Assembly: GCA_026625625.1 (NCBI GenBank)
Contig: CP113055.1
Coordinates: forward strand, 2,835,001 to 2,899,000
Source: Blastomonas sp. SL216
GTDB taxonomy: Bacteria; Pseudomonadota; Alphaproteobacteria; Sphingomonadales; Sphingomonadaceae
Length of the DNA stretch: 64,000 bases
Direction of reading: 5' to 3'
Both the position numbers and the translations under genes were made by a program. Numbering within the stretch: the stretch's first letter is position 1; each line of letters opens with the position of its first letter. The notes under the pieces are model-generated. The model saw only the letters and a list, made by a program, of their open reading frames with translations. It ran no database searches and was not told where the DNA came from. Below are positions 1-64,000 of this stretch, in pieces.

Positions 1-264
1 CGCGATGTGCTGATCGCCTGCCTTCCGGGCGTGGGTGCGGCGGCAGCGATGGCGGCGCTGGTCTGGACGTTGCGGATCGGGCTCGCTGGCGCGCTCGACA
101 ACGGGCTGCCCGAGATCATGGCCCGGCTGGCGCTGCTCGCGGGTATCGGTGCGCTGAGCTATGTGCTGCTGCTACGCATCCTTGCCCCGCAGATGCTGAC
201 CGACGCGATTGGCCTGTTGCGGCGCAAGGCACCGGTGAGCGAAGAGGATATGGCGGTCGCCTGA
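1..264 (+). CDS. C-terminal end of probable polysaccharide flippase (partial)
   Basis: The reading frame is open from the first base of the window, so only the last 87 codons are visible. Two hydrophobic segments can be seen (about residues 4-28 and 38-60 of the visible part), separated by a short polar loop, and the protein ends in a polar tail after a basic patch (LLRRKAP). This is typical of the last helices of a MOP/Wzx-type lipid-linked oligosaccharide flippase. The neighbouring Wzb-like phosphatase and the EPS genes elsewhere in the window fit that idea, but another multi-pass membrane protein cannot be excluded. No start codon or ribosome-binding site is available because the 5' part lies outside the window. 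Confidence 0.45.
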   Translation, partial: RDVLIACLPGVGAAAAMAALVWTLRIGLAGALDNGLPEIMARLALLAGIGALSYVLLLRILAPQMLTDAIGLLRRKAPVSEEDMAVA

Positions 265-303
265 CCGCTCGCCTACCGATCAGCGGGCCGATCAGCGGGC
301 CGA

Positions 304-774
304 TCAGCGCGCGGCACCGAACCGCGCCAGCACCGCATCGGCAATGGCGCAGGCATCGGCCCAGGTCGCGTTGAACCCTGCGTCGTCGCCATAATAGGGG
401 TCGGCCACCGCCTGGCCCTGCCGTCCTGCGACCAGATCGAGCGCCAGGCAGAGCTCGGCGGGGCTGCCCATGGGCGCAAGACGCGTGAGCCCGGCCAGAT
501 TGTCATGGTCCATCGCCAGGATCAGGTCGAACCGGTCGAAATCCTGTGCTTGCACCTGCCGTGCACGCAGGCTCGCTATGTCGACCCCATGGGCGCGGGC
601 GACAGCGATCGCGCGGGCATCGGGCGGTTCGCCCTTGTGCCAGCCGCCGGTCCCTGCCGAATCGACCGTCCAGCCCAAGCCCTGCTGCCGCACCCGATGG
701 CGCAGTGCCCCGTCGGCGAGCGGCGAACGGCAGATATTGCCGAGGCACACGAACAGGATCGATGGTGTCTGCAC
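304..774 (-). CDS. Low-molecular-weight protein tyrosine phosphatase (Wzb-like)
   Basis: This 156-residue protein has the phosphatase P-loop C-L-G-N-I-C-R-S-P at residues 10-18 (nucleophile C10, R16) and the general-acid loop DPYYGD from residue 125, so all catalytic parts are present and the length is normal. In EPS loci such enzymes dephosphorylate the C-terminal tyrosine cluster of Wzc-type kinases. A Wzc homologue with a tyrosine-rich tail lies at 54102-56288, which makes it the obvious partner (inference). The gene is divergent from the MFS gene at 882 and convergent with the flippase fragment. Arsenate reductases of the same fold are the main alternative, but the DPYYGD loop favours a phosphatase. 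Confidence 0.88.
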   Translation of the reverse strand: MQTPSILFVCLGNICRSPLADGALRHRVRQQGLGWTVDSAGTGGWHKGEPPDARAIAVARAHGVDIASLRARQVQAQDFDRFDLILAMDHDNLAGLTRLAPMGSPAELCLALDLVAGRQGQAVADPYYGDDAGFNATWADACAIADAVLARFGAAR

Positions 775-812
775 ATCATTCTCCTCGGCGCTTGCTGTTG
801 CGGCTCACCGTT

Positions 813-826
813 TGACGCTTGCGTCA
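813..826. promoter_or_regulatory. Perfect inverted repeat TGACGC-TT-GCGTCA in a divergent promoter region
   Basis: TGACGC and GCGTCA are perfect reverse complements separated by two bases. The site lies between the start of the phosphatase gene (774, leftward) and the MFS gene (882, rightward). The same bases include TTGACG, which could serve as a -35 element for the rightward gene. An operator is plausible. It is not related to the TTGTCCGGACAA motif found elsewhere in the window. Confidence 0.35.
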
Positions 827-881
827 CCCTTGCGCTCTGCTAGCCAAGGCGAAGGGACAGAACAACAAGGGAGAGAGATGG

Positions 882-2486
882 ATGTCGGGATCAGGTGAGA
901 ATCATGTTCCGGCAGAACCGGGCCTCGCGCCCGCGACCACTGCCACGCCTTATGCCTGGTATGGCCTGTTCATCCTGTTCCTTGTCTATGTGCTCAATTT
1001 CATCGACCGGCAGATCATCACCATCCTGGCGCCCGATATCAAGGCGGACCTGGGGCTCGACGATGCCGATATCGGCTTTCTCTATGGCACTGCCTTTGCC
1101 GTGTTCTACGCGCTGTTCGGCATTCCGCTGGGCCGGCTGGCCGATAGCTGGAACCGGGTACGGCTGCTGACGGTAGGTCTTGCCATCTGGTCGGCGATGA
1201 CCGCAGTATCGGGCTTTGCCAAGAACGGCACGATGCTGGGCCTCGCCCGGATGGGCGTCGGCGTCGGCGAGGCGACCGCCAGCCCGTCTGCCTATTCGCT
1301 GATTTCGGACATGTTCCCCAAGCGCATGCGCGGCACCGCGCTCGCGATCTATTCGGCGGGGCTGTATTTTGGCGGCGGCATTTCGCTGATGATCGGCGGG
1401 TTCATCGTCGCGGGCTGGAACAATGCCTATCCCGGCGGCGGCCCTATGGGGCTGGTCGGCTGGCAGGCCGCATTCCTCGCGGTCGGCGTGCCCGGCCTGT
1501 TGCTCGCCGCCTGGGTCGCGACCTTGCGCGAACCGGTGCGCGGACTGGTCGACGGGCTGCCGACACCGCCGGCAGCCGAGCCGTTTCGCGGCTTCGTGCA
1601 GGAGCTGTTTGCGGTCATTCCGCCCTTTACGCTGTTCGCTGCCGCCAGGCGGGGCGCCAAGGCACTGGCGATCAACATCGCCGTGCTGGCGCTGCTGGGG
1701 GCCGCTGCCGCCGGCATGATCGCGCTCACCGGTGCGACGCTGCAATGGCTGTGCATCGCGGTCGGCTATTATGCCGTCTTCTCCTGGGCCAGCTCGCTGC
1801 GCGCACGCGACAAGGCAACCTTCGCGCTGATCTGGGGATCACCGGCATTTCTCGTCACCATCCTGGGCTATGGCTGTGTCGCCTTCCTGTCCTATGCCAC
1901 CACCGCCTTCGGGCCGACCTATGCCGCGCAGGTGCTGGGCGAGGAAACCGCCAGGATCGGCTTCTGGATCGGCGGCTTCGGCGCTTTGGGCGGCTTTCTG
2001 GGCGTCATCATGGGCGGGCGCATGTCCGACTGGTTGCGGGCCCGCAGCGAAACGGGGCGGATCATGGTCATCGCCTTCGGCCTGATCACCCCGGTCATCC
2101 CGGTGATCCTGGCTTATACCACCGCCAATGACCCGACATCGGATGCCGATTTCATCCGCTTCACGGTGTTCGCCTCGCTCGCCAATATGTTCGCAAGCTC
2201 AGCGCTGGGTGCCGCCGCCGCCACGACCCAGGACCTGGTGATGCCGCGGATGCGCGGCACCGCGACGGCGACTTTCTTCCTCGCCACCACCCTGTTCGGC
2301 CTGGCGCTCGGCCCCTATCTGGCGGGACAGATGTCGGTCATCTCGGGCAGCCTGTCGACCGGGGTGCTCTCGATCCTGATCATCGTGCCGGTCGGTCTGA
2401 CGCTGCTGTTCTTCGCCTACAGGCTGGTGCCGCTGGCCGAACGCACCGTGGTCGAACGCGCTCGCGCGGCTGGCGAGGACGTCTGA
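882..2486 (+). CDS. MFS transporter, spinster-like
   Basis: This 534-residue protein has about 12 hydrophobic segments and an MFS signature at its start: a first helix ending in NFIDRQIITILAP, then a GRLAD loop after helix 2. The start at 882 is chosen because AAGGGAGAG lies just upstream; an in-frame codon at 819 would add 21 residues without a good ribosome-binding site. A long central loop with a basic stretch separates the two halves. Such carriers in sphingomonads often accompany degradation genes, so it may move the substrate or an intermediate of the neighbouring operons across the inner membrane. Substrate and direction of transport are unknown. Confidence 0.85.
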   Translation: MSGSGENHVPAEPGLAPATTATPYAWYGLFILFLVYVLNFIDRQIITILAPDIKADLGLDDADIGFLYGTAFAVFYALFGIPLGRLADSWNRVRLLTVGLAIWSAMTAVSGFAKNGTMLGLARMGVGVGEATASPSAYSLISDMFPKRMRGTALAIYSAGLYFGGGISLMIGGFIVAGWNNAYPGGGPMGLVGWQAAFLAVGVPGLLLAAWVATLREPVRGLVDGLPTPPAAEPFRGFVQELFAVIPPFTLFAAARRGAKALAINIAVLALLGAAAAGMIALTGATLQWLCIAVGYYAVFSWASSLRARDKATFALIWGSPAFLVTILGYGCVAFLSYATTAFGPTYAAQVLGEETARIGFWIGGFGALGGFLGVIMGGRMSDWLRARSETGRIMVIAFGLITPVIPVILAYTTANDPTSDADFIRFTVFASLANMFASSALGAAAATTQDLVMPRMRGTATATFFLATTLFGLALGPYLAGQMSVISGSLSTGVLSILIIVPVGLTLLFFAYRLVPLAERTVVERARAAGEDV

Positions 2487-2489
2487 GCC

Positions 2490-3101
2490 CTATTTCAGGA
2501 TCTGGTTCATCTCGATCAGCGTGCCATCGGGATCGAAGAAATTGCAGCCGCGCACCCGGATGACCGGGCCGCCACCCCGGCCCGGATATTCCTGCATGCG
2601 GGGCGGCGCAGTCATGGTGACACCGGGCACCCTGGCAGCAGCGGCGCAGCGGCCATCAACATCATCGGTGTTCATCACGATGACATGCCCGCCCGGCCCC
2701 ATGCGCCGGGGGTAAGGCCCCGGATCGGGCAGCGGCGGATCGATCCACTGCATCAGCCCGATCCAGCCGATGAACGGATCGTTCGAATTGAGCAGCACCA
2801 GCCGCGCCTTTGCACCGGGCTCGCCCGCCGGAAGCGCGACGCCGCTCGTTTCCACCACAGTATCATAATTGACCTTCAGCCCGACGACATCGCGATAGAG
2901 CTTCAGCGAAGCCTCCATGTCGCGCACGATCAGCGTGACGCGGCGGATATCGGTGGGCAGGCGCTCAGCCGGCGCTTCAACGCCGGGGGAGCTGGTCGCG
3001 GGTCTCTCCTGGGCGTGCGCGGTGCAGGCAGTGAGCAGCGCGAGCACAATGCCCGGACTTGCCCGCCTTATGCCGGGGAGGGTTGTGCCAATGGATGCCA
3101 T
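2490..3101 (-). CDS. Exported VOC (glyoxalase/dioxygenase-fold) protein
   Basis: This 203-residue protein starts with a signal sequence. The hydrophobic stretch GIVLALLTAC is followed by AHAQ; LTAC (C26) fits a lipobox, and AHA|Q fits a type I cleavage site, so it is either a lipoprotein or a periplasmic protein. The rest is one vicinal-oxygen-chelate unit: RRVTLIVRDMEASLKLYRD at the start and FFDPDGTLIEM at the end. Its start overlaps the stop of the CoA-transferase gene by one base (TAATG), so it is the last gene of the leftward operon that begins at 9080. An exported VOC protein behind cytoplasmic CoA enzymes is odd. Its reaction is unknown. Confidence 0.72.
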   Translation of the reverse strand: MASIGTTLPGIRRASPGIVLALLTACTAHAQERPATSSPGVEAPAERLPTDIRRVTLIVRDMEASLKLYRDVVGLKVNYDTVVETSGVALPAGEPGAKARLVLLNSNDPFIGWIGLMQWIDPPLPDPGPYPRRMGPGGHVIVMNTDDVDGRCAAAARVPGVTMTAPPRMQEYPGRGGGPVIRVRGCNFFDPDGTLIEMNQILK

Positions 3102-4288
3102 TACCCGTCTCCCTCCACCGCGCCCGATTCGAGCAGTGCCGCAATCCGGGCCTCGTCATAGCCAAGCCCTGCCAGCACTCTGCGCGTATCGGCCCCGGGC
3201 TGAGGCAGCACCGCGTCGCTGTTGGGGCGTGCGCCGTTCATCTCGATCGGCAGCGTCGGCAGCATCGTCGTGGTGCCATTGGCGAGCGTCACCGGTTCGA
3301 GACCTCCGCTTGCCAGCAGGTGCGGGTCGTCGAACATGTCCTCGGGCCGGCCGATCGGCGCGAACGGAAGCCCGGTCCCTTCGAGCTTGGCGATCAGCGC
3401 ATCGCGCGTCCAGGTTTTCACCAGCGCGCGGATCTCGGGCATGATGCGGTCACGCGCCAGCACGCGCGCGGTATTCTCGCGGATGCTCTGGTCGGCCCAG
3501 AGATCGTCGAGCCCGAACAGCGCGCAGAACTTTTCCCACAGCGCGTCAGTCACCACGCCGATGAAGATCGGCTTGTCGTCGGCGGTCTCGAACACGTCAT
3601 AGATCGCCCAGGCGCTGATCCGCGCGGGCATGGGTGCTGCCGGTTTGCCGGTCACCGCCAGCTGCGCCATATGCTGGCCGATCAGATAGATCGTCGTTTC
3701 GAACAGCGAACTTTGCACCTTCTGCCCGCGCCCCGTCCGGTGGCGCTCCTCGACTGCGGCCAGGATCGCGATCACGCCGAACATTCCGCCGGTGACATCG
3801 ATGACGCTGGAGCCTGCGCGCAAGGGGCGGCCCGGTGGCCCGGTCATATAGGCAAGGCCGCCCATCATCTGCGCCACCTCGTCCAATGCGGTGCGCTCTT
3901 CATAGGGGCCTGGCAGAAAGCCCTTTTCGCTGCAATAGATCAGGCGCGGATTGGCCTCGCTGAGCTTGTCATAGCCCAGGCCCAGCCGGTCCATCGCGCC
4001 GGGGCGATAATTCTCGATCAATATGTCGGCCCCGGCAGCCAGATCGCGCGCCACCGCCAGGCCATCGGGCGATTTGAGATCGAGGCAGATGCTCGCCTTG
4101 TGGCGGTTGTACATCGGGAAATAGCCCGCCCCCGATCCGATCAGCCGCCGGGTGCGGTCGCCGCCGATCGGCTCGATGCGGACCACCTCTGCACCCAGCG
4201 AGGCGAGGATCGCGCCGACCGCCGGGCCCATCACCATATGCGTGAATTCGACGACCTTCAGATTCTTGAGCGGTTGCGGTCCGGTCAT
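3101..4288 (-). CDS. Family III (CaiB/BaiF) CoA-transferase
   Basis: This 395-residue protein begins with the family III pattern (LKNLKVVEFTHMVMGP...LGAEVVRIEP) and has the catalytic Asp at D164 in SSVIDVTGG. These enzymes move CoA from an acyl-CoA to a free carboxylate through an aspartyl-CoA anhydride. Its start overlaps the stop of the HMG-CoA-lyase-like gene by ATGA, and its own stop couples to the VOC gene. Placed after a LeuCD-type hydro-lyase and directly beside a C-C lyase, it most likely activates the hydroxy acid that the lyase then cleaves (inference). Two further family III genes lie at 35963 and 37169. Confidence 0.9.
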   Translation of the reverse strand: MTGPQPLKNLKVVEFTHMVMGPAVGAILASLGAEVVRIEPIGGDRTRRLIGSGAGYFPMYNRHKASICLDLKSPDGLAVARDLAAGADILIENYRPGAMDRLGLGYDKLSEANPRLIYCSEKGFLPGPYEERTALDEVAQMMGGLAYMTGPPGRPLRAGSSVIDVTGGMFGVIAILAAVEERHRTGRGQKVQSSLFETTIYLIGQHMAQLAVTGKPAAPMPARISAWAIYDVFETADDKPIFIGVVTDALWEKFCALFGLDDLWADQSIRENTARVLARDRIMPEIRALVKTWTRDALIAKLEGTGLPFAPIGRPEDMFDDPHLLASGGLEPVTLANGTTTMLPTLPIEMNGARPNSDAVLPQPGADTRRVLAGLGYDEARIAALLESGAVEGDG

Positions 4289-5217
4289 GCCAAGGTCCTT
4301 TCAGGCGCGGCACTGTGAAAGCCCAGCGGCAGGCCCGCATCGGGGGTGAAGCCATAAAGCGGCTCGCCAGGCAGCGCTTCGGCCACAATGGCGCGCACCT
4401 TGAGCAGCGCGTCGAGATCGATGCCGGTATCGATACCCATGGCTTCGAGCATGAACACCAGGTCTTCGGTGACGATATTGCCCGAAGCGCCCGGCGCGAA
4501 CGGACAGCCGCCCAGCCCGCCGAGCGACGCATCGAGCGTGGTGATGCCCTCTTCCAGCCCGGCCAGCGCATTGGCGAGGCCCAGGCCGCGCGTGTTGTGA
4601 AGGTGCAAGGTCGTCATCCGCTCCGCGCCGATCTCGGCCCGCACCGCGCGGACCAGCCTTTTGACCTGCGCCGGATTGGCATAGCCGGTGGTGTCGGACA
4701 GGCTGAATTCCTGCGCGCCTGCTTTCGCCGAAGCCGCCGCGAGACGGACGACCTGATCTTCGTCGACCGGGCCTTCCATCGTGCAGCCGAACGCGGTCGA
4801 AAGGCCCACCGCGAAATGCACGCCGGCCTCGCTCGCCAGCCCGGCGATGACCGCGATTTCCTCCAGCATCTGTGCATGGCTCTTGCGCACATTCTTCAGA
4901 CTGTGCGTCTCGGACATCGAGAACGGGATCGAGATGGCATGCGCGCCCGCTTGAATCGCACGCGCCGCACCCTTGGCATTGGGCACGAGCGCGACCACGT
5001 TGAGGTTCGGGATGGTCCGCGCAAACGCGACGATCTCGGCGCTGTCGGCCATTTGCGGGAGCAGTCTGGGCGGCACGAAGCTGCCCACCTCGATCTCGCG
5101 AACGCCGGCTGCGGCTTCGGCGGCGATCCAGCGCTTCTTGGCCTCGCTTGGCATCACCCGGTCGATGCTCTGCAACCCATCGCGCGGGCCGACCTCGCTG
5201 ATGAGAATGTCAGGCAT
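4285..5217 (-). CDS. HMG-CoA-lyase-like 3-hydroxyacyl-CoA lyase
   Basis: This 310-residue TIM-barrel lyase of the HMGL family starts at 5217 (MPDILISEVGPRDGLQ); the frame remains open upstream, but that part is a shadow of the LeuD gene. The active-site Cys loop GGLGGCPFAPGASGN and the EVGPRDGLQ motif are intact. The metal-binding H-x-H motif is present as LHLHNTRGLGLAN, whereas classical HMG-CoA lyases have HDTYGQALAN there (from memory). This points to a related but distinct substrate. The gene overlaps LeuD by eight bases and the CoA-transferase by four. Cleavage of a branched 3-hydroxyacyl-CoA to acetyl-CoA plus a keto acid is the expected reaction. Confidence 0.86.
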   Translation of the reverse strand: MPDILISEVGPRDGLQSIDRVMPSEAKKRWIAAEAAAGVREIEVGSFVPPRLLPQMADSAEIVAFARTIPNLNVVALVPNAKGAARAIQAGAHAISIPFSMSETHSLKNVRKSHAQMLEEIAVIAGLASEAGVHFAVGLSTAFGCTMEGPVDEDQVVRLAAASAKAGAQEFSLSDTTGYANPAQVKRLVRAVRAEIGAERMTTLHLHNTRGLGLANALAGLEEGITTLDASLGGLGGCPFAPGASGNIVTEDLVFMLEAMGIDTGIDLDALLKVRAIVAEALPGEPLYGFTPDAGLPLGFHSAAPERTLA

Positions 5218-5818
5218 GGTTCTGCTCCAGATAGACCCAGGGGCGCTGCTGCCGGTCGCGCGCGCGGAAATCGGCAATCGCGTCGCGATGCTTGAGGCTG
5301 AGATCGATGGCGTCGAGCCCTTCGAGCAGCATGGCCTTTGCCTCGGCATCGATTGCGAAGGTCCAATGGCTTTTACCGCTGCGCACAGTCTGTGCTGCCA
5401 GATCGACCTGCACCTCGCGCCCCGCCAGCGCGGCAATCGCCTGATGCTCCAGCACCACCGGCGCGATGCCGTTGCGGATGCAATTGCCGTGGAAGATCGG
5501 GGCAAAGCTCTCGGCGATGATGCAGCGCACGCCATATTCTGCGAGCGCCCAGACCGCATGCTCGCGGCTCGACCCGCAACCGAAATTGACCCCTGACGCG
5601 AGGATCCTTGCATCCGCAAATTCGGGCTGGTTGAGCACGAACTCGGGATTGGGCGTCCGCTCGGCATCCAGATAACGCCAGCCTGCGAACAGCCCGCCAG
5701 CAAGCCCGGTCTTGCCTGTGCTCTTCATCTCGCGCGAGGGGATGATCGCATCGGTATCGACATTGTCGCGCAGCAGCGGCGCGGCAATGGCGCTGAGCGT
5801 GGTGAAGGCTTCAGCCAT
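5210..5818 (-). CDS. LeuD-type hydro-lyase small (swivel) subunit
   Basis: This 202-residue protein matches the aconitase swivel domain: DNVDTDAIIPSREMKSTG at the N-terminus and NFGCGSSREHAVWAL, followed by SFAPIFHGNCIRNGIAPV, in the middle. The start at 5818 lies eight bases inside the end of the LeuC-type gene, so the two are translated together. The pair forms a [4Fe-4S] hydro-lyase that adds or removes water on a substituted maleate or malate. Because the next genes encode a CoA-transferase and a C-C lyase rather than leucine-biosynthesis enzymes, its role is probably catabolic. Citraconate, dimethylmaleate or a similar diacid would be typical substrates for such paralogues. Confidence 0.88.
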   Translation of the reverse strand: MAEAFTTLSAIAAPLLRDNVDTDAIIPSREMKSTGKTGLAGGLFAGWRYLDAERTPNPEFVLNQPEFADARILASGVNFGCGSSREHAVWALAEYGVRCIIAESFAPIFHGNCIRNGIAPVVLEHQAIAALAGREVQVDLAAQTVRSGKSHWTFAIDAEAKAMLLEGLDAIDLSLKHRDAIADFRARDRQQRPWVYLEQNHA

Positions 5819-7187
5819 CGGCCAGTTCCCGCGCATCGGCGATGACGCCGGCAATCGCACTGGCGGCGACCGTTTCGGGGCTGGCGATGTGCGTTTTCAC
5901 GCGCAGCCCCTGACGGCTTTCGAAATTGCGGTTAGTCGATGAAATGACCCGCGATCCTTCGGCAAAGCTCTCGCCCCCGGCAAAGAAGCACATCGAACAG
6001 CCGCTCATCCGCCATTCGAAGCCGGCATCCAGAAACACCTGGTCCAGCCCTTCGGCCTCGGCGGCGCGCTTGACCGCGCTCGAGCCTGGAACGCAGATCG
6101 CGCGGATGCCCGCTGCCACCTTGCGGCCCTTGAGCAGGGCGGCGGCGCGGCGCAGATCGGACAGGCGCGCATTGGTGCAGCTGCCGATAAAGGCGGCATC
6201 GATGGGGGTGCCGATCAGCGGTGCACCGGCGGCAAGCGCCATATAGTCGAGCATCGCGGGCATGGCATTGGCAGGCACCGCGCCGGTAATGGCTATGCTG
6301 GCCTGCGGGCTGGTGCCCCAGCTGACCATAGGGGCGATGGTGCTGGCATCGATCACGATCTCCGCGTCGAACACGGCATCGGCGTCGGATCGCAACTCCC
6401 GCCACTGTGCCAGAGCTGCATCCCATTGGCTCGCTTGCGGCGCATAGCGGCGCCCCTCGAGCCAGGCGAAGGTCGTGTCATCGGGCGCGATCAGCCCGGC
6501 AAAGGCCGAGAATTCGGTCGCCATGTTGCACAGGGTCATCCGCGCTTCCATGTCGAGCGCGGTCACCGCCTCGCCTGCAAATTCGACGACATGCCCCGCG
6601 CCGCCGCCAGCGCCATGCGCGGCGATCAGCGCCAGCATCATGTCCTTGGCGGTCACGCCGGGCGCGAGCGTGCCGGTGAACGTCACCCGCATCGACCGCG
6701 GGCGGGTCAGCCGCAGCGTGCCGGTCGCCATTGCATGTTCGGCCTCGGACGATCCGATGCCCCAGGCGAGCGCCCCCAGCGCGCCTTGCGTGCAGGTATG
6801 GCTGTCCGGCGCGATCAGCGTGAGGCCGGGCAGCACGATGCCAAGCTCCGGGCTGACCACATGCATGATGCCCTGGTCGGGATGACCGACATCGAACAAT
6901 GTGATGCCCGCCGCCTCGGCTGCCGCGCGCGTTTCGGTGATGAAGGCCTGGCCGCCGGGCATCAGCGTGCGGTCGGTGCGCCCGGGCAGCGTATCGACGA
7001 TATGGTCCATGATCGCGAAGACGCGCGCCGGGTCCTGCACATCACGCCCCGCCTCGCGCAGCGCGTTGAGCGCCGCCGCCCCGGTGCGCTCGTGCAGCAG
7101 CACCCGGTCAATCGCGACCAGCGCCGCCCCGCCCGGAAGCGGGGCGACGACATGGGTGTCCCAGATGCGGTCGAACAGCGTGGTCAC
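5811..7187 (-). CDS. LeuC-type [4Fe-4S] hydro-lyase large subunit
   Basis: This 458-residue aconitase-superfamily protein has three cluster cysteines at C337 (GSCTN), C397 and C400 (SGCSMC), with the same 60 and 3 residue spacing as in isopropylmalate isomerase. After the last cysteine it reads CFFAGGE instead of the usual CLGMNPD-like stretch, and near the C-terminus TNRNFESRQG instead of NRNFEGRQG. Both changes argue for a paralogue with another substrate. The start is GTG at 7187. It is coupled by an eight-base overlap to the small subunit and lies nine bases after the small unknown gene at 7197-7694. Confidence 0.88.
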   Translation of the reverse strand: MTTLFDRIWDTHVVAPLPGGAALVAIDRVLLHERTGAAALNALREAGRDVQDPARVFAIMDHIVDTLPGRTDRTLMPGGQAFITETRAAAEAAGITLFDVGHPDQGIMHVVSPELGIVLPGLTLIAPDSHTCTQGALGALAWGIGSSEAEHAMATGTLRLTRPRSMRVTFTGTLAPGVTAKDMMLALIAAHGAGGGAGHVVEFAGEAVTALDMEARMTLCNMATEFSAFAGLIAPDDTTFAWLEGRRYAPQASQWDAALAQWRELRSDADAVFDAEIVIDASTIAPMVSWGTSPQASIAITGAVPANAMPAMLDYMALAAGAPLIGTPIDAAFIGSCTNARLSDLRRAAALLKGRKVAAGIRAICVPGSSAVKRAAEAEGLDQVFLDAGFEWRMSGCSMCFFAGGESFAEGSRVISSTNRNFESRQGLRVKTHIASPETVAASAIAGVIADARELADG

Positions 7188-7196
7188 GGCTGGCGC

Positions 7197-7694
7197 TCAC
7201 GCACTCGCGTTCATCTCCGCCTCGATCGCGCGCCAGTCCTTGCTGACCAGCGTTTCCTGGATCGCGGTGCGCGTTTCGAGCAGGCCGTTGCGGATCCAGT
7301 GCCAGGTCCGGCAGCGCGACTGGCCGTCGTCCGAAATCTGGATCATCTCGTAGAGATAGAGCGAGGGATCACCCTGGCGCTGCCAGTAGAGCATGATCGT
7401 GCGGTTATATTCGTCGAGCCCGACCTCGGCGGCCCAGCCGACGATCAGCTCATTGTCCCACCAGACGCGCTTGTCGCGATATTCGGCGGGGAATTCGCGA
7501 ATCTCGGTGCGGCCATCGGGCCAGGTATAATGGTTGGTCTGGTGATAGAGATATGGCCCATCGTCGGGGAATCGGCACAGCAGGCGACTCTTGTGCTCGT
7601 CGATCTTCTCTCCGGCAGCGTTGTAATAGGTATAGACACCATCCCACACGCCTTCGTGCCGCGCCATGATCGGCATGTCTTCGCGAATACCCAT
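7197..7694 (-). CDS. Small protein of unknown function, paralogue of 13398-13868
   Basis: This 165-residue protein has no signal peptide or membrane segment. It carries HEGVWDGVY near residue 13 and EMIQISDDGQSRCRTWHWIR in its second half. Both motifs recur in the protein at 13398-13868, so the two operons that diverge from the operator at 9086 each contain one copy. The many Trp, Tyr and charged residues and the alternating pattern suggest a beta-rich lipocalin- or calycin-like fold (guess). Start chosen from AAGGAGAC upstream of 7694. No enzymatic motif is recognised. Being in an operon with CoA and hydro-lyase genes suggests ligand binding or a pathway enzyme of a new family. Confidence 0.7.
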   Translation of the reverse strand: MGIREDMPIMARHEGVWDGVYTYYNAAGEKIDEHKSRLLCRFPDDGPYLYHQTNHYTWPDGRTEIREFPAEYRDKRVWWDNELIVGWAAEVGLDEYNRTIMLYWQRQGDPSLYLYEMIQISDDGQSRCRTWHWIRNGLLETRTAIQETLVSKDWRAIEAEMNASA

Positions 7695-7706
7695 AGCCTT
7701 GTCTCC

Positions 7707-9080
7707 TTATTGACCGATGATTGCTTGATAATAGGCCCGCGCCGCAGTTGCGCGCAGCAATGCCCGGTGTTCGCCTGCCAGACATTCGGGGCGGATCGCC
7801 TCGGGGTCAAAGCCAATCGCGCTTGCCGCGCCCACCGCATGATGCGGCGCAAAGAAATGCCGCGCGCGCACGATCTGCCAGGCGCGGATCAGGTGCGTGC
7901 CGTATCGGTCGGGCCTGAGATCCGGGAACAGCAGCTCGGCATCGCCCGGTGCTACATGAGGCAGTCGAATATCGGTGAGGCCGAAATGCGCCGCGACTTT
8001 GTCGATCACCTGCTGCCAGTCAGCCCAATCGATCGGTGCCTCGCCGGGCCATCCATCGGACAGTCCGTGCCCCGGCAGGTCGATGGCGAGCGTGCCGGTG
8101 GTGCCGCGCTTCAGTTCCTCGCCGGGGGCATGGACGATCAGCACGCCCGATCCAGGATCACCCTGCCAATGGATCAACCCGTCAAAGCGATCGGTCCGCA
8201 CGGGCAGGAAGCCGGCCGCAGCGCTCTGGGTCGGCACAATCGCGGGCGGCCGGGCCAGGCCTTGCAGGAAATCGAGGCTGAGCGCCTGATGATCGGCGGG
8301 GGTCGCGCATCTCTCGGCGCGCCAGCCAGCGGGCATTGCGCCCAACCGGTCGATATGCGTCTGTAGCGGATCGCCATCATAGGCGCTGATCAGCACCGGG
8401 GGCGTTAGCGCATCGGCGGGCGGAATATCGCGCGGCGCGCGCAGCACAGCGCCATAGCCCGCGCGATAGGCCGCACCGGCATCGAGCATCTCGCGCACCG
8501 CCAGGTCGATCCGCGCGACATCAGCATGCGCGCCCGGCAGCCGCGCCGCATCGCGCGTGTCGAACCAGGGGAAGAACCAACTCTGCTCGAGCATCCGGCT
8601 CCACAGCCAGACCAGATGCTCGCCATAGCCCGCCGGTTCGAACGGCGGCAGGTATTTCTCCCCGAACAGCGCCATTTCCTGCGGCGTCCAGATCGCATAG
8701 CCGCCGATGGCAAGGCCGGTGAACCGCTGCGGATGCCGTTTCAGCGCGGTTACCAGGATGATCCCGCCCGAATGGAAACCATAAGCCGGGCATGGCGGCA
8801 GGCCGAGCGCGTCCATCGTGGCCACCAGCGCATCGGCGAAATCGTCGATCTCAGGACTGCCGGGCAGCGGATCGGACTGGCCGAAACCGGGCGTATCGGG
8901 CGCGATACAGGTGAAATGCTCGGCCCAGCGCTCCATCAGCGGGGCATATTCACCGCTGTTGCGCGGGCTTTGATGGATCATCAGCAGCGGCGGCCCACTG
9001 CCCGCCTGTCGGTAATGCACACGCCTCTGGCTACCATCGCCCAAGGGCACATCGACATAATGGCGGGTGATCCGGATCAT
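7707..9080 (-). CDS. Alpha/beta-hydrolase with a second hydrolase-like C-terminal half
   Basis: This 457-residue protein is longer than the usual 270-300. Residues 1-290 form an alpha/beta-hydrolase: oxyanion region LLMIHQSP, then APDTPGFGQSD and a nucleophile elbow read as G101-F-H-S-G105. This puts H103 where Ser, Asp or Cys is normal, with S104 one step later. Residues from about 312 look like the beginning of another hydrolase domain (GVLIVHAPG...AIDLPGHGLSDGWPG), but no second elbow is evident. It is the first gene of the leftward operon, and the palindromic operator at 9086-9103 lies immediately upstream of its ATG. The start codon overlaps no other gene. Substrate unknown; ester, lactone or C-C hydrolysis is possible. 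Confidence 0.8.
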   Translation of the reverse strand: MIRITRHYVDVPLGDGSQRRVHYRQAGSGPPLLMIHQSPRNSGEYAPLMERWAEHFTCIAPDTPGFGQSDPLPGSPEIDDFADALVATMDALGLPPCPAYGFHSGGIILVTALKRHPQRFTGLAIGGYAIWTPQEMALFGEKYLPPFEPAGYGEHLVWLWSRMLEQSWFFPWFDTRDAARLPGAHADVARIDLAVREMLDAGAAYRAGYGAVLRAPRDIPPADALTPPVLISAYDGDPLQTHIDRLGAMPAGWRAERCATPADHQALSLDFLQGLARPPAIVPTQSAAAGFLPVRTDRFDGLIHWQGDPGSGVLIVHAPGEELKRGTTGTLAIDLPGHGLSDGWPGEAPIDWADWQQVIDKVAAHFGLTDIRLPHVAPGDAELLFPDLRPDRYGTHLIRAWQIVRARHFFAPHHAVGAASAIGFDPEAIRPECLAGEHRALLRATAARAYYQAIIGQ

Positions 9081-9085
9081 GCCCT

Positions 9086-9103
9086 AATTTGTCCGGACAA
9101 ATT
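9086..9103. promoter_or_regulatory. Operator 1: AATTTGTCCGGACAAATT (18-bp perfect palindrome)
   Basis: The site lies five bases upstream of the leftward hydrolase start (9080) and 58 bases upstream of the rightward amidase-like gene (9162), so one repressor bound here could block both divergent operons. The core TTGTCCGGACAA is shared with five other intergenic sites in this window. The GT-N4-AC form is that expected for HutC-type GntR proteins; the GntR-UTRA protein at 38266-39087 is the candidate binder. Confidence 0.8.
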
Positions 9104-9161
9104 CATCTCGACAAGCCCTTTTTTGCGATTATGGTTCGATTCGCTGCCTGATGGAGGAAAC

Positions 9162-9842
9162 ATGGAGATTATCGGCACCCGGATGATCCGCGAGGACAAG
9201 ACCGCGCGCGAACTTTTCGAAGCGGTGATGGCCAATCCGGCGCGCAACAAGTTCGGCTTCGGGGAAAAGCTCGCCATCGTGAATGTCGATGTCCAGCAGG
9301 CCTATACCCGGATCGACATGTTCAAGACCGCGTACGAGACCGACCCCCGGCAGATCGAGCATATCAACACCATCTCGGCGCTGGCGCGCGCCAAAGGCAT
9401 GCCGGTGATCTGGACGCGCGTGGCGTACAAGGACGATGCCGCCGATGCCGGTGTCTGGGGCACGCGCACCAACACGCCGGACAGCCTGCAGAACATCCGC
9501 TATGACAGCGAGCGCCACGCCTATGACCCGCGCTGCGCATTCGGCCCGGACGACCTGCATTACACCAAGCGCATGCCCAGCGCGTTCTTCGAAACCCCGC
9601 TGGCGAGCTATCTCCAGTTCCACCGCGTCGACACCGTGGTGGTGACCGGCGGCAGCACATCGGGCTGCGTCCGCGCGACGGCGGTTGATGCGCTGAGCCA
9701 CGGCTATCGCACCATCGTGCCGATCGAGACCTGTGCCGACAAGCATGAGAGCTATCATTTCGCCAACCTGACCGACCTGCAGATCAAATATGCCGATGTC
9801 GAACCGGTGCAGACGGTGATCGACTGGCTGGAGGCGCGGTGA
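9162..9842 (+). CDS. Isochorismatase-superfamily amidohydrolase (N-carbamoylsarcosine-amidase-like)
   Basis: This 226-residue cysteine hydrolase has the full triad: D43 (NVDVQQAY), K136 (YTKRMPSAF) and C169 (GGSTSGCVRATAVDA). The last motif closely resembles N-carbamoylsarcosine amidase and other C-N hydrolases rather than true isochorismatases. It should split an N-carbamoyl or amide bond, releasing ammonia and CO2 or an acid. The start at 9162 is set by GGAGG just upstream; the frame is open further 5' but crosses the operator. It heads the rightward operon with two PuuE-type proteins and an aldehyde dehydrogenase, which supports a role in opening or trimming a cyclic amide. Confidence 0.87.
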   Translation: MEIIGTRMIREDKTARELFEAVMANPARNKFGFGEKLAIVNVDVQQAYTRIDMFKTAYETDPRQIEHINTISALARAKGMPVIWTRVAYKDDAADAGVWGTRTNTPDSLQNIRYDSERHAYDPRCAFGPDDLHYTKRMPSAFFETPLASYLQFHRVDTVVVTGGSTSGCVRATAVDALSHGYRTIVPIETCADKHESYHFANLTDLQIKYADVEPVQTVIDWLEAR

Positions 9843-9864
9843 TGGGGGTGGCTATCGTAAAATG

Positions 9865-9977
9865 CCCTCTCCCCTTCAGGGGAGAGGGAGGAGCCGCGCA
9901 GCGGCGAAGGGAGAGGGGCAATCGCCGACCTCTGCACAGTCCCCCCTCCCAACCCTCCCCCCTGAAGGGGAGAGGGC
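9865..9977. repeat. REP-like palindromic element
   Basis: CCCTCTCCCC (9865-9874) and GGGGAGAGGG (9879-9888) form a perfect 10-bp hairpin. A second, looser copy (CCCCCCTCCC...GGGGAGAGGG) ends two bases before the next start codon. Related elements occur at 10884, 43050, 45450 and 46525, always between genes of the rightward operons. The terminal GGGGAGAGGG arm doubles as the ribosome-binding site of the following gene. Confidence 0.8.
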
Positions 9978-9978
9978 G

Positions 9979-10863
9979 ATGACCCCCGACACGCAACTCT
10001 ACGACTTCTCGCCCTGGCGCGGCCGCCCGAAGGTGCGCTGGCCCGGCGGCAAGAGCTGCGCGGTCTGGGTCGCGCCGAACCTGGAATATTACGAGCTCGA
10101 CCCGCCCGCCAATCCGCACCGCAAGAGCTGGACGAAACCGCATCCCGATGTCGTCGGCTATGCGCACCGCGACCATGCCAACCGGGTGGGGCACTGGCGG
10201 ATGGCCGACGTGATGACGCGGCACGGCTTTCCGGGCTCGGTCAGCCTGTCGGTGGCGCTGTGCGACCACATTCCCGAAGTGGTCGAGGATGCCCGCCAGC
10301 GCGGCTGGGAGTTCTTCAGCCACGGCATCTACAACACCCGCTACAGCTATGGCATGGATGAGGCACAGGAACGCGCCATCATCGAGGACAGCATTGCCAC
10401 GGTCGAGCGCGCCACCGGGCAGCGGATCCGCGGCTGGCTCGCGCCCGCGCTCACGCACACGCCGCGCACGCTCGATCTGATCGCCGAATATGGCCTCGAT
10501 TATACCTGCGACCTCTATCACGACGACCAGCCGACCGATGTGAAGGTAGCGTCCGGACGGCTGACCGCGATCCCCTATAGCCTTGAGGTCAACGACCATT
10601 ACGGCTTCTTCATCTACAACATGAGCCCGCGCGATTATGCCGATACGCTGATCCGTCAGTTCGAGCGGCTGGCGAAGGAAGGCGAAGCCCCGGACGGCCC
10701 CGGCGGCACGGTCATGTGCATTCCGCTGCACAGCTATCTGATCGGCCAGCCGCACCGCATCGGCCCGTTCGAGGAGGTGCTGCGCCATATCGCCGCCGAC
10801 GGCCGCGCCTGGATCGCCACCGCGGGCGAGATTGTCGATGCCTGGCGGGAGCAGCAGCCATGA
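9979..10863 (+). CDS. PuuE-type polysaccharide-deacetylase-fold hydrolase, copy 1
   Basis: This 294-residue protein has the NodB/CE4 barrel in the PuuE (allantoinase/cyclic-imide-hydrolase) arrangement. E36 in APNLEYYE replaces the first metal Asp of CE4 deacetylases, H115 lies in FFSHGIYN, and a C-terminal LHSYLIGQPHRIG motif is typical of PuuE-like enzymes. There is no signal peptide, so it acts in the cytoplasm, which argues against cell-wall or polysaccharide deacetylation. Hydrolysis of a cyclic amide or ureide is the likeliest activity (inference from subgroup and neighbours). The start at 9979 uses the arm of the REP-like repeat as ribosome-binding site. Copies 2 and 3 lie at 11057 and 45611. 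Confidence 0.85.
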   Translation: MTPDTQLYDFSPWRGRPKVRWPGGKSCAVWVAPNLEYYELDPPANPHRKSWTKPHPDVVGYAHRDHANRVGHWRMADVMTRHGFPGSVSLSVALCDHIPEVVEDARQRGWEFFSHGIYNTRYSYGMDEAQERAIIEDSIATVERATGQRIRGWLAPALTHTPRTLDLIAEYGLDYTCDLYHDDQPTDVKVASGRLTAIPYSLEVNDHYGFFIYNMSPRDYADTLIRQFERLAKEGEAPDGPGGTVMCIPLHSYLIGQPHRIGPFEEVLRHIAADGRAWIATAGEIVDAWREQQP

Positions 10864-10883
10864 TCGCGACCCTAGCCATCAAC

Positions 10884-11039
10884 TTCTCTCCCTCGACGGG
10901 AGAGAATAGGGAGGCTTGGCGGCTTGTCCGCCTAGCCGGACTTAGAGAGGGTGGAGCGGTTGCAAACACCCTCTCCCGGCTGCGACTAGCTCGCTGCGCT
11001 CACAAGTCTTCGCTGCCCTCTCCCGTCAAGGGAGAGGGG
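10884..11039. repeat. REP-like palindromic element
   Basis: Two hairpins mark the ends: TTCTCTCCC-TCGAC-GGGAGAGAA (10884-10906) and CCCTCTCCC-GTCAA-GGGAGAGGG (11016-11038). Between them are shorter parts including CACCCTCTCCCGGC. The element fills the whole space between the first and second PuuE-type genes. It is the same repeat family as the elements at 9865, 43050, 45450 and 46525. Confidence 0.8.
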
Positions 11040-11056
11040 TATCAGGGAGTGCGCGC

Positions 11057-11980
11057 ATGACGCTCGACCCCAGCTATCTCGAATATCCCCATCGCCAGCA
11101 GGGCATGGACCATAAGCTCTACCCGTACAGCAACCTGTTCACCCGCCCGCCCATTACCTGGCCGGACAGCAAGGCCGTCGCGATCTGGCCGGTGATCAGC
11201 CTCGAATGGTTCCCGATGGTGCCGAGCGACACGCCGTTCCGCGCGCCGGGGCACATGCAGACCGCCTATCCCGACTACCGGCACTATACTGCGCGCGAAT
11301 ATGGCACGCGGATCGGCCTTTTCCGGCTGCTGGATGCGTTCGAGGCGGTGGGCGCAAAGGTCTCGGTGGCGTGCAACGCCGCGATTGCCACCCGCTACCC
11401 CGCGATCATCGAGGCGTTGCACAAGGGCGGGCACGAGATCATCGCGCATTCGACCGACATGAATGGCACGATCGCCTCGGGCCTTTCTGAAGAAGACGAA
11501 CGCGCACTGATCGCCGGTTCGCTCGATGCGCTCGAAGCGGCGAGCGGCACGCGCCCGCGCGGCTGGCTGTCGATCGCGCGCTCGCAATCGTTCAACACCC
11601 CGTGCCTGCTCGCCGAGGCAGGCGTTGCCTATATGTGCGACTGGGTGAACGATGAACTGCCCTATGCGATGAGCACTGACGCCGGTAGCATCCTCAATAT
11701 CCCGCTCAACCACGAGCTTTCCGACCGGCAGATCATCAACGTCCAGCAGCAGTCGGTCGACAGCTATGCCGAGCAAATGCGCGATGCCTATGGCTGGCTG
11801 GCGAAGGAAGCTGAGACGCATGGCGGGCGGATGCTGCCGCTGCACCTGACGCCTTATATCATGGGGCTGCCGTACCGGATCGACGCGTTCGAGGGGCTGG
11901 TGCGCTGGCTGGCCGAGCAGCCGGGCGGCTGGTTCGCCACCGGGAGCGAAATCCTCGACAGCTGGAGCGCGGACACGTGA
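11057..11980 (+). CDS. PuuE-type polysaccharide-deacetylase-fold hydrolase, copy 2
   Basis: This 307-residue cytoplasmic protein is of the same family as the product of 9979 but clearly diverged. E50 (VISLEWFP) and H131 (IIAHSTDMNG) occupy the key positions, and LHLTPYIMGLPYRIDAFE gives the third conserved site. HSTDMNG replaces the usual SHGxxW, so its substrate probably differs from that of copies 1 and 3. Its stop overlaps the GTG start of the aldehyde dehydrogenase gene (GTGA), tying the two in translation; a ring-opening product that becomes an aldehyde would fit. The weak GGGAG before the ATG follows the REP-like element directly. Confidence 0.83.
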   Translation: MTLDPSYLEYPHRQQGMDHKLYPYSNLFTRPPITWPDSKAVAIWPVISLEWFPMVPSDTPFRAPGHMQTAYPDYRHYTAREYGTRIGLFRLLDAFEAVGAKVSVACNAAIATRYPAIIEALHKGGHEIIAHSTDMNGTIASGLSEEDERALIAGSLDALEAASGTRPRGWLSIARSQSFNTPCLLAEAGVAYMCDWVNDELPYAMSTDAGSILNIPLNHELSDRQIINVQQQSVDSYAEQMRDAYGWLAKEAETHGGRMLPLHLTPYIMGLPYRIDAFEGLVRWLAEQPGGWFATGSEILDSWSADT

Positions 11981-13401
11981 AGGTCGTCAACCCGCGCACC
12001 GGCGAGGCGGATTACGAAATCGCGCCGCTCGATAGCGCGGCGGTGCAGGCCGAAGCTGCCCGGCTGCGCGCGGCGCAACCCGCCTGGGCAGCGCTCGAAC
12101 CGGCAGCGCGCTCTGCCATCCTCCACCGCTGGGCCGATGCGGTGGTGGCGCATGGCGGAGCCCTGCTCGAAGCACTCACGCTCGACACAGGTCGGCGGCG
12201 CATCTCCGAGATCGAGGTCGATGGCCTGCCCGGCACCATCCGCCGATGGGCCGATCTCGCGCCCCGCCTAATCGCAGAGCATAGCCGCAGCGACCAGCCG
12301 AGCGCGCACCCCACGGTGCGCAACGGGACGCGGCTTGTGCCCTATCCGCTGTTCGGGGCGATCGCGCCGTGGAACTTCCCGATCGTGCTCTCGACCATCG
12401 ACGCGATCCCCGCGCTCGCGGCCGGGTGCGCGGCTTTGGTCAAGCCGTCCGAGATCACCCCGCGCTTCATCGCGCCGCTGAGCGAAACCATCGCGCAGGT
12501 GCCCGAGCTCGCCGCTGTGCTGAGCTTTATCGAGGGCGATGCCGCAACCGGCCAGGCTTTGGTGGCGGCCGTCGATTATGTCTGCTTCACCGGCTCGGTC
12601 GCGACCGGGCGCAAGGTGGCGGAAGCCGCGGCGCGCGCCTTCATCCCCGCCAATCTGGAACTGGGCGGCAAGGACCCGATGATCGTGCTGGCCAGCGCCG
12701 ATCCGGTCGCTGCCGCGCAGCTCGCCCTGCGCGCCAGCATCGTCGCCACCGGTCAGGCCTGCCAGTCGATCGAGCGGATCTATGTCGCCCGCGCCATCTA
12801 CCAGCCGTTCCTCGATGCGCTGGTCGAGGCCGCGAGCAAGGTCCGGCTCAACTATCCCGACATTGCCACCGGCGACATCGGCCCGTTCATCTTCGGACCC
12901 CAGGGTGCTAAGGTGCAGGCGCAGATCGACGAGGCCGTGGCAATGGGGGCCAAGATACTCACCGGAGGCACGGTCGAAAACCTGGGCGGCGGCCAGTATC
13001 TGAGGCCCACGGTCATCGCCGATGCCACTGCGGACATGGCCGTGGTGCGCGACGAGACCTTCGGCCCGGTGCTGCCGGTGATCGCCTTTGACGATTTGGA
13101 AGAGGTCATCGCGCAGGCCAATGACAGCATCTACGGCCTTTCCGCTGCCGTGGTCGCGGCCACGCCGGAGGAGGCCGAAGCCGTTGCCGTCCGGCTCGAG
13201 GCGGGCGCGGTGTCGATCAACGATGGCTCGCTGACCTCGATGGTCTGGGACGCGGAAAACAGCTCGTTCAAACTCTCCGGCATGGGCCCATCGCGCATGG
13301 GGGAGAGCGGGCTGCTGCGCTATTTCCGCAAACAGGCGCTGATCCGCCAGACCGCAAGCCCCCTTCCCCTTTCCGCTTATGCCGAGGATGCCCCGCGATG
13401 A
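11977..13401 (+). CDS. NAD(P)-dependent aldehyde dehydrogenase
   Basis: This 474-residue member of the aldehyde dehydrogenase superfamily has the PWNFP nucleotide-site motif (131-135), the catalytic base E228 (LELGGKDP) and the nucleophile C262 (TGQACQS). All essential parts are intact and the length is normal. The start is GTG at 11977, overlapping the stop of the upstream PuuE-like gene. It should oxidise an aldehyde, possibly a semialdehyde formed after ring opening, to a carboxylic acid for CoA activation. The succinate-semialdehyde/benzaldehyde group is the closest impression, but the substrate cannot be read from the sequence. Confidence 0.92.
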   Translation: MKVVNPRTGEADYEIAPLDSAAVQAEAARLRAAQPAWAALEPAARSAILHRWADAVVAHGGALLEALTLDTGRRRISEIEVDGLPGTIRRWADLAPRLIAEHSRSDQPSAHPTVRNGTRLVPYPLFGAIAPWNFPIVLSTIDAIPALAAGCAALVKPSEITPRFIAPLSETIAQVPELAAVLSFIEGDAATGQALVAAVDYVCFTGSVATGRKVAEAAARAFIPANLELGGKDPMIVLASADPVAAAQLALRASIVATGQACQSIERIYVARAIYQPFLDALVEAASKVRLNYPDIATGDIGPFIFGPQGAKVQAQIDEAVAMGAKILTGGTVENLGGGQYLRPTVIADATADMAVVRDETFGPVLPVIAFDDLEEVIAQANDSIYGLSAAVVAATPEEAEAVAVRLEAGAVSINDGSLTSMVWDAENSSFKLSGMGPSRMGESGLLRYFRKQALIRQTASPLPLSAYAEDAPR

Positions 13402-13868
13402 GAGATATTCTGGCCAAGGCCATGCCCGCGCTGTTCGCGCATGAAGGGATCTGGGACGGCACCTATCGCCATCTGGATGCGGACGGCACGCTGATCGACC
13501 AGCACCGCATGCGCACCCGCTGCGAATTTCCGGCGACAGGCGAATATGCCTATATCCAGCATAACCATCTGATCTGGCCCGATGGCCGCGAAAACCGCCT
13601 GAGCTTTGGCGGTGTGTTTCGCGACGGGCGGCTATACTGGGATACCGACCGCTTTCACGGCCATGGCTGGGAGACGCTCGACAATGTGCTGATGCTGACC
13701 CTGATCCGCAAGGATGAAGCGAACGTGCGCTTTACCGAGATGATCCAGATTTCCGATGATGGCGAGAGCCGCGCGCGCACCTGGCAATGGTTTCGCGATG
13801 GCACGCCGTTCAAGCGGACTTTGTGCGACGAAAGGCGCGTCTCGCGCGATCCGGAGGAAGAGCTTTGA
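13398..13868 (+). CDS. Small protein of unknown function, paralogue of 7197-7694
   Basis: This 156-residue soluble protein shares HEGIWDGTY (from residue 15), a QHNHLIWPDGRE segment and EMIQISDDGESRARTWQW with the protein encoded at 7197-7694. The pair therefore arose by duplication and one copy was kept in each of the two divergent operons. ATGA overlap with the aldehyde dehydrogenase gene and TTGA overlap with the next gene show tight coupling. The function is unknown. The conserved aromatic and acidic residues suggest a binding pocket rather than a structural role. Confidence 0.7.
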   Translation: MRDILAKAMPALFAHEGIWDGTYRHLDADGTLIDQHRMRTRCEFPATGEYAYIQHNHLIWPDGRENRLSFGGVFRDGRLYWDTDRFHGHGWETLDNVLMLTLIRKDEANVRFTEMIQISDDGESRARTWQWFRDGTPFKRTLCDERRVSRDPEEEL

Positions 13869-14332
13869 TTACCCCCCTGCTGATGATGGCCGCCGCGAGC
13901 GACGGCGCTTCGACCACGGCGCCTGCCTGCGACGCCCCGGTGGTCATGGTGGTCGCCGGCCCCACCCACGACCGCGAGCGGATGGCGGCTTACGGCAAGG
14001 CCATTGCCGACAGCAAGTTGTACGAGCGACTGGGCGGCTATTATATCAACATCCCCCGACCGCTGGCCACGTTCGAGGGCACCCCGCCCGCCGGGTACAC
14101 GGTGCTGATGATCCGCTTCCCGTGCCTCGCCAATGCCCAGGCTTTCTGGAATTCCAGGGAATATCAGGAGAAGATCAAGCCGCTGCGGCTCGGCCCATCG
14201 GCGGGCGATTATGTCGTGACGGTCTATCCCGAAGCCCCGCTGCGACCCGACTTGCAGGGCAAGGTCGGCGACAATGGGTACACGGCAAAGTTTGATGCGT
14301 CGGCGATCGAACAGGTCGCACCCAAGCCTTAG
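13865..14332 (+). CDS. DUF1330-like protein with short N-terminal leader
   Basis: The proposed start is TTG at 13865, overlapping the previous stop (TTGA) and preceded by GGAGGAAG; this gives 155 residues. A longer frame from 13787 would run through the upstream gene and is rejected. After a short hydrophobic leader (ITPLLMMAAAS), the body reads as a ferredoxin-like DUF1330 domain: YGKAIADSKLYERLGGYYIN and the FWNSREYQEKIKPLR end motif. DUF1330/NIPSNAP-like proteins are small dimeric proteins of unclear role often found in degradation operons. Its stop overlaps by four bases the stop of the convergent RES toxin gene. Confidence 0.68.
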   Translation: MITPLLMMAAASDGASTTAPACDAPVVMVVAGPTHDRERMAAYGKAIADSKLYERLGGYYINIPRPLATFEGTPPAGYTVLMIRFPCLANAQAFWNSREYQEKIKPLRLGPSAGDYVVTVYPEAPLRPDLQGKVGDNGYTAKFDASAIEQVAPKP

Positions 14333-14823
14333 GATTGGCGCAGGCCGAGCCGGTCGCCATCATCGGCCAGCGTGATCCGGCCCTCCCAGTGCCACAGCAC
14401 CAGGTTGAGCGCATCGGCGGGCGCTCCGCGCGCATAGCTGGGCACGACGATCCCGGCAAAGCCCTGCGCAATGGCGGCTTCCGCCAGATCCTGGGTCGGG
14501 ACCGGTTTGCCGCCGAGCATCCGGTCGCGCCAGCCGGGGTCGGCGAGATCGCCCGGGGTCATGCCGAATGGCTTCAGCGCCGCCGCATCCCGGCCATCGA
14601 GCAGCGGCCCGATATCGGCCTGATAGGCGACCAGCGTGGTCGGTTGCAGCGTGCCGACCTGGTTGGCTTCGCGCAAAGCCGTCTCGGGCGCGAGCGAGGT
14701 GTAGAGCGCAGGCCGCCCGATCCGGTTGAAGCTTCCGCCGAACCGCGCAGCCCCTTCGCCCGACAGCGGCGCGCGCGACCAGACCGGGTTGTGGGCGCGA
14801 TAGAGCAGCCCGGTGAAGTGCAT
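14329..14823 (-). CDS. RES-domain toxin of a toxin-antitoxin pair
   Basis: This 164-residue protein carries the RES-domain features: an early LYRA, then RFGGSFNRIGRPALYTSLAPETALREANQ, with the conserved Arg, Tyr and Glu residues, and a C-terminal GIVVPSYARG stretch. RES toxins characterised in other bacteria degrade NAD+ in the ADP-ribosyltransferase fold. The antitoxin gene lies five bases upstream in the same direction, the usual order for this family. The pair sits between the catabolic operons and shows no relation to them in function. Confidence 0.87.
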   Translation of the reverse strand: MHFTGLLYRAHNPVWSRAPLSGEGAARFGGSFNRIGRPALYTSLAPETALREANQVGTLQPTTLVAYQADIGPLLDGRDAAALKPFGMTPGDLADPGWRDRMLGGKPVPTQDLAEAAIAQGFAGIVVPSYARGAPADALNLVLWHWEGRITLADDGDRLGLRQS

Positions 14824-14828
14824 GGGGG

Positions 14829-15179
14829 TCAGGCGTGCACGCCCGCGTCGACCGCGTCCATATAGGTCAGAACGTCATCTGCCCGGTTGCCCTGCACCAG
14901 CTGCATCGCGGTCTGGCCCGAAAATCCGGGCAGCGGTTCGGAGCGGTACCAGGCATAAGCCAGCAGCGCCGATCCGAAGCGCGGTTCGACCTTGTTCAGT
15001 ATCTCGACCATCTGGCGGATGCGGCGCTGGGTGCGGTCGGAGGCAATCCGGTCCTTGCGCTGGATCGCGTCCTTGCCAAGGCCGAGCGAGCGCGCGAGTT
15101 CGTCGCTCGTCGTGCGCAGCGCCTCGATGATCTTGCGCGGGGCAAAGGCCCCATGTTCGGCATAATTCTGGATCGGCAT
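14829..15179 (-). CDS. Xre/ParS-type antitoxin (DUF2384)
   Basis: This 116-residue protein has an N-terminal helix-turn-helix-like region (RTTSDELARSLGLGKDAIQRKDR) and a C-terminal DUF2384 toxin-binding domain (ALLAYAWYRSEPLPGFSGQTAMQLVQ). It is the cognate antitoxin of the RES protein encoded immediately downstream. The start at 15179 is favoured by GGAG eight bases before it; an alternative start 15 bases upstream exists. The upstream inverted repeat at 15196-15219 is the probable site of autoregulation. Confidence 0.87.
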   Translation of the reverse strand: MPIQNYAEHGAFAPRKIIEALRTTSDELARSLGLGKDAIQRKDRIASDRTQRRIRQMVEILNKVEPRFGSALLAYAWYRSEPLPGFSGQTAMQLVQGNRADDVLTYMDAVDAGVHA

Positions 15180-15195
15180 CGGACTGCTCCACAAA

Positions 15196-15219
15196 TTCCG
15201 ACGCTATATAACGTCAGAA
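15196..15219. promoter_or_regulatory. Inverted repeat upstream of the antitoxin gene
   Basis: TTCCGACG and CGTCAGAA are reverse complements with one mismatch, separated by the AT-rich spacer CTATATAA. The repeat lies 17 bases upstream of the antitoxin start, in the 56-base gap to the next gene, which fits autoregulation by the Xre-type antitoxin. Confidence 0.45.
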
Positions 15220-15235
15220 TATGCGGCAGATCAAG

Positions 15236-15961
15236 TCAGCGTTCCAGTTCGACCAGTTCGTAGCGGCAGAGCATCGATCCATCGATGCTGCCATAAACGA
15301 AGATCGAATCGGCATCCGCCGTCACCCACATGTCATAGGTCGGATGGGTCTTGCCGCCCATTCCGGGGCCGAGATCGTCGATATAGCGATAGTGGCGGCA
15401 GGCGAAGGTGCCCGCTTCCACCGTCTTTTCCTCTTCGCCGACATATTCGAGGCCGATGAGCACCTCGGCGATCAGCGGCGGGGTGGCGCCACGATGGTCG
15501 GGCGAGGGCAGGAAGCAGCGGACATTGCGCCGGTGCGGGCCCTTGGTCACATCCATCACCCGGGTCATGAAGCCGTCGCCGGCAATCGGGTGCGTGCCGA
15601 AACCGTCGAACGCGCCGCCCACCGCGACGCGCTGCGACACCCGGCCGATGGACGGACCGAAACTTTCGCACTCGATCACGCCGGCGGCCGCATCATGCCG
15701 CATCCAGCCCGACCCCATGAAGCTGTCACCCACGGTCAGGTGCACATGCAGATGTTCGGGCACCATATCGGGCCCGATGCCATAGACGATATCGCGCAGC
15801 ACCTTGGGATCGGGCTCCTCGATCTCGCAGCGCGCGCGCATGATCGTGCGGCCATCTGTGTGGTGCGTGAAGCTGAACCATTCGCGCCCGCGCTCCTGAT
15901 CCATCAGCTCGGGTTTCTTGCTGGTATAGCGGATCTTGCCGCTGACGGTGCGGTGCTGCAT
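15236..15961 (-). CDS. Conserved protein of unknown function
   Basis: This 241-residue protein has no signal peptide or membrane segments. The second half (VEAGTFACRHYRYIDD...THPTYDMWVTADADSIFVYG) recalls the beta-sandwich pattern of DUF3108/LolA-like ligand-binding proteins, but I cannot assign a family. Start at 15961 chosen because it overlaps the upstream stop by one base (TGATG). It is the last gene of a short leftward set with the coiled-coil protein and the methyltransferase. A substrate-binding or cyclase-like role is possible but unproven. Confidence 0.6.
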   Translation of the reverse strand: MQHRTVSGKIRYTSKKPELMDQERGREWFSFTHHTDGRTIMRARCEIEEPDPKVLRDIVYGIGPDMVPEHLHVHLTVGDSFMGSGWMRHDAAAGVIECESFGPSIGRVSQRVAVGGAFDGFGTHPIAGDGFMTRVMDVTKGPHRRNVRCFLPSPDHRGATPPLIAEVLIGLEYVGEEEKTVEAGTFACRHYRYIDDLGPGMGGKTHPTYDMWVTADADSIFVYGSIDGSMLCRYELVELER

Positions 15962-16320
15962 CACAGGTCCTTCAGTTCGCGGCTCAGTTCCTCGACCGGC
16001 TTGTCGTCGGCCTTCATCGCTTCCATCATCTGCTGCGGTCCGCGCATCACGCGCGCGATATATTCGCGGATCATCGCAGCCCGTTCATAGCCAGCCTCGC
16101 GGTCGGGCCTGTAGCCCTCGATATCGGCGCGGCTGATCGTGCCCTTGGCGTCGAGCAGCCGCTCGACCGTATCCAATCGCTCGCGCAGCACCGACACCTC
16201 GCCGATCACCGCCATCAGCATCGACAGCATCTTTTCCTTGTCGGGATCGCCCAGGAAATCGGGGCGCTTGCCCTTGGCGCGCGCATTGGCGCGGATCATC
16301 CAGTCGACAGGCTCGGTCAA
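15961..16320 (-). CDS. Small helical protein of unknown function
   Basis: This 119-residue, charged, largely helical protein contains heptad-like stretches (MLSMLMAVIGEVSVLRERLDTVERLLDAKG) that could form a coiled coil, and a C-terminal MMEAMKADDKPVEELSRELKDL helix. The start is TTG at 16320, with GGAG eight bases upstream. It is coupled by TGATG to the following unknown gene and lies 21 bases after the methyltransferase gene. No function is recognised; an accessory or oligomerisation subunit for one of its two neighbours is the most natural guess. Confidence 0.6.
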   Translation of the reverse strand: MTEPVDWMIRANARAKGKRPDFLGDPDKEKMLSMLMAVIGEVSVLRERLDTVERLLDAKGTISRADIEGYRPDREAGYERAAMIREYIARVMRGPQQMMEAMKADDKPVEELSRELKDL

Positions 16321-16341
16321 AATGTATCTCCGTGGGAAAGA

Positions 16342-17553
16342 TTATGCGGGCCGTCCGCCCTTCCAGGCGCCATAGGCATGCCAGACGGCGGCGCGGCCGT
16401 GGTCCTCTTCCTTCTCCTCGCCCGCCGAGGGGAAGATGTCGGTATCGACCACCGCGCGCACCCCGGTGACGAACAGGTCGTCGGGGGCAAAACCGGCATG
16501 CTTCATGATCGTCTTGAGGTCGAGCGCATGCATCGCCGACCAGAAGGGCTCGTTATTGTTGAACGCATCCCAGTCGCGGATGAACTGCTCGTAGAGCGGC
16601 ATCGCGTCGGAATATTGCGGCTGTTCCAGATGCAGCATCAATCCGCCCGCTTTCAGCACGCGAAAGCCTTCGCGGATGATGCGCGGCAGCGCGGTGCCGC
16701 TGGTCTCGTGCAGGAACATCGTGGTCTGCACCCAGTCGAAGCTTTCGTCTGCCCAACGCGACAGATCCTCGGCATTGGCCTGGATGAAGCGGATATTGGT
16801 CGCACCCAGCGATTGCGCGCGGGCATGCGCATAGCGCAGCGAGGGCGCAGCGGTATCGATCGCGATCACCTCGCAGTCGGGAAAGGCGAGCGCCAGCGGC
16901 ACGATATTGTGCCCGACGGTGCAGCCGATATCGAGGATACGCTGCGGCTGCCAGCCGGGGCGTTCGGTCCGCGCCCATTTGACCAGAGCCTGGCCGCCGC
17001 CGTCGGAGAGCGCGCCGAGGCCGCCTGCGGTGGTCGCGAAGATGCCGCAATCATAGTTCGCCCCGGCGGAGACATCGCCGGGCACTTCCTCGCCATGATA
17101 GCTGCCGGGCATGCAGTGGATGTCGATCGCGCTCTGATAGCGCGGCACGGCAATGGCGGGATCGAGCTCGAGCGTGTCGCGGCCCTCGTTATACTGGCGC
17201 GCCTTGGCATTAAGCTCGTCAAGCTGGCGCAGCACCATCGCGCGGCCGTTCTGCTGGCGCATCTCCATGCTGTTGCGCTTCAAGGCCGACCAGAAACGGT
17301 GGTGCGGATCGCGGTTCATCGCATGGCGGATCTCGAATCGGTCTTTCGGCTCGCGGCCATGTTCGGCAACAAAGCCGGGCAGCACGCGGGTTTCGTACGC
17401 CTGCTTGTTGCCGGGGCCGAGCGTGCCCGAAAGATATTTGTTCAAGTTCGCCAGAAAATCGAACCGCGCCGCCTCGTCATGGCTGGGCTGCGGCGATACG
17501 CCGTGCAGCGCCACGGCGGTATAGGGCGGTGCGACATCGAATTGGTGCGTCAT
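16342..17553 (-). CDS. SAM-dependent methyltransferase (class I) with N-terminal extension
   Basis: This 403-residue protein has the Rossmann motif I ILDIGCTVGHN at about 206-216, then VIAIDTAAPSLRYA (motif II region) and GFRVLKAGGLMLHLEQP. The roughly 200 residues in front are unlike a standard methyltransferase and may bind the acceptor. The start at 17553 (MTHQFDVAPP) is supported by GAGGATTAGG; the open frame upstream runs through a repeat and is not coding. The acceptor is unknown. Its place between the exported nitrilase homologue and two unknown genes gives no clear pathway step. Confidence 0.85.
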   Translation of the reverse strand: MTHQFDVAPPYTAVALHGVSPQPSHDEAARFDFLANLNKYLSGTLGPGNKQAYETRVLPGFVAEHGREPKDRFEIRHAMNRDPHHRFWSALKRNSMEMRQQNGRAMVLRQLDELNAKARQYNEGRDTLELDPAIAVPRYQSAIDIHCMPGSYHGEEVPGDVSAGANYDCGIFATTAGGLGALSDGGGQALVKWARTERPGWQPQRILDIGCTVGHNIVPLALAFPDCEVIAIDTAAPSLRYAHARAQSLGATNIRFIQANAEDLSRWADESFDWVQTTMFLHETSGTALPRIIREGFRVLKAGGLMLHLEQPQYSDAMPLYEQFIRDWDAFNNNEPFWSAMHALDLKTIMKHAGFAPDDLFVTGVRAVVDTDIFPSAGEEKEEDHGRAAVWHAYGAWKGGRPA

Positions 17554-17576
17554 CCTAATCCTCGTTTCCTGTCCCG

Positions 17577-17650
17577 TTTTCCGGCGAAAGCCGGAATCCA
17601 GAGCGGCTTCAGAGCCATCCGACTCCTGGGCTCCGGCTTTCGCCGGAGAA
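17577..17650. repeat. Inverted intergenic repeat (CCGGCGAAAGCCGG type)
   Basis: The left arm TTTTCCGGCGAAAGCCGG (from 17577) is matched by CCGGCTTTCGCCGGAGAA (ending at 17650), with CCAGAG and CTCCTGG on the inner sides. It occupies nearly the whole gap between two leftward genes. It looks like a widespread sphingomonad intergenic palindrome and differs from the CCCTCTCCC elements. It may stabilise or end the upstream transcript. Confidence 0.7.
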
Positions 17651-17657
17651 CAAGGGG

Positions 17658-18794
17658 TCAAATCAACCCGTCCTTTGCCATCCGCTCGATAACCTCTTCC
17701 TGCACGCGCTTGAAATAATCGCGGCCGGGCACCTTCACGGTGCCGCCGTCCAGCATGCCGTCTGCCGGATGACGGACGGTCCCGTACGCTGCCGCGAACA
17801 GTTCGAGCCGCTGGCGCGCGAGATAGTTGGTCATGCCGGGCGTCCGCCGCGCATGGCGCAGCGCGCCCAGGTCGATCTCGGCAAAGGCGGTGAAGGTCTC
17901 GCCGCTGTTCGATTCGGCGAGCACCCGGCCCTTGTAATCGATCACCTGGCTGTTGCCGTCGGCGCTGGCGAGCGGCAGGCTGGTGCCTTCGATCCCCGCG
18001 GTATTCGCCGAGACGACATAGGCCATGTTCTCGAACGCGCGCGCGCGCCGGGCGATGGCCTTGTTGGTATCGATCGGTGATCCGATTTCGGACGACGAGT
18101 GCAGGAACAGCTCCGCGCCGCGCAGCGCATGCGCCCGCGCGATCTCGGGATAGAGAATTTCTTCCGAAGCGATCGCCGCCATGTTGCCGATCTCGGTGCG
18201 CGCCACCGGGAACACGCCGTCGATGCCATAGACATCGAGATATTTCGACCAGACATCATGCGGCGTCGGCGCGAACATCGAATTGAGGCGGCGATAGCGC
18301 AGCACAATCTCGCCCGAAGGCGCGATCAGGAAGCTTGCCTGGAAATACAGGCCGGGGAAATTCGGATCGACCTCATAGGCATTGCCCGCAAGGTACAGGT
18401 TCAGGTTCTGCGCGACCTTGCCCAGCGCCTCATATTCTTCGCCCTGCATCTCGAACGCGGCAAGCCTGGCGAAATCGGGGATCGAGATGCGCCCCGGATA
18501 GCTGGTGAACAGATATTCGGGCAGCACCGCGAGCTTCACCGGATGCCCGCCATATTGCTCGATAAAGATCCGCGCCGAACGGATCTTGCCCTCGACCTCG
18601 CCGATCATGCCGAGCACCTGCGCGCGCGCGGCTTGCCGGTCGGGCGCGCGCTCTACCGAACGGGCGGCGAGCTGCATCGCGACGGCGGCATAGGTCTGCA
18701 CCTCAGCCACGCGCGCCTCCTCGGCCAGCGCCGAATCCCAGGGCAATGCACTGGCGATCATCGCAGCCAGAACCGTGCGGCGTTCGAGGTCCAT
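17658..18794 (-). CDS. Exported nitrilase-superfamily homologue lacking catalytic Cys
   Basis: This 378-residue protein starts with ERRTVLAAMIASALP, a possible Tat signal, and then has the carbon-nitrogen hydrolase fold: E93 in VLPEYLF, RARAFENMAYVVSANTAG and a fitting C-terminal order. The other two members of the Glu-Lys-Cys triad are changed. The Lys position reads R169 (RYRRLN) and the Cys position reads A209 (AAIASEEILYPEIAR, where ICYDxxFPE is normal). It therefore cannot work as a normal amidase or nitrilase and may be a binding protein or use other chemistry. Its start lies six bases after the FAD oxidase gene, in one leftward operon. Confidence 0.8.
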   Translation of the reverse strand: MDLERRTVLAAMIASALPWDSALAEEARVAEVQTYAAVAMQLAARSVERAPDRQAARAQVLGMIGEVEGKIRSARIFIEQYGGHPVKLAVLPEYLFTSYPGRISIPDFARLAAFEMQGEEYEALGKVAQNLNLYLAGNAYEVDPNFPGLYFQASFLIAPSGEIVLRYRRLNSMFAPTPHDVWSKYLDVYGIDGVFPVARTEIGNMAAIASEEILYPEIARAHALRGAELFLHSSSEIGSPIDTNKAIARRARAFENMAYVVSANTAGIEGTSLPLASADGNSQVIDYKGRVLAESNSGETFTAFAEIDLGALRHARRTPGMTNYLARQRLELFAAAYGTVRHPADGMLDGGTVKVPGRDYFKRVQEEVIERMAKDGLI

Positions 18795-18800
18795 CTGCGC

Positions 18801-20366
18801 TCATTCCAGTCCCAGGCTCCCCGGATTCATCAGGCCCTTCGGATCGACGGCGCGCTTCAGCGCCACCAGCATCTCCCAGGCGGCGGGGTCGAGCGCATCG
18901 CGCAGCGGATAGGTGCGCGCGATCTGGACATGGGTCGAGCCCAGCGACCGGAAGATCGCGATGATGCTTGCGCGCAGCTCGCTCACCAGCGCGCGCGCTT
19001 CTAGCCCTTCGGGAAAGCCCTTGAGCTTCTTCAGATGATCGGGTTCGACCGCCTGGCGGTGCAGCGGGTTCATCGCATCGGGCCAGAAGAACACCGGCTC
19101 GATCAGGCAGCCCGAGCGGCTGACTGCTGCCAGCATCGCGCCGGCATTGACGTCGAGCCGCTCCATGCTGGCGGCATTGTCGGCATAGAGCGCCTCGATC
19201 CGCTCCCACGCCTCGACCAGCTTCGAGTGCGGCAGGAAGCCGTGCACCGGCACCCAGCGCTCGCCATCGGGGCCGAGCATCGAATTGGGCGGCGGGAAGG
19301 GATTGGCGCGCAGGATCTTGGGGATCGAATTTTCGACCGCGCTGCCGCCATGGGCAGCGATGATCTTGCCGATCTCGGCCATTTCGGCATCGACCGCGCC
19401 CTGGTGGCGGCCTTCGGCGATGGTGTGGAGCGAGAAAGGCACGTCCTTGAGGAACGAGCGACCCGCCGCGACGACCTTGGCGCCTTCCTTGATCGCCTTC
19501 CAGGCCGACCCTTGCGATTTCATCATGTTGAGCAGCGACTTGGCGTCCTTGGCCAGGCTATCGCGCTTCATCCGCTGCGATTGCAGATAGGGATCGAAGG
19601 CGAAGCTTTCCGACGCCAGCCCCTCGCGCGCGATCGCGCTCATCGATCCCAGCAGCCCCTTGTGGTCGGGCAGCGAGAACGAGCCATAGGCAAAGGCGGT
19701 CGCTTCCCTGACCAGCCGCATCGTCACCCGCGCCTTGATGCCGAACGCGCCGGTATCGGCGGCGAACAGTCCGGTGAGGTCGGGGCCGAACGGACGGAAG
19801 AAATCGCTGCCGGTGCTGACGATGCGGCCATCGGCCAGCACGACGTCGAACGACAGAGCGCTATCGACCACCGATCCGTGCCGCGCGCCCCAGAAGATGC
19901 CGTTCTGGCTCATCCCGCCGCCGATCGCCGCGCGCAGGCCCGAAAGCGTGCCCCAGCTCGGTGCGCGCAGGCCCAGCGGTTTCAGCGCATCGTGCAGCGC
20001 CTGCCAGGTGCAGCCCGCTTCCACCGTCACGGTCATGTCGGTGGGGTTGATATCGACGATCTGATCGAGCGAGGTCGTATCGACCAGGATGAAGTCGCCG
20101 CCCGAATAGAGATAGCCGCCAGTATAGCTCATGCCGCCGCCGCGCGGCACAATCGCCAGGCCCTGCGCCGTGGCCGCAGCGACGCCGCGTGCGAGCTGAT
20201 CGACGGTGGCGGGGCGCAGCACGGCCAGGGGCTGACGCCCGGTCGAATAGACGTCGTGCGAGAAGAAGTCGCGGGTCGCAGCGTCGGTCAGCACCGCCTC
20301 CGCACCTGCTGCGGCGATCACGGCATCAAGAGCGCCTGCATCATCCTTCACCAGTGTAGCCATCAT
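18801..20366 (-). CDS. FAD-linked oxidase of the VAO/PCMH family
   Basis: This 521-residue flavoprotein has the FAD-binding region PRGGGMSYTGGY at about 74-85 and SGLRAAIGGGMSQNGIFWGARHGSVVD further on, and ends in the typical VDPKGLMNPGSLG. This layout matches GlcD/D-lactate dehydrogenase- and 4-cresol-dehydrogenase-like enzymes that oxidise hydroxy acids or phenolic alcohols. No signal peptide is present. Its ATG is adjacent to the stop of the MFS gene upstream. The electron acceptor and substrate are unknown; a hydroxy acid imported by the neighbouring MFS carrier is a simple hypothesis. Confidence 0.86.
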   Translation of the reverse strand: MMATLVKDDAGALDAVIAAAGAEAVLTDAATRDFFSHDVYSTGRQPLAVLRPATVDQLARGVAAATAQGLAIVPRGGGMSYTGGYLYSGGDFILVDTTSLDQIVDINPTDMTVTVEAGCTWQALHDALKPLGLRAPSWGTLSGLRAAIGGGMSQNGIFWGARHGSVVDSALSFDVVLADGRIVSTGSDFFRPFGPDLTGLFAADTGAFGIKARVTMRLVREATAFAYGSFSLPDHKGLLGSMSAIAREGLASESFAFDPYLQSQRMKRDSLAKDAKSLLNMMKSQGSAWKAIKEGAKVVAAGRSFLKDVPFSLHTIAEGRHQGAVDAEMAEIGKIIAAHGGSAVENSIPKILRANPFPPPNSMLGPDGERWVPVHGFLPHSKLVEAWERIEALYADNAASMERLDVNAGAMLAAVSRSGCLIEPVFFWPDAMNPLHRQAVEPDHLKKLKGFPEGLEARALVSELRASIIAIFRSLGSTHVQIARTYPLRDALDPAAWEMLVALKRAVDPKGLMNPGSLGLE

Positions 20367-21670
20367 GCCGTCTCCATGGATTGCAGCTCGGGCGGTGCGA
20401 CGGCCGCCGGAGCCTCGGTAAGCACGGGATAGCGGCCCAGCAGCATCAGCAGCGCGCCGCCGATGACATAACCGAAGATCGAGAGGAACAGGATCGGGTC
20501 ATAGCTGCCGGTCGCATCGCGGACCGAGGAATAGACGATCGGCGAGATCGCCGAGAACACGCCGAAGGGCATGTAGAGCATGCCGTAGATCTTGCCGTAA
20601 TGCGCCATGCCGAAATAGCGGCCGGTGAGATAGGCGATCAGGTCGCTCTCCGCGCCGGCGGCAAAGCCCAGCAGGAAACCGGCGAGCGCCGCCAGCGCAA
20701 AGCCGGGTGCGGGGTTGAGCAGGATCCAGCTCGATGCGGCCGGCAGGCACAGCAGCGGGAAGGCAACGAAACCCGCCCAGAACCGGTCGAGCAGCAGCCC
20801 GGTGATGATCCGCCCGGACAAGATGCCCAGGCCCAATATGCCCATCACCGAGGCCGCACCCTGCGCCGGGATGCCGCGGTCGGCGAGCATCGCGGGCATG
20901 TTGATGAACGCCCCGCCAAAGGTCAGCGCGATAACCAGGATCGACACCCAGATCAGCCAGAAGCGATAATCGCGGACCGCCTGGCCGAGCGTCACGCCGG
21001 TCAGCGCGCCGCTCGCGGTCTTGATGCCCGGCGGCTGCTCTTCGGGTCGGGGCTCGCGGAACAGCCAGGTCGCTAACGGCAGTGCCACCAGCAGGGGCAG
21101 CATGCCGACAATCGCGAACATCGATCGCCAGCCCCAGGATTCGATCGCCCAGACCGCCAGCTTGGGCACGACAATCGCCGCCAGGCTGGTGCCGAGCAGC
21201 AAAAGCCCAAGCGCCAGCCCCCGGCTCTTGTAGAACCACATGTTGATTGCGCGGCTCCAGGTCACCGGGGTCGATCCGATGCCGACCAGCCCGACGAGCA
21301 GCCAGAGCAGATAATAGGCCCAGAGCACCGGCGGGGTCAGCGACAGCAGCGCAAAGGTGACGCCGAAGCCGAACAGCGACCACAAGGCGATGCGGCGCAC
21401 GCCATAGGTATCCGCCAGCCAGCCGAAGACAGGGGCGAGCAGCGCGGCGACCACGCCGAAAATGGTGATCGGCGTCAGGATCTGGGTGGTCGTCCAGCCG
21501 AATTCCTGGGTCAGCGGCGCGATGGTGAAGCCGATGACGTTGAACGGGATCGGCGAGGCCCCGCAGGCGACGCCGATCACACCGGCCAGCAGGACTTTCC
21601 AGCCACCGGCAAATTCACCGCGCGGAGCCGCCGCAATGCTTGCCGTCAGTTCGTCTGCCCTGCTTGCCAA
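20363..21670 (-). CDS. MFS transporter, monocarboxylate/OFA-like
   Basis: This 435-residue carrier has about 12 transmembrane segments, starting with WKVLLAGVIGVACGASPIPFNVIGF and containing the MFS loop GWLADTYGVRRIALW between helices 2 and 3. It resembles the oxalate/formate- and monocarboxylate-type MFS carriers. The start is TTG at 21670 with GGGAG nine bases upstream. The gene overlaps the FAD oxidase start and lies about 100 bases after the TonB receptor gene, so outer- and inner-membrane transport and the first oxidation could be made from adjacent transcripts. Confidence 0.87.
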   Translation of the reverse strand: MASRADELTASIAAAPRGEFAGGWKVLLAGVIGVACGASPIPFNVIGFTIAPLTQEFGWTTTQILTPITIFGVVAALLAPVFGWLADTYGVRRIALWSLFGFGVTFALLSLTPPVLWAYYLLWLLVGLVGIGSTPVTWSRAINMWFYKSRGLALGLLLLGTSLAAIVVPKLAVWAIESWGWRSMFAIVGMLPLLVALPLATWLFREPRPEEQPPGIKTASGALTGVTLGQAVRDYRFWLIWVSILVIALTFGGAFINMPAMLADRGIPAQGAASVMGILGLGILSGRIITGLLLDRFWAGFVAFPLLCLPAASSWILLNPAPGFALAALAGFLLGFAAGAESDLIAYLTGRYFGMAHYGKIYGMLYMPFGVFSAISPIVYSSVRDATGSYDPILFLSIFGYVIGGALLMLLGRYPVLTEAPAAVAPPELQSMETA

Positions 21671-21774
21671 TGGGTCGCTCCCGTCAGTCCGTCGTAAACG
21701 TAAAGCCTAGGTCGGAGCGGAGCATCGCACAGACTCGTGCGATGCTCCATCCGCCAGACGGCCAAAATGCGCGA

Positions 21775-24300
21775 TCAGAAATTGTAGCGCGCACGCACCG
21801 TCCACATCATCGGCTGATTGAGATAGCTGTAGTTGGACAGCGAGGACTGGATGAACTCCTCGTTGAAGCAGTTGGTGCATTCCACCGCCAGCTGCCAGCG
21901 GTCCTCGGGGCCGTTGAGCGCCAGCCCTGCATTGACCAGCCAGGCCGCCGGGCTTTCCGATCCGGTGATGAACGGGCCATCGCCGAAGGGATTGGCCGGC
22001 GTCGTGCGTCCGCCGCGCGTCACCGGCTGGTTGTACAGCGACAGGTTGGCGATCGCGACCTCCTGCTTCGAGCGGTAGCTGGCGTTGATCGTCGGAACGA
22101 GCGTCAGCCCGCTATCGCCCAAAGGCGCGCGATAGCTGCCGCCGATGGCCAGCGACCAGTCGGGCGTGCGCACCGGGGTTGCGATCGTGCCATTGGCCGT
22201 CACGATCCCGGCGGCGCAGGCCGGCGCGTTGTTGACCGGCGTTCCTGCAGGTGCCGAATTGGCGCTCGCCGGAATCTGCCCTGCTGCCAGCTGCGTACGG
22301 CAGGCCGCCAGCTGCGCCTGGACGTTCTGGATGCCGTAAAGGTCGTTTCCGGCCGGCGCATTGGGCACGCGGTAATTGTCGTCCTGATAGCCGACATTGG
22401 CATAGAGCGTCAGGCCCGTGACCGGCGCGACGGTCAGCTCCGCCTCGATCCCCTTGTTGCGGTAATCGGCGAAGTTGCGGGTCAGGAAGGTGATCGCCCC
22501 GGTCGCCGGGTTGAGCAGGCCCGCCAGGATCTGCAGATCGCTGACATCCATCCAGAAGGCGGTGACGTTGGCGCGGACCTTGCGGTCGAAGAACTCGCTC
22601 TTGAAGCCGGCCTCATAGCTCCACACCCGCTCTTCGTCGAAGGGCAGGAACTGGCTGGGCGCAGTGGCGCGCGCATTCCAGCCGCCCGACTTGAAGCCGC
22701 GCGTCGCCGAGGCGAACAGCAGGATATCGTCACTGGGCTTGTAGTTGAGCGCAAAGCGCGGGGTCCAGATCTTCACATTCTGGCGGCGCGGGATCACCAC
22801 GCCATTGGCCGAGCGCAGGTTGACATTGGCCATGCACGTCGCCTCGATCGTGCCATCGTTGCACGAGGCGCGATTGTCGCTGATCGAGACGTTCTTGGTC
22901 TCGTCGGTATAGCGGACACCGGCGGTGAGCTTCAGCTGTTCGGTGATGTTGAGATCGGCCTGGACGTACCCTGCATAGGCCTTGGTGGTGTTGCGGATGA
23001 TGCGGTCACCCAGCAGCAGCGAGGTGGCCGGCGAGATCGAGAACACATCCGCCAGGTTGGTGCGGTTGCGCTCGTCGATATAGAAGAAGCCCGCGACATA
23101 ATCGACCAGGCCATTGCCGAAGCTGCCGTCCAGCTTGACCTCCTGGGTGAACTGCTCGTGGCTGCCGTCATTGACGATGACAAAGCCGCCGCGCGCATAG
23201 CGCTGGATCGCCGGGAACGGCACGCTGGCCGATGGGCCGCCGCGCCCGTCAAAGAAATCGAGCGCAAACTGCTGGGTGAGGCTGACATAGCCGGTGATCA
23301 GGCTGAGCGTCGTCTTGTCGGCAATGTCGAACGACAGGTTCGAGGTGATGAGGTCGGTATCCGCCTTCTGGCCGTTGCCATAGCCAGCCTTGCGGCCCTG
23401 GATCACCAGGGGCGCGAACGGCGTGGCGGTCGCTGGATTTTCGCTGAGGCCGGTGGTCGAGAAGCGGCCCTTGCAATCGGTCGGATTGGCCGGATTGCAG
23501 GTGAAGTTGAGCGTGTTCTCGCCCTCCGACACCATATGCGCATAGCTTGCGCGCCAGCGTGCCCAGGGGGCCAGCTCGCCCTTGACGCCCAGGCGCACGC
23601 CCCAGCCGTCATCGTCGTTCAGCCGCTCGCCGGTGGTGACATTCTTCACATAGCCGTCATCGTCCTGCCAATAGCCGGAAACCTTGATCGCCAGGGAATC
23701 GGCCAGCGGCAGGTCGATCGAGCCGCGCACCAGCTTCTTGTCGAACCGGCCATAGCCGACTTCGGCATAGCCGCCGATCGTGTCGCCGGGATCGGCCATG
23801 ATCACGTTGATCGCGCCGCCGGTGGTGTTGCGGCCGAACAGGGTGCCCTGCGGCCCGCGCAGAACCTCGACCCGGGCGACATCGAACAGCGCCAGGTTGT
23901 TGGCGTTCTGCCGCGACAGATAGATGTCATCGACATAGGTACCGACCGGCGGATCGAAGGTCGCGATCGTCTCGGTAGAGCCCAGACCACGCAGGAAGTA
24001 TGCATTGGCCGAGCCGATACCGGTGTTGTTCTGCGCCACCAGATTGGGGACATACTGGCCCAGCTGCAGCGTGTTCGACACCCCCTGGTCGCGCAGCTGC
24101 TCTGCGGTGAACGCGCTGATCGCGATCGGCACGTCCTGCACGCTTTCCTGACGGCGCTGTGCGGTCACGATGATTTCCGAAAGGCCCTGCTGCTCATCCG
24201 AGTCGGTGGCCCCTGCCTGTTCCCCGTTCTGGGCGTAGGCGGGCATGGCCAGTGCGACAGCAAGCGCCGAGACGGTCGCCACCAAGCGTAAGTTGATCAT
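21775..24300 (-). CDS. TonB-dependent outer-membrane receptor 1
   Basis: This 841-residue protein has a signal peptide ending PAYA|QN, the TonB box-like SEIIVTAQRRQE, the plug sequence with RGPQGTLFGRNTTGGAINV, and an aromatic C-terminus (WTVRARYNF), so it is a complete receptor. It belongs to the large sphingomonad receptor group used for uptake of carbon compounds rather than clearly for iron. The operator at 24364-24375 lies 64 bases upstream and is shared with the divergent membrane-protein gene. The ligand is probably the substrate of the regulon (inference). Confidence 0.93.
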   Translation of the reverse strand: MINLRLVATVSALAVALAMPAYAQNGEQAGATDSDEQQGLSEIIVTAQRRQESVQDVPIAISAFTAEQLRDQGVSNTLQLGQYVPNLVAQNNTGIGSANAYFLRGLGSTETIATFDPPVGTYVDDIYLSRQNANNLALFDVARVEVLRGPQGTLFGRNTTGGAINVIMADPGDTIGGYAEVGYGRFDKKLVRGSIDLPLADSLAIKVSGYWQDDDGYVKNVTTGERLNDDDGWGVRLGVKGELAPWARWRASYAHMVSEGENTLNFTCNPANPTDCKGRFSTTGLSENPATATPFAPLVIQGRKAGYGNGQKADTDLITSNLSFDIADKTTLSLITGYVSLTQQFALDFFDGRGGPSASVPFPAIQRYARGGFVIVNDGSHEQFTQEVKLDGSFGNGLVDYVAGFFYIDERNRTNLADVFSISPATSLLLGDRIIRNTTKAYAGYVQADLNITEQLKLTAGVRYTDETKNVSISDNRASCNDGTIEATCMANVNLRSANGVVIPRRQNVKIWTPRFALNYKPSDDILLFASATRGFKSGGWNARATAPSQFLPFDEERVWSYEAGFKSEFFDRKVRANVTAFWMDVSDLQILAGLLNPATGAITFLTRNFADYRNKGIEAELTVAPVTGLTLYANVGYQDDNYRVPNAPAGNDLYGIQNVQAQLAACRTQLAAGQIPASANSAPAGTPVNNAPACAAGIVTANGTIATPVRTPDWSLAIGGSYRAPLGDSGLTLVPTINASYRSKQEVAIANLSLYNQPVTRGGRTTPANPFGDGPFITGSESPAAWLVNAGLALNGPEDRWQLAVECTNCFNEEFIQSSLSNYSYLNQPMMWTVRARYNF

Positions 24301-24363
24301 CGTCTAGTCTCCCTGAATGTCCGGTTATTCTGATCCGCCTGACGTTCATTTTTTTCTTGCAAC

Positions 24364-24375
24364 TTGTCCGGACAA
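24364..24375. promoter_or_regulatory. Operator 2: TTGTCCGGACAA
   Basis: A 12-bp perfect palindrome between the leftward TonB receptor (start 24300) and the rightward membrane-protein gene (start about 24425). The flanks do not extend the symmetry. A further left half (TGTCCGG) occurs at 24319, nearer the receptor start. The core is the same as that of the other operators in this window. Confidence 0.75.
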
Positions 24376-24424
24376 ATCTGCATTGTCAATCGGCATAGTG
24401 CAAGATTCTGGCGGGAGACGTGGA

Positions 24425-25108
24425 TTGAGCTGGTCTGAAATTGCGTACCCTTCGCTGGTGTACGTGCATCTGTTGCTGTTCGTGCTGTGGCTGGGGGCGG
24501 ACGTCGGCGTGTTCCTGCTGGGGCAGCATTTCCGCAAGCGTCACCTCTACACGCTGGACCAGCGCATCGCGCTGCTGAAGCTGCTGGTGCTGGTCGACAT
24601 GACCCCGCGCAGCGCCTGGGCGCTGATGGTGCCGGTGTCGCTCTCGGTGCTGAAAATGGGCGGCTGGTGGGATGTGCCTGCGGCATTGCTGGTGGCGGCC
24701 TGGATCATCGGCGGCGTGTGGCTTTGGCTGGTCTGGGACGCGCACAATCATGATCAGACGCCGCGCGCCAAACGCGACCGGTTTTACGAAAACGGGCTGA
24801 AATACGGGCTCACCGCCTTCTACCTCTGGCTGGGCGCGCAATCGGTGCTCACAGGCGCGCCGCTGGCGCCAGGCTGGCTGGCCTGGAAGGCGCTGCTGTT
24901 CGGCGCGATCTTCGTCGCTGCGATCGGCATCGATATCGCCTTCAAGCCGGTCGGGCCGCAGCTCGTCCGGTTGCTTAGCGAAGGGTCGAGCGATGCAACC
25001 GAGGTGCCGCTGCGCCGGACGATGGACCGCACCCGCATCTGGGTGATGGCAATCTACATCCTGCTGGTCGTCACCTCGTGGCTGGGCGCGGTAAAGCCCG
25101 GCTTCTGA
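24425..25108 (+). CDS. Integral membrane protein of unknown function
   Basis: This protein of about 227 residues has roughly six transmembrane helices (for example LVYVHLLLFVLWLGADVGVFL near the start and IWVMAIYILLVVTSWLGAV at the end). The best start is TTG at 24425, with GGGAGA seven bases upstream; GTG at 24398 is an alternative. A longer frame would read through the operator, so it is rejected. The early His and the helix pattern recall CopD/HemJ-like haem- or metal-handling membrane proteins, but the resemblance is weak. Regulation together with the TonB receptor suggests a part in uptake or export of the same compound. Confidence 0.72.
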   Translation: MSWSEIAYPSLVYVHLLLFVLWLGADVGVFLLGQHFRKRHLYTLDQRIALLKLLVLVDMTPRSAWALMVPVSLSVLKMGGWWDVPAALLVAAWIIGGVWLWLVWDAHNHDQTPRAKRDRFYENGLKYGLTAFYLWLGAQSVLTGAPLAPGWLAWKALLFGAIFVAAIGIDIAFKPVGPQLVRLLSEGSSDATEVPLRRTMDRTRIWVMAIYILLVVTSWLGAVKPGF

Positions 25109-25174
25109 TCGCGCGGCCACAGGGACCGGTGTCGTATTCAAGCAACACGGAGGATAGAATTCGCGGAGCGGATA

Positions 25175-25194
25175 AAATTTGTCTGGACAAATTT
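25175..25194. promoter_or_regulatory. Operator 3: AAATTTGTCTGGACAAATTT
   Basis: A 20-bp palindrome that is perfect except for the central T-G pair. It is the longest of the set and lies 61 bases before the second TonB receptor start. Its centre is 33 bases, about three helical turns, from the centre of operator 4. Confidence 0.72.
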
Positions 25195-25210
25195 GGCGCG
25201 TTGAGGTGAT

Positions 25211-25224
25211 CTTGTCCGGACAAG
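25211..25224. promoter_or_regulatory. Operator 4: CTTGTCCGGACAAG
   Basis: A 14-bp perfect palindrome 31 bases upstream of the second TonB receptor start and downstream of operator 3 in the same promoter region. Two sites on one face of the helix suggest cooperative binding and stronger repression of this receptor. Confidence 0.75.
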
Positions 25225-25255
25225 GGAGACATAAAAGAACCTGAGGGGGTTTCAC

Positions 25256-27724
25256 ATGACACACAGCTTCAAGGCCTGCCTGCTTGCCGTTACCGCGCTC
25301 AACAGCGTGCCTGCCATGGCGCAGGAGGCAGCGCCGGGTGCCGCGCCTCCCGACAGCGATGTGATCATCGTGACCGCCCGAAAGACCGAGGAAACGCTGC
25401 AGGAGGCCCCGACCACCGTCTCGGTCGTCACCGCCGCTGCGATCGACCGGCTGGGCCTCGACAACCTCACCGACATCGCCAAGACCGTGCCCGGCCTGGT
25501 GTTCGACGATTCGCTGGGCCGCGATGCCAACCGCCCGGTGATCCGCGGCCAGGCCAATATCCTGGGCCAGTCGGGCGTCGCCTTCTTCATCGACGGCATC
25601 TATTATTCGGGCTCGCTCGCCGATTATGACGTCGATACCGTCGAGCGGTTCGAAGTGGTCAAGGGCCCGCAATCGGCGCTTTACGGCCGCAACACCTATT
25701 CGGGCGCGATCAACCTCATCTCGAAAATGCCGAGCACAACCTGGACCGGCCGCGTTCAGGTCGATCTGGCCGAAGACGACCGCTATGAGGCGACCGCAAA
25801 CGTGCGCGGGCCGCTCGCCGATGGCCTGGGCATCGTGATGGGCGGGCGCGTGCTCGACAATGCCGGTGCCTTTCGCAACGCCTTTGACGGCACCCGCATC
25901 GGCAAGCAGCAGAGCTATTCGGGCTATGGCGCGCTGCAGTTCAACAATGGCGGGCCGTTCCGCGCCTCGCTGCGCGCCAACTACAATGTCATCGATGATG
26001 GCCAACCCGCCATCTTCGCGCAGAGCGCCAATGCCAATAACTGCTTCCCCGACAATGGCACGCTCTATCGCGGCCAGCGCCGCTATTTCTGCGGGGTGAT
26101 CCAGCCGCAACAGGTCAATACCGACTATCGCCGCCAGTTCGTCGATCCGGAAAATGCCGGGCTGGAATCCAAGACGCTGAACGCTGGCCTGCGCATGGAT
26201 TTCGACTTTACCGACGAGCTCACGCTGACCAGCCTGACCGGCTACAACCGGCGCACCGCCAACACCAAGACCGATGGCGACTATTCACCCAACAGCTTCA
26301 ACATGGTGATCTTCGCCTTTGGCGCGACTGGCCCCGCCCCCGCGCCGATCGTGCCACCGCGCACGACGCGGTTCACCGCCTTTGCCACGTCGGTGCAGGA
26401 TTTCACCTTCTCCAACCGCCAGGTGACCGATGACTGGTCGCAGGAATTGCGTCTGGCCTATGAAGGCGACCGGCTGCAGCTGATGCTGGGCGGCTATTAT
26501 TTCGACCAGAACGACGTCACCCGCGACACCCGTGTCGTGCCACCCGGATCGCTCGCCCGCGCGCAGGCCAATGCCAATGCGGCCACCGCCTCACTCTGTG
26601 CGCAGCTCGCCAATTGCGGCATCTTCACGCCGATCACGGTCACGGCAGCCAACCTGCCCGAATCGCGCAACGTCAACTCGTTCGATATCGAGAACAAGGC
26701 GATCTTCGGCTCTGCGACCTTCGACATTACCGACACGCTCTCGATCTCGGCCGAGGGCCGCTATGCCGAGGAAAAGATCCGCCAGTCGACGCTGACCTTC
26801 AACAACGGCCAGGCCATCCCTGCCCCGCGCGTGGTGCAGGCGACGTTCAAGGAATTCACCCCGCGCTTCACGCTCAGCTGGCAGGCGACGCGCGACAACC
26901 TGTTCTATGCGGTCTATGCCGAAGGGCAGAAGCCCGGCGGTTTCAACAGCAACCAGGCGATCCTGGCCGGCTTCCCGACATTCCAGCCCGAAGACAACAA
27001 GACGTACGAAATCGGCACCAAGAACACCTTTTTCGACGGCAAGCTGACCGCCAATCTCGCGCTCTACCATACCGAGGTGAAGGGCTATCAGATTACCCAG
27101 AACGTCTCGGTGCCGCCCAACCAGGTCTCGCTCACCCGCAATGGCGGCGATGCGCGGATCAACGGTGCCGAGCTTGAGCTGCTGATCCGTCCGGTGCGCA
27201 ATTTCACGGTCACCGCGAACTACAGCTATGTGAATGCCAAGTTCACCCGCGGCACCGACGAGAATCTGGGCCTGATCAACGATGTCGCCGATGACGGACT
27301 GGTCAACTGCTCGCTGGGCGACGAATTCCCGGCGGTGACGGGATGCCAGTCGCGCTATGGCGCAATCCGGGGCAAGCGCATTCCGCGCGCGCCCGAGCAT
27401 ACCGTCTTCGTCGATGTCGACTATCGCACCCCGGTCAGCGACGACTGGAACTTCTTTGTCGGCAGCAACGTCAACATGGTCTCGACAAGCTTTGACCAGG
27501 TGCTGAACTTTGCCGAAACCGGCGGATCGGTGGTGGTCGATGCGCGCATGGGCCTGCAGAGCGACCGCTATCGCGTGATGCTCTATGCCCGCAACCTGTT
27601 CGACGAGGATTCGGTGGCGCAGATCCTGCGCTATGCCGATGCCAATGCCGACCTGCGGCGCAATTTTGTCGCCGGACTGCGTCCGCCCCGGCGCATCGGC
27701 ATCCTGCTGACCGCCAGTTTCTGA
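25256..27724 (+). CDS. TonB-dependent outer-membrane receptor 2
   Basis: This 822-residue receptor has a signal peptide ending AMAQ|EA, the TonB box DVIIVTARKTEE, a plug with VVKGPQSALYGRNTYSGAINLIS, and a C-terminal strand ending ILLTASF. It is full length. Two operators lie directly in front of it, and a strong terminator follows at 27774, so it is probably transcribed alone. It differs clearly from receptor 1, so the two may take up different forms of the substrate or related compounds. Confidence 0.93.
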   Translation: MTHSFKACLLAVTALNSVPAMAQEAAPGAAPPDSDVIIVTARKTEETLQEAPTTVSVVTAAAIDRLGLDNLTDIAKTVPGLVFDDSLGRDANRPVIRGQANILGQSGVAFFIDGIYYSGSLADYDVDTVERFEVVKGPQSALYGRNTYSGAINLISKMPSTTWTGRVQVDLAEDDRYEATANVRGPLADGLGIVMGGRVLDNAGAFRNAFDGTRIGKQQSYSGYGALQFNNGGPFRASLRANYNVIDDGQPAIFAQSANANNCFPDNGTLYRGQRRYFCGVIQPQQVNTDYRRQFVDPENAGLESKTLNAGLRMDFDFTDELTLTSLTGYNRRTANTKTDGDYSPNSFNMVIFAFGATGPAPAPIVPPRTTRFTAFATSVQDFTFSNRQVTDDWSQELRLAYEGDRLQLMLGGYYFDQNDVTRDTRVVPPGSLARAQANANAATASLCAQLANCGIFTPITVTAANLPESRNVNSFDIENKAIFGSATFDITDTLSISAEGRYAEEKIRQSTLTFNNGQAIPAPRVVQATFKEFTPRFTLSWQATRDNLFYAVYAEGQKPGGFNSNQAILAGFPTFQPEDNKTYEIGTKNTFFDGKLTANLALYHTEVKGYQITQNVSVPPNQVSLTRNGGDARINGAELELLIRPVRNFTVTANYSYVNAKFTRGTDENLGLINDVADDGLVNCSLGDEFPAVTGCQSRYGAIRGKRIPRAPEHTVFVDVDYRTPVSDDWNFFVGSNVNMVSTSFDQVLNFAETGGSVVVDARMGLQSDRYRVMLYARNLFDEDSVAQILRYADANADLRRNFVAGLRPPRRIGILLTASF

Positions 27725-27742
27725 AGGTTCCACAACGCCTGC

Positions 27743-27763
27743 GCCCTTTCCATGCGAAAGGGC
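27743..27763 (+). terminator. Hairpin GCCCTTTC-CATGC-GAAAGGGC
   Basis: A perfect eight-base stem with a five-base loop, 18 bases after the receptor stop codon and just before the stronger terminator. It lacks a T-run of its own. It probably protects the 3' end or helps termination. Confidence 0.5.
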
Positions 27764-27773
27764 CTAAATTCTG

Positions 27774-27810
27774 CCCCCGGGAACCACATGGCTTCCCGGG
27801 GGTCTTTTTT
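27774..27810 (+). terminator. Rho-independent terminator of TonB receptor 2
   Basis: CCCCCGGGAA (27774-27783) pairs with TTCCCGGGGG (27793-27802) across a nine-base loop and is followed by TCTTTTTT. This is a textbook intrinsic terminator and separates the catabolic block from the sugar-nucleotide genes. The remaining 150 bases up to 27961 hold no recognised gene and probably contain the pgmG promoter. Confidence 0.88.
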
Positions 27811-27961
27811 GTGCAGCCCATGCTGCACGGCTTCGGCGCGAGATATCCAAGTTGAAATTCGGCAGGCGCGGCGGTAACGACGCTGCAATACCCGCCTCAA
27901 ATGCTTAGTCCGCTTCATGAAACGAATGAGCGGAACATTCCTTCGGAAGCTGACCAGACCC

Positions 27962-29347
27962 ATGACGCATGCATTTCATCCTACCAGCCTTCGCGAATAT
28001 GACATTCGCGGGATCATCGGCGAGACTCTGGGCGAGGATGATGCCTATGCCATCGGCCGCGGCTTTGCGACGCTGATCGCACGCGCGGGCGGCAAGTGCG
28101 TGGTGGTAGGCTATGACGGCCGCGTGAGCTCGCCGGTGCTGGAGGCGGCGCTGGTCCGCGGTCTCAACGACAGTGGCGTCGATGCGATCAGCGTCGGCAT
28201 GGGTCCCACACCGATGCTCTATTATGCCGAAGCCGTGCTAGAAGAGGCGGATGGCGGCATTCAGATAACCGGCAGCCATAACCCCGCCAATTACAACGGC
28301 TTCAAGATGGTCTTTCAGGGCCGCCCGTTTTTTGGCGCCGACATCCTCAAGCTGGGACAGATGGCGGAGTCTGGCGACTGGGATAGCGGCACCGGTACGT
28401 CGCGTTCGATCGACATTCTCGACCGCTATGTCGACCGGCTGGTCGAGGATTTCGGCGGCACGGCAGCGCGCGTCGGCTGGGACTGCGGCAACGGCGCGGC
28501 GGGGCCAGCGGTGGAAGAGCTGGTCCGGCGCCTTCCGGGCGAGCATTTCACGCTGTTCACGCAAGTTGATGGCAATTTTCCCAATCATCATCCCGATCCC
28601 ACCGAGGAAAAGAATCTCGCCGATCTGAAGGCGCTTGTCGCTGAGAAGAAGCTCGATTTCGGCGTGGCTTTTGATGGCGATGGCGACCGTATCGGCGCGA
28701 TCGACGGCCAGGGCCGCGTCATCTGGGGCGATCAGCTGCTCAGCATCTACGCCGAAGCGGTGCTAAAAGACGTTCCCGGCGCAACGATCATCGCCGACGT
28801 CAAGGCCAGCCAGGCGCTGTTCGACCGCGTGACCGAGCTGGGCGGCGTGCCGCTCATGTGGAAGACCGGGCACAGCCTGATCAAGTCGAAGATGAAGGAA
28901 ACCGGCTCGCCGCTGGCAGGCGAGATGAGCGGCCATGTCTTCTTCAAGCACCGCTATTACGGCTTTGACGATGCGCTGTATGCCGCTGTCCGCCTGATCG
29001 AGGCGCAGACCCTGCTGGGCAAGTCGGTCACCGAAATGCGCGGCAGCATGGCCCCGATGATCAACACTCCCGAAATGCGCTTCCAGGTCGACGAGACACG
29101 CAAGTTCGCGGTGGTCGAAGAGGTGCTGGCTCGGCTGTCGGCAAGCGGTGCCGAGGTCAATGCGACCGATGGCGCGCGGGTCAGCACGCCCGATGGCTGG
29201 TGGCTGCTGCGCGCATCGAACACGCAGGACGTGCTGGTTGCGCGCGCTGAAGCCCGCAGCCAGGAGGGGCTCGACCGGTTGATGGCGCAGATCGATGAAC
29301 AGCTTGCAGCCTCCGGACTGGAGCGCGGCCCTCAGGCAGCGCATTGA
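27962..29347 (+). CDS. pgmG: Phosphomannomutase/phosphoglucomutase
   Basis: This 461-residue phosphohexomutase has the phosphoserine loop [11 protein letters not shown], the Mg-binding DGDGDR, the sugar-binding GEMSGH and a C-terminal phosphate-binding region ([14 protein letters not shown]). The size and motifs match the PgmG enzyme of gellan-producing Sphingomonas. It interconverts mannose- or glucose-6-phosphate with the 1-phosphates, feeding GDP-mannose and UDP-glucose synthesis. The start at 27962 ([10 protein letters not shown]) is preferred over 27917 by comparison with family starts. Its stop overlaps the beginning of the galE frame; galE, manA and manC follow in one operon. Confidence 0.93.
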
Positions 29348-29361
29348 AAGGCATCACGGAA

Positions 29362-30390
29362 ATGGCAAGCCAAGCGGTTGACGCGTTCAAAGCCAGCCAC
29401 AGCGTACTGGTGACCGGCGGTGCAGGCTATATCGGCAGCCATGCCGTGCTGGCGCTCAAGGATGCCGGCTGGAAGGTCGCCGTGATCGACAATCTGGTCA
29501 CCGGATTCCGCTGGGCGGTGCCCGATGATGTGGCGTTTTACGAAGGCGATATTGCCGATGGCGACCTGGTTGCCCGGATCATTGCCGAACAGCAGATCGG
29601 CGCGATCCTGCATTTTGCCGGGTCGGTCGTGGTCCCTGAATCGGTCAGCGACCCGCTCAAATATTACAGCAACAACACGGTCAAGAGCCGCGCGCTGATC
29701 GAATCGGCGGTCCAGGGCGGGGTGAAGCACTTCATCTTCTCGTCCACCGCCGCGACCTATGGCACCCCCGATTTCGAGGGGCCTATACCGGAACAGGCAC
29801 CGCAAAAGCCGATCAATCCCTATGGCACATCCAAGCTGATGACCGAGTGGATGCTGCGCGATGTCGCCTTTGCGCATGACTTCAACTATTGCGCACTGCG
29901 CTATTTCAACGTCGCAGGGGCCGATCCGCAGGGCCGCACCGGCCAGTCGACGGCGGGCGCGACGCACCTGATCAAGGTCGCGGTGGAAGCCGCGCTCGGC
30001 AAGCGCGAGCATGTCGCGGTGTTCGGCACCGATTTCGACACGCCAGACGGCACCGGGGTGCGCGACTATATCCATGTCAGCGATCTGGCAAACGCGCATC
30101 TGCTGGCGCTCGAGGCGCTGATCGAGCAGCCCGACCAGTCGCATTTCCTCAACTGCGGCTATGGCCATGGCTATTCGGTGCTCGAAGTACTCGACGCGGT
30201 CGATCGGGTCACCAACCTCAAGATCGAGCGCCTGCTTTCCGGCCGCCGCGCGGGTGATCCCGCTGCGCTCACCGCAGACAGCAGCGCGATCCGGTCGCGC
30301 TTCGGCTGGAGCCCGGCGCATGACGATCTCGACACCATCGTCACCGATGCGCTGGCCTGGGAACGACGGCTGAGCGAGAAAGCCGTGTGA
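29362..30390 (+). CDS. galE: UDP-glucose 4-epimerase
   Basis: This 342-residue extended SDR enzyme has GGAGYIGSHAV for NAD binding, the STAATYG strand, the catalytic YGTSK (Tyr-Lys) and RYFNVAGADPQGRTGQ, diagnostic of GalE. It interconverts UDP-glucose and UDP-galactose for EPS and LPS. The ATG at 29362 is favoured; TTG at 29344, overlapping the pgmG stop, would add six residues. Its stop overlaps the GTG start of manA (GTGA). Confidence 0.94.
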   Translation: MASQAVDAFKASHSVLVTGGAGYIGSHAVLALKDAGWKVAVIDNLVTGFRWAVPDDVAFYEGDIADGDLVARIIAEQQIGAILHFAGSVVVPESVSDPLKYYSNNTVKSRALIESAVQGGVKHFIFSSTAATYGTPDFEGPIPEQAPQKPINPYGTSKLMTEWMLRDVAFAHDFNYCALRYFNVAGADPQGRTGQSTAGATHLIKVAVEAALGKREHVAVFGTDFDTPDGTGVRDYIHVSDLANAHLLALEALIEQPDQSHFLNCGYGHGYSVLEVLDAVDRVTNLKIERLLSGRRAGDPAALTADSSAIRSRFGWSPAHDDLDTIVTDALAWERRLSEKAV

Positions 30391-31211
30391 CCATGGCCGC
30401 TGATGCCTGCAAGCTTGCCACCCGTCAGGTGGAAAAGCCCTGGGGTCGGCTGGTGCTGCCCGCGCCGTTCCGCAATGCCTGCAGCGACAAGATCGGCGAA
30501 ATCTGGTTCGAGGCCGAAACCGGGCCTGCACTGCCGCTGATGATCAAATATCTGTTCACCAGCGAGAAGCTGTCGATCCAGGTGCATCCGAGCGATGCTG
30601 AAGCCCGCGCGATGGGCCTGGTCGGTGGCAAGGAAGAATGCTGGCTGGTGCTCGATGCAGAGCCCGGCGCGTGCCTGGGCATCGGCACCGTGCGCCCGCT
30701 CGATGCCGATGAACTGCGCGCCGCCGCGCTTTCCGGCGAGATCGAGGCGCTGATGGACTGGAAACCGGTCGAACGCGGCGATTTCTATTACATTCCGGCG
30801 GGCACCGTCCATGCCATCGGTGCAGGCGTCAGCCTGATCGAAGTGCAGCAGAATGCCGATATCACCTACCGGCTCTATGACTACGGCCGTCCGCGCGAAC
30901 TGCATCTGGACGATGGCGTCGCAGTATCGCACGCCGCGCCTTACCCGCAGGCGCTGCACCGCCAGGTGGATTTCCAGGCTGACCAGATGCTGGTCGACGG
31001 GCCCTATTTTGCATTGCTGCTGACCGGCGATCCCGATGCGCGGCTGGGCGGGACCGGCCCGTTGATGGTGCTTCCGGTCGAAGGCAGCGCCACCCTGCAC
31101 GGCGATGACGACGCGCTTGTCGCGCACGCAGGCGAATGCCTGGCGATCGACAGCGCCAGCCGCTTTTCGGTCAGCCCCGGCGCACGGCTGTTGCTGGCAC
31201 GAGCCCTTTGA
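30387..31211 (+). CDS. manA: Class I mannose-6-phosphate isomerase
   Basis: This 274-residue cupin protein has the zinc-site sequences SEKLSIQVHPSD and GDFYYIPAGTVHAIG, followed by EVQQNADITYRLYDYGR, all typical of phosphomannose isomerase. It makes mannose-6-phosphate from fructose-6-phosphate as entry to GDP-mannose. At 274 residues it is of the short bacterial type. The start is GTG at 30387, overlapping the galE stop; ATG six bases on is also possible. manC begins 11 bases after its stop. Confidence 0.9.
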   Translation: MTMAADACKLATRQVEKPWGRLVLPAPFRNACSDKIGEIWFEAETGPALPLMIKYLFTSEKLSIQVHPSDAEARAMGLVGGKEECWLVLDAEPGACLGIGTVRPLDADELRAAALSGEIEALMDWKPVERGDFYYIPAGTVHAIGAGVSLIEVQQNADITYRLYDYGRPRELHLDDGVAVSHAAPYPQALHRQVDFQADQMLVDGPYFALLLTGDPDARLGGTGPLMVLPVEGSATLHGDDDALVAHAGECLAIDSASRFSVSPGARLLLARAL

Positions 31212-31222
31212 CGCGAGAAACC

Positions 31223-32287
31223 ATGACCCAGATCATCCCCGTCATCCTGTCCGGCGGATCGGGCACACGGCTCTGGCCGCTGTCGACCGACCATAGTCCC
31301 AAGCAGTTCCTGGCGCTGGCCTCTGACCAGAGCATGTTCGCCGATACGCTCGCGCGGGCGGGTGACAGCACCCGGTTCACCGCGCCGCTGATCATCGGCG
31401 CAGAGCGGCATGCTGCGCTGATGGAGGCAGAGCTTGCCGGGCCGGACCACGCCCCGGCGCGCATCATCCTGGAGCCGAGCGCGCGCAACACCGCGCCTGC
31501 GATCGCGCTCGCGGCGCTCGCATCAGGCAGCGGCGATGCGGTGATGCTGGTGATGCCGAGCGACCATGTGATCGGCGACCTGCCCGCGTTTCTGTCTGCG
31601 GTCGATACCGCGCTGCCCGCCGCGCGCGATGGCTGGCTTGTGACCTTCGGCATCGAGCCTACGGGTCCGGAAACCGGGTTCGGCTATATCCGCATGGGCG
31701 AAAACCTGACCGATGCCCCCGGCGTGCGCAAGGTCGAACGCTTTATCGAGAAGCCCGCGCGCGACAGGGCCGAGGCGATGCTGGCCGAAGGCAGCCATGC
31801 CTGGAATGCGGGCATCTTCCTGATGCGCGCCGACCGCTATCTCGAAGAGCTGGCGGCGCACGCGCCACAAATGGATCATGACGCACGCGCCGCGCTGGAA
31901 GGTGTCGACCTGACGGCCCGGCTGATCCGCCCCGATGCGGCGTGCTTTGCCGCCTGCCCGTCGGATTCGATCGACTATGCGGTGATGGAACGCGCCGACC
32001 GGGTGGCGATCGTCCCCGTCGCCTGCGGCTGGTCCGATGTCGGCAGCTGGGATGCGCTGGCGGAGATCGGTTCAGCCGATGCGCAAGGCAATACCGTGGC
32101 AGGCGATGCGGTGCTGATCGATACGCGCGGCTGCCATGTCCATGCCGATGGCATCACCGTCACCGCATCGGGCATCGAGGATCTGATCGTCATCGCCAAT
32201 GGCAGCCATGTGATGATCGTGCCCAAGGGCCGGTCGCAGGACGTCAAGAAGATCGTCGAGGCGATGAAGGCACGCAGCCAGGATTGA
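31223..32287 (+). CDS. manC: Mannose-1-phosphate guanylyltransferase
   Basis: This 354-residue nucleotidyltransferase has the signature GGSGTRLWPLS at residues 11-21, the substrate motif ERFIEKP and MPSDHVI. It stops after the transferase part and lacks the C-terminal isomerase cupin found in bifunctional AlgA/ManC, which fits the separate manA gene just upstream. It forms GDP-mannose for EPS assembly. It is the last gene of the pgmG-galE-manA-manC operon and is convergent with the DUF1838 gene. Confidence 0.92.
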   Translation: MTQIIPVILSGGSGTRLWPLSTDHSPKQFLALASDQSMFADTLARAGDSTRFTAPLIIGAERHAALMEAELAGPDHAPARIILEPSARNTAPAIALAALASGSGDAVMLVMPSDHVIGDLPAFLSAVDTALPAARDGWLVTFGIEPTGPETGFGYIRMGENLTDAPGVRKVERFIEKPARDRAEAMLAEGSHAWNAGIFLMRADRYLEELAAHAPQMDHDARAALEGVDLTARLIRPDAACFAACPSDSIDYAVMERADRVAIVPVACGWSDVGSWDALAEIGSADAQGNTVAGDAVLIDTRGCHVHADGITVTASGIEDLIVIANGSHVMIVPKGRSQDVKKIVEAMKARSQD

Positions 32288-32292
32288 TGGAG

Positions 32293-32317
32293 GCGCCGGC
32301 CCGCTTGGGACCGGCGC
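32293..32317. terminator. Hairpin between convergent manC and DUF1838 genes
   Basis: GCGCCGGCCC pairs with GGGACCGGCGC (one bulged A) around GCTT. It fills the 45-base gap between two convergent genes and can fold on both strands. It has no T-run, so termination would be weak or Rho-assisted. Confidence 0.5.
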
Positions 32318-32332
32318 TGTATCCATCCGCGC

Positions 32333-33241
32333 TTATTCGGCCTTGCCGGGCTTTGCGCCATCCTTGGCGCGCTGGGCCTCGATCTTCTTCTTGAACACCG
32401 TCCAGGTCGTCTCGTTCGGGCGGCTATCGTCGACCGGCGGCGGCGCATTATAGCCCGGATAGTTGGTCGCGATCTCGCGCTTGATGACGTCGGGCAGCTC
32501 GTCATAGCTGTTCAGCTTCACGCCCATGGCGTTGAACACCATCTGGCCGTCGCGGCCCTCCATCAGCATCCAGGGCATCCAGTCCGAAATGCGCACCCAG
32601 GCGACCGTCGGGTTGACCGATTTGGTATCGGTATCAAGCGCCTTGACCGGCATGGAGAAGTCGAAAATCTCCATCGCGTGGTACTTGTTGCCGACATAGT
32701 CCTGATAGTCGCCGGCCAGCGGATTGACATAATAGAGCGGTGCCTCGACCGGCATCAGCATGGTGTCGCCCATGCGGGTGAGGCTCAGCGAATAGGGCTT
32801 GCCGTCCGGACCCTTGGGGAAGCTGGGGCGCGAATTCACCGGGTCGTTGGCGATGTGCATCACCTCCACGGTCTTGCCGGTATAGGGGTTCTGCCAGCTG
32901 CGCAGCACCTCGTTCGTCTTGGGGTGGAGATACAGCGTGATCTCCCGGCTGACCATGCGATAGCCGGTTCCGCGCTGCGCATCGGTGACGGTCACGCACT
33001 GGCGGATGTTCATCCCTTCCATGTTGAACAGGTGCTTGTCGGGCTCGCCCTGGCGGCGGCTGTAGATCTTGCCCTGCCAGCGATAGACGGCGGGCACCTT
33101 GTCCTTCACGCCGCATTGCGTGCGCTTCATGATCTCCAGCGCATCCTCGGGCTTGGCCGGATCGAGCTGCCGGGCCAGCGCCGGGGTGGCAAGGGTTGTG
33201 GCCGCCAGAAGGGCTGCCAGAGTCAGGGTACCGATACGCAT
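32333..33241 (-). CDS. Exported DUF1838-family protein
   Basis: This 302-residue protein has a signal peptide ending PALA|RQ and the long conserved DUF1838 body (RWQGKIYSRRQGEPDKHLFNMEGMNIRQ, TGYRMVSREITLYLHPKT, VAWVRISDWMPWMLMEG). The family is found in proteobacterial degradation clusters; no reaction is known to me. It is periplasmic or outer-membrane associated. Operator 5 lies 46 bases upstream and is shared with the divergent citE-like gene, which places the protein in the same regulon as the receptors. Confidence 0.85.
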   Translation of the reverse strand: MRIGTLTLAALLAATTLATPALARQLDPAKPEDALEIMKRTQCGVKDKVPAVYRWQGKIYSRRQGEPDKHLFNMEGMNIRQCVTVTDAQRGTGYRMVSREITLYLHPKTNEVLRSWQNPYTGKTVEVMHIANDPVNSRPSFPKGPDGKPYSLSLTRMGDTMLMPVEAPLYYVNPLAGDYQDYVGNKYHAMEIFDFSMPVKALDTDTKSVNPTVAWVRISDWMPWMLMEGRDGQMVFNAMGVKLNSYDELPDVIKREIATNYPGYNAPPPVDDSRPNETTWTVFKKKIEAQRAKDGAKPGKAE

Positions 33242-33286
33242 AAACCTCTTCCCTTCGTGATTATCCTGATTTGTGCTTGACTTTAG

Positions 33287-33302
33287 ATTTGTCCGGACAA
33301 AT
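33287..33302. promoter_or_regulatory. Operator 5: ATTTGTCCGGACAAAT
   Basis: A 16-bp perfect palindrome between the DUF1838 gene (start 33241, leftward) and the citE-like gene (start 33349, rightward). It has the same core as the other five sites and would control the five-gene CoA operon that runs to 38257. Confidence 0.8.
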
Positions 33303-33348
33303 TGTGAAGCAGAAACATGTCGTCGACAAAGGGGCTTCGGAAAAAATC

Positions 33349-34191
33349 ATGTTCGCTGCCAGCAGCATCCTGTTCGTACCGGGTTCGCGTAGCGACCGCA
33401 TCTCCAAAGCGCTGGCCAGTGCGGCGGACCTTGTCTGCATCGATCTGGAAGATGCCGTCGCCGCGCCCGACAAGGACAGCGCGCGCGAGACGGTGATGAC
33501 GGGCCTGACCGGATGGGACCGGACGCGCGTTGCCGTCCGAATCAACGGGGTGATGACGCGTGCGGGCCTCAAGGATCTTATCGCGCTGACGCACTGCGCT
33601 GCACCGCCGCCGCTGCTGTTCGTGCCGATGGTCGAGCATGCCAGCGAGATCGCCCAGGTCGCGCGCGTGCTCGACAATCCCGCGATCGGCCTTGTTCCGC
33701 TGATCGAGACGGTGAAGGGTCTGCGCGAGGCGCATCTGATCGCCGCGCAACCGCAGGTGGCCGCGATGATGTTCGGCGGCGGTGATTTCTCCGCGCAGCT
33801 CGGTGTCGACCTCGCCTTCGATCCGCTGCTGGTGGCGCGCGGGCAGTTCATCATGGCCTGCGCCGATGCAGGCGTACCCGCGATCGACGTGCCCTTCGTC
33901 AAGCTCGACGATGCGCAGGGGCTTGCCGACGAATGCCGCAAGGTGCGTGCGCTGGGCTTTGCCGCCAAGGCCGCGATCCACCCCGCGCAGGTCGAGGCTA
34001 TCAATACCGGGTTCGGCGCCGATGCGGCTGCCATTGCCGAGGCAAACGAGGCGATCGCCGCCTATGAGGCGGCAGGCGGCATGGCGATCCGCCACAACGG
34101 AAAGATGCTGGAGGCTCCCATCGTCGCACGCATGCGCGCGATGCTCGAGCGCGAGGCCAAGCGAAACGAAAGGACCATGATCGATGCGTGA
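33349..34191 (+). CDS. CitE-family acyl-CoA lyase (citramalyl/malyl-CoA lyase-like)
   Basis: This 280-residue HpcH/HpaI-CitE TIM-barrel protein starts FAASSILFVPGSRSDRI. It has R64 (AVRING), E120 (VPLIETVKGL) and D146 (FGGGDFSAQLG), the expected substrate-binding and Mg-binding residues. Such lyases cut malyl-, citramalyl- or methylmalyl-CoA into acetyl- or propionyl-CoA and a 2-oxo acid. It overlaps the MaoC gene by eight bases. The order lyase-MaoC-acyl-CoA dehydrogenase resembles the Rv2498c-Rv2499c-Rv2500c set of Mycobacterium tuberculosis, which has been linked to itaconate and leucine breakdown (from memory). Confidence 0.88.
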   Translation: MFAASSILFVPGSRSDRISKALASAADLVCIDLEDAVAAPDKDSARETVMTGLTGWDRTRVAVRINGVMTRAGLKDLIALTHCAAPPPLLFVPMVEHASEIAQVARVLDNPAIGLVPLIETVKGLREAHLIAAQPQVAAMMFGGGDFSAQLGVDLAFDPLLVARGQFIMACADAGVPAIDVPFVKLDDAQGLADECRKVRALGFAAKAAIHPAQVEAINTGFGADAAAIAEANEAIAAYEAAGGMAIRHNGKMLEAPIVARMRAMLEREAKRNERTMIDA

Positions 34192-34693
34192 GGGAGCCAA
34201 GGAAGTTTCAGAGGGCCGCTATCGCGAGACCTTCGGACGGGCGTTCGAGGATTTCGTCGTCGGCCATATCTATGAACATCGCCCCGGCCGCACGATCACC
34301 GATGCCGACAATGTGTGGTTCACGCTGCTGACGATGAACACCCATCCGGCGCATTTCGATTATGAATATGCCAAGAAGACCGAATTCGGCAAACCCCTGG
34401 TCGCCTCGCCGCTCACCGTCGCGCTGATGGTGGGGATGAGCGTGTCCGATGTCAGCCAGAAGGCGGTGGCGAATCTGGGCTGGGACAATATCCGCCTGAC
34501 GAACCCCCTGTTTCCCGGCGACACGCTTTATGCCGAGAGCGAGGTAATCGAAAAGCGCGAGTCCTCATCGCGGCCCGAACAGGGCATTGTCACGGTCAAG
34601 ACCATCGGCAAGAATCAGCACGGGCAGGTGGTCTGCACCTTCAGCCGCACCATGCTGATCTGGAAGCGTGGCTTCGGACCGTCGGACGATTGA
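34184..34693 (+). CDS. MaoC-type enoyl-CoA hydratase (mesaconyl/itaconyl-CoA hydratase-like)
   Basis: This 169-residue hot-dog protein reads FEDFVVGHIYEHRPGRTITDADN, then LLTMNTHPAHFDYEYA and NLGWDNIRLTNPLFPGDTLYAESEV. The pattern TMNTHPAHFD (N52, H57), instead of SGDxNPLH of ordinary R-hydratases, is that of the mesaconyl-/itaconyl-CoA hydratase subgroup, as far as I recall. It would hydrate an unsaturated dicarboxyl-CoA to the hydroxyacyl-CoA cut by the CitE-like lyase. It overlaps citE at its start and is followed by the acyl-CoA dehydrogenase gene after about 75 bases. Confidence 0.86.
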   Translation: MREGAKEVSEGRYRETFGRAFEDFVVGHIYEHRPGRTITDADNVWFTLLTMNTHPAHFDYEYAKKTEFGKPLVASPLTVALMVGMSVSDVSQKAVANLGWDNIRLTNPLFPGDTLYAESEVIEKRESSSRPEQGIVTVKTIGKNQHGQVVCTFSRTMLIWKRGFGPSDD

Positions 34694-34767
34694 TCGGGGC
34701 CAGGACAAGATTTGATCCTCGCAGCCCTATGGGGGGCAGCGAGCAGAAAGACCGGAGTGACCCAAGC

Positions 34768-35946
34768 ATGGCAAGCCTGCCAATTGAAGAGATGCGCACG
34801 ATCGATGCGGACGAGGAAGCCGCCTTCCTCGATGCGATCGACCGCTGGATCGAGCGCGAGGTCAAGCCCGTGGTGATGCACCACGACCACAAGGACATCT
34901 GGCCCGCCGAGCTGGTCGATCAGATGATCGAAATGGGTCTGTTCGGCGCGACCATCGGCCAGGAATATGGCGGCCTGGGCCTGCCCGCGACCACCTATGC
35001 CAAGATTGTCGCGCGGATCTCGTCCTACTGGATGGCGCTGACCGGCATCTTCAATTCGCACCTGATCATGGCCTGCGCGGTCGAGCGCTTCGGCACGCCG
35101 GTGCAAAAGGCCAAGTGGCTGCCCAAATTCGCCAGCGGCGAGATCCGCGGCGGTCTGGCATTGACCGAGCCCAATGCCGGGACCGACCTGCAGGCGATCC
35201 GCACCACTGCCGTGCGTGACGGCGACGACTATGTCATCAACGGCACCAAGACCTGGATTTCCAACGCCATCCAGGGCAGCTGCTTTGCGCTGCTGGTCAA
35301 GACCGACCCCAAGGCCGATCCGCGCTACAAGGGCATGAGCCTGTTCATCGCGCCCAAGCAGGAAGGCTTCACCGTCGGCAAGAAGTTCGACAAGCTGGGC
35401 TACAAGGCGATCGACAGCGCCGAGCTGATCTTCGACAATTACCGTCTGCCGGCCGAAAACCTGATCGGCGGCGTCGAGGGCCAGGGCTTTTTCCAGGCCA
35501 CCGGCGGACTGGAACTGGGCCGCATCAACGTCGCAGCACGCGGCGTCGGCCTGGCAGATGGGTCGCTGCGCCTCGCCACCGAATATGCACAGCTGCGCCA
35601 GACGATGGGCAAGCCGATTGCCGACCATCAGGCGATCCAGCTCAAGATCGGCGAAATGGTCACCCGCGCCCGCGCCGCGCGGCTTCTGACGCTCGATGCG
35701 GCCGAAGCCTATGACCGCGGCGAACGCTGCGACATGGAAGCGGGCATGGCGAAATATTTCGCCTCCGAAGCGGCCGTGCGCAATTCCGAAGAGGCGATGC
35801 GCATCCATGGCGGCTATGCCTATTCCAAGGAATACGAGATCGAGCGCTATTATCGCGACGCCCTGCTGATGTGCATCGGCGAAGGCACCAACGAGATGCA
35901 GCGCATGATCATTTCCAAGCAATGGGTAAAACGGAACCCGGCGTGA
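34768..35946 (+). CDS. Acyl-CoA dehydrogenase
   Basis: This 392-residue flavoprotein contains GGLALTEPNAGTDLQAIRT and the FAD-side TKTWISNA, and the catalytic base E372 in CIGEGTNEMQRM. It is complete. It would introduce a double bond into an acyl-CoA to give the substrate of the MaoC-type hydratase. The start at 34768 (MASLPIEEM) follows GGAG; an upstream in-frame codon at 34690 would add 26 weakly conserved residues. The next gene begins 16 bases after its stop. Confidence 0.92.
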   Translation: MASLPIEEMRTIDADEEAAFLDAIDRWIEREVKPVVMHHDHKDIWPAELVDQMIEMGLFGATIGQEYGGLGLPATTYAKIVARISSYWMALTGIFNSHLIMACAVERFGTPVQKAKWLPKFASGEIRGGLALTEPNAGTDLQAIRTTAVRDGDDYVINGTKTWISNAIQGSCFALLVKTDPKADPRYKGMSLFIAPKQEGFTVGKKFDKLGYKAIDSAELIFDNYRLPAENLIGGVEGQGFFQATGGLELGRINVAARGVGLADGSLRLATEYAQLRQTMGKPIADHQAIQLKIGEMVTRARAARLLTLDAAEAYDRGERCDMEAGMAKYFASEAAVRNSEEAMRIHGGYAYSKEYEIERYYRDALLMCIGEGTNEMQRMIISKQWVKRNPA

Positions 35947-35962
35947 GGGGGGAGTGTCTGTC

Positions 35963-37165
35963 ATGAGGCTGCCGCTCACCGGCTATCGCGTGCTGTCTGC
36001 CGAGCAATATGGCGCGGGGCCTTATGGCACGATGTTCCTGGCGCAGATGGGGGCGGAGGTCATCAAGATCGAACCGCCGAACAAGCCGGGCCAGCCCGGC
36101 GGCGATACCGCGCGCGCGGTTGGCCCCCATTTCCTGCGCGAGAATGAAAGCCTGTATTTCCAGACCTTCAACCTCAACAAGAAATCGCTGACGCTCGATC
36201 TGCAGAGCGAGCGCGGGCGCGAGATCCTGCGCGCGCTCGCGGCCAGCTCGCACGCGATGGTCAACAATCTGCGCGGCGATCTGCCCGCAAAGCTGGGGCT
36301 CGATTATGCCGCGCTGGGCAGCATCAACCCGGCCATCGTCTGCGCGCACCTTTCGGCTTATGGGCGCGACAATGTCCGCGCCAAATGGCCAGGCTATGAT
36401 TATCTGATGCAGGCCGAGGCGGGCTTCCTATCGCTGACCGGAGAGCCTGATGGCCCGCCGGTGCGCTTCGGCCTTTCCATCGTCGATTTCATGACCGGTA
36501 CGCAGATGGCGGTCGGCCTGCTCGCGGCGATGCTCGATGCCCAGCGTTCGGGGCTCGGCTGCGATGTCGATGTCGACCTGCTCTCGGTCGCTGCGCACCA
36601 GATGAGCTATCCGGCGGTCTGGTATCTGAACGAGGGCGACGTCACCCCGCGCGCGCCGCGCTCGGCGCATCCTTCGGTCACGCCCAGCCAGATGTTCCGC
36701 TCGGCCGATGGCTGGATGTTCGTGATGGCGCAGCTGCCCAAATTCTGGTCGATCCTGGTCGATGCGATCGGCCAGAGCGACCTCAAGGACGATCCGCGTT
36801 TCAGGACGCCCGCCGACCGGCTGGCCAATCGCGACACGCTGACACAGGTGCTCGATTCGGTGTTCGGCACGCAGCCGACGCAGCACTGGGTCGATCTGCT
36901 GTCGGGCAAGGTGCCGGTCGCGCCGGTGCACGATCTGGCCAGTGCGATGGACAACCCGTACCTCGCCGAGACCGGCATGATGCAGACCGTCGAGCATCCC
37001 GACCGCGAGAATCTGCGCGTGCTCGCAAGCCCGATCCGCATGGATGGCGAGCGGCTGCCTGCACGCGCCGGACCCTTGCTGGGCGCGGACAATGACGATG
37101 TGCTGGCCAGCATCGGGCTTTCGGGCGGCGAGATCGAAACCCTCAAACGCGACGGAATCATCTGA
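35963..37165 (+). CDS. Family III CoA-transferase, second copy
   Basis: This 400-residue CaiB/BaiF protein opens LPLTGYRVLSAEQYGAGPYGTMFLAQMGAEVIKIEPP and has the catalytic D175 (LSIVDFMTG). ATG at 35963 is chosen because GGGGGAG lies nine bases upstream; GTG at 35954 would have no spacing. It lies three bases before the third CoA-transferase gene. Like that gene, it may move CoA to or from the dicarboxylic acid handled by the dehydrogenase, hydratase and lyase upstream. Confidence 0.9.
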   Translation: MRLPLTGYRVLSAEQYGAGPYGTMFLAQMGAEVIKIEPPNKPGQPGGDTARAVGPHFLRENESLYFQTFNLNKKSLTLDLQSERGREILRALAASSHAMVNNLRGDLPAKLGLDYAALGSINPAIVCAHLSAYGRDNVRAKWPGYDYLMQAEAGFLSLTGEPDGPPVRFGLSIVDFMTGTQMAVGLLAAMLDAQRSGLGCDVDVDLLSVAAHQMSYPAVWYLNEGDVTPRAPRSAHPSVTPSQMFRSADGWMFVMAQLPKFWSILVDAIGQSDLKDDPRFRTPADRLANRDTLTQVLDSVFGTQPTQHWVDLLSGKVPVAPVHDLASAMDNPYLAETGMMQTVEHPDRENLRVLASPIRMDGERLPARAGPLLGADNDDVLASIGLSGGEIETLKRDGII

Positions 37166-37168
37166 TCC

Positions 37169-38257
37169 ATGGGCAAGCTTTCCGGCATCCGGGTGATCGA
37201 CCTGTCGCAGTTCCTGCCCGGGCCGATGCTCACCGTGATGATGGCGGACCAGGGCGCGGAGGTGATCAAGATCGAGCCCCCCGCCGGTGATCCGGCGCGC
37301 ACCATGGCCCCGTTCGAGAACGGCCAGTCGGTCTGGTTCCGCAATCTCAATCGCGGCAAGGCGAGCGAAGTGCTCGACCTCAAGAGCGAGGCGGGGCGCG
37401 CGCGGCTGACCGATCTGATCAAGAGCGCCGATGTGTTCGTCGAAGGCTTTCGCCCCGGCGTGATGCAGCGGCTGGGCTTCGATTATGCCGCGGTGAGCGC
37501 GATCAACCCTGCCATCGTCTATTGCTCGGTCTCTGCCTTCGGGCAGGATGGGCCGATGGCGCATCACCCCGCGCATGACCTGGCGGTCCAGGCGCTGTCG
37601 GGCTTCCTGTCGGTCAATGACGGGCCCGATGGCACCCCGGTGGTGCCGGGCGTGCCATCTGCCGACATGGCCGCTGGCCTGACCGGCCTGTCTGCGGTGC
37701 TGATGGCGCTGATCGGCCGGCAGCGCACCGGTAAGGGCGATTATGTCGATATCGCCATGTTCGACAGCCTGCTGCCCTGGTGCGCGCATATCGCGGGCAG
37801 CGCGATCGCGGGCGGCGAGTCACCGCACTCCTCGACCCAGCGCTCGCTGGGCGGTGCAGGCTTCTATCAGGTCTATGCGACCCGCGATGGCCGGCATGTC
37901 GCGCTGGGCGGGCGCGAGCTGAAATTCGTGAAGGTCCTGCTCACCGCTCTGGGCCGCGAGGACCTGATCGCGCTCGGCGAAGCCGAAGCGGGACCCGCCC
38001 AGGCCCCGCTGATCGCATTCCTGCGCGAGACCTTCCTCACTCGCACCCGCGACGAATGGGTGGCATGGTTCGAGGACAAGGATGTCGCCTTCTCCCCCGT
38101 GCTCGATTTTGCCGAAGGCTTTGCCAGCGAGCATGTCGCCACGCGCGGCCTGCTCGTCGAAGCGGGCAGCGCGCACCATATCGCCCCGCCGATCCGCTTT
38201 GCCGGAGAGCCCGACTGGACACCCGAAGATGCGCCGGAGCTGGGTCAGGCACAATGA
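37169..38257 (+). CDS. Family III CoA-transferase, third copy
   Basis: This 362-residue protein has the family III start (LSGIRVIDLSQFLPGPMLTVMMADQGAEVIKIEPP) and the catalytic D166 (PSADMAAG). It is shorter and diverged from the other two copies. Adjacent family III genes can encode a heteromeric enzyme or two enzymes with different acceptors; sequence alone does not decide. It is the last gene of the operon that starts at operator 5 and is convergent, after eight bases, with the GntR gene. Confidence 0.9.
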   Translation: MGKLSGIRVIDLSQFLPGPMLTVMMADQGAEVIKIEPPAGDPARTMAPFENGQSVWFRNLNRGKASEVLDLKSEAGRARLTDLIKSADVFVEGFRPGVMQRLGFDYAAVSAINPAIVYCSVSAFGQDGPMAHHPAHDLAVQALSGFLSVNDGPDGTPVVPGVPSADMAAGLTGLSAVLMALIGRQRTGKGDYVDIAMFDSLLPWCAHIAGSAIAGGESPHSSTQRSLGGAGFYQVYATRDGRHVALGGRELKFVKVLLTALGREDLIALGEAEAGPAQAPLIAFLRETFLTRTRDEWVAWFEDKDVAFSPVLDFAEGFASEHVATRGLLVEAGSAHHIAPPIRFAGEPDWTPEDAPELGQAQ

Positions 38258-38265
38258 GCGGTGCG

Positions 38266-39087
38266 TTACGCCTCGACGTCGATATGCATCGAATAGGCGA
38301 AGCGGTCGCCGGGATGGTGGCTGACCGAAAGCTCGAACATCCGCCCGTGCTGGTCATGATAGCAGCGCAGGATGCGCAGGCACGCGGATCGGCGCGGAAT
38401 GTCGAGCGCGGCGGCGACCTCGGCGCTCGCGGGCACCGCCTGGATGTCCTGTGTCACGCGCGACATGGACAGGCCCGCTGCATTGCTGATGAACTGGAAC
38501 AGCGTGTTGGCGCCGGGGTTGATCTGCTGGTCGGCGGCATCGGCAGGCGGCAGGATCTCGGCCACAGCCGTCGCCAGATCGGCGATGACATAAGCCTCGG
38601 TCAGCGCGATCGGCTGGCCGTCGCTGACCTGGCGACGCACGCCGCGAAAGCGGAACCATTTGTCGCTGACCGGCATCGCGATCTGCACCGCGATCCCCTT
38701 GGGCAGCGCCTGCAGCCCCAGATGATCATAGGCAATGCGGGTGTCGCGCGCATATTGCAGGATCTCGCCGACGTTCGACAAGGGCTGGTGCAGCGCACCA
38801 CCGCGCGCCGCCGCCGGTTGCACCACGGTGCCAGACCCACGCCGCCGGGCGATCAGCCCTTCGGCCTGCAAGCGGCGCAGCGCCTCGCGCACGGTGAAGC
38901 GGCTCACCCCATATTCGGCGCACAGCGCGCTTTCGGTCGGGAAGCTGTTGTTGCCCGCCAGCTTGCCCGACAGGATGCCCGCGCGCAATTCGTCGGCAAG
39001 CTGCTGGTAGCGCGGCTTGTCCGAAGGTTTGTCGAGAATATCACTGGCCTCTGCGCGGCTGTTCAACGCGTGCTCCTGCTCCAACAT
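38266..39087 (-). CDS. GntR-family regulator with UTRA ligand-binding domain (HutC subgroup)
   Basis: This 273-residue protein has an N-terminal winged helix-turn-helix at about 27-90 (RYQQLADELRAGILSG...FPTESALCAEYGVSRFTVREALRRLQAEGLIARRRGSGTVV) and a UTRA domain from about 115 to the end. It is the only DNA-binding regulator of operons in the window apart from the Xre antitoxin. HutC-type regulators bind GT-N4-AC palindromes, and the six TTGTCCGGACAA sites fit this form. It probably represses the regulon until a pathway acid or ester binds the UTRA domain. Its start lies 20 bases from the divergent MmgE/PrpD gene; no TTGTCCGGACAA site is present there. Confidence 0.92.
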   Translation of the reverse strand: MLEQEHALNSRAEASDILDKPSDKPRYQQLADELRAGILSGKLAGNNSFPTESALCAEYGVSRFTVREALRRLQAEGLIARRRGSGTVVQPAAARGGALHQPLSNVGEILQYARDTRIAYDHLGLQALPKGIAVQIAMPVSDKWFRFRGVRRQVSDGQPIALTEAYVIADLATAVAEILPPADAADQQINPGANTLFQFISNAAGLSMSRVTQDIQAVPASAEVAAALDIPRRSACLRILRCYHDQHGRMFELSVSHHPGDRFAYSMHIDVEA

Positions 39088-39107
39088 TGCTCTGCGGATT
39101 GCGGTGC

Positions 39108-40355
39108 ATGACCGCCGCGAGCCTCATCCAGCGGCTTAGCGCACATTTGGCCCGTTCGCCAAATGAAAGCGACCGCGCGCGGGCGCGGCTGCACCTGCTC
39201 GACTGGCTGGCCTGTGTCGCAGGCGCGCGCCAGAGCCCGGTGGCCGCCGTGGCGCGCATGGCCGAGCCCGATATGCTGACCCGCGCCGCATTGCTCGGCA
39301 ATGTGCTCGAGATGGACGATGTCCACCGCGCCGCGCTGCTCCATCCCGGCCCGGTAATCTGGCCTGCCGCCCTGTCTGCGGCGCGGCAGGAGAAGAGCGG
39401 CATGGATGCGCTGCTCGATGGCGCGGTGCGCGGCTATGAGGCGATGATCGCCGTCGGCGCGACCTTTGACGCGCACCATTATGCGCATTTCCACCCGACC
39501 TCGACCGCGGGCGGCTTTGGCGGGGCGGCGGCGGCAGCCTCGATCTTCGCGCTTGATGAAGCGGCGACCGGCTGGGCGCTCGGCAATGCGGCATCGGTCA
39601 CCGGCGGGCTGTGGCGGATGCGGCACGAGGACGTGATGACCAAGGCGATGCACGCCGCGCGCGCCGCACTGGAGGGGCTGTGGCTGGCCCGGCTGGCGCG
39701 CCAGGGCTTTACCGGGCCGGTGGGCGCGCTGGAGGGCGAACAGGGCCTGTATGCCGCGATGGTGCGCGATCCCAAGCCGATGGTACTGGGCGAGCCATGG
39801 CTGGTCCATGCGGTGAGCTTCAAGCCCTGGGCCGCGTGCCGCCATGCGCATCCTGCCATCGACGGCGCGCTGGAGCTGCGCGCGGCGGGCAGGCTCCACC
39901 TGCCAGTGGTGGTCGAGACCTATGCCGACGCGCTCAAGTTCTGCGACCGGCCCATTCCCAGGACCGAGCTCGACGCGAAATTCTCGATCCAGCATGCAGT
40001 GGCGGTGATCGCCGATGGGCGCAACGCCACGCCGGAGGATTTCACCCCCGAGGCCATCGCCGCACTTGCCGAGAAGCGCGCGCAGGTGAGCGTGCGCGAG
40101 GCGGCGGAGTTTACCGATCGCTATCCCGCCCATTTCGGCGCGCGCGTGATCAGCGGCGCTGCTGTCATTTCTCTGGCCGACACGCGCGGCGATCCCGAGC
40201 GTCCGGCTGGGCCCGAGATGCTGCGCGCCAAGCTCGACAGCCTGGTGCGCTGGGGCGGCCTGAAGCCCGTCGAGGCCGATCGGGCCGAGCAGATCGCGCT
40301 GCACGGCACCAGCGTCGGGCCGCTGCTAGCGCTGCTCGAGGACTGGCTGGAATGA
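39108..40355 (+). CDS. MmgE/PrpD-family protein, copy 1
   Basis: This 415-residue protein belongs to the family of 2-methylcitrate dehydratase, cis-aconitate decarboxylase and related enzymes acting on tri- and dicarboxylates. It shows LLDWLACVAG, NVLEMDDVHRAALLHPGPVIWPAAL (the family His-Pro region) and ASVTGGLWRM. The start is ATG at 39108, only 20 bases from the GntR start, so the promoter must overlap the GntR gene or its start. It overlaps copy 2 by ATGA. The two copies differ strongly and may form a heteromer or act in sequence. Confidence 0.85.
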   Translation: MTAASLIQRLSAHLARSPNESDRARARLHLLDWLACVAGARQSPVAAVARMAEPDMLTRAALLGNVLEMDDVHRAALLHPGPVIWPAALSAARQEKSGMDALLDGAVRGYEAMIAVGATFDAHHYAHFHPTSTAGGFGGAAAAASIFALDEAATGWALGNAASVTGGLWRMRHEDVMTKAMHAARAALEGLWLARLARQGFTGPVGALEGEQGLYAAMVRDPKPMVLGEPWLVHAVSFKPWAACRHAHPAIDGALELRAAGRLHLPVVVETYADALKFCDRPIPRTELDAKFSIQHAVAVIADGRNATPEDFTPEAIAALAEKRAQVSVREAAEFTDRYPAHFGARVISGAAVISLADTRGDPERPAGPEMLRAKLDSLVRWGGLKPVEADRAEQIALHGTSVGPLLALLEDWLE

Positions 40356-41656
40356 GCGCGACCGGCGACCTTCTGGCGTTCGTCCGCGCAGAGCACCGCC
40401 TGCCTGCCAAGGTGCGGGCAGCCGCGCTGCACCTTCTCGGTGATACACTGGCCGTCGGCGCGGCGGGCGCGGCTGCACCAGGCGCCGATGACGTGCTGAC
40501 CGCCGCGCGCAGCTGGGGCATGGGCGAGGACGCGCGGTTGATCGGGTCGGGCGAGCGCCTGCCCGCAGCATCTGCCGCATTCGTCAACGGCTTTCGCATC
40601 CACTGCCTCGAATGGGACGCGGTGCACGAAGCGGCGGTGGTGCACGCGCTGTCGGTGGTGACGGCGGCCCTGGGCGCTGCCATCGACCGGATGGGCGGCT
40701 GCGATCCTGACGATACGCTGACCGCGCTCGCCATCGGGGTCGATATCGCCGCAGGGCTGGGCCTTGCGGCGACCAGCCCGCTCAGCTTCTTCCGCCCCGC
40801 CACCGCAGGGTGCATCGGCGCTGCACTCGCGGTGGCGCGGATCGAGCAGGTCGAGCGGCTCGAGGATGTTCTTGGGCTAGCCTATTCCTCGCTAGCGGGA
40901 ACGATGCAGGCGCATGTCGAAGGCTCGATTGCGCTGCCGCTGCAGATCGCCAATGCGGCGCGCGCTGCCATCGCAGCGGTCGATCTGGTCAAGGCCGGGC
41001 TGACCGGGCCGCACGATGCACTCGAAGGCCCGTATGGCTATTTCCGGCTGTTCGATCAGGGCGATCTTGCCAGCTACACGCGCGATCTGGGCCGCATCTG
41101 GCGCATCGCCGAGATCAGCGTGAAGCCTTATCCTTCGGGCCGCGCCAGCCATGCAGTGCTTGGCACGCTCGCCGACCTCAGGCTCGTTCCCGCCAGCGTC
41201 GCATCCATCGAGGCTTATGTCCCGCCGCTGATCGCGCGGCTGGTCGGGCGTCCGCTGGTGGCGGACATGACGCCCGCCTATGCGCGGCTGTGCCTGCCGA
41301 TGCTGACCGCGCTGATGCTGACCGATGGCCGTATCGACCCGCGCCGCTTCGTACCCGAAACGCTCGCCGACCCCGCAATCCGCGCGCTGGCCGACCGGCT
41401 CGCGATCACCGTCGACGGCAATCCCGATCCCAACGCGCTGTTCCCGCAAAAGCTGCTAGTGCGCCTGACCGATGGCAGCACCATCGAGCGCGCTATCCCG
41501 CACACATTGGGCAGCCCTGATGCACCCCTGTCGCCTGACGGCACCGCCGCCAAGCGCGCGCTCGCCCGCGAACTGGCAGGCGATGTGCCCGATGCGCGGC
41601 TGTTCGACGATCCGCTCGCCTATTTCACCCAACCCCGTGGCAGGGAGCCGCAATGA
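40352..41656 (+). CDS. MmgE/PrpD-family protein, copy 2
   Basis: This 434-residue protein has the MmgE/PrpD features GDTLAVGAAGAAAPGADDVL, FRIHCLEWDAVHEAAVVHALSVVTAALGAA, VKPYPSGRASHAVLG and a C-terminal domain. The real start is ATG at 40352; the frame upstream is a shadow of copy 1. It overlaps copy 1 and the ligase gene by four bases each, so the three are translated together. Dehydration, hydration or decarboxylation of a polycarboxylic acid are the known activities of the family; the substrate here is unknown. Confidence 0.86.
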   Translation: MSATGDLLAFVRAEHRLPAKVRAAALHLLGDTLAVGAAGAAAPGADDVLTAARSWGMGEDARLIGSGERLPAASAAFVNGFRIHCLEWDAVHEAAVVHALSVVTAALGAAIDRMGGCDPDDTLTALAIGVDIAAGLGLAATSPLSFFRPATAGCIGAALAVARIEQVERLEDVLGLAYSSLAGTMQAHVEGSIALPLQIANAARAAIAAVDLVKAGLTGPHDALEGPYGYFRLFDQGDLASYTRDLGRIWRIAEISVKPYPSGRASHAVLGTLADLRLVPASVASIEAYVPPLIARLVGRPLVADMTPAYARLCLPMLTALMLTDGRIDPRRFVPETLADPAIRALADRLAITVDGNPDPNALFPQKLLVRLTDGSTIERAIPHTLGSPDAPLSPDGTAAKRALARELAGDVPDARLFDDPLAYFTQPRGREPQ

Positions 41657-43032
41657 CCTTCCCAAGCTATTTCGAAGCCTTTGATGCCAAGCAGATGCTG
41701 GCCGATTATCCGGTCGGCGATGCGTTCACGCAGCGTTATACGGGCATGAGCCGCGACGAGCTGTTCGCCATCCAGGACAAGCAATTCCGTCGCCTGGTGC
41801 AGCGCGGCTGGCAGATTCCCTTCTATCAGCGGCTCTGGGGCAATGCCGGGATCGAGCCGGGCGATATCAACGGCCTGGCCGATATCACCAAGCTGCCGGT
41901 CTATGACAAGTCGGACCTGATGGCCTCGATTGCCGATCACCCGCCGTTCGGCGATTTCGCCGGGATCGACATGAAGGACGCATCGCGCGCGCCATCGATC
42001 TTCCACACCACATCGGGCACGACGGGCCGCCCCCAGGCGCTGCTGTTCGGCCCCAAGGGACGCGAGATCACCAATTTGCTGGTCGGCCGCATGTACCGCT
42101 GGCAGGGCCTCGAATCCTCGGATGTGATCCAGTCGGTCTATGGCCATGGCATGATCAATGGCGGCCATTATATCCGCGAGGCCGTCACCCATTTCACCAA
42201 TTCGCTGTTCCTCTCCGCAGGCACCGGCATCGAGACGCGCTCGCTGAATCAGGTCAATCTGATGGCCGATTTCGGCGTCACCGTACTGGTCGGGTTCGTC
42301 GATTATATCCGCAAGCTCGCCGATACGGCGGTGGCCGAACAGCTGCTCGACAAGATCAACATCCGCATGATCGTCGGTCATCTCGGCACCGAGGACCGCG
42401 CCTCGGTCGAGGCGGCCTGGGGCGGGGCCAAGGCGTTCGACTGGTATGGCGTGGGCGATACCGGATCGATTGCGGGCGAAGGGCCGGAGCGCGACGGCCT
42501 TTATGTCTGGGAGGACGCGCAATATCTGGAGCTGCTCGATATCGACAGCGGCCAGCCCGTCGCCCCCGGCGAGACCGGCGACATGGTGGTGACCTGCCTG
42601 TTCAAGGACGATATCGCGCCGTGCATCCGCTTCAACACGCATGACATCACGCATGAACTGACCGGCACCAATGCGACCGGCATGGCGTTCAAGCGGATCG
42701 CGGGCTTCAAGGGCCGCAGCGACAATATGGTCAAGCTGCGCGGCATCAACGTCTTCCCGCACGCCATCGGCGCGCTGATCGAGAACCGCAGCGATCTGAC
42801 CGGTGAATTCGTCTGCCGCCTGGTGCGCGACCCCGCCAGCCAGCGCGACGATATGACCGTGACGCTTGAAAGCCGGGGCGGGACGGACACCGGCGAACTG
42901 GCCGAACTGCTCCGCCGCGGCCTGGGGGTCGAGGTGCAGGTCGATCTGGTCGCCCCGGGCGGCACCGCACCGCTGACCCAGATCGAGGTGCGGCAAAAGC
43001 CGATCCGCCTGATCGACGAGCGGGGATTGTGA
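41653..43032 (+). CDS. Phenylacetate-CoA-ligase-like AMP-forming ligase
   Basis: This 459-residue protein of the PaaK group has the adenylation P-loop FHTTSGTTGRP (118-127), the acceptor-site WYGVGDTG and the C-terminal FKGRSDNMVKLRGINVFP hinge. The length fits PaaK rather than the longer acyl-CoA synthetases. It should adenylate an aryl or heteroaryl acid and join it to CoA. Its start overlaps the second MmgE/PrpD gene. An aromatic or ring-bearing acid as an intermediate in this pathway would follow from this family call. Confidence 0.9.
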   Translation: MTFPSYFEAFDAKQMLADYPVGDAFTQRYTGMSRDELFAIQDKQFRRLVQRGWQIPFYQRLWGNAGIEPGDINGLADITKLPVYDKSDLMASIADHPPFGDFAGIDMKDASRAPSIFHTTSGTTGRPQALLFGPKGREITNLLVGRMYRWQGLESSDVIQSVYGHGMINGGHYIREAVTHFTNSLFLSAGTGIETRSLNQVNLMADFGVTVLVGFVDYIRKLADTAVAEQLLDKINIRMIVGHLGTEDRASVEAAWGGAKAFDWYGVGDTGSIAGEGPERDGLYVWEDAQYLELLDIDSGQPVAPGETGDMVVTCLFKDDIAPCIRFNTHDITHELTGTNATGMAFKRIAGFKGRSDNMVKLRGINVFPHAIGALIENRSDLTGEFVCRLVRDPASQRDDMTVTLESRGGTDTGELAELLRRGLGVEVQVDLVAPGGTAPLTQIEVRQKPIRLIDERGL

Positions 43033-43049
43033 GGGGGACCTCTCTTGCT

Positions 43050-43154
43050 CCCCTCCCTGGACAGGGAGGGGCTGGGGGTGGGTCGCGGCGTAATGCGCGG
43101 CCTTGGGTTCAATCTCGCCTACCCACCCCTAACCCCTCCCTTTCAGGGAAGGGA
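43050..43154. repeat. REP-like palindromic element
   Basis: CCCCTCCCTG-GA-CAGGGAGGGG (43050-43071) is a perfect hairpin. The element ends with CCCCTCCCTTTCAGGGAAGGGA directly before the GTG start of the amidase gene. It is a variant of the CCCTCTCCC elements elsewhere in the window. Confidence 0.75.
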
Positions 43155-43156
43155 AC

Positions 43157-44341
43157 GTGACGCTCGATCCCTTCAACGCGTTCGTCGAACACGCGCTCGG
43201 TGCACCCGCGGCGCCCGGCCCGCTCGCGGGCATCACCATCGGCGTGAAGGCCAACATCGCCGTCAAAGGCCTGCACTGGACCGCCGGCATGGCGCTGTTC
43301 CGCGACCGGATCGCGTCGCACGACTCCGAGGTGGTCGCGAAACTGCGCGCCGCCGGGGCCACCATCACCGGCATGCTCAACATGGAGGAAGCCGCTTTAG
43401 GCGCCAAGACCGACAATCCCTGGTTCGGCGCAACGCATAATCCGCACCGGATGGGCTGCACGCCCGGCGGCTCATCGGGTGGCAGCGGCGCGGCGGTGGC
43501 AGCCGGGCTGTGCGATGCTGCGCTCGGCACCGACACCATGGGCTCGATCCGCATCCCGGCGGCCTATTGCGGCGTCTATGGCTTCAAACCGGCGCAAGGC
43601 TCCGTCAGCCAGCACGGGCTGGAGCTCGCCGAACCCGATTTCGACGCCATCGGCCCGCTCGCCCGCTCGCTCGATCTGCTCGAACGGCTGGCGCGGGTGA
43701 TGTCCGCATTCGGCGAGAACCCGGCGCCTTCAGGCATGGTGACGCTGACCGATCTGGGCGGGGTTGAATGCGATGCCGCCGTGCTGCGCGGCTTTATCTG
43801 CGCGCGCGCGGCCAATGGCGCGGTGAGCGAGATCGCGCTGCCGCATGCGCTGTCGCGCGTCCGCTTTGCCGGGTTCATCAAGACCGTGCGCTTCATGGCC
43901 GATCATTTTGCCGATGCCGATCCCGCCCTGCTCTCCGACCATTTGCGCAAGCTGATCGCTTATGGCCCGCGCCGGTCCGAGGCCGATTGGGCCGACGACC
44001 AGCGCGTGCTTGCCGAGACCGCCGATGCCCTGCGCCATGCCATCGCGGCGCACGGCCCGCTGCTGCTGCCCACCGCGCCGCAGACCGCCTTCCCCCACAG
44101 CACATCTGCGCCGGCAAGCCAGGCCGATTTCACCTGCCTTGCCAATGTCGCCGGATTGCCCGCGATCAGCCTGCCCGCAGGGTTCAGCGATGATGGCCTG
44201 CCGGTCGCCGTGCAGCTGATCGGCCTGCCGGGCCAGGAGGCCGACCTTTTCGCTCGCGCCCGCACGCTTGATGCCGCGCTCGCCGCCTATCGTCCGCCCG
44301 CCAATCTGGCCGCCAATCTGCCCGAAGGAGAAACCCCGTGA
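43157..44341 (+). CDS. Amidase-signature-family amidohydrolase
   Basis: This 394-residue protein has the Ser-cisSer-Lys triad K31 (GVKANIAV), S106 (TPGGSSGGS) and S130 (GTDTMGSIRIPA). The spacings of 75 and 24 residues equal those in fatty-acid amide hydrolase, so it should be active. DTMGS replaces the usual DTGGS. It hydrolyses an amide to acid and amine or ammonia; the short length recalls AtzF- and GatA-like small-molecule amidases. The start is GTG at 43157, using the repeat arm AGGGAAGGGA as ribosome-binding site. Its stop overlaps the HapK-like gene (GTGA). Confidence 0.88.
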   Translation: MTLDPFNAFVEHALGAPAAPGPLAGITIGVKANIAVKGLHWTAGMALFRDRIASHDSEVVAKLRAAGATITGMLNMEEAALGAKTDNPWFGATHNPHRMGCTPGGSSGGSGAAVAAGLCDAALGTDTMGSIRIPAAYCGVYGFKPAQGSVSQHGLELAEPDFDAIGPLARSLDLLERLARVMSAFGENPAPSGMVTLTDLGGVECDAAVLRGFICARAANGAVSEIALPHALSRVRFAGFIKTVRFMADHFADADPALLSDHLRKLIAYGPRRSEADWADDQRVLAETADALRHAIAAHGPLLLPTAPQTAFPHSTSAPASQADFTCLANVAGLPAISLPAGFSDDGLPVAVQLIGLPGQEADLFARARTLDAALAAYRPPANLAANLPEGETP

Positions 44342-44643
44342 AGATCATCGTGCTGTTCAACCTGAAGCCCGGCGTCTCGATCAGCGATTATGAAACATGG
44401 GCACGCACCCGCGACATTCCGGGGGTCAATGCGCTGTCTTCGGTCACCAGCTTCACCGTGCACCGCGCCACCGGCCTGTTCGGATCGGACGCCGCCGCGC
44501 CCTACCAGTATATCGAGATCATCGACCTTCCTGCCATGGACCCGTTCGTGGCCGAGATCAGCACGCCCGAATTCCAGGCGATGGCCGCGCCCTTCCAGGA
44601 TTATGCCGACGCGCCGCAGTTCATCCTGACCGAGGACCTGTGA
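44338..44643 (+). CDS. RedY/HapK-like small protein
   Basis: This 101-residue protein (KIIVLFNLKPGVSISDYETWARTRDIPGV... GSDAAAPYQYIEIIDL) matches what I remember as the RedY/HapK family, a small ferredoxin-like (dimeric alpha-beta barrel) fold with no firm function. The start is GTG at 44338, overlapping the amidase stop; the stop overlaps the SDR start by TGATG. Such small proteins in degradation operons may act as isomerases, cyclases or decarboxylases on unstable ring products. Confidence 0.7.
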   Translation: MKIIVLFNLKPGVSISDYETWARTRDIPGVNALSSVTSFTVHRATGLFGSDAAAPYQYIEIIDLPAMDPFVAEISTPEFQAMAAPFQDYADAPQFILTEDL

Positions 44644-45440
44644 TGCGCCGGTTCGAAGGCAAGACCATCGTCGTCACCGGATCGGGCAAGCACAAGGGGC
44701 TGGGCCAGGCGATCCTGCAGCGCTTTGCCGATGAAGGCGCGAACTGCGTGCTTTCAGACCTTGTCCTCGATGCCGAGGCCGAAGAGGTCGCAGAGGATCT
44801 GCGCGGGCGCGGCGCGAAGGTCGCGGCGATCGCATGCGACGTTTCAAGCGCCGAGCAGTGCCGCGCGCTGGTCGATGGCGCGGTGGCCGCGTTCGGATCG
44901 GTCGACATATTCGTCAACAATGCCGGGATCGGCTTCATGATGAAGCCGCTGCTCGATGTCGATCCGGCCGACTGGGACAAGGTGCTCGCCGTCAACCTGT
45001 CGGGCGCATTCTATTGCACGCAAGCGGCCGCGAAAGGGATGATCGCTGGCGGGCGCGGCGGGCGGATCATCAACATCGCCAGCCAGGCCGCCAAGACCGG
45101 CTTTCCGCACCTCCCAGCCTATGTCAGCTCCAAGCACGGCATGGTCGGCCTGACCCGGGCGAGCGCGGTCGAGCTTGGCGCGCATGGCATCACCGTCAAC
45201 GCAGTGTGCCCGAACCATGTGACCACGGGGCTCGGCGCGCAGCAGAACGCGTATTTCTCGAAGCTCTTGGGCTTTGCCAGCGTCGAGGCCTATCTCGCCA
45301 ACATGAAGGCGAAGAACCCGATGGGCCGCCCGGGCCTTGCCAGCGACACCGCGTCCGCCTGCGCCTGGCTGGCGAGCGACGATGCTTTTTACGTGACCGG
45401 CGAAGCGCTCAACGTGAGCGGCGGCGAGGAGATGCACTGA
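44643..45440 (+). CDS. Short-chain dehydrogenase/reductase
   Basis: This 265-residue classical SDR has the cofactor loop TGSGKHKGLGQAI, NNAG at 92-95, S147, Y160 and K164 (AYVSSK) and the C-terminal FYVTGEALNVSGG. It is complete. The cofactor loop is longer than average (TGSGKHKGLG instead of TGxxxGIG). It reduces or oxidises a keto/hydroxy group of a pathway compound. It is coupled by one-base overlap to the HapK-like gene. Confidence 0.92.
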   Translation: MRRFEGKTIVVTGSGKHKGLGQAILQRFADEGANCVLSDLVLDAEAEEVAEDLRGRGAKVAAIACDVSSAEQCRALVDGAVAAFGSVDIFVNNAGIGFMMKPLLDVDPADWDKVLAVNLSGAFYCTQAAAKGMIAGGRGGRIINIASQAAKTGFPHLPAYVSSKHGMVGLTRASAVELGAHGITVNAVCPNHVTTGLGAQQNAYFSKLLGFASVEAYLANMKAKNPMGRPGLASDTASACAWLASDDAFYVTGEALNVSGGEEMH

Positions 45441-45449
45441 TTTAAATCT

Positions 45450-45595
45450 CCTCTCCCCTTGCGGGAGAGGAAACGAAGCCTTGCGAGCTTGCTCGCTAGG
45501 CGCAGTTGGAGAGGGGGTTTCCACCCTCTCCCAGCTCCGACTAGGACCTTTTGAGGTCCAAGTCTGCGCAACCCTCTCCCGTCAAGGGAGAGGGG
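45450..45595. repeat. REP-like palindromic element
   Basis: Hairpins CCTCTCCC...GGGAGAGG (45450-45470) and CCCTCTCCC-GTCAA-GGGAGAGGG (45572-45594) flank a more irregular middle with CACCCTCTCCCAGC. The element separates the SDR from the third PuuE-type gene. It resembles the element before the second PuuE-type gene most closely, including the GTCAA loop. Confidence 0.8.
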
Positions 45596-45610
45596 TTTGG
45601 AGGATAACGG

Positions 45611-46477
45611 ATGATCGAAGAGAGAATGGACTGGCCGAACGGCGCGAAACTGGCCTTGAGCGTCGTCGTCAATGTCGAGGAAGGCAGCGAGATGACCATC
45701 GCGCGCGGCGACCGGGGGATGGAGCCGGTCGACGAGCTGGGCGTGTTCGTCAAATCGGCCATCCGCAACTATGGCAACGAGAGCAACTATCTCTATGGCA
45801 TCAAGGCGGGCGCACCGCGCGTCGTCAAGCTCCTGAAGCGCTATGACATCATGGCGAGCTGGACGGTCGCCGCGATGGCGCTGGAGACCTATCCCGAGAT
45901 TGCCGAGGCGATCGTCGAGCTCGGCCATGAACCGGTGAGCCATGGCTGGCGCTGGGTGCACCAGTTCAAGATGGATGAGGCGACCGAGCGCGAGTTCATA
46001 CAGAAGGCCGTGGCGTCGATCGAGAAGACCACCGGCACCCGGCCCTATGGCTGGCTGTCGCGCTACCTGCACACCGACAATACCCGCCGCCTGCTCAGCG
46101 ACGCCGGTTTCGAATATCATATGGACGATTATTCGGGCGACATTCCCTATTGGGATCGCGACACCGTGCCCGAAAGGCCGATGGTGATCATGCCCTATCA
46201 GCTCGATACCAACGACATGAAGATGTGGACGGATCCTGCGATGACGCCGAACCAGTGGCTCGATTATGCCGTGCGCTGCTTCGACCAGCTTTATGCCGAA
46301 GGCGAGGAGGGGAACCCGAAGATGATGTCGCTGGGCCTGCACCTGCGCATCATCGGCAGGCCGGGACGCATCTGGGCGCTGGAGGAATTCTTTCGCCATG
46401 TCCGATCCAGGAACGACGTCTGGGTAACGACCCGCCGCGCGATTGCGCAGCATTTTGCCGCCACGGTGCCGGCGTGA
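45611..46477 (+). CDS. PuuE-type polysaccharide-deacetylase-fold hydrolase, copy 3
   Basis: This 288-residue cytoplasmic protein has E23/E24 (VVNVEEGSE) at the first metal position, H111 in GHEPVSHGWRWVHQF, the diagnostic PuuE-like SHGxRW motif, and LGLHLRIIGRPGRI near the C-terminus. Of the three copies it looks closest to true allantoinase (PuuE) and cyclic-imide hydrolases. Start ATG with GGAGG nine bases upstream. It is flanked on both sides by REP-like elements. Hydrolytic ring opening of a cyclic ureide, imide or lactam is the likely activity (inference). Confidence 0.86.
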   Translation: MIEERMDWPNGAKLALSVVVNVEEGSEMTIARGDRGMEPVDELGVFVKSAIRNYGNESNYLYGIKAGAPRVVKLLKRYDIMASWTVAAMALETYPEIAEAIVELGHEPVSHGWRWVHQFKMDEATEREFIQKAVASIEKTTGTRPYGWLSRYLHTDNTRRLLSDAGFEYHMDDYSGDIPYWDRDTVPERPMVIMPYQLDTNDMKMWTDPAMTPNQWLDYAVRCFDQLYAEGEEGNPKMMSLGLHLRIIGRPGRIWALEEFFRHVRSRNDVWVTTRRAIAQHFAATVPA

Positions 46478-46524
46478 GGGGCGTGGCTATCCTCCCCTCG
46501 CCCCTTGCGGGGGCGCACCCCTTC

Positions 46525-46687
46525 CCCTCTCCCCCCGAGGGAGAGGGTTGCGCAGACTTGGCGGCTTTGCCGCCTAGTCGAAGCTGGGAGAGGGGGCAGC
46601 GGCGGGCCCTTCGCACAAAGCCCTCTCCAAGGCTTGCTAGGCAGGAAGCTGCCAAGCCAAGCCTGTCCTCTCCCGTAAAGGGAGAGG
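46525..46687. repeat. REP-like palindromic element
   Basis: CCCTCTCCC-CCCGA-GGGAGAGGG (46525-46547) and CCTCTCCC-GTAAA-GGGAGAGG (46667-46687) are the outer hairpins. Inside are further arms such as GGAGAGGGGGC. The last arm, GGGAGAGGAG, is the ribosome-binding site of the crotonase gene starting at 46692. Confidence 0.8.
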
Positions 46688-46691
46688 AGAT

Positions 46692-47453
46692 ATGAGTCTC
46701 ACCCTCACCCTTGATGGGGCGATCGCGCACCTCGTCATCGACCGGCCCGACAAGCGCAACGCCTTCACGCAATCCATGTGGGAGGCGCTGCCCGAGCTGA
46801 TCGAGCGCGCGATGCTCAACCCCGATATCCGCGTGATGATCCTGCGCGCCAGCGTGCCCGGCGCGTTCAGCGCCGGCGCGGACATTGCCGAGTTTGGCGC
46901 GGGCGCGCAGGACCCCGAGTGGCGAATCCGCAACCAGGCGGCGATCCGCCGCGCGATGGAGACACTGGCGCGCGCGCCCAAGCCGGTCATCGCGCAGATC
47001 GAGGGCGATTGCATCGGCGGCGGCTGCGGCCTGTCGCTTGCCTGCGATTTCCGCATCGCGACCCCTGCCGCGCGCTTCGGCATCACGCCGGCCAAGCTCG
47101 GCCTCGTCTATTCGCTCCACGATACCAAGCTGCTGGTCGATCTGGTGGGACCGGCGGCGGCCAAGCGCATCCTGTTCACCGCCCAGCTGGTCGATGCGAC
47201 GCAAGCGCACCGCATCGGGCTGGTCGATGAGATTGCCGAGGACGCCGGAGCTGCCGCCACCGCGCTCGCCGCGCAGATCGCCAGCGTCTCGCCGCACAGC
47301 GTGCGCGCAAGCAAGGCGATGATCGGCCGCATCATCCATGGCCAGGCCGAGGACGATGCCGAAACGCTCGCCCAGTTTGCCGATGCCTTTGGCGGGCCGG
47401 ATTTCAGGGAAGGCGTCGCCGCGTTTCTCGCCAAGCGCAAGCCGGAGTTCTGA
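46692..47453 (+). CDS. Crotonase-superfamily protein (enoyl-CoA hydratase/isomerase-like)
   Basis: This 253-residue protein has the two oxyanion-hole stretches SAGADIAEF and DCIGGGCGLSLACDF. The two catalytic glutamates of classical enoyl-CoA hydratase are not apparent: the first reads FGITPAKLGL where FGxPE is usual, and the second falls in AAAKRILFTAQ. It may therefore be an isomerase, hydrolase or decarboxylase within the superfamily. The gene lies five bases before the alpha/beta hydrolase gene. Confidence 0.85.
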   Translation: MSLTLTLDGAIAHLVIDRPDKRNAFTQSMWEALPELIERAMLNPDIRVMILRASVPGAFSAGADIAEFGAGAQDPEWRIRNQAAIRRAMETLARAPKPVIAQIEGDCIGGGCGLSLACDFRIATPAARFGITPAKLGLVYSLHDTKLLVDLVGPAAAKRILFTAQLVDATQAHRIGLVDEIAEDAGAAATALAAQIASVSPHSVRASKAMIGRIIHGQAEDDAETLAQFADAFGGPDFREGVAAFLAKRKPEF

Positions 47454-47457
47454 TCGC

Positions 47458-48336
47458 ATGGCCGATAGCGTTCCCGTCCGCCGCCTTTATGTCGATGGCC
47501 CGTTCGGCCAGCTGCATGTGCGCGAGGCGGGAATGGCCGAAGCCGGTCGTCCCTCGCTTGCCTGCTTTCACATGAGCCCGATGACGGGGCGGACGTTCGA
47601 ACGGTTCATGGGCGTCCTGTCCGCGATCAGCGGGCGGCATGTGCTCGCGTTCGACACGCCGGGTTTCGGCATGTCCGACGCGCCGCCGGTTGCGCCGGGA
47701 ATCGCCGATTATGCCGATGCCCTGATCGCGGGGATCGAGGCATGTGCCGGGTCCGGTGCGGTCGACCTGATGGGCTATCATACCGGATCGATGATCTCCT
47801 GCCAGCTGGCGGCGGAGCGCGCCGGCCAGATACGCCGCGTCGTCCTGATCTCCGCGCCGGTGTTCAGCGCCGAGGATCTCGCCGCGATGCGCGCCGAATA
47901 CCGCCACCGCACGCCTGAGGCCGATGGCAGCCATATCCTGCACCGCTGGCAGCGCTTCCACCATCATTTCGCCGCGGGCGGCCTGCCGCTCGACGAAATC
48001 AACGCCGCATTTCCCGACGGGCTGCTGGGCCGCAATATCGAGCATTGGGGCCATGATGCCGCGTTCGGCTTCGTGCCCGGCATGCGTCTTGGCGAAGTGA
48101 CCCAGCCGGTGCTGCTGCTGAACCCCGAAGACGACCTGCGCGATCACACCGCGCCTGCCCCCGCCTTGTTGCAGAACGGCCATATGGTGACGCTCGATGG
48201 CTGGGGGCACGGCTTTCTCGACCTCCACGCCCGCGAGAGCGCTGCGCTGGTCGAAAGCTTCCTCGGCGCAAGCGCCGACCCCTTTGGCGCTTTGGCCTTG
48301 CCCGAATGCGCCAGACCGCCTGTCCTGTCCGCCTGA
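47458..48336 (+). CDS. Alpha/beta-hydrolase with His at the nucleophile position
   Basis: This 292-residue single-domain protein shares ACFHMSPMTGRTFERFM and FDTPGFGMSDAP with the N-terminal half of the hydrolase at 7707-9080. The elbow reads G106-Y-H-T-G110, so H108 stands at the nucleophile position. The base histidine (GWGHGFLDLH) and the acid (LNPEDDL) seem present. The start at 47458 lies five bases after the crotonase stop. The substrate is unknown. Shared elbow and oxyanion motifs show that the two hydrolases belong to one subfamily. Confidence 0.84.
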   Translation: MADSVPVRRLYVDGPFGQLHVREAGMAEAGRPSLACFHMSPMTGRTFERFMGVLSAISGRHVLAFDTPGFGMSDAPPVAPGIADYADALIAGIEACAGSGAVDLMGYHTGSMISCQLAAERAGQIRRVVLISAPVFSAEDLAAMRAEYRHRTPEADGSHILHRWQRFHHHFAAGGLPLDEINAAFPDGLLGRNIEHWGHDAAFGFVPGMRLGEVTQPVLLLNPEDDLRDHTAPAPALLQNGHMVTLDGWGHGFLDLHARESAALVESFLGASADPFGALALPECARPPVLSA

Positions 48337-48352
48337 ACCGAGAGGCCCGATC

Positions 48353-49261
48353 ATGTCGCATCATCTGAAGCACGGAACGATCATGGGGGGCGTGGTGGTC
48401 ACGCCCGATCTTGCAGGCTCGCTCGCCGACTATCAGGGGCGGCTGGGGCTCGATCTGGTCGAACACGGCCCGCTGCCCGCCGATCTCGCGGCGAGCTGGG
48501 GCTGCGTAGGCAGCGCTGGCGCGCCCTATGCGATGCTGCGCCCGCAAAGCGGCGCGCATTGCTTCATCCGGCTGGTGGAACAGCCCGATCATGCCGATTT
48601 CCAGCCCACCCGCAGCTATGGCTGGGCCGCCTATGAACTCACCGTCAAGGACGTGTTCGGCTGGCCCGACCGGCTCGACGGCAGCGGTTTCCGCGTCATC
48701 GGCCCGCCCAAGGAGATTGCCGGCCTGCCCTATTTCGTACCCATGCAGGTGCTGGGGCGAGGCGACGAGATGATCTATCTGAATGAGGTGGCGATGGACA
48801 CGCCTTCGTCCGACCTGCCCAAGGCGCACAGCCTGACCGATCATATCTTCATCGTCATCCTGGCAGCGAAGGACCGCATGGCCTCGGTCGACTGGTACCG
48901 CCACGCGCTGCGCCTCGACGAAGGGGAGAGCTACACGCTCGAATACACGATGATCAACGCCGCGTTCGGCAAGCCCGCCGGGACGCAGTCGGTGATCACG
49001 ATGGTTCAGAACGAGCGCCTGCCGATCCTGGAGATCGACGATTATCCCGCCGAGGCGACCGACCGTCCGCAGCATGCCGACATGCTGCCGCCGGGCAATG
49101 CGCTGGTGACGCTGGCGGTGGAAAGCTTCGACGATCTCGATGTTGAATTCGTCACCCCGCCGGTGCTGCGCCATGGCGACCTGTACATGGGCAATATGGC
49201 AGCGACGGTGCGCGGACCCTCGGGCGAGCTGGTCGAGCTGATCGAGACCGGGCTGTCCTGA
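48353..49261 (+). CDS. Double-domain VOC (glyoxalase/extradiol-dioxygenase-fold) protein
   Basis: This 302-residue cytoplasmic protein contains two VOC units: residues 1-150 (GTIMGGVVVTPDLAGSLADYQGRLGLDLVEHG) and 155-302 (TDHIFIVILAAKDRMASVDWYRHALRLDEGE, ending TVRGPSGELVELIETG). The architecture is that of extradiol dioxygenases and of glyoxalase-like isomerases. The metal ligands are not clearly of the dioxygenase type. ATG at 48353 follows a weak GAGAGG. The racemase-fold gene starts five bases after its stop. Confidence 0.8.
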   Translation: MSHHLKHGTIMGGVVVTPDLAGSLADYQGRLGLDLVEHGPLPADLAASWGCVGSAGAPYAMLRPQSGAHCFIRLVEQPDHADFQPTRSYGWAAYELTVKDVFGWPDRLDGSGFRVIGPPKEIAGLPYFVPMQVLGRGDEMIYLNEVAMDTPSSDLPKAHSLTDHIFIVILAAKDRMASVDWYRHALRLDEGESYTLEYTMINAAFGKPAGTQSVITMVQNERLPILEIDDYPAEATDRPQHADMLPPGNALVTLAVESFDDLDVEFVTPPVLRHGDLYMGNMAATVRGPSGELVELIETGLS

Positions 49262-49265
49262 GCGC

Positions 49266-50060
49266 ATGGGCCGGATGCGGATCGGGTTGATCGGGACAGC
49301 GCTGAACCCGTTGCAGCGCGGCGGCCCCGCGCCTGAACTCGCGGCGCTGTTCCCGGACGCCAGCTTCCACGCCTTTCCCTCGCGCGTGCCCGCCTTCCCC
49401 TACACGCCGCTCGAACAGGCGATGCAGGCGTTGGGCCATGCCGAAGCCGCGCTCAGCGCCGCAGAGCAAGGCTGTGATGCAGCGGTGATCGACAGCGTGG
49501 GCGATTATGGCCTGGCCGCGATGCGCGCGATGCTGCCCATTCCTGCGATCGGATCGGGCGAGGCCGGACTGGCCGAGGCGGGACAAGGCGGGCGGCGGTT
49601 CGGCATCGTGACGGTGTGGCCCGAATCGATGAATTTCATCCTGGCCGAACGGCTGCAATCCTGCGGCCTCACCGATCGGTGCACCGGTACCGTCAATATC
49701 GGCAGCGACGATGATGCCGCCTCGCTCACCGGGCCGGGCAGCTATCTCGCGCAGGTCCGCGAAGGCCAGGCCGCGATCCTGCAGCGGGTGCTGGCAGGGA
49801 TCGAGACGCTGGTGGCGGGCGGCGCAGAGGCGGTGATGCTGGGCTGTACCTGCATGTCCGCGATGGCCGAGAGCGTTGCCACCGCATCGCCCGTACCCGT
49901 GATCAACCCGCTCGCCGCCGGGCTGCGCGCCGCGCTGGCTGCTCCGCCCCTCACGCTTCCCCCACTGCCGCGTGAGGGTCGCCCCGCCCTGCTGCGCGCG
50001 ATGGTGGGTGCGGTGGCAGGCGAGATGGCCGAAGACTGCCCGGTGTGCATCGCCGGCTAG
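49266..50060 (+). CDS. Asp/Glu/hydantoin-racemase-fold protein with one catalytic Cys
   Basis: This 264-residue protein matches the hydantoin/aspartate racemase superfamily: IGLIGTALNP, DAAVIDSVGDYGLAAMR and VMLGCTCMSAMAE. The second catalytic Cys is present (C194), but the first position carries S77 where hydantoin racemases have Cys (xCFGDPGL). Arylmalonate decarboxylase also keeps only the second Cys, so a decarboxylase or isomerase is as likely as a racemase. It is the last gene of the rightward operon that starts at 39108 and is convergent with the quinone oxidoreductase gene. Confidence 0.8.
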   Translation: MGRMRIGLIGTALNPLQRGGPAPELAALFPDASFHAFPSRVPAFPYTPLEQAMQALGHAEAALSAAEQGCDAAVIDSVGDYGLAAMRAMLPIPAIGSGEAGLAEAGQGGRRFGIVTVWPESMNFILAERLQSCGLTDRCTGTVNIGSDDDAASLTGPGSYLAQVREGQAAILQRVLAGIETLVAGGAEAVMLGCTCMSAMAESVATASPVPVINPLAAGLRAALAAPPLTLPPLPREGRPALLRAMVGAVAGEMAEDCPVCIAG

Positions 50061-50109
50061 GCCGTTCTCGCGCCAGGGCAGGGAACGGCATGGGCACAGC
50101 CTGAAGCGC

Positions 50110-51090
50110 TCAGGGCAGCAGCAATGTCGACCCGCTGGTGGCGCGGCCTTCCAGATCGCGATGCGCCTGCTCGGCCTGTTCCAGCGGATAGGTCTGGCCG
50201 ATCGTCACCTTGACCTTGCCCGATCGGATCATCTGCCACAGACGCGCTGCGCCAGCTTCACGCTCGGCCGGGTCGGCATAATAATCGAACAGCGTCGGCC
50301 GGGTATTGTAGAGCGAACCCTTGGTGGCGAGGATGCCCAGGCTGATGCCCGTTACCGGCGCGCTGGCATTGCCGTACGACACGATCAGCCCGCGCCGTCC
50401 GGTGCTGTCGAGCGAGGCCTCCCAGGTATCGAGCCCGACGCCATCATAGACCACGCGCACGCCGGCCCCGCCGGTCAGCTCGCGCACGCGCTTGGCGGTA
50501 TCCTCGCGGGTGTAGAAGACGATATGATCGGCCCCCGCTTCGCGCGCGAGCGCGGCCTTTTCCTCGCTGCTCACCGTACCGATCACGGTTGCGCCCACGG
50601 CCTTGAGCCATTGCACCAGCAACAGGCCGACGCCGCCTGCGGCTGCATGGACCAGCACCGCCTGGCCCGGTTCGACCCGCGCGCAGCGTTCGACCAGGAA
50701 TTCGGTGGTGCAGCCCTTGAGCAGCGCCGCAGCGGCCACCTCGTCCGAAATATCCTCGGGCAGCCTGAACAGGCTCGAGGCGGCGACATTGCGGAGATCG
50801 GCATAGGCGCCGCGCGCAGGGCCAAAGGTCGCGACCCGGTCGCCGACGTTCAGCCCCTCGACGCCCTCGCCAACCGCCTCGATCACGCCGGCTGCTTCCA
50901 GCCCCAGCCCGCCCGGCAGATCGACCGGATAGATGCCGCGCCGATGATAGGTATCGATATAGTTGAGGCCGACCGCAGTCTGGCGCAGCGTCACCTCGCT
51001 TGCGCCGGGCGTCGGCACGTCAACGCTGTGCCACTGGATCACCTCGGGACCGCCGGTTTGTGTGAAGATCGCCTGGCGTGCCTGCATCAT
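50110..51090 (-). CDS. qor: NADPH:quinone oxidoreductase (zeta-crystallin-like MDR)
   Basis: This 326-residue medium-chain dehydrogenase without zinc ligands has the quinone-reductase pattern VGLNYIDTYHRRGIYPVDLPGGLGLEAAG and the NADPH motif VHAAAGGVGLLLVQWLK. It reduces quinones or activated alkenes. Its start overlaps by four bases the stop of the exported protein gene upstream (ATGA), so both are controlled from the operator at 51893. Confidence 0.92.
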   Translation of the reverse strand: MMQARQAIFTQTGGPEVIQWHSVDVPTPGASEVTLRQTAVGLNYIDTYHRRGIYPVDLPGGLGLEAAGVIEAVGEGVEGLNVGDRVATFGPARGAYADLRNVAASSLFRLPEDISDEVAAAALLKGCTTEFLVERCARVEPGQAVLVHAAAGGVGLLLVQWLKAVGATVIGTVSSEEKAALAREAGADHIVFYTREDTAKRVRELTGGAGVRVVYDGVGLDTWEASLDSTGRRGLIVSYGNASAPVTGISLGILATKGSLYNTRPTLFDYYADPAEREAGAARLWQMIRSGKVKVTIGQTYPLEQAEQAHRDLEGRATSGSTLLLP

Positions 51091-51854
51091 TCTGCTCCAT
51101 TCAAAGTAAAACTGGCCAAAGTACAGCTGGCCTGCATCCAGCGTTGATTGATTCCCACCCGCACCGCACCGGGATCGGCCCAGCCATAAGCCACCGCGCG
51201 GTCCAAGTCATCGGGGGTGAAGACATAGAGGACGATCGACGGTCGGTTGCGCGTCGGCGGCGGCCAGACCACATTGCGGATACGGATGATCGCTTCAGGC
51301 GCGCCGCTATCGCCGCCGCCGAGCCGCAGCCGCCCGCCCTGGTCGTGCGTCTTCATGTCTGCCTGAAACAGCCAGTCCTCGCTGCCATCGGGTTTGGGGG
51401 CGCTGCGCCTCACGCTCATCCAGCAGGTGACGGGTCTTGCCCGCCTAAGGCTGGTTTGCTGGCCATCAGCCAGGCGCAGGGTGAGGCCCTGCGCGTCGAG
51501 CCGCACCGGCAGCGGACGGCCTGAACAGCCAGTGGCGGCGGGCAGGAAGCTGGTAGAGCCATCGGCGTCTTTCCGCGCGGTCAGCATGCAGGGGCCGATC
51601 GTCCAGCCGGTGGGGGTTGGTACGATGGTTTCGCTGGTCAGCACCGTGCCGAACCGGTCGATCCGCTGCCAGACGAGTGCATCGCCCCTGGCTTCGATCC
51701 GCACACCGGTCCAGGGCGGCGGTGTGCGTCCGGCCTCGCCATCGAAATAGACCTGCTCTTCATTGGTAAAGGTTCCGGTCGCATCCAGGACAACCGGCTG
51801 CGCCAGCGCAGGCGCAGCCATCAGGACGAGCGGAAGAGACGCGAGCAGGATCAT
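51087..51854 (-). CDS. Exported protein of unknown function
   Basis: This 255-residue protein has a clear signal peptide (ILLASLPLVLMAAPALA|QP). The mature part is beta-rich, with pairs of Cys (GPCMLTARKD, ATGCSGRP, TCWMS, ASCTLAS) that could form disulphides in the periplasm. No family is recognised. Operator 6 lies 39 bases upstream of its start, between this gene and the divergent exported protein at 51964. Pairing with a cytoplasmic quinone reductase is unusual. Confidence 0.68.
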   Translation of the reverse strand: MILLASLPLVLMAAPALAQPVVLDATGTFTNEEQVYFDGEAGRTPPPWTGVRIEARGDALVWQRIDRFGTVLTSETIVPTPTGWTIGPCMLTARKDADGSTSFLPAATGCSGRPLPVRLDAQGLTLRLADGQQTSLRRARPVTCWMSVRRSAPKPDGSEDWLFQADMKTHDQGGRLRLGGGDSGAPEAIIRIRNVVWPPPTRNRPSIVLYVFTPDDLDRAVAYGWADPGAVRVGINQRWMQASCTLASFTLNGAE

Positions 51855-51892
51855 GGCCGCATTACGCCCGAGCCCGCACCGGGCGTCAACCT

Positions 51893-51908
51893 ATTTGTCC
51901 GGACAAAT
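51893..51908. promoter_or_regulatory. Operator 6: ATTTGTCCGGACAAAT
   Basis: A 16-bp perfect palindrome, identical to operator 5, between two divergent genes for exported proteins (starts 51854 and 51964). It is the most distant copy, about 42.8 kb from operator 1, and marks the right edge of the regulon next to the EPS genes. Confidence 0.8.
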
Positions 51909-51963
51909 TGCGTTCTCATCCATTGATGCTAGTCTGGTGCCGTACAGTGGAGGAGGGATCAGC

Positions 51964-52740
51964 ATGATACGGTTTCTGGCAATGGCGCTGCTCGCCTGGT
52001 GCAGCTGGACCAGCCCCGCGCGCGCCGAATCGGACGGCAGCGCACGCGCGATCCTTGAACAGGCGGTCGTGGCGGCTGGCGGCGAGGCGTGGCTCAACCC
52101 TTCAACCCTCTATCTGGCCGGGAACGCGGTCTTCTATGCCCCTGACAGCGCGGAGCCGCGCAGCACGGCCGACGATTACCGCATGTGGCGCGCGATGAAC
52201 CAGGATCGCACCACCGCACACGGTGCCGATGGCAAGGTGCGGATCACCGCAAAATCAAAGGGCAAGCTGCTGTTCGAGGTCGGCTATGACGGCGCCACGA
52301 CCTGGACCGAAAAGGGCGTGATGCCCCAGGACCAGGCCGATGCCTATTGGGCGAGCAATTTCGGCTTCGGCATCATTCGCGAGGCGCTGGGCACGGGCTT
52401 CCGGCTGGAACGCGCGCCCGACCGCGACATCGGCGGTCACAAGGTCGCGCTGATCCGCGTGATCTCGCCCGATGGTGGCACGACATTGTTCGGGATCGAC
52501 CAGGTGAGCCATTATATCCGGTACATGGGCTTCGTCACCCCGCGCGGCTTTCACGAGCGCCATTATGACGATTTCGTCCGCCTGCCGTCCGGCTGGGTGC
52601 AGGCGCGCGAGGTCAGCCTGTTCTACAACGGCGTGAAGGCCAACACCGTCTATTGGCGCGAGGTGAAGGTAGGCGAGCCGATCGATCCGGCGCTGTTCGC
52701 GCCACCTGCGGCATTGCCCGAAACACTGCCCCGGCCCTAG
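51964..52740 (+). CDS. Exported LolA-like outer-membrane-associated protein
   Basis: This 258-residue protein has a signal peptide ending PARA|ES and then a beta-rich body (ILEQAVVAAGGEAWLNPSTLYLAGNAVFY...) resembling LolA/LppX-fold proteins that bind hydrophobic ligands in the periplasm. The start at 51964 is fixed by GGAGGAGGG upstream. It is a single gene, regulated through operator 6, and convergent with the TPR gene. A carrier for the substrate between the outer membrane and inner-membrane carriers is a reasonable hypothesis. Confidence 0.72.
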   Translation: MIRFLAMALLAWCSWTSPARAESDGSARAILEQAVVAAGGEAWLNPSTLYLAGNAVFYAPDSAEPRSTADDYRMWRAMNQDRTTAHGADGKVRITAKSKGKLLFEVGYDGATTWTEKGVMPQDQADAYWASNFGFGIIREALGTGFRLERAPDRDIGGHKVALIRVISPDGGTTLFGIDQVSHYIRYMGFVTPRGFHERHYDDFVRLPSGWVQAREVSLFYNGVKANTVYWREVKVGEPIDPALFAPPAALPETLPRP

Positions 52741-52758
52741 CCGCGAAGCCCGTCGCGG
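52741..52758. terminator. Short hairpin CCGCGA-AGCCCG-TCGCGG after the LolA-like gene
   Basis: A six-base perfect stem with a six-base loop begins directly after the stop codon and lies in the 36-base gap between convergent genes. No T-run follows, so a function as terminator is uncertain. Confidence 0.35.
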
Positions 52759-52776
52759 CGGGCGAGGATCGTCACC

Positions 52777-54036
52777 CTAGCGCGACGTGCGCGTGCCAGG
52801 TGCAGCCGTGGGCACGGCGCGCGCGGGTTCGAGCGTGATCCAGTCGATCGCAAATTCATGCGGGCTGCCATAGGTCGCAGGCGAACCTTCGACCTCGAGC
52901 CAGTAATGGCTGCAACCCGTCTCTGCTGCCACGAACACCGTGTTGAGCTTGGACGATGAGGTTTGCGCGCGCTTGATCGGCGGGGCGTCGCCCCGCTCGG
53001 CACAGCGCAGCTGGATCCACGGCGCCGCGCGCCATTCAGCACCGCGTGCGCTAGCCTGGGCCTGCAGGCGATAGCTCTGCCCGGGGGTCAGCTTGACCAG
53101 CTGCCGTGCGGCAACACCGCCCAGCGTATCGGCAACCTCGACCATCAGCGTGTTGTCGGACTTGTTGATATAGCCGGAATAGCCGCCGCGCGAGATCAGC
53201 TCCCAATCGAAGGGCAGCAGCTTGGCTTCGGCAGCAAAGGTCGCATTGCGCAGGATATTGCGCGACTTGCCTCGCTTGCCCGTGCCATTGGCGGCATCGA
53301 GACGGCGGACCAGCCGCTCGGCAGGATCAAACGCACCGTCCTGGGCAAGGCGCGTCAGCAGCAGCTGGTCGCGCGCTTCCTGGCCATTTTCACGAATATT
53401 GGCCAGCCGCCCGCGCAGCTCCGCCAGATTGATCAGGCCTGGCCGGAATTCGAGCGCGGTGACCCAGAAGGTATCGGACCAGGGCGGGCCAGCGCGCAGC
53501 ATGCCATCGAGCAGCGGCACGCTCTCCTTGTAGCGCAGCGTCTGCACCAGCGTCCCCATGAACGCATCGCGCGTCGCCGGCTGAGTCCGCATCGCGATGT
53601 CATACTGCTTGAGCACGCCATCGAGATTGTTCTGCTTGCCATAGTCACGAATGAGATAGCTGTGGGTCAGCGGATCGCGGTTGGTCAGCTGGGCGGCGAA
53701 GCGGATCAGCCGGGTCGCCTCGGTGGAGCGTCCGCGGCTGGCCTCGACATAGGCGAGATTGCGCAGCGCAGCCGCATTGGTCGGCTCCAGCTGCAGCGCC
53801 TCGCGCGACAGCGCTTCGATCTGCCGGGCCGGGCCGGGCTTGATCTTGCCGGTGACCGGATCGAGATTCTTGCGCAGCTTCAGCTCTGCAGCCCGGCCGA
53901 TGCTGTAGCCATTGGCGACCGGAAAGCTGGCTGTCGAGGGGTTCGGAGTACGGCGGCTGATATTGCCATAGGCCGCCACTGCCGACACGAGCGCCAGCGA
54001 CACGGCGGTTGCCCAAATCACGGTCGATCTGATCAT
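52777..54036 (-). CDS. Exported TPR-repeat protein of the EPS locus
   Basis: This 419-residue protein has an N-terminal membrane anchor or signal (IWATAVSLALVSAVAAYG). About residues 65-230 form helical repeats of TPR type (EALSREALQLEPTNAAALRNLAYVEASRGRSTEATRLIRFAAQL), and the C-terminal part is a beta-rich, perhaps carbohydrate-binding, domain ending near WITLEP. It is downstream of wzc in the same direction, so a role in EPS assembly or export, for example as a periplasmic scaffold, is likely. Confidence 0.75.
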   Translation of the reverse strand: MIRSTVIWATAVSLALVSAVAAYGNISRRTPNPSTASFPVANGYSIGRAAELKLRKNLDPVTGKIKPGPARQIEALSREALQLEPTNAAALRNLAYVEASRGRSTEATRLIRFAAQLTNRDPLTHSYLIRDYGKQNNLDGVLKQYDIAMRTQPATRDAFMGTLVQTLRYKESVPLLDGMLRAGPPWSDTFWVTALEFRPGLINLAELRGRLANIRENGQEARDQLLLTRLAQDGAFDPAERLVRRLDAANGTGKRGKSRNILRNATFAAEAKLLPFDWELISRGGYSGYINKSDNTLMVEVADTLGGVAARQLVKLTPGQSYRLQAQASARGAEWRAAPWIQLRCAERGDAPPIKRAQTSSSKLNTVFVAAETGCSHYWLEVEGSPATYGSPHEFAIDWITLEPARAVPTAAPGTRTSR

Positions 54037-54101
54037 CTGGTTTCCCGAATGTGGCGTGGCCGCACCAGAGCTTTCACGAAGCGCCCGGTGCGGTGCCAGA
54101 A

Positions 54102-56288
54102 TTACTGATCGGCAGCCTTACCGGTGGCACCATAGCCATAGCCATAGCCATAGCCGTAACCATAGCCATAGGCGTCGTTGCGATGATCCAGCTTGGTCAC
54201 CAGCACGCCCAGGACGTTGCCGTCACCCTCGCGGATGCGCTGCAATGCTCCGGAGATCGCGCGGATCTTGGCACGGTTGGCCTCGATCGTGAAGATCACG
54301 CCTTCCACGCTCGATGCAATCAGCGGAACGTCGGCCAGGCCGAGCACCGGCGGCGCGTCGATCACGACATGGTCGTAGTCGGCGGTCAGCCGTTCGATCA
54401 GCAGCTTGAGGCGATCGGACGACAGCAGCTGCGCGGCGTTGGGCGGCATGCGACCGGCAAAGATATGGTTGAACGGCAGGCCTTCGGTCTGGCCGACAAT
54501 GCCGGCGATATCGTCGTCGCCGCTCAGGAAGTCGCTCAACCCCTTTTCGTTGCCGCGCACGTTGACGATCTTGTGCAGCGACGGGTTGCGCATGTCGGCA
54601 TCGATCATCACCACCTTGCGTCCGGTCTCGCTGAGCAGCTTGGCCACGGCAAAGGCCGAGCTCGACTTGCCCTCGTTCGGGATGGTGCTGGTGAGCAGGA
54701 ATGATCGCGGCACGCCATGCGAGGTCAGGAAGCGCATGTTGGTGTTCAGCGCCAGATAGGCCTCGTACAGCGCCGAACTGCGGACGCTGAGCTGCTCGAT
54801 CACGTCATCGGCATCGGTATTGGGGATCGAGCCCAGCAGCGGCAGCCCGAAGAGCTGCTTGACCGCACTCGGATCGCGCAGGGCCTGATCGAGGCTTTCC
54901 TTGGCGAACAGCACACCACCCGAGATGGCGATACCCGCGACCAGCGACAGCAGCAGGTTGACCAGAAGGTTGGGGCTGGACGGACCGGCGGGCTGCTGGG
55001 CGGCGTCGATGACCGAAACGTTGCTCTTGCGCACGTCGGCGACCCCGATTTCCTTGTAACGCTGCAACAGGGCATTGTACAATTCGCGGTTGGTATCAGC
55101 TTCGCGCCTCAGGATGCCATATTGGATCGAGTCACCGCGTTCCGAAATGAGCTCGGCCTTGAGCGCCTCGACCCGGGTGCGCAGCGCATCTTCGCGCTGC
55201 TTGGCGATGCGGAAATCGGCCTGAAGGTCAGAACCCGACCGGCCCAGCTCGTCGCGAATCGCCACTTCAAGCGAGTTGATTTCAGAGCGCATCGCCTGGA
55301 GACGCGGATAGCCCGGCTCGAACTGGTTGAGCAGCTTGGCATATTCCGCCTGCAGCAGCGAGCGACGCTCGCGCAGGCTGGCAACAGCGGCACGCGACGC
55401 ACCGGCGGATTCGGACACGCCGCCATTGCGCAAGCGCGATTCGGCGGAAATCCGGGCCGCGATGGCCTGGTTCAGTTCCTTGTTCAGCTCTTCAAGGTCG
55501 GCAGCAGCAATGGTACGCTCGCTGGTCGTCGTGCCATTTTCGTCGTTGGTCGACGACAGGGTCACGATCCGCTTGTTCGACGCATAGCTGACCAGGTTGC
55601 GCTCCGACAGCTCAAGCCGGGCACGCAGCTGATTGAGCCGCTCTTCGAGGAACACCCGGGCATCGGCCGAAGACGAATAGCGCCGCGCCAGTTCCGATTC
55701 GATGAACTGGGCCACCCAGCCATTGGCGATCTTGCGCGACAGGCTGGGATCGGGGCTGGTGAAGCGGACATCGACCAGGCTCGAGCCACGGATCGGCGCG
55801 ACGTTGATATTGTCGAGAAGAATGGCAACTGCCGTATCTTCCATCTGCTTGCGCGTGCGGGCCTGATCGGCGCCGCCGTCGTTCAGCTTGTAGGCCTCGG
55901 CGAACTGGCCATCGTCATAGAGGCGCAGTGCACGGACAACGCGCTCGGCCAGCGAGCGGGCCTCGAGCAGCGCGTATTGCGTCTGGTAATATTCCAGGTT
56001 CTGCAGGAACTCGTCGTCGCGAACGCCGTCGACCTTGGTCACATTGTCGGACGGGCGGCTGATCTCGACCCGCGTCGTCGCGGTGTAGAGCGGCGTCGCG
56101 AGCAGCGTCGCTGCCAGACCGAACGCCAGAGCAGCCCCCACGATGAGCGCGATCAGACCCCAGTTATGGCGAACGATCCGCCAATATTCGAGCAGGACAG
56201 GGGATTTGGCCGGGCCGGTGCCGTAAACACCGCGATCGGTGCCCTGTTCTTCCGCAGGCAGAACTGCAGCGCTTGGTTGATCGGTCAT
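54102..56288 (-). CDS. Wzc-type polysaccharide co-polymerase with tyrosine-autokinase domain
   Basis: This 728-residue protein has an N-terminal Wzz domain between two membrane helices (LIALIVGAALAFGLAAT and LLLSLVAGIAISGGVLF), a long coiled-coil part, and a C-terminal BY-kinase with Walker A TSTIPNEGKSS (near 523), Walker A' VVMIDADMRNPS and Walker B HVVIDAPP. The tail is seven Tyr-Gly units followed by ATGKAADQ, a regular version of the tyrosine cluster that is autophosphorylated. ATG at 56288 is chosen over TTG at 56303. It controls chain length and export together with the Wza homologue 11 bases upstream. The phosphatase at 304-774 is its likely partner. Confidence 0.93.
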   Translation of the reverse strand: MTDQPSAAVLPAEEQGTDRGVYGTGPAKSPVLLEYWRIVRHNWGLIALIVGAALAFGLAATLLATPLYTATTRVEISRPSDNVTKVDGVRDDEFLQNLEYYQTQYALLEARSLAERVVRALRLYDDGQFAEAYKLNDGGADQARTRKQMEDTAVAILLDNINVAPIRGSSLVDVRFTSPDPSLSRKIANGWVAQFIESELARRYSSSADARVFLEERLNQLRARLELSERNLVSYASNKRIVTLSSTNDENGTTTSERTIAAADLEELNKELNQAIAARISAESRLRNGGVSESAGASRAAVASLRERRSLLQAEYAKLLNQFEPGYPRLQAMRSEINSLEVAIRDELGRSGSDLQADFRIAKQREDALRTRVEALKAELISERGDSIQYGILRREADTNRELYNALLQRYKEIGVADVRKSNVSVIDAAQQPAGPSSPNLLVNLLLSLVAGIAISGGVLFAKESLDQALRDPSAVKQLFGLPLLGSIPNTDADDVIEQLSVRSSALYEAYLALNTNMRFLTSHGVPRSFLLTSTIPNEGKSSSAFAVAKLLSETGRKVVMIDADMRNPSLHKIVNVRGNEKGLSDFLSGDDDIAGIVGQTEGLPFNHIFAGRMPPNAAQLLSSDRLKLLIERLTADYDHVVIDAPPVLGLADVPLIASSVEGVIFTIEANRAKIRAISGALQRIREGDGNVLGVLVTKLDHRNDAYGYGYGYGYGYGYGATGKAADQ
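54129..54170. repeat. Hexanucleotide repeat encoding the (Tyr-Gly)7 tail of Wzc
   Basis: Seven copies of a six-base unit, mostly CCATAG on the plus strand with two variants, encode seven Tyr-Gly pairs at the C-terminus of the kinase. Because the unit is six bases, slippage would change the number of tyrosines without shifting the frame. Confidence 0.85.
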
Positions 56289-56299
56289 GTGTGTCAACT

Positions 56300-57025
56300 T
56301 CAATTCTGGGCCAGGATGATCAGCGGTGCCGTAAGGAGCGGGGTAGCCTGGAGGATGCTGTTGAACAGGCGCCGGGCCTGCGAATCGCCGACAACCACGA
56401 CATCATTGCCGTAGATCTGAGGATCGGCATAATTGCCCCGGCGGATGGCCCGGAGGTTGTAGAGACCGGCATAGCGCTTGCCGTCGACCGTGCGGAACAC
56501 GACGACATCGTCGAGCTTGGCGAACTCGCTATTGCCCCCGGCAACCGCCACCGCCTGCATCAGCGTCATGTTGCCGATGACCGGAAAGCGGCCCGGCTGC
56601 TTGACCTGCCCATCGACCGTCACCAGCGAGCTCACGGACTCGGTGAGGTTGACGGTCACTTGCGGGTTGCGGACAAAATTGCCGGCAAGCCGCGTTTCGA
56701 TCTGCCGGGCAAGATCGCTCGGCTGCAGGCCGGCAGCCTGGACCTCGCCGATCAGCGGATAGGAAAAGCGCCCGCCTGCGTCCGTCTGGACATCAAGCGA
56801 CAGCTCTTCCACGCCGAAAACCCGAACCGAAAGCTTGTCGAGCGGACCGATGACATAGGGCCGCGATGGAACGCTCAGGCTGGCGGTGTCCGGCTGCGGC
56901 AGCTCGGTCGACGGGACGACCTGAACCGCGCTGTCCAGACTGGCCAGCGGTGCCGAGGCGCAACCGCCAAGCATCAGGAAAAGCGCTCCGATCAAAGGAG
57001 CAATGTGAGAATATCGGCGAACCAT
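56300..57025 (-). CDS. Wza/GumB-type outer-membrane polysaccharide export lipoprotein
   Basis: This 241-residue protein starts with a lipoprotein signal (LIGALFLMLGGC, lipid-bearing C22). It continues with a polysaccharide-export domain (YVIGPLDKLSVRVFGVEELSLDVQTDAGGRFSYPLIGEV) and one SLBB-like part (VTVDGQVKQPGRFPVIGNMTLMQAVAVAGG). It is shorter than E. coli Wza (about 380) and close to GumB size. It forms the outer-membrane channel for EPS. The 126-base gap upstream to the polymerase gene may hold the promoter for this operon. Confidence 0.92.
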   Translation of the reverse strand: MVRRYSHIAPLIGALFLMLGGCASAPLASLDSAVQVVPSTELPQPDTASLSVPSRPYVIGPLDKLSVRVFGVEELSLDVQTDAGGRFSYPLIGEVQAAGLQPSDLARQIETRLAGNFVRNPQVTVNLTESVSSLVTVDGQVKQPGRFPVIGNMTLMQAVAVAGGNSEFAKLDDVVVFRTVDGKRYAGLYNLRAIRRGNYADPQIYGNDVVVVGDSQARRLFNSILQATPLLTAPLIILAQN

Positions 57026-57151
57026 TGTCAGCTTTCAAACAAACTTTGCGGTAGAAAATCCAGTCAATGCATCGACAGGCTCGTACCCTCGCCTCATCCG
57101 GCCAACGTCTTAAAGACGATGGTCCGGGGGAGCAAGGCATTTCCCCTGACG

Positions 57152-58669
57152 TTATGCTGCACTTGCGGCGCTGGACCGGCTGGTCTCGGGCAATGCCAGA
57201 ATGCCCGCCATCACCGCCGCCAAAGCCATGATGATCGGCACCCGGGCCGGGTAGTCGAACACGCTGGCCAAAGCCAGCAAAACGAAGAATCCCGCAGCCA
57301 GCAGCCGCATGCCATTTTCATGGCTGCCGCTTTTGGCCGCACGCAGCACGGCAACCGAGCGGAGCGCGACCCAGCCGATTCCCGCCGCCAGCAGCAGAGC
57401 GCCGGGCACGCCGCCTTCGATCAGCACCTGCAGCCAGTCATTATGCGCATTGTTGAGATAGCTGGGTCCGATCAGCTCGACCGTCTCGAACTGGCGATAC
57501 ACGTTCTCGAACGCACCGAAGCCAGCGCCAAACGGGAAGAAGGACCAGAGCATTCCCAGAAGCTGAGGCAGCACATCACCGCGCAGCTCGACCTGGCTTT
57601 CCGATTCCATGATGCGCTTGAAGCCCTCCGAGCGCGACATGAAGATGCTGACCGCCGTCGCCAGAACCGCGCCGACGACAGGCACCAGCCACAGATAGCG
57701 GTTGGCCCCGATCTTCTTCGCCGGTGCCGAGCGCGACACCGCAACCTTGCCGGCCACACGCATCATATAGGCGATGATGACGACCGACACGCCGTTGAGC
57801 AAAAGGCCGGCACGCGAACCGGTCAGCGCGATCAGCAACGTCACCATGGCGATGCACCCGGTCAGCATCATCAGCCGCACCGGCGGCAGCGAGCCGCGCT
57901 GGCGCTCGCCATTGAACAGCAGGATGGCGGCGCTGACCAGCCCGGCAAAGGCCAGCAGAAACGCCTGATGGTTGCGATTGGCAAACACCCCGACCAGCGA
58001 CGTGCCGTTGGTGATGCGATAGAAATAGAGCGGCCCACCGGCAGAGCCGAGCAGCTGCGCGACGCCGAGCACCGCCGAGAAGACGCACAGGCCTGCGATC
58101 AGCCACAGGCTGCGCTGGCGCGCACGAAAATCAAGCAGCCCGAACAGCAGCAGCGCCGCCATGGGCACGGACAGGGACATCAGCGCGTTGAGCGTCTTGG
58201 CGGGCGAAAGGCTCATCGGGTGCCAGGCATCGCCCAGCCCTGCTGCCAGAAGCGCCTGCGCATGCAGCTCGCGCCCCGGAAGGCTGGTCCAGACGCCGGG
58301 CGGCAACGGGATCAGTTGCAACGTCAGCACGGCGGCAATGGCGATCAGCAGCCAGGCAGGCACGGCGATCGCGCGCCACTGGTCGGCGGTGATGCGGGTC
58401 GCGGCATAGGCGCCCAGCAGCAGGGCCACCGGCCGCAGGACGATCAGCGACTGGATGTCATCGCGCGAACCGCCACCGGTCAGGAAGACAAGCACCAGAA
58501 GGGCCGCGAAACACCCGAAGGCAGCGGACATGCCGCTGCGCTGGATCGGGGCCAGCGACAGCCAACTGGATTTCTTGCGCTTGGGGCTGCTCCTCTTCAG
58601 GAGGCGGCCCGAGGGAGGATTGCTGAACTTTTTCAACGACTGCGACACGGGTCGCGAGGGTTGCTCCAT
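57152..58669 (-). CDS. Wzy-type polymerase / O-antigen-ligase-family membrane protein
   Basis: This protein of about 505 residues has roughly 11-12 membrane segments and the O-antigen ligase pattern: a large periplasmic loop and AGFGAFENVYRQFE, followed by LNNAHNDWLQVLIEGGVPGALLLA, where the NAHND stretch is the conserved core. The basic N-terminus (LLKRSSPKRKKSSW) is cytoplasmic. ATG at 58669 is used; GTG at 58681 is an alternative. It polymerises or ligates repeat units delivered by the flippase. Confidence 0.85.
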   Translation of the reverse strand: MEQPSRPVSQSLKKFSNPPSGRLLKRSSPKRKKSSWLSLAPIQRSGMSAAFGCFAALLVLVFLTGGGSRDDIQSLIVLRPVALLLGAYAATRITADQWRAIAVPAWLLIAIAAVLTLQLIPLPPGVWTSLPGRELHAQALLAAGLGDAWHPMSLSPAKTLNALMSLSVPMAALLLFGLLDFRARQRSLWLIAGLCVFSAVLGVAQLLGSAGGPLYFYRITNGTSLVGVFANRNHQAFLLAFAGLVSAAILLFNGERQRGSLPPVRLMMLTGCIAMVTLLIALTGSRAGLLLNGVSVVIIAYMMRVAGKVAVSRSAPAKKIGANRYLWLVPVVGAVLATAVSIFMSRSEGFKRIMESESQVELRGDVLPQLLGMLWSFFPFGAGFGAFENVYRQFETVELIGPSYLNNAHNDWLQVLIEGGVPGALLLAAGIGWVALRSVAVLRAAKSGSHENGMRLLAAGFFVLLALASVFDYPARVPIIMALAAVMAGILALPETSRSSAASAA

Positions 58670-58819
58670 AAGAAAATCCACACTCTGATCGGGCCGCGGA
58701 CCATTGGCCCCCTGGGGCCAGACCTGGCTGTCGATGTCAAGAAGACCCAGAGGTCGTCCGTTTCGAGGGCGTTAGCACCGGCCCTTGGGGCTGGCAATGT
58801 CCTGAAAGCCGCGCTTGCG

Positions 58820-60064
58820 CTAAGCTGAAGCCTCGCCGCCGACCAGCAGCTGGCGCCAGCGGTCAATGGACCCATGCTGAGTGTAATTTTGCACAATCAA
58901 GGCCCGGCTGCCCTGCCCCATCGCCACCAGCGCGGCGGGATCATCGGCCCAGGCACGCAGCAATTGCGCCAGTGCAGCGCCCTCGCCAATCGCGACCGAG
59001 GCACCGCATTGCGCCGCGGCGATCATCCGCGCCAGCTGGCCATCGGGCGAGCCGACAAACACGATAGGGCGACCGCTGGCGGCGGCGCTGTAGAATTTGC
59101 TGGGCACGATCAGCCCCTCAAGCTCGGGCCGCAGCGACATCCAGTGCACATCGGGAACCGCCATGGAATGGGGCAGCAGTTCGCGCGGCTGATAGGGTTG
59201 GCGATGGATATTGGTGAGGCCGCGCTCGCCAATCACCTGGTCCAGGCTGGCGCGCAGATGGCCGCCGCCAATGAACAGGAAACGGATGCGGCTGTCGCCT
59301 TCGGCCTGCAGCAATGCCGCCGCCTCGACAAGGGTATCGAGATCATGCGCCCGGCCGAGATTGCCCGAATAGCCGACGACCAGATCATCCTCGGCAAAGC
59401 CCCAGCTGCGGCGCAGATCGGCACCAAGTCCTTCGCCGGGCGCGATCGATCGGTCGTCAGTCCAGTTGTGGATCACGGTGATGCGGCTGGAGGGGATGCC
59501 CTGACGCTCCAGCAATTCGGCCATGGTCTCGCCGATCACGACATTGGTGTGCGACCGGGCCAGCGATGCATTGCGCAAACGCGTAAGAATCTTGCCGATG
59601 GGCCCCTTGGCCAGCTTCACGCCAAGCAGCACGGCGAGTTCGGGATAGACATCCTGCAACCAGTTGACCTGGCGCGCACCGGTCAACCGGGCAGCGAGCC
59701 GCATCGGGATGGACAGCAGCGGCGGATCGGTCTTGATCACCAGCCAACCGCCCCTGGCCAGCCGGATCGCCGCCAGCACCGCCATGACATAGAAGCTGAT
59801 ATAGTCGATCGCCCGGCCCAGCAGCCGGTCGCGGCCGAACCCGCTGGTCCACACCCGATGGATGGTGACACCGCGATGCTCCGCCAGCGATGGCAGGCGA
59901 TCGCCATCGCCTTCATAGGTCAGGCGGCTGGTGATGACATGGACATCAAGCCCATGATCGGCCAGCGCAAAGGCAAGGTCGCTCAGGATCTGCGAAGTGG
60001 CCGACAGATCCGGCCAGAAGAAGCGGTTGACGAACACGCACCGCACCGGCTGATTCTGGCTCAT
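58820..60064 (-). CDS. GT4-type glycosyltransferase
   Basis: This 414-residue GT-B enzyme has an N-terminal domain (VNRFFWPDLSATSQILSDLAFAL) and the GT4 C-terminal region (VVGYSGNLGRAHDLDTLVEAA, FLFIGGGHLR, and the acidic-residue site ELEGLIVPSKFYSAAASGRP). It resembles WbuB/WcaI-type enzymes that add sugars to lipid-linked repeat units. Its start overlaps the stop of the GT2 gene upstream (ATGA). Sugar donor and linkage are not predictable. Confidence 0.9.
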   Translation of the reverse strand: MSQNQPVRCVFVNRFFWPDLSATSQILSDLAFALADHGLDVHVITSRLTYEGDGDRLPSLAEHRGVTIHRVWTSGFGRDRLLGRAIDYISFYVMAVLAAIRLARGGWLVIKTDPPLLSIPMRLAARLTGARQVNWLQDVYPELAVLLGVKLAKGPIGKILTRLRNASLARSHTNVVIGETMAELLERQGIPSSRITVIHNWTDDRSIAPGEGLGADLRRSWGFAEDDLVVGYSGNLGRAHDLDTLVEAAALLQAEGDSRIRFLFIGGGHLRASLDQVIGERGLTNIHRQPYQPRELLPHSMAVPDVHWMSLRPELEGLIVPSKFYSAAASGRPIVFVGSPDGQLARMIAAAQCGASVAIGEGAALAQLLRAWADDPAALVAMGQGSRALIVQNYTQHGSIDRWRQLLVGGEASA

Positions 60065-60993
60065 GCCCCCCCCCGCGTCTGGCCGGGCAGCGCGGTGGCC
60101 GCCACGCTGATTCCCAGCCGCTGCTGGATGGCAGCATCAAGCGAAAGACCGTTGTGGCGCATCGCCTGCTTCACGTCGGTGATCTTGGCATCCACCAGCG
60201 TCCGGTACCAGAAGCCCTGGAGGAAGTGGAAATAGAAGCCTTCCCGGCCATCGAGAAACCCGAGCAGCAGCACATAGCGCAGGAACACATAGGCCATGCT
60301 GCGCAGCGCCAGCGGCAGGCGGTTGTAGACATGGGTCTTGATCGCGCGCTTGACCGAAGGCACGAACGCAAGCCGCGCGCTGTCTTCGCCGGTCACCGCC
60401 TGCCCGGCCTCGGCCAGCAGCACCTGCACCGCCTCGCGGCTGGCATAGCCGTTATGTTTGGTGGTCCACCAGGTGACCGAGTTGAGATTTTCGTCGGTCA
60501 TGTCGACCGTGGTCGCGGCGACCTTGCCATTGACCACGATATGCTCGTCCATCCAGCGCTGTTCGGAACGGCCAAGCCCGCCGCGCCACACGCGCAGCTG
60601 CGGATTGGGCTCGATCCCGCCCCAGCGGATCTTGCGGCCCAGAAAGCAGATATGCCGCCGCACGGTGAGGCCCGCACAGTCCGCCGGCGCATGGGCAATC
60701 GCAGCCAGCATCCGCTCGCCCGAGCCAGGCTCAAGATATTCATCCGCATCGATCCGCAGCCGCCAACCGGGACGGTCTGCCAGCATGTCGATCGCGGCAT
60801 TGACCTGCGCGGCATGGGTGGTGAACGGGTGAACCACCGTCTCTGCGCCCATGTCCCGCGCAATCTCCAGCGTCCGGTCACGCGACCCGGAATCGATCAC
60901 CAAGATACTGGTGCAATGGGCACGGATCGATTCGATGCAGCGGGCGATATGCTGCTCTTCGTCCAGCGTCAGGATGATGGCGTGCAGTTCCAA
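60061..60993 (-). CDS. GT2 glycosyltransferase (WaaE/KdtX-like)
   Basis: This 310-residue GT-A enzyme begins ELHAIILTLDEEQHIARCIESI, contains the donor-binding VIDSGSRDRTLEIA and the metal site RIDADEYLEPG (DxD-like), and has a C-terminal helix region with YVFLRYVLLLGFLDGREGFYFHFLQGFWYRT. This matches the LPS-core/EPS beta-glucosyltransferase group (WaaE/KdtX). It is translationally coupled to the GT4 gene. Confidence 0.9.
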   Translation of the reverse strand: MELHAIILTLDEEQHIARCIESIRAHCTSILVIDSGSRDRTLEIARDMGAETVVHPFTTHAAQVNAAIDMLADRPGWRLRIDADEYLEPGSGERMLAAIAHAPADCAGLTVRRHICFLGRKIRWGGIEPNPQLRVWRGGLGRSEQRWMDEHIVVNGKVAATTVDMTDENLNSVTWWTTKHNGYASREAVQVLLAEAGQAVTGEDSARLAFVPSVKRAIKTHVYNRLPLALRSMAYVFLRYVLLLGFLDGREGFYFHFLQGFWYRTLVDAKITDVKQAMRHNGLSLDAAIQQRLGISVAATALPGQTRGGA

Positions 60994-61016
60994 GGCGTTC
61001 TATCCCGGGTATCTGG

Positions 61017-61583
61017 TCATCGGGCCGCAGCGGCGGCGGGTGCAAGATCGGGCCGGGTGCCAATGCGCTCGGCCGGATTGCCGGCGACGATCGCATTGGG
61101 CTCGACCGACCGGCTGACGACGGCGCATGCCGCGACAACCGCGCCTGCGCCGATGGTGACGCCTGGCCCGATAAACGCGGCCGCTGCCACCCAGGCACCC
61201 TCGCCCACGCTGATCGGTGCTCCCGTCAGCGGAAAACCCGGATCGCGAATGTCATGGCTCGCCGTGCAGAGATAGGCCTTCTGGCTGACCACGCAGTTGC
61301 GCCCCAGCGTGACATGCGCGACATTGTAGCAGTCGCTCTGCGCCCCGAGACAGCTGCCGTCCTCCATGGTCAGGTTCCACGGTGCCCATATCCGCGCGCT
61401 GGGATAGGGGTGGACGCCCGATCCGATGCGCGCGCCCCAGAGCCTGAGAATGAAGCAACGCCATGCATGCAGCGGAACCGGGGATGCGCGGAAAAACAGC
61501 AGCCAGAACATCTGCCAGCTGATGCGCCGCAACCGGTCGGTCAGATCGGGAGGGGCAATTCGCTCAAGCGCCACCGTCCACAC
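61017..61583 (-). CDS. WcaF/CysE-like hexapeptide acetyltransferase
   Basis: This 188-residue protein has left-handed beta-helix repeats (IGSGVHPYPSARIWAPWNLTMEDGSCLGAQSDCYNVAHVTLGRNCVVSQ...) and the ending ATGxx-like VVSRSVEPNAIVAGNPAERIG of the WcaF group. It probably O-acetylates an EPS sugar. GTG at 61583 is given as start, but GTG at 61574 has a better-spaced AAGGGG and may be the true one. The gene belongs to the leftward EPS set. Confidence 0.88.
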   Translation of the reverse strand: MWTVALERIAPPDLTDRLRRISWQMFWLLFFRASPVPLHAWRCFILRLWGARIGSGVHPYPSARIWAPWNLTMEDGSCLGAQSDCYNVAHVTLGRNCVVSQKAYLCTASHDIRDPGFPLTGAPISVGEGAWVAAAAFIGPGVTIGAGAVVAACAVVSRSVEPNAIVAGNPAERIGTRPDLAPAAAAAR

Positions 61584-61644
61584 CCCTTGTCTTGCAGCAG
61601 GAATGGCGGTTTCGGCACGGCATGGCGACGCTCCCTATACAAAA

Positions 61645-62520
61645 TCACAGCAATGGCAACAGCGGCGCGGGCGCAAGGAAATGTTGCTGTGGCACCCAGC
61701 CGATCGCAGCCTCCAGCCGTGCGACATCGGCCTCCAGCACATCCTGATCGTGCGGCGAGCGCTGGATCGATCCGAAGTTGAGCAGATCCTGCGGAGCGCC
61801 AAGTTCGCTGGCGATGCGTTCGACGGCAACGCGCAGCAGGACACCCTTGCCCGTGCCGATATTGATGACAGGGTCCCGGGGCGCATGGCCCCCGGCGAGG
61901 TCGAGCAGCGCGGCGGCCACATCATCGACATGCACGAAGTCGCGCAACTGCGTGCCGTCGCTCAAGGGCACGCTCTGGCTGCGGCCAAGGCAGGCAATGA
62001 CCATCGGCATCAGGCGGCGCGGTGCCTCGCCAGGGCCATAAGCGCCGAAAATTCGCGCGTGGCACCCGGTGACGGCCCCGGTCCGAAGGCAATCGACGAG
62101 CAGGCGGCCAGCCTCGAACTTGGCGCGCGCATAGGCATTGTGCGGCGCGCACTCCATATCCTCGCGCAACCGGCCCGAGCGGCCATATTCCGCCATGCTG
62201 CCGCCGCCGATGATGCGGCACCCCGCGGGCGCTGCGGCAAGCAGGTTCTGCATCATCGCGCATTCCTGGTCGATCAGCACAGGATCATTGGGGTCCGGGG
62301 CAAATACCCCGGGCGATGCCAGATGGATGACAGCCCCAGGCTGCATCGCGCCCATGAAGCCCCGCACCGCCGCCGCATCGGTCCAGTCGAGCTCGCTGCG
62401 GCGCGGCGCCAGCACATTCGCGCCGCGCGCGTGCGCTAGGGCAACGACGCGGCGTCCGATGAAACCGGATGCCCCGGTTACGACCAGGGTGCCTGCCAAT
62501 GGTCCCGACTTATTTTCCAC
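61645..62520 (-). CDS. NAD-dependent sugar epimerase/dehydratase (extended SDR)
   Basis: This 291-residue protein has VVTGASGFIGRRVV for NAD binding and NAYARAK (Tyr-Lys pair) with GAYGPGEAPRRLMP and RDFVHVDDVAAAL, as in nucleotide-sugar epimerases, dehydratases and 4-ketoreductases. It would make or modify an NDP-sugar for the EPS. The exact reaction is unknown. A 36-base gap separates it from the FkbM gene upstream. Confidence 0.88.
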   Translation of the reverse strand: MENKSGPLAGTLVVTGASGFIGRRVVALAHARGANVLAPRRSELDWTDAAAVRGFMGAMQPGAVIHLASPGVFAPDPNDPVLIDQECAMMQNLLAAAPAGCRIIGGGSMAEYGRSGRLREDMECAPHNAYARAKFEAGRLLVDCLRTGAVTGCHARIFGAYGPGEAPRRLMPMVIACLGRSQSVPLSDGTQLRDFVHVDDVAAALLDLAGGHAPRDPVINIGTGKGVLLRVAVERIASELGAPQDLLNFGSIQRSPHDQDVLEADVARLEAAIGWVPQQHFLAPAPLLPLL

Positions 62521-62556
62521 GCACGTTCTTTTTCATCTGATGACCTGATGGCAATT

Positions 62557-63288
62557 TCAGCTGGCCTTGAGGAAATGCGACAGCCTGTCGGCATATGTCC
62601 TCTCGACCGCAACACAATCCTGAATACCTTGCTCGACCACATAGCCCGCCTGGCAGAGGCGCGCCGCGATCGTCCGCACCACATCCTGCGACAGGTTGAT
62701 CGATTCAAACTTGATCACCTTGGGCCTGATATGCACGAGATCGACCATCTGCATGATCTCTCCGTCAAATCCCTCGGTGTCGCACATGAGGATATCGATC
62801 GACGCATTTTCGGGCACATGATGTGCAACGATGTCGGCCAGAGACAGGCACTCGACCTGCTCTTCGATGATATGCTCGGCCGGAACGCCGTTTTTCAGGA
62901 TGTGCGCGCGCGAGAATGATCCGATGCCATGTTGCCAGCTGATCGAGACCTTGGCCGGGTCGACCCGGTAGAGAATGGCCGATGTTTCCACCGGGTGAAT
63001 GGCGACATTCAGCGTCCTGATGTCGCGGTGCCGCTTGTAGACCTCTTCCAGCGTCTGGAAATAATAGGCGATGGGCTCGACCGCGATTCCCGGCAGCTCG
63101 TGCGCGCCCACGATGGCAAAAAAATCGTCGAAATCGATGCCGTTGTTCGCCCCGACCTGGAGAAAGAACGGCTTCCTGCCGCGTTCGGCCTCCAGCGCGA
63201 CCAGCAAATCTATGGATCGCTTGAAAAGGCTGTACCGCGTCACCTCGACGCCGAACGATTTCAGAAGTTTCAGAACCACGCGGCGCAT
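62557..63288 (-). CDS. FkbM-family methyltransferase
   Basis: This 243-residue protein has the FkbM motif I LQVGANNGIDFDDFF and LMCDTEGFDGEI with IKFESINLS, typical of the family that methylates sugar hydroxyls in polysaccharides and antibiotics. No membrane segment is present. In this locus it probably O-methylates an EPS sugar. Its codons are somewhat less GC-rich in places than those of its neighbours (for example the AT-rich ends), as often seen for late-acquired EPS decoration genes. Confidence 0.85.
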   Translation of the reverse strand: MRRVVLKLLKSFGVEVTRYSLFKRSIDLLVALEAERGRKPFFLQVGANNGIDFDDFFAIVGAHELPGIAVEPIAYYFQTLEEVYKRHRDIRTLNVAIHPVETSAILYRVDPAKVSISWQHGIGSFSRAHILKNGVPAEHIIEEQVECLSLADIVAHHVPENASIDILMCDTEGFDGEIMQMVDLVHIRPKVIKFESINLSQDVVRTIAARLCQAGYVVEQGIQDCVAVERTYADRLSHFLKAS

Positions 63289-63401
63289 CGGCTAGACCTG
63301 GCCATCCGTGCAATGGCCAGCAACGCTGGGTAGTGCGTGCGCTAGGGACCATGACGACAGGTGGAACAAACGCGCTGCGGCGCGGATGTTTCGCACCGCC
63401 A

Positions 63402-64000
63402 TCATTTTTGCGCCGCTTGCAGATACAGCGTTTCCAGACGCGCAGCTATCATCGCCCAGTCATAGCAATCCACGGCGACCTTGCGGCCGTTGCGCCCCAT
63501 TAGCGCAAGCGCATCGTCGTCCAGGCCGATCACCTGCTCAAGGCCCTGGGCGATTCCCGGCGCGGTATCGGGCACGACCACCCCCGCCTGCCAGTCTGCG
63601 ACCTCGGCCATATGGCACTTGTCGGTGATCAGCAGCGGCTTGCCCGCAGCCATGGCTTCGACGATCGCCATCGAAAAGCCTTCCTGGTGCGACGGGAGCG
63701 CAAAGACATCGGCCACGGCAAAGGCGATCTTGGCATCGGGACCGGTCAGATCGGTGGTGATGGCAATGTGCCCGGACAGATCGTTCTGCGCGATCGTGCG
63801 CTCGATCGCGGCGAGATAGTCGGCATCCTGCGGGATACCCACGACCAGCAGGCCAACACCGTCCAGCCGGTCCTTGTGCAGGGCAAAGGCATCGACCAGC
63901 AGGTCCAGGCCCTTTTTGGGATGGATTCGGCTGAAATACAGGATCGTGCGCCGCCACGTCGCGACGACGGGCAGCCGCGCCAGCAATGCCGATGGATCGA
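63402..64000 (-). CDS. GT4-type glycosyltransferase, C-terminal part (partial)
   Basis: The frame is open to the end of the window, so the N-terminal domain lies outside. The visible 198 residues contain the GT4 C-terminal domain: ILYFSRIHPKKGLDLLVDAF, VVGIPQDADYLAAIE, and the donor site PSHQEGFSMAIVEAMAAGKPLLIT (with the E-x7-E-like pair). It is of the RfaB/WcaL group. The TTG at 63986 that begins the visible ORF is not a real start. Confidence 0.9.
   Translation of the reverse strand, partial: DPSALLARLPVVATWRRTILYFSRIHPKKGLDLLVDAFALHKDRLDGVGLLVVGIPQDADYLAAIERTIAQNDLSGHIAITTDLTGPDAKIAFAVADVFALPSHQEGFSMAIVEAMAAGKPLLITDKCHMAEVADWQAGVVVPDTAPGIAQGLEQVIGLDDDALALMGRNGRKVAVDCYDWAMIAARLETLYLQAAQK

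Follow-up and report, generated by a model that had tools for sequence, protein, structure and literature searches.

The characterised regulators of the HutC type usually act as repressors. Operators of the HutC subfamily display a GT-N4-AC spacing and members with deviating sites also exist, the subfamily being defined by its C-terminal domain, according to PMC4494728. The known enzymes of the PuuE group are ring-opening hydrolases of small cyclic amides or imides (PMC9304392). Here, a window of 64,000 nt from the genome of Blastomonas sp. SL216 (the whole stretch analysed) was found to contain a cluster of 43 genes, organised in several operons, with six near-identical palindromes distributed over 43 kb (Table 1). 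We consider it probable (ca. 0.8) that these palindromes mark the operon starts of one conserved catabolic regulon and that the GntR/UTRA protein encoded within it, the predicted regulator, binds them as a repressor released by a pathway intermediate.

Palindromes and predicted transcription units of the cluster

A pattern scan of the window detected five exact copies of TTGTCCGGACAA and one of TTGTCTGGACAA, at the positions given by the first-pass annotation, whose extended coordinates correspond to the limits of inverted repeats that are perfect in five of the six cases and, at 25175-25194, perfect except for the centre pair. At up to two mismatches the window has these six sites only; shuffled sequences gave 1.34 on average and 5 at most, with 0/100 reaching six. 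When all 4096 perfect 12-bp palindromes were ranked by their number in the window, TTGTCCGGACAA came first, with 5 copies, and no other occurred more than once. With a PWM built from the sites of relatives and then used to score sites of the window and the genome, the six range from 18.6 to 30.1 and the next-best window site reaches 10.0. Based on our own gene call, in which intergenic DNA represents 4.9% of the cluster, all six are located between genes, four in divergons and a tandem pair ahead of a TonB receptor, and the sugar-nucleotide/EPS genes are free of the palindrome, exactly as the first-pass annotation had described. A chance or repeat origin was rejected on the basis of shuffles, the ranking of all palindromes and placement. 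The sugar-nucleotide block, of four genes, represents a local insertion.

The same annotation had proposed that the palindromes delimit the transcription units, which does not hold for all of them. The palindrome was looked for upstream of gntR and of the 11-gene prpDa-AspRac operon and is absent in this genome (best PWM score -4.1), as it is in four named Blastomonas loci and, at up to one mismatch, in a second Blastomonas genome (G564). These site-free genes include the core retained in the most distant family members. As for individual products of the cluster, the AlphaFold model of MemP is poor (pLDDT 73.2) and no PDB match was obtained at E <=0.001; u483 has no PDB sequence match at 0.001; and homologues of the FAD oxidase bear only generic names (FAD-binding oxidoreductase, glycolate oxidase) among the 120 matches listed.

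Table 1. Palindromes, predicted transcription units and predicted regulator in the window; the last four rows are one-mismatch sites beyond the window.
Feature	Position	Strand	Description	PWM score
Palindrome 1	9086..9103		18-bp inverted repeat AATTTGTCCGGACAAATT; exact 12-mer 9089-9100; ABHa/IsoCh divergon	30.1
Palindrome 2	24364..24375		12-bp TTGTCCGGACAA; TonB1/MemP divergon	26.6
Palindrome 3	25175..25194		20-bp AAATTTGTCTGGACAAATTT, centre pair mismatched; TTGTCTGGACAA at 25179-25190; before TonB2	26.3
Palindrome 4	25211..25224		14-bp CTTGTCCGGACAAG; exact 12-mer 25212-25223; tandem with palindrome 3 before TonB2	18.6
Palindrome 5	33287..33302		16-bp ATTTGTCCGGACAAAT; exact 12-mer 33289-33300; DUF1838/HpcH divergon	28.4
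Palindrome 6	51893..51908		16-bp ATTTGTCCGGACAAAT; exact 12-mer 51895-51906; u510/u519 divergon	27.9
Leftward from palindrome 1	2490..9080	-	ABHa (alpha/beta hydrolase), DUF3598-like calycin, AcnL and AcnC (LeuC/LeuD-type hydratase), HMGL-like lyase, type III CoA-transferase, VOC protein	
Rightward from palindrome 1	9162..14332	+	Isochorismatase-type amidohydrolase, two PuuE-like deacetylase-fold hydrolases, aldehyde dehydrogenase, u134, DUF1330	
Leftward from palindrome 2	15236..24300	-	TonB receptor 1, MFS, FAD_binding_4 oxidase, nitrilase-like protein, methyltransferase, u159, u152	
MemP	24425..25108	+	Conserved membrane protein, function not assigned; between palindromes 2 and 3	
TonB receptor 2	25256..27724	+	Downstream of palindromes 3 and 4	
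DUF1838 protein	32333..33241	-	Leftward from palindrome 5	
Rightward from palindrome 5	33304..38257	+	HpcH/CitE-type lyase (HpcH start probably ATG 33349), RipB/Ich-like MaoC hydratase, acyl-CoA dehydrogenase, two type III CoA-transferases	
GntR/UTRA (HutC-type) transcription factor, predicted regulator	38266..39087	-	Pfam domains; co-occurrence with palindrome	
prpDa-AspRac run, 11 genes	39108..50060	+	No palindrome; two MmgE/PrpD, PaaK-like ligase, amidase, HapK-like, SDR, PuuEc, enoyl-CoA hydratase, alpha/beta hydrolase, VOC protein u483, Asp/Glu/hydantoin racemase	
MDR dehydrogenase and u510	50110..51854	-	Leftward from palindrome 6	
u519	51982..52740	+	Rightward from palindrome 6; N-terminus signal-peptide-like by eye	
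One-mismatch site	665365		Within called gene	
One-mismatch site	2075648		2 bp upstream of called gene (Pycsar-effector-family protein)	
One-mismatch site	2117209		Between two called genes; longer inverted flanks, hairpin-like	
One-mismatch site	2371598		Between TonB-receptor gene and PEP-mutase/isocitrate-lyase-family gene; longer inverted flanks, hairpin-like	

Occurrence in the genome and in related genomes

In the whole genome (3.86 Mb) the five exact copies of TTGTCCGGACAA all occur within the 43 kb of the cluster. One-mismatch sequences are found at six places, one at 25179 and five beyond the window; since the reversed pattern, used as a control at up to one mismatch, gave 5 places when compared to 11 for the motif, such matches alone constitute weak evidence. 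One of the five, TTGTACGGACAA (PWM 21.2), stands before a second operon, MTase-u159-MemP-like in content and 1.73 Mb distant; in G564 the same remote operon is found behind TTGTCCGTACAA, which is the TTGTACGGACAA-type one-mismatch sequence on the other strand. The regulon extends to this second operon, beyond the 43 kb. The other four score 12.3-15.5 and none is counted as an operator. The gene context at 2371598 looks related, the PEP-mutase/isocitrate-lyase-family gene being followed by AcnC/AcnL-like paralogues (45-47% identical); this site is not counted because it is retained in just two of the five Blastomonas genomes having the gene.

In a set of 298 genomes of the family, at least two exact copies of the palindrome occur in 36 of the 38 GntR-positive genomes vs 1 of the 260 GntR-negative ones (Fisher p 7e-43, a nominal value, the genomes being related). 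A PaaK-like ligase is also present in 36/38 GntR-positive genomes. In a second set of 80 GntR loci from named records, the palindrome is found in 71 at up to one mismatch and in 68 as an exact copy, and sites fall inside homologous gene bodies in 9 cases out of 189. In these loci TTGTCCGGACAA ranks first of the 4096 palindromes (125 copies, the next having 27), half-site permutations (n=59) averaging 0.10 copies, and the recurrent classes of sites are DUF1838/HpcH (49), MemP/TonB1 (20) and HpcH/MemP (18). An exact site is located between ABHa and IsoCh in all nine of the 298 genomes that were read further out, and homologues of u510/u519 adjoin a site in three genomes (G060, G278 and G089). 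In many genera the palindrome is found ahead of the same genes; in G286, in which the operons are dispersed over contigs, four of five sites stand directly before orthologous genes, and in a genome from a different family (G299) a GntR of 32% identity, next to SDR-HapK-PrpDb and DUF1838, has a site upstream.

Exceptions were found as well. Among GntR-positive genomes, G132 has a single exact copy, away from homologues, and none near gntR, and G286 has no palindrome near its own gntR; in G072, which has 36 copies, the four outlying ones examined are away from any homologue, as are all four copies of the GntR-negative G203. The first-pass annotation had suggested a scan of this genome and of related genomes, with comparison of gene content, and had named missing conservation upstream of orthologous operons as a refuting outcome; its proposal came through this test, the palindrome being conserved before such operons. 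A single recently transferred block does not account on its own for the conserved sites, GntR identity being 42-64% outside the genus (full-length matches) and the operons being dispersed in G286. A plasmid origin was also rejected, no GntR relative having been detected among 72,556 plasmid records at 1e-40.

The predicted GntR/UTRA regulator and competing explanations

In Pfam analyses the regulator displays an N-terminal GntR winged HTH (74.2 bits, cut-off 27) and a C-terminal UTRA domain (69.9 bits, cut-off 23.8). Judging from the sequence, the true start of gntR is possibly ca. 20 codons further downstream, from where the orthologues align. The protein probably acts as a repressor, which would bind the palindromes as a dimer and leave them once a pathway intermediate, fitting the UTRA domain as inducer, is present. 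The palindrome TTGT-CCGG-ACAA has GT and AC 4 nt apart, as in the HutC subfamily, and is predicted to be bound by GntR; its core, GTCCGGAC, differs from the TA-centred GTMTAKAC.

That the palindromes represent not operators but a repeat of the mobile or terminator-like kind is extremely improbable: scattered copies do occur in G072 and G203, and the hairpin-like flanks at 2117209 and 2371598 would suit such an element, but the window copies stand at operon starts and the relatives retain the 12-bp core almost unchanged, whereas bases more than ca. 3 positions outside it vary. If they are the operators of one regulon, they might be bound by another protein to which GntR is merely linked. Co-occurrence alone cannot separate GntR from any other cluster-linked protein since GntR and the cluster are almost always found together; the missing site before the Blastomonas gntR, and a LysR gene adjoining one site in G236 (L208), would agree with another binder. 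We nevertheless regard this as very unlikely, GntR being the only conserved transcription-factor gene found in these clusters, the spacing fitting the HutC subfamily, and a site scoring at least 10 occurring upstream of gntR in 30 of 79 named loci for a background of 4.2%.

With GntR as the preferred binder, a role mainly as activator, or as dual regulator, is compatible with the single site per divergon, as is repression; it is unlikely, as it runs counter to the usual mode of HutC-type regulators and to the position of palindrome 5 inside the spacer of a promoter-like pair directed at DUF1838 (the only region scanned for promoters). Somewhat less doubtful, yet still the weaker reading, is that the cluster serves several unrelated substrates sharing a regulator. 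Three PuuE paralogues, two TonB receptors and several lyases would be in line with this, together with the distant family members L077-L082, which keep near gntR just the gntR-prpD-ligase-amidase-HapK-SDR core, but the modules recur jointly and share a common operator even when dispersed.

Substrate and comparison with known systems

The first-pass annotation had proposed one regulator for uptake, ring opening and breakdown of one substrate over about 43 kb. One uptake-plus-catabolism regulon with GntR inside it is supported, the 43-kb limit is not, and a single substrate and ring opening are kept here as hypotheses, no ring-cleaving oxygenase having been identified with confidence in the cluster. 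The substrate is probably a nitrogen-containing ring compound, which the TonB receptors and MFS carriers would import. The genes present are consistent with a pathway in which an amide/imide-type ring is first opened at a C–N bond and a branched C5-type diacid is then degraded in CoA-dependent steps. Opening and deamidation of the rings would be carried out by the isochorismatase-type enzyme, the amidase and PuuE-like hydrolases; central metabolites would then be formed from the resulting branched diacids by a hydratase of the LeuCD type, by lyases and CoA-transferases, and by an acyl-CoA dehydrogenase, a RipB-like hydratase and a citramalyl-CoA-lyase-like enzyme. The LeuC-type large subunit scores above the cut-off of the 3-isopropylmalate dehydratase large-subunit subfamily NF009116 (654.3 vs 531 bits) and below that of TIGR00170 leuC (517.9 vs 560.25).

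A structure model of the protein encoded at 7197-7694 has a calycin barrel fold of the phycobiliprotein lyase/nitrobindin-type class. It is a speculative and quite improbable idea that tetrapyrrole-type rings (bilins, chlorins, maleimide fragments) are the substrate, which would make this the first dedicated bacterial pathway for their uptake and mineralisation, under one GntR repressor. TonB receptors would then import the rings, calycin and HapK-like proteins would handle pyrrolic pieces, PuuE-type imidases and amidases would open the resulting maleimides, and the LeuCD-type hydratase, lyases and C5-diacid CoA module would finish the carbon. Photosynthetic reaction-centre genes (PF00124) occur in 18/38 GntR-positive vs 37/260 GntR-negative genomes and, hand-counted by genus, in 13/23 vs 14/73 (Fisher p 0.001, the genera being related too); in genera g14, g63 and g81, PF00124 and GntR occur in different genomes. 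This gives only a hint of a link with phototrophy.

No description of the regulon was found in a literature search that covered papers but not their supplements or RegPrecise, where an in silico prediction may exist; for the motif nothing relevant was retrieved, only an unrelated Drosophila match. For DUF1838 the search gave one paper, which deals with a Streptomyces antibiotic cluster. The regulon modules recur in dozens of Sphingomonadaceae/Erythrobacter-type genomes and, with their conserved operator and single candidate regulator, offer a way to approach an unassigned nutrient. Pathway membership of genes can be predicted from the palindrome even if they are scattered; DUF1838, MemP, u152, u159, u510 and u519 would be brought together in a single testable pathway, one of whose intermediates the UTRA domain is expected to bind.

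When compared to the HutC subfamily, as presented in PMC4494728, the system has in common the GntR HTH with UTRA, the GT-N4-AC palindrome, the divergons and a local catabolic regulon, and differs by a CCGG centre in place of the TA-centred MTAK consensus and by genes that do not resemble those for the use of histidine, N-acetylglucosamine, trehalose or phosphonate. With the HutC histidine-utilization regulon of Proteobacteria (PMC5343134) it shares the regulator subfamily and, in Sphingomonadales, the inclusion of a TonB-dependent transporter, but no histidine-degradation enzyme is among the Pfam assignments of the cluster. PuuEa-c belong to the deacetylase-fold family of the PuuE allantoinase/cyclic imide hydrolase group (PMC9304392), whereas PuuEc stays below the PuuE allantoinase equivalog cut-off (TIGR03212, 248.6 vs 424.6 bits), PuuEa scoring 107.9; these NCBIfam scores cover PuuEa and PuuEc. 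Finally, enzymes of the itaconate/mesaconate-type CoA pathway are among the best matches for HpcH, MaoC and CoAT3b, but MaoC and CoAT3b fall below the equivalog cut-offs (RipB/Ich hydratase NF038241, 245.2 vs 340 bits; succinyl-CoA:mesaconate CoA-transferase NF041294, 211.3 vs 700 bits), and the acyl-CoA dehydrogenase and second CoA-transferase suggest that entry may take place at the saturated, alkylsuccinate level.

Intergenic palindromes of the window and of its own genome

A pattern scan detected five exact copies of TTGTCCGGACAA and one of TTGTCTGGACAA in the window, at the six places listed by the first-pass annotation, and no further TTGTCCGGACAA-like place within two mismatches. The inverted repeats around these sites span 12 to 20 bp, in line with the extended coordinates proposed earlier, and one has an imperfect centre pair (see the table). 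When all 4096 possible 12-bp perfect palindromes were ranked, TTGTCCGGACAA alone occurred more than once in the window. By a simple codon-usage gene call, all six sites fall in intergenic regions, which make up 4.9% of the cluster, with four located in divergons and two in tandem upstream of the TonB receptor gene TonB2, as had been described from the sequence alone.

Coordinates of the palindromes and of the cluster features in the window (C1:2835001-2899000 of the genome)
Feature	Position	Strand	Description
Palindrome 1	9086-9103		
Palindrome 2	24364-24375		
Palindrome 3	25175-25194		imperfect centre pair
Palindrome 4	25211-25224		
Palindrome 5	33287-33302		
Palindrome 6	51893-51908		
Called genes	2490-52740		43 genes
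Calycin-type protein	7197-7694		calycin barrel in structure model, pLDDT 89.7
Toxin-antitoxin-like module	14329-15179		RES-domain and Xre/MbcA/ParS-type pair; outside the gene count
Nitrilase-family protein	17658-18794		Ser at expected catalytic Cys position (IASEEILYPE); signal-like N-terminus
MemP	24425-25108		membrane protein; structure model of low confidence
Sugar-nucleotide block	27824-32356		phosphomannomutase, epimerase, cupin, ManC-type transferase; between TonB2 and DUF1838; 27962-32287 outside the gene count
gntR	38266-39087	minus	GntR/UTRA protein
Gene run	39108-50060	rightward	11 genes

Judged by strand and order, 31 of the 43 genes read away from a palindrome, and the remaining 12 are gntR and the 11-gene rightward run. 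In this genome no palindrome occurs in the gntR-prpDa region, where the best symmetric score with a position weight matrix (PWM) built from the sites of relatives is -4.1 versus 18.6 to 30.1 for the six sites. The proposal that the operators delimit the transcription units thus holds for most units but not for gntR and the long run.

The toxin-antitoxin-like pair lies within the cluster and is shared with three other Blastomonas genomes (G207, G157 and G564). The TonB2 and DUF1838 genes are 118 bp apart in B. natatoria (G207, L043), where cupin/ManC homologs are located behind u519 (L044), and are likewise adjacent in G564 (L281), so that the sugar-nucleotide block of the window is an insertion or a relocation.

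Across the whole genome (3,863,332 bases), exact TTGTCCGGACAA is confined to the five copies of the window. Six places have one mismatch, one being the sixth window site, and a reversed control pattern gave five places at up to one mismatch. Another of the six, TTGTACGGACAA (position 1112095, PWM 21.2), precedes a methyltransferase gene 67% identical to that of the window, followed by homologs of u159 (52%) and then MemP (25%). The extent of about 43 kb first assigned to the regulon therefore fits the exact copies but falls short of this remote operon, which in a second Blastomonas genome (G564) is preceded by TTGTCCGTACAA, the reverse complement of TTGTACGGACAA. The main cluster of G564 keeps five of the six window site positions (two exact, three with one mismatch), no counterpart of the 25212 site being found at up to one mismatch. 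The four other outside places (PWM 12.3-15.5) were not counted as operators. At 2371598 (L271:4007-9649), a one-mismatch site flanked by hairpin-like sequence separates a TonB receptor gene from a PEP-mutase/isocitrate-lyase-family gene, behind which AcnC/AcnL-like paralogs are located; the site is retained in two of the five Blastomonas genomes carrying the PEP-mutase/isocitrate-lyase-family gene.

Distribution and placement of the palindrome in related genomes

In the family, 298 genomes were scanned; the GntR protein (called at E up to 1e-30) is encoded in 38 of them and exact TTGTCCGGACAA is present in 59. Each of the 38 GntR-positive genomes carries one exact copy or more, and in 36 there are at least two; 21 of the 260 GntR-negative ones have a copy, 20 of these exactly one and G203 four. 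Equal frequency of the motif in unrelated coding and intergenic regions of the genome had been named as grounds against a regulon, and the family scan gave two or more copies in 36/38 GntR-positive versus 1/260 GntR-negative genomes (36/2 versus 1/259, Fisher p 7e-43, a nominal value as the genomes are related). The cluster's PaaK-like ligase is encoded in 37 of the 298 genomes, of which 36 also have GntR, and the co-occurrence therefore ties the palindrome to cluster plus GntR, not to GntR alone. Within Blastomonas, GntR was found in G207, G246 and G157, also in G564 and G565, and is absent from three other sampled genomes (G001, G095 and G281).

Named GTDB contigs were also scanned with the GntR alignment, and the best 80 of 243 loci, of up to about 20 kb each, were kept; this set shares members with the 298 genomes and does not count as independent of them. 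Of the 80 loci, 71 hold a site at no more than one mismatch (exact in 68), and eight of the nine loci without one are shorter than 14 kb. Only 9 of the 189 sites in these best 80 loci fall within homologous gene bodies, and the same placements recur before orthologous operons, as the first annotation would have it, the commonest being DUF1838|HpcH (49), MemP|TonB1 (20) and HpcH|MemP (18). In 1.49 Mb of these loci TTGTCCGGACAA was counted 125 times and the next palindrome 27 times, and 59 half-site permutations gave a mean of 0.10 and at most 3. MemP is present in 45 of these 80 loci and neighbours at least 77 of the 189 sites; in nine loci from other genera its identity is 64-79%. A wider stretch was read in nine of the 298 genomes: all nine have the exact ABHa|IsoCh site, five a site with up to one mismatch before the methyltransferase gene, and five an exact copy next to both u152 and a MemP-like gene. 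In G218 (L216:1675-9878), TTGTCCAGACAA lies immediately upstream of an aldehyde dehydrogenase gene within a same-strand run, with IsoCh-like, CoA-transferase, hydantoinase B, hydantoinase A and HMGL-like genes on its 5' side.

In G286, with five exact copies on five contigs, four are directly upstream of orthologs (u483-ABHa-D3598; PuuEc; PuuEa-PuuEb; DUF1838|MaoC-ACAD-CoAT3b-c), so that the palindrome goes with the genes and not with the chromosomal place; the fifth is flanked by a TonB receptor gene and an S9 peptidase gene, and no copy occurs near the gntR-prpD core. The fragmentary G022 has nine copies, of which four were examined: one directly before PuuEa-PuuEb-ALDH, another between TonB2-like and DUF1838-like genes, another with a weak nitrilase-like match nearby and another beside a POT-family transporter gene. 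Against a regulon stand the four copies of G203 and the single copy of the GntR-positive G132, all away from homologs, and G072, with 36 copies, where the four outlying ones examined are also away from homologs and two further copies lie within its gntR locus. The stretches examined around the scattered copies in G203 and G072 (L222-L225, L231-L234) contained no regulon homologs.

Across the order, GntR model scores of at least 331 bits were obtained within the family only, the next being 227 or less. Thirteen loci with more distant GntRs (L251-L263) comprise two with a site at up to one mismatch, two with only 2-mismatch sites and nine with none. One of the first two is in G299, from another family: here TTGTCCAGACAA lies 89 bp ahead of the gene for a GntR of 32% identity, whose neighbours are SDR-HapK-PrpDb and DUF1838. 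The other, in G553, has an exact site upstream of a MaoC gene, and the GntR encoded nearby is 31% identical. Three more loci of the family were examined: two have sites and the third, in G528, only a 2-mismatch one. In L257 and L262, distant GntR relatives adjoin HpcH/MaoC/ACAD/CoA-transferase genes and the nearby palindromes are centred on TTCGAA, not TCCGGA, possibly reflecting operator drift within the regulator group.

Enzymes of the cluster and their putative substrate

The solved protein closest to HpcH is 3qll (3.5e-51), named citrate lyase, which we take to be a citramalyl-CoA lyase, followed by malyl/methylmalyl-CoA lyases. MaoC is closest to RipB/Ich (245 bits, below the required 340), CoAT3b to succinyl-CoA:mesaconate CoA-transferase (211 bits, below the required 700), and AcnL exceeds two LeuC subfamily cut-offs without reaching that of the leuC equivalog. 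PuuEc matches PuuE allantoinase (2e-66) below the equivalog cut-off, PuuEb is more distant from it (1.2e-20), and the isochorismatase-type enzyme matches N-carbamoylsarcosine amidohydrolases. Cyclic imide hydrolases are related to the PuuE allantoinase group according to PMC9304392. Together, these matches suggest that amide/imide-type rings would be opened at C-N and that CoA-dependent breakdown of branched C5-type diacids would follow.

The calycin-type model is nearest to BFA1, a Nostoc DUF3598 protein, spirocyclases, nitrobindins and the phycobiliprotein lyase CpeS, with fatty-acid-binding proteins further down the match list. Together with the HapK-like protein, this makes a tetrapyrrole-type substrate conceivable, but a fold by itself says nothing about a ligand, and the window yielded no enzyme that would open a macrocycle. 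With Ser in what is presumably the catalytic Cys signature of its family, and a signal-like N-terminus, the nitrilase-family protein may not be an ordinary nitrilase.

The GntR protein as candidate regulator and its predicted operator

No second GntR gene turned up among the window proteins scanned, and gntR is also the only conserved transcription-factor gene found across these clusters. Its product combines a GntR HTH scoring 74.2 bits (cut-off 27) with a UTRA domain scoring 69.9 bits (cut-off 23.8), the architecture of the HutC subfamily. A GntR dimer would occupy the palindromes and repress the operons until a pathway intermediate, by binding the UTRA domain, released it. In the one region scanned for promoters, palindrome 5 sits between the two elements of a promoter-like pair directed at DUF1838, a position weakly compatible with repression. 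A site scoring 10 or more occurs upstream of gntR in 30 of 79 named loci versus a background of 4.2%, which suggests widespread autoregulation, though such a site is absent in the four named Blastomonas loci and in the window.

Overall, the operator and regulon are real and conserved, with GntR as a well-supported candidate regulator, and the system is a HutC-type catabolic regulon governing an apparently undescribed pathway. The HutC consensus given in PMC4494728 is NyGTMTAKACNy, with GT and AC 4 nt apart; compared with it, the window site (GT-CCGG-AC) has the same GT/AC spacing but a CG centre where that of HutC is TA.
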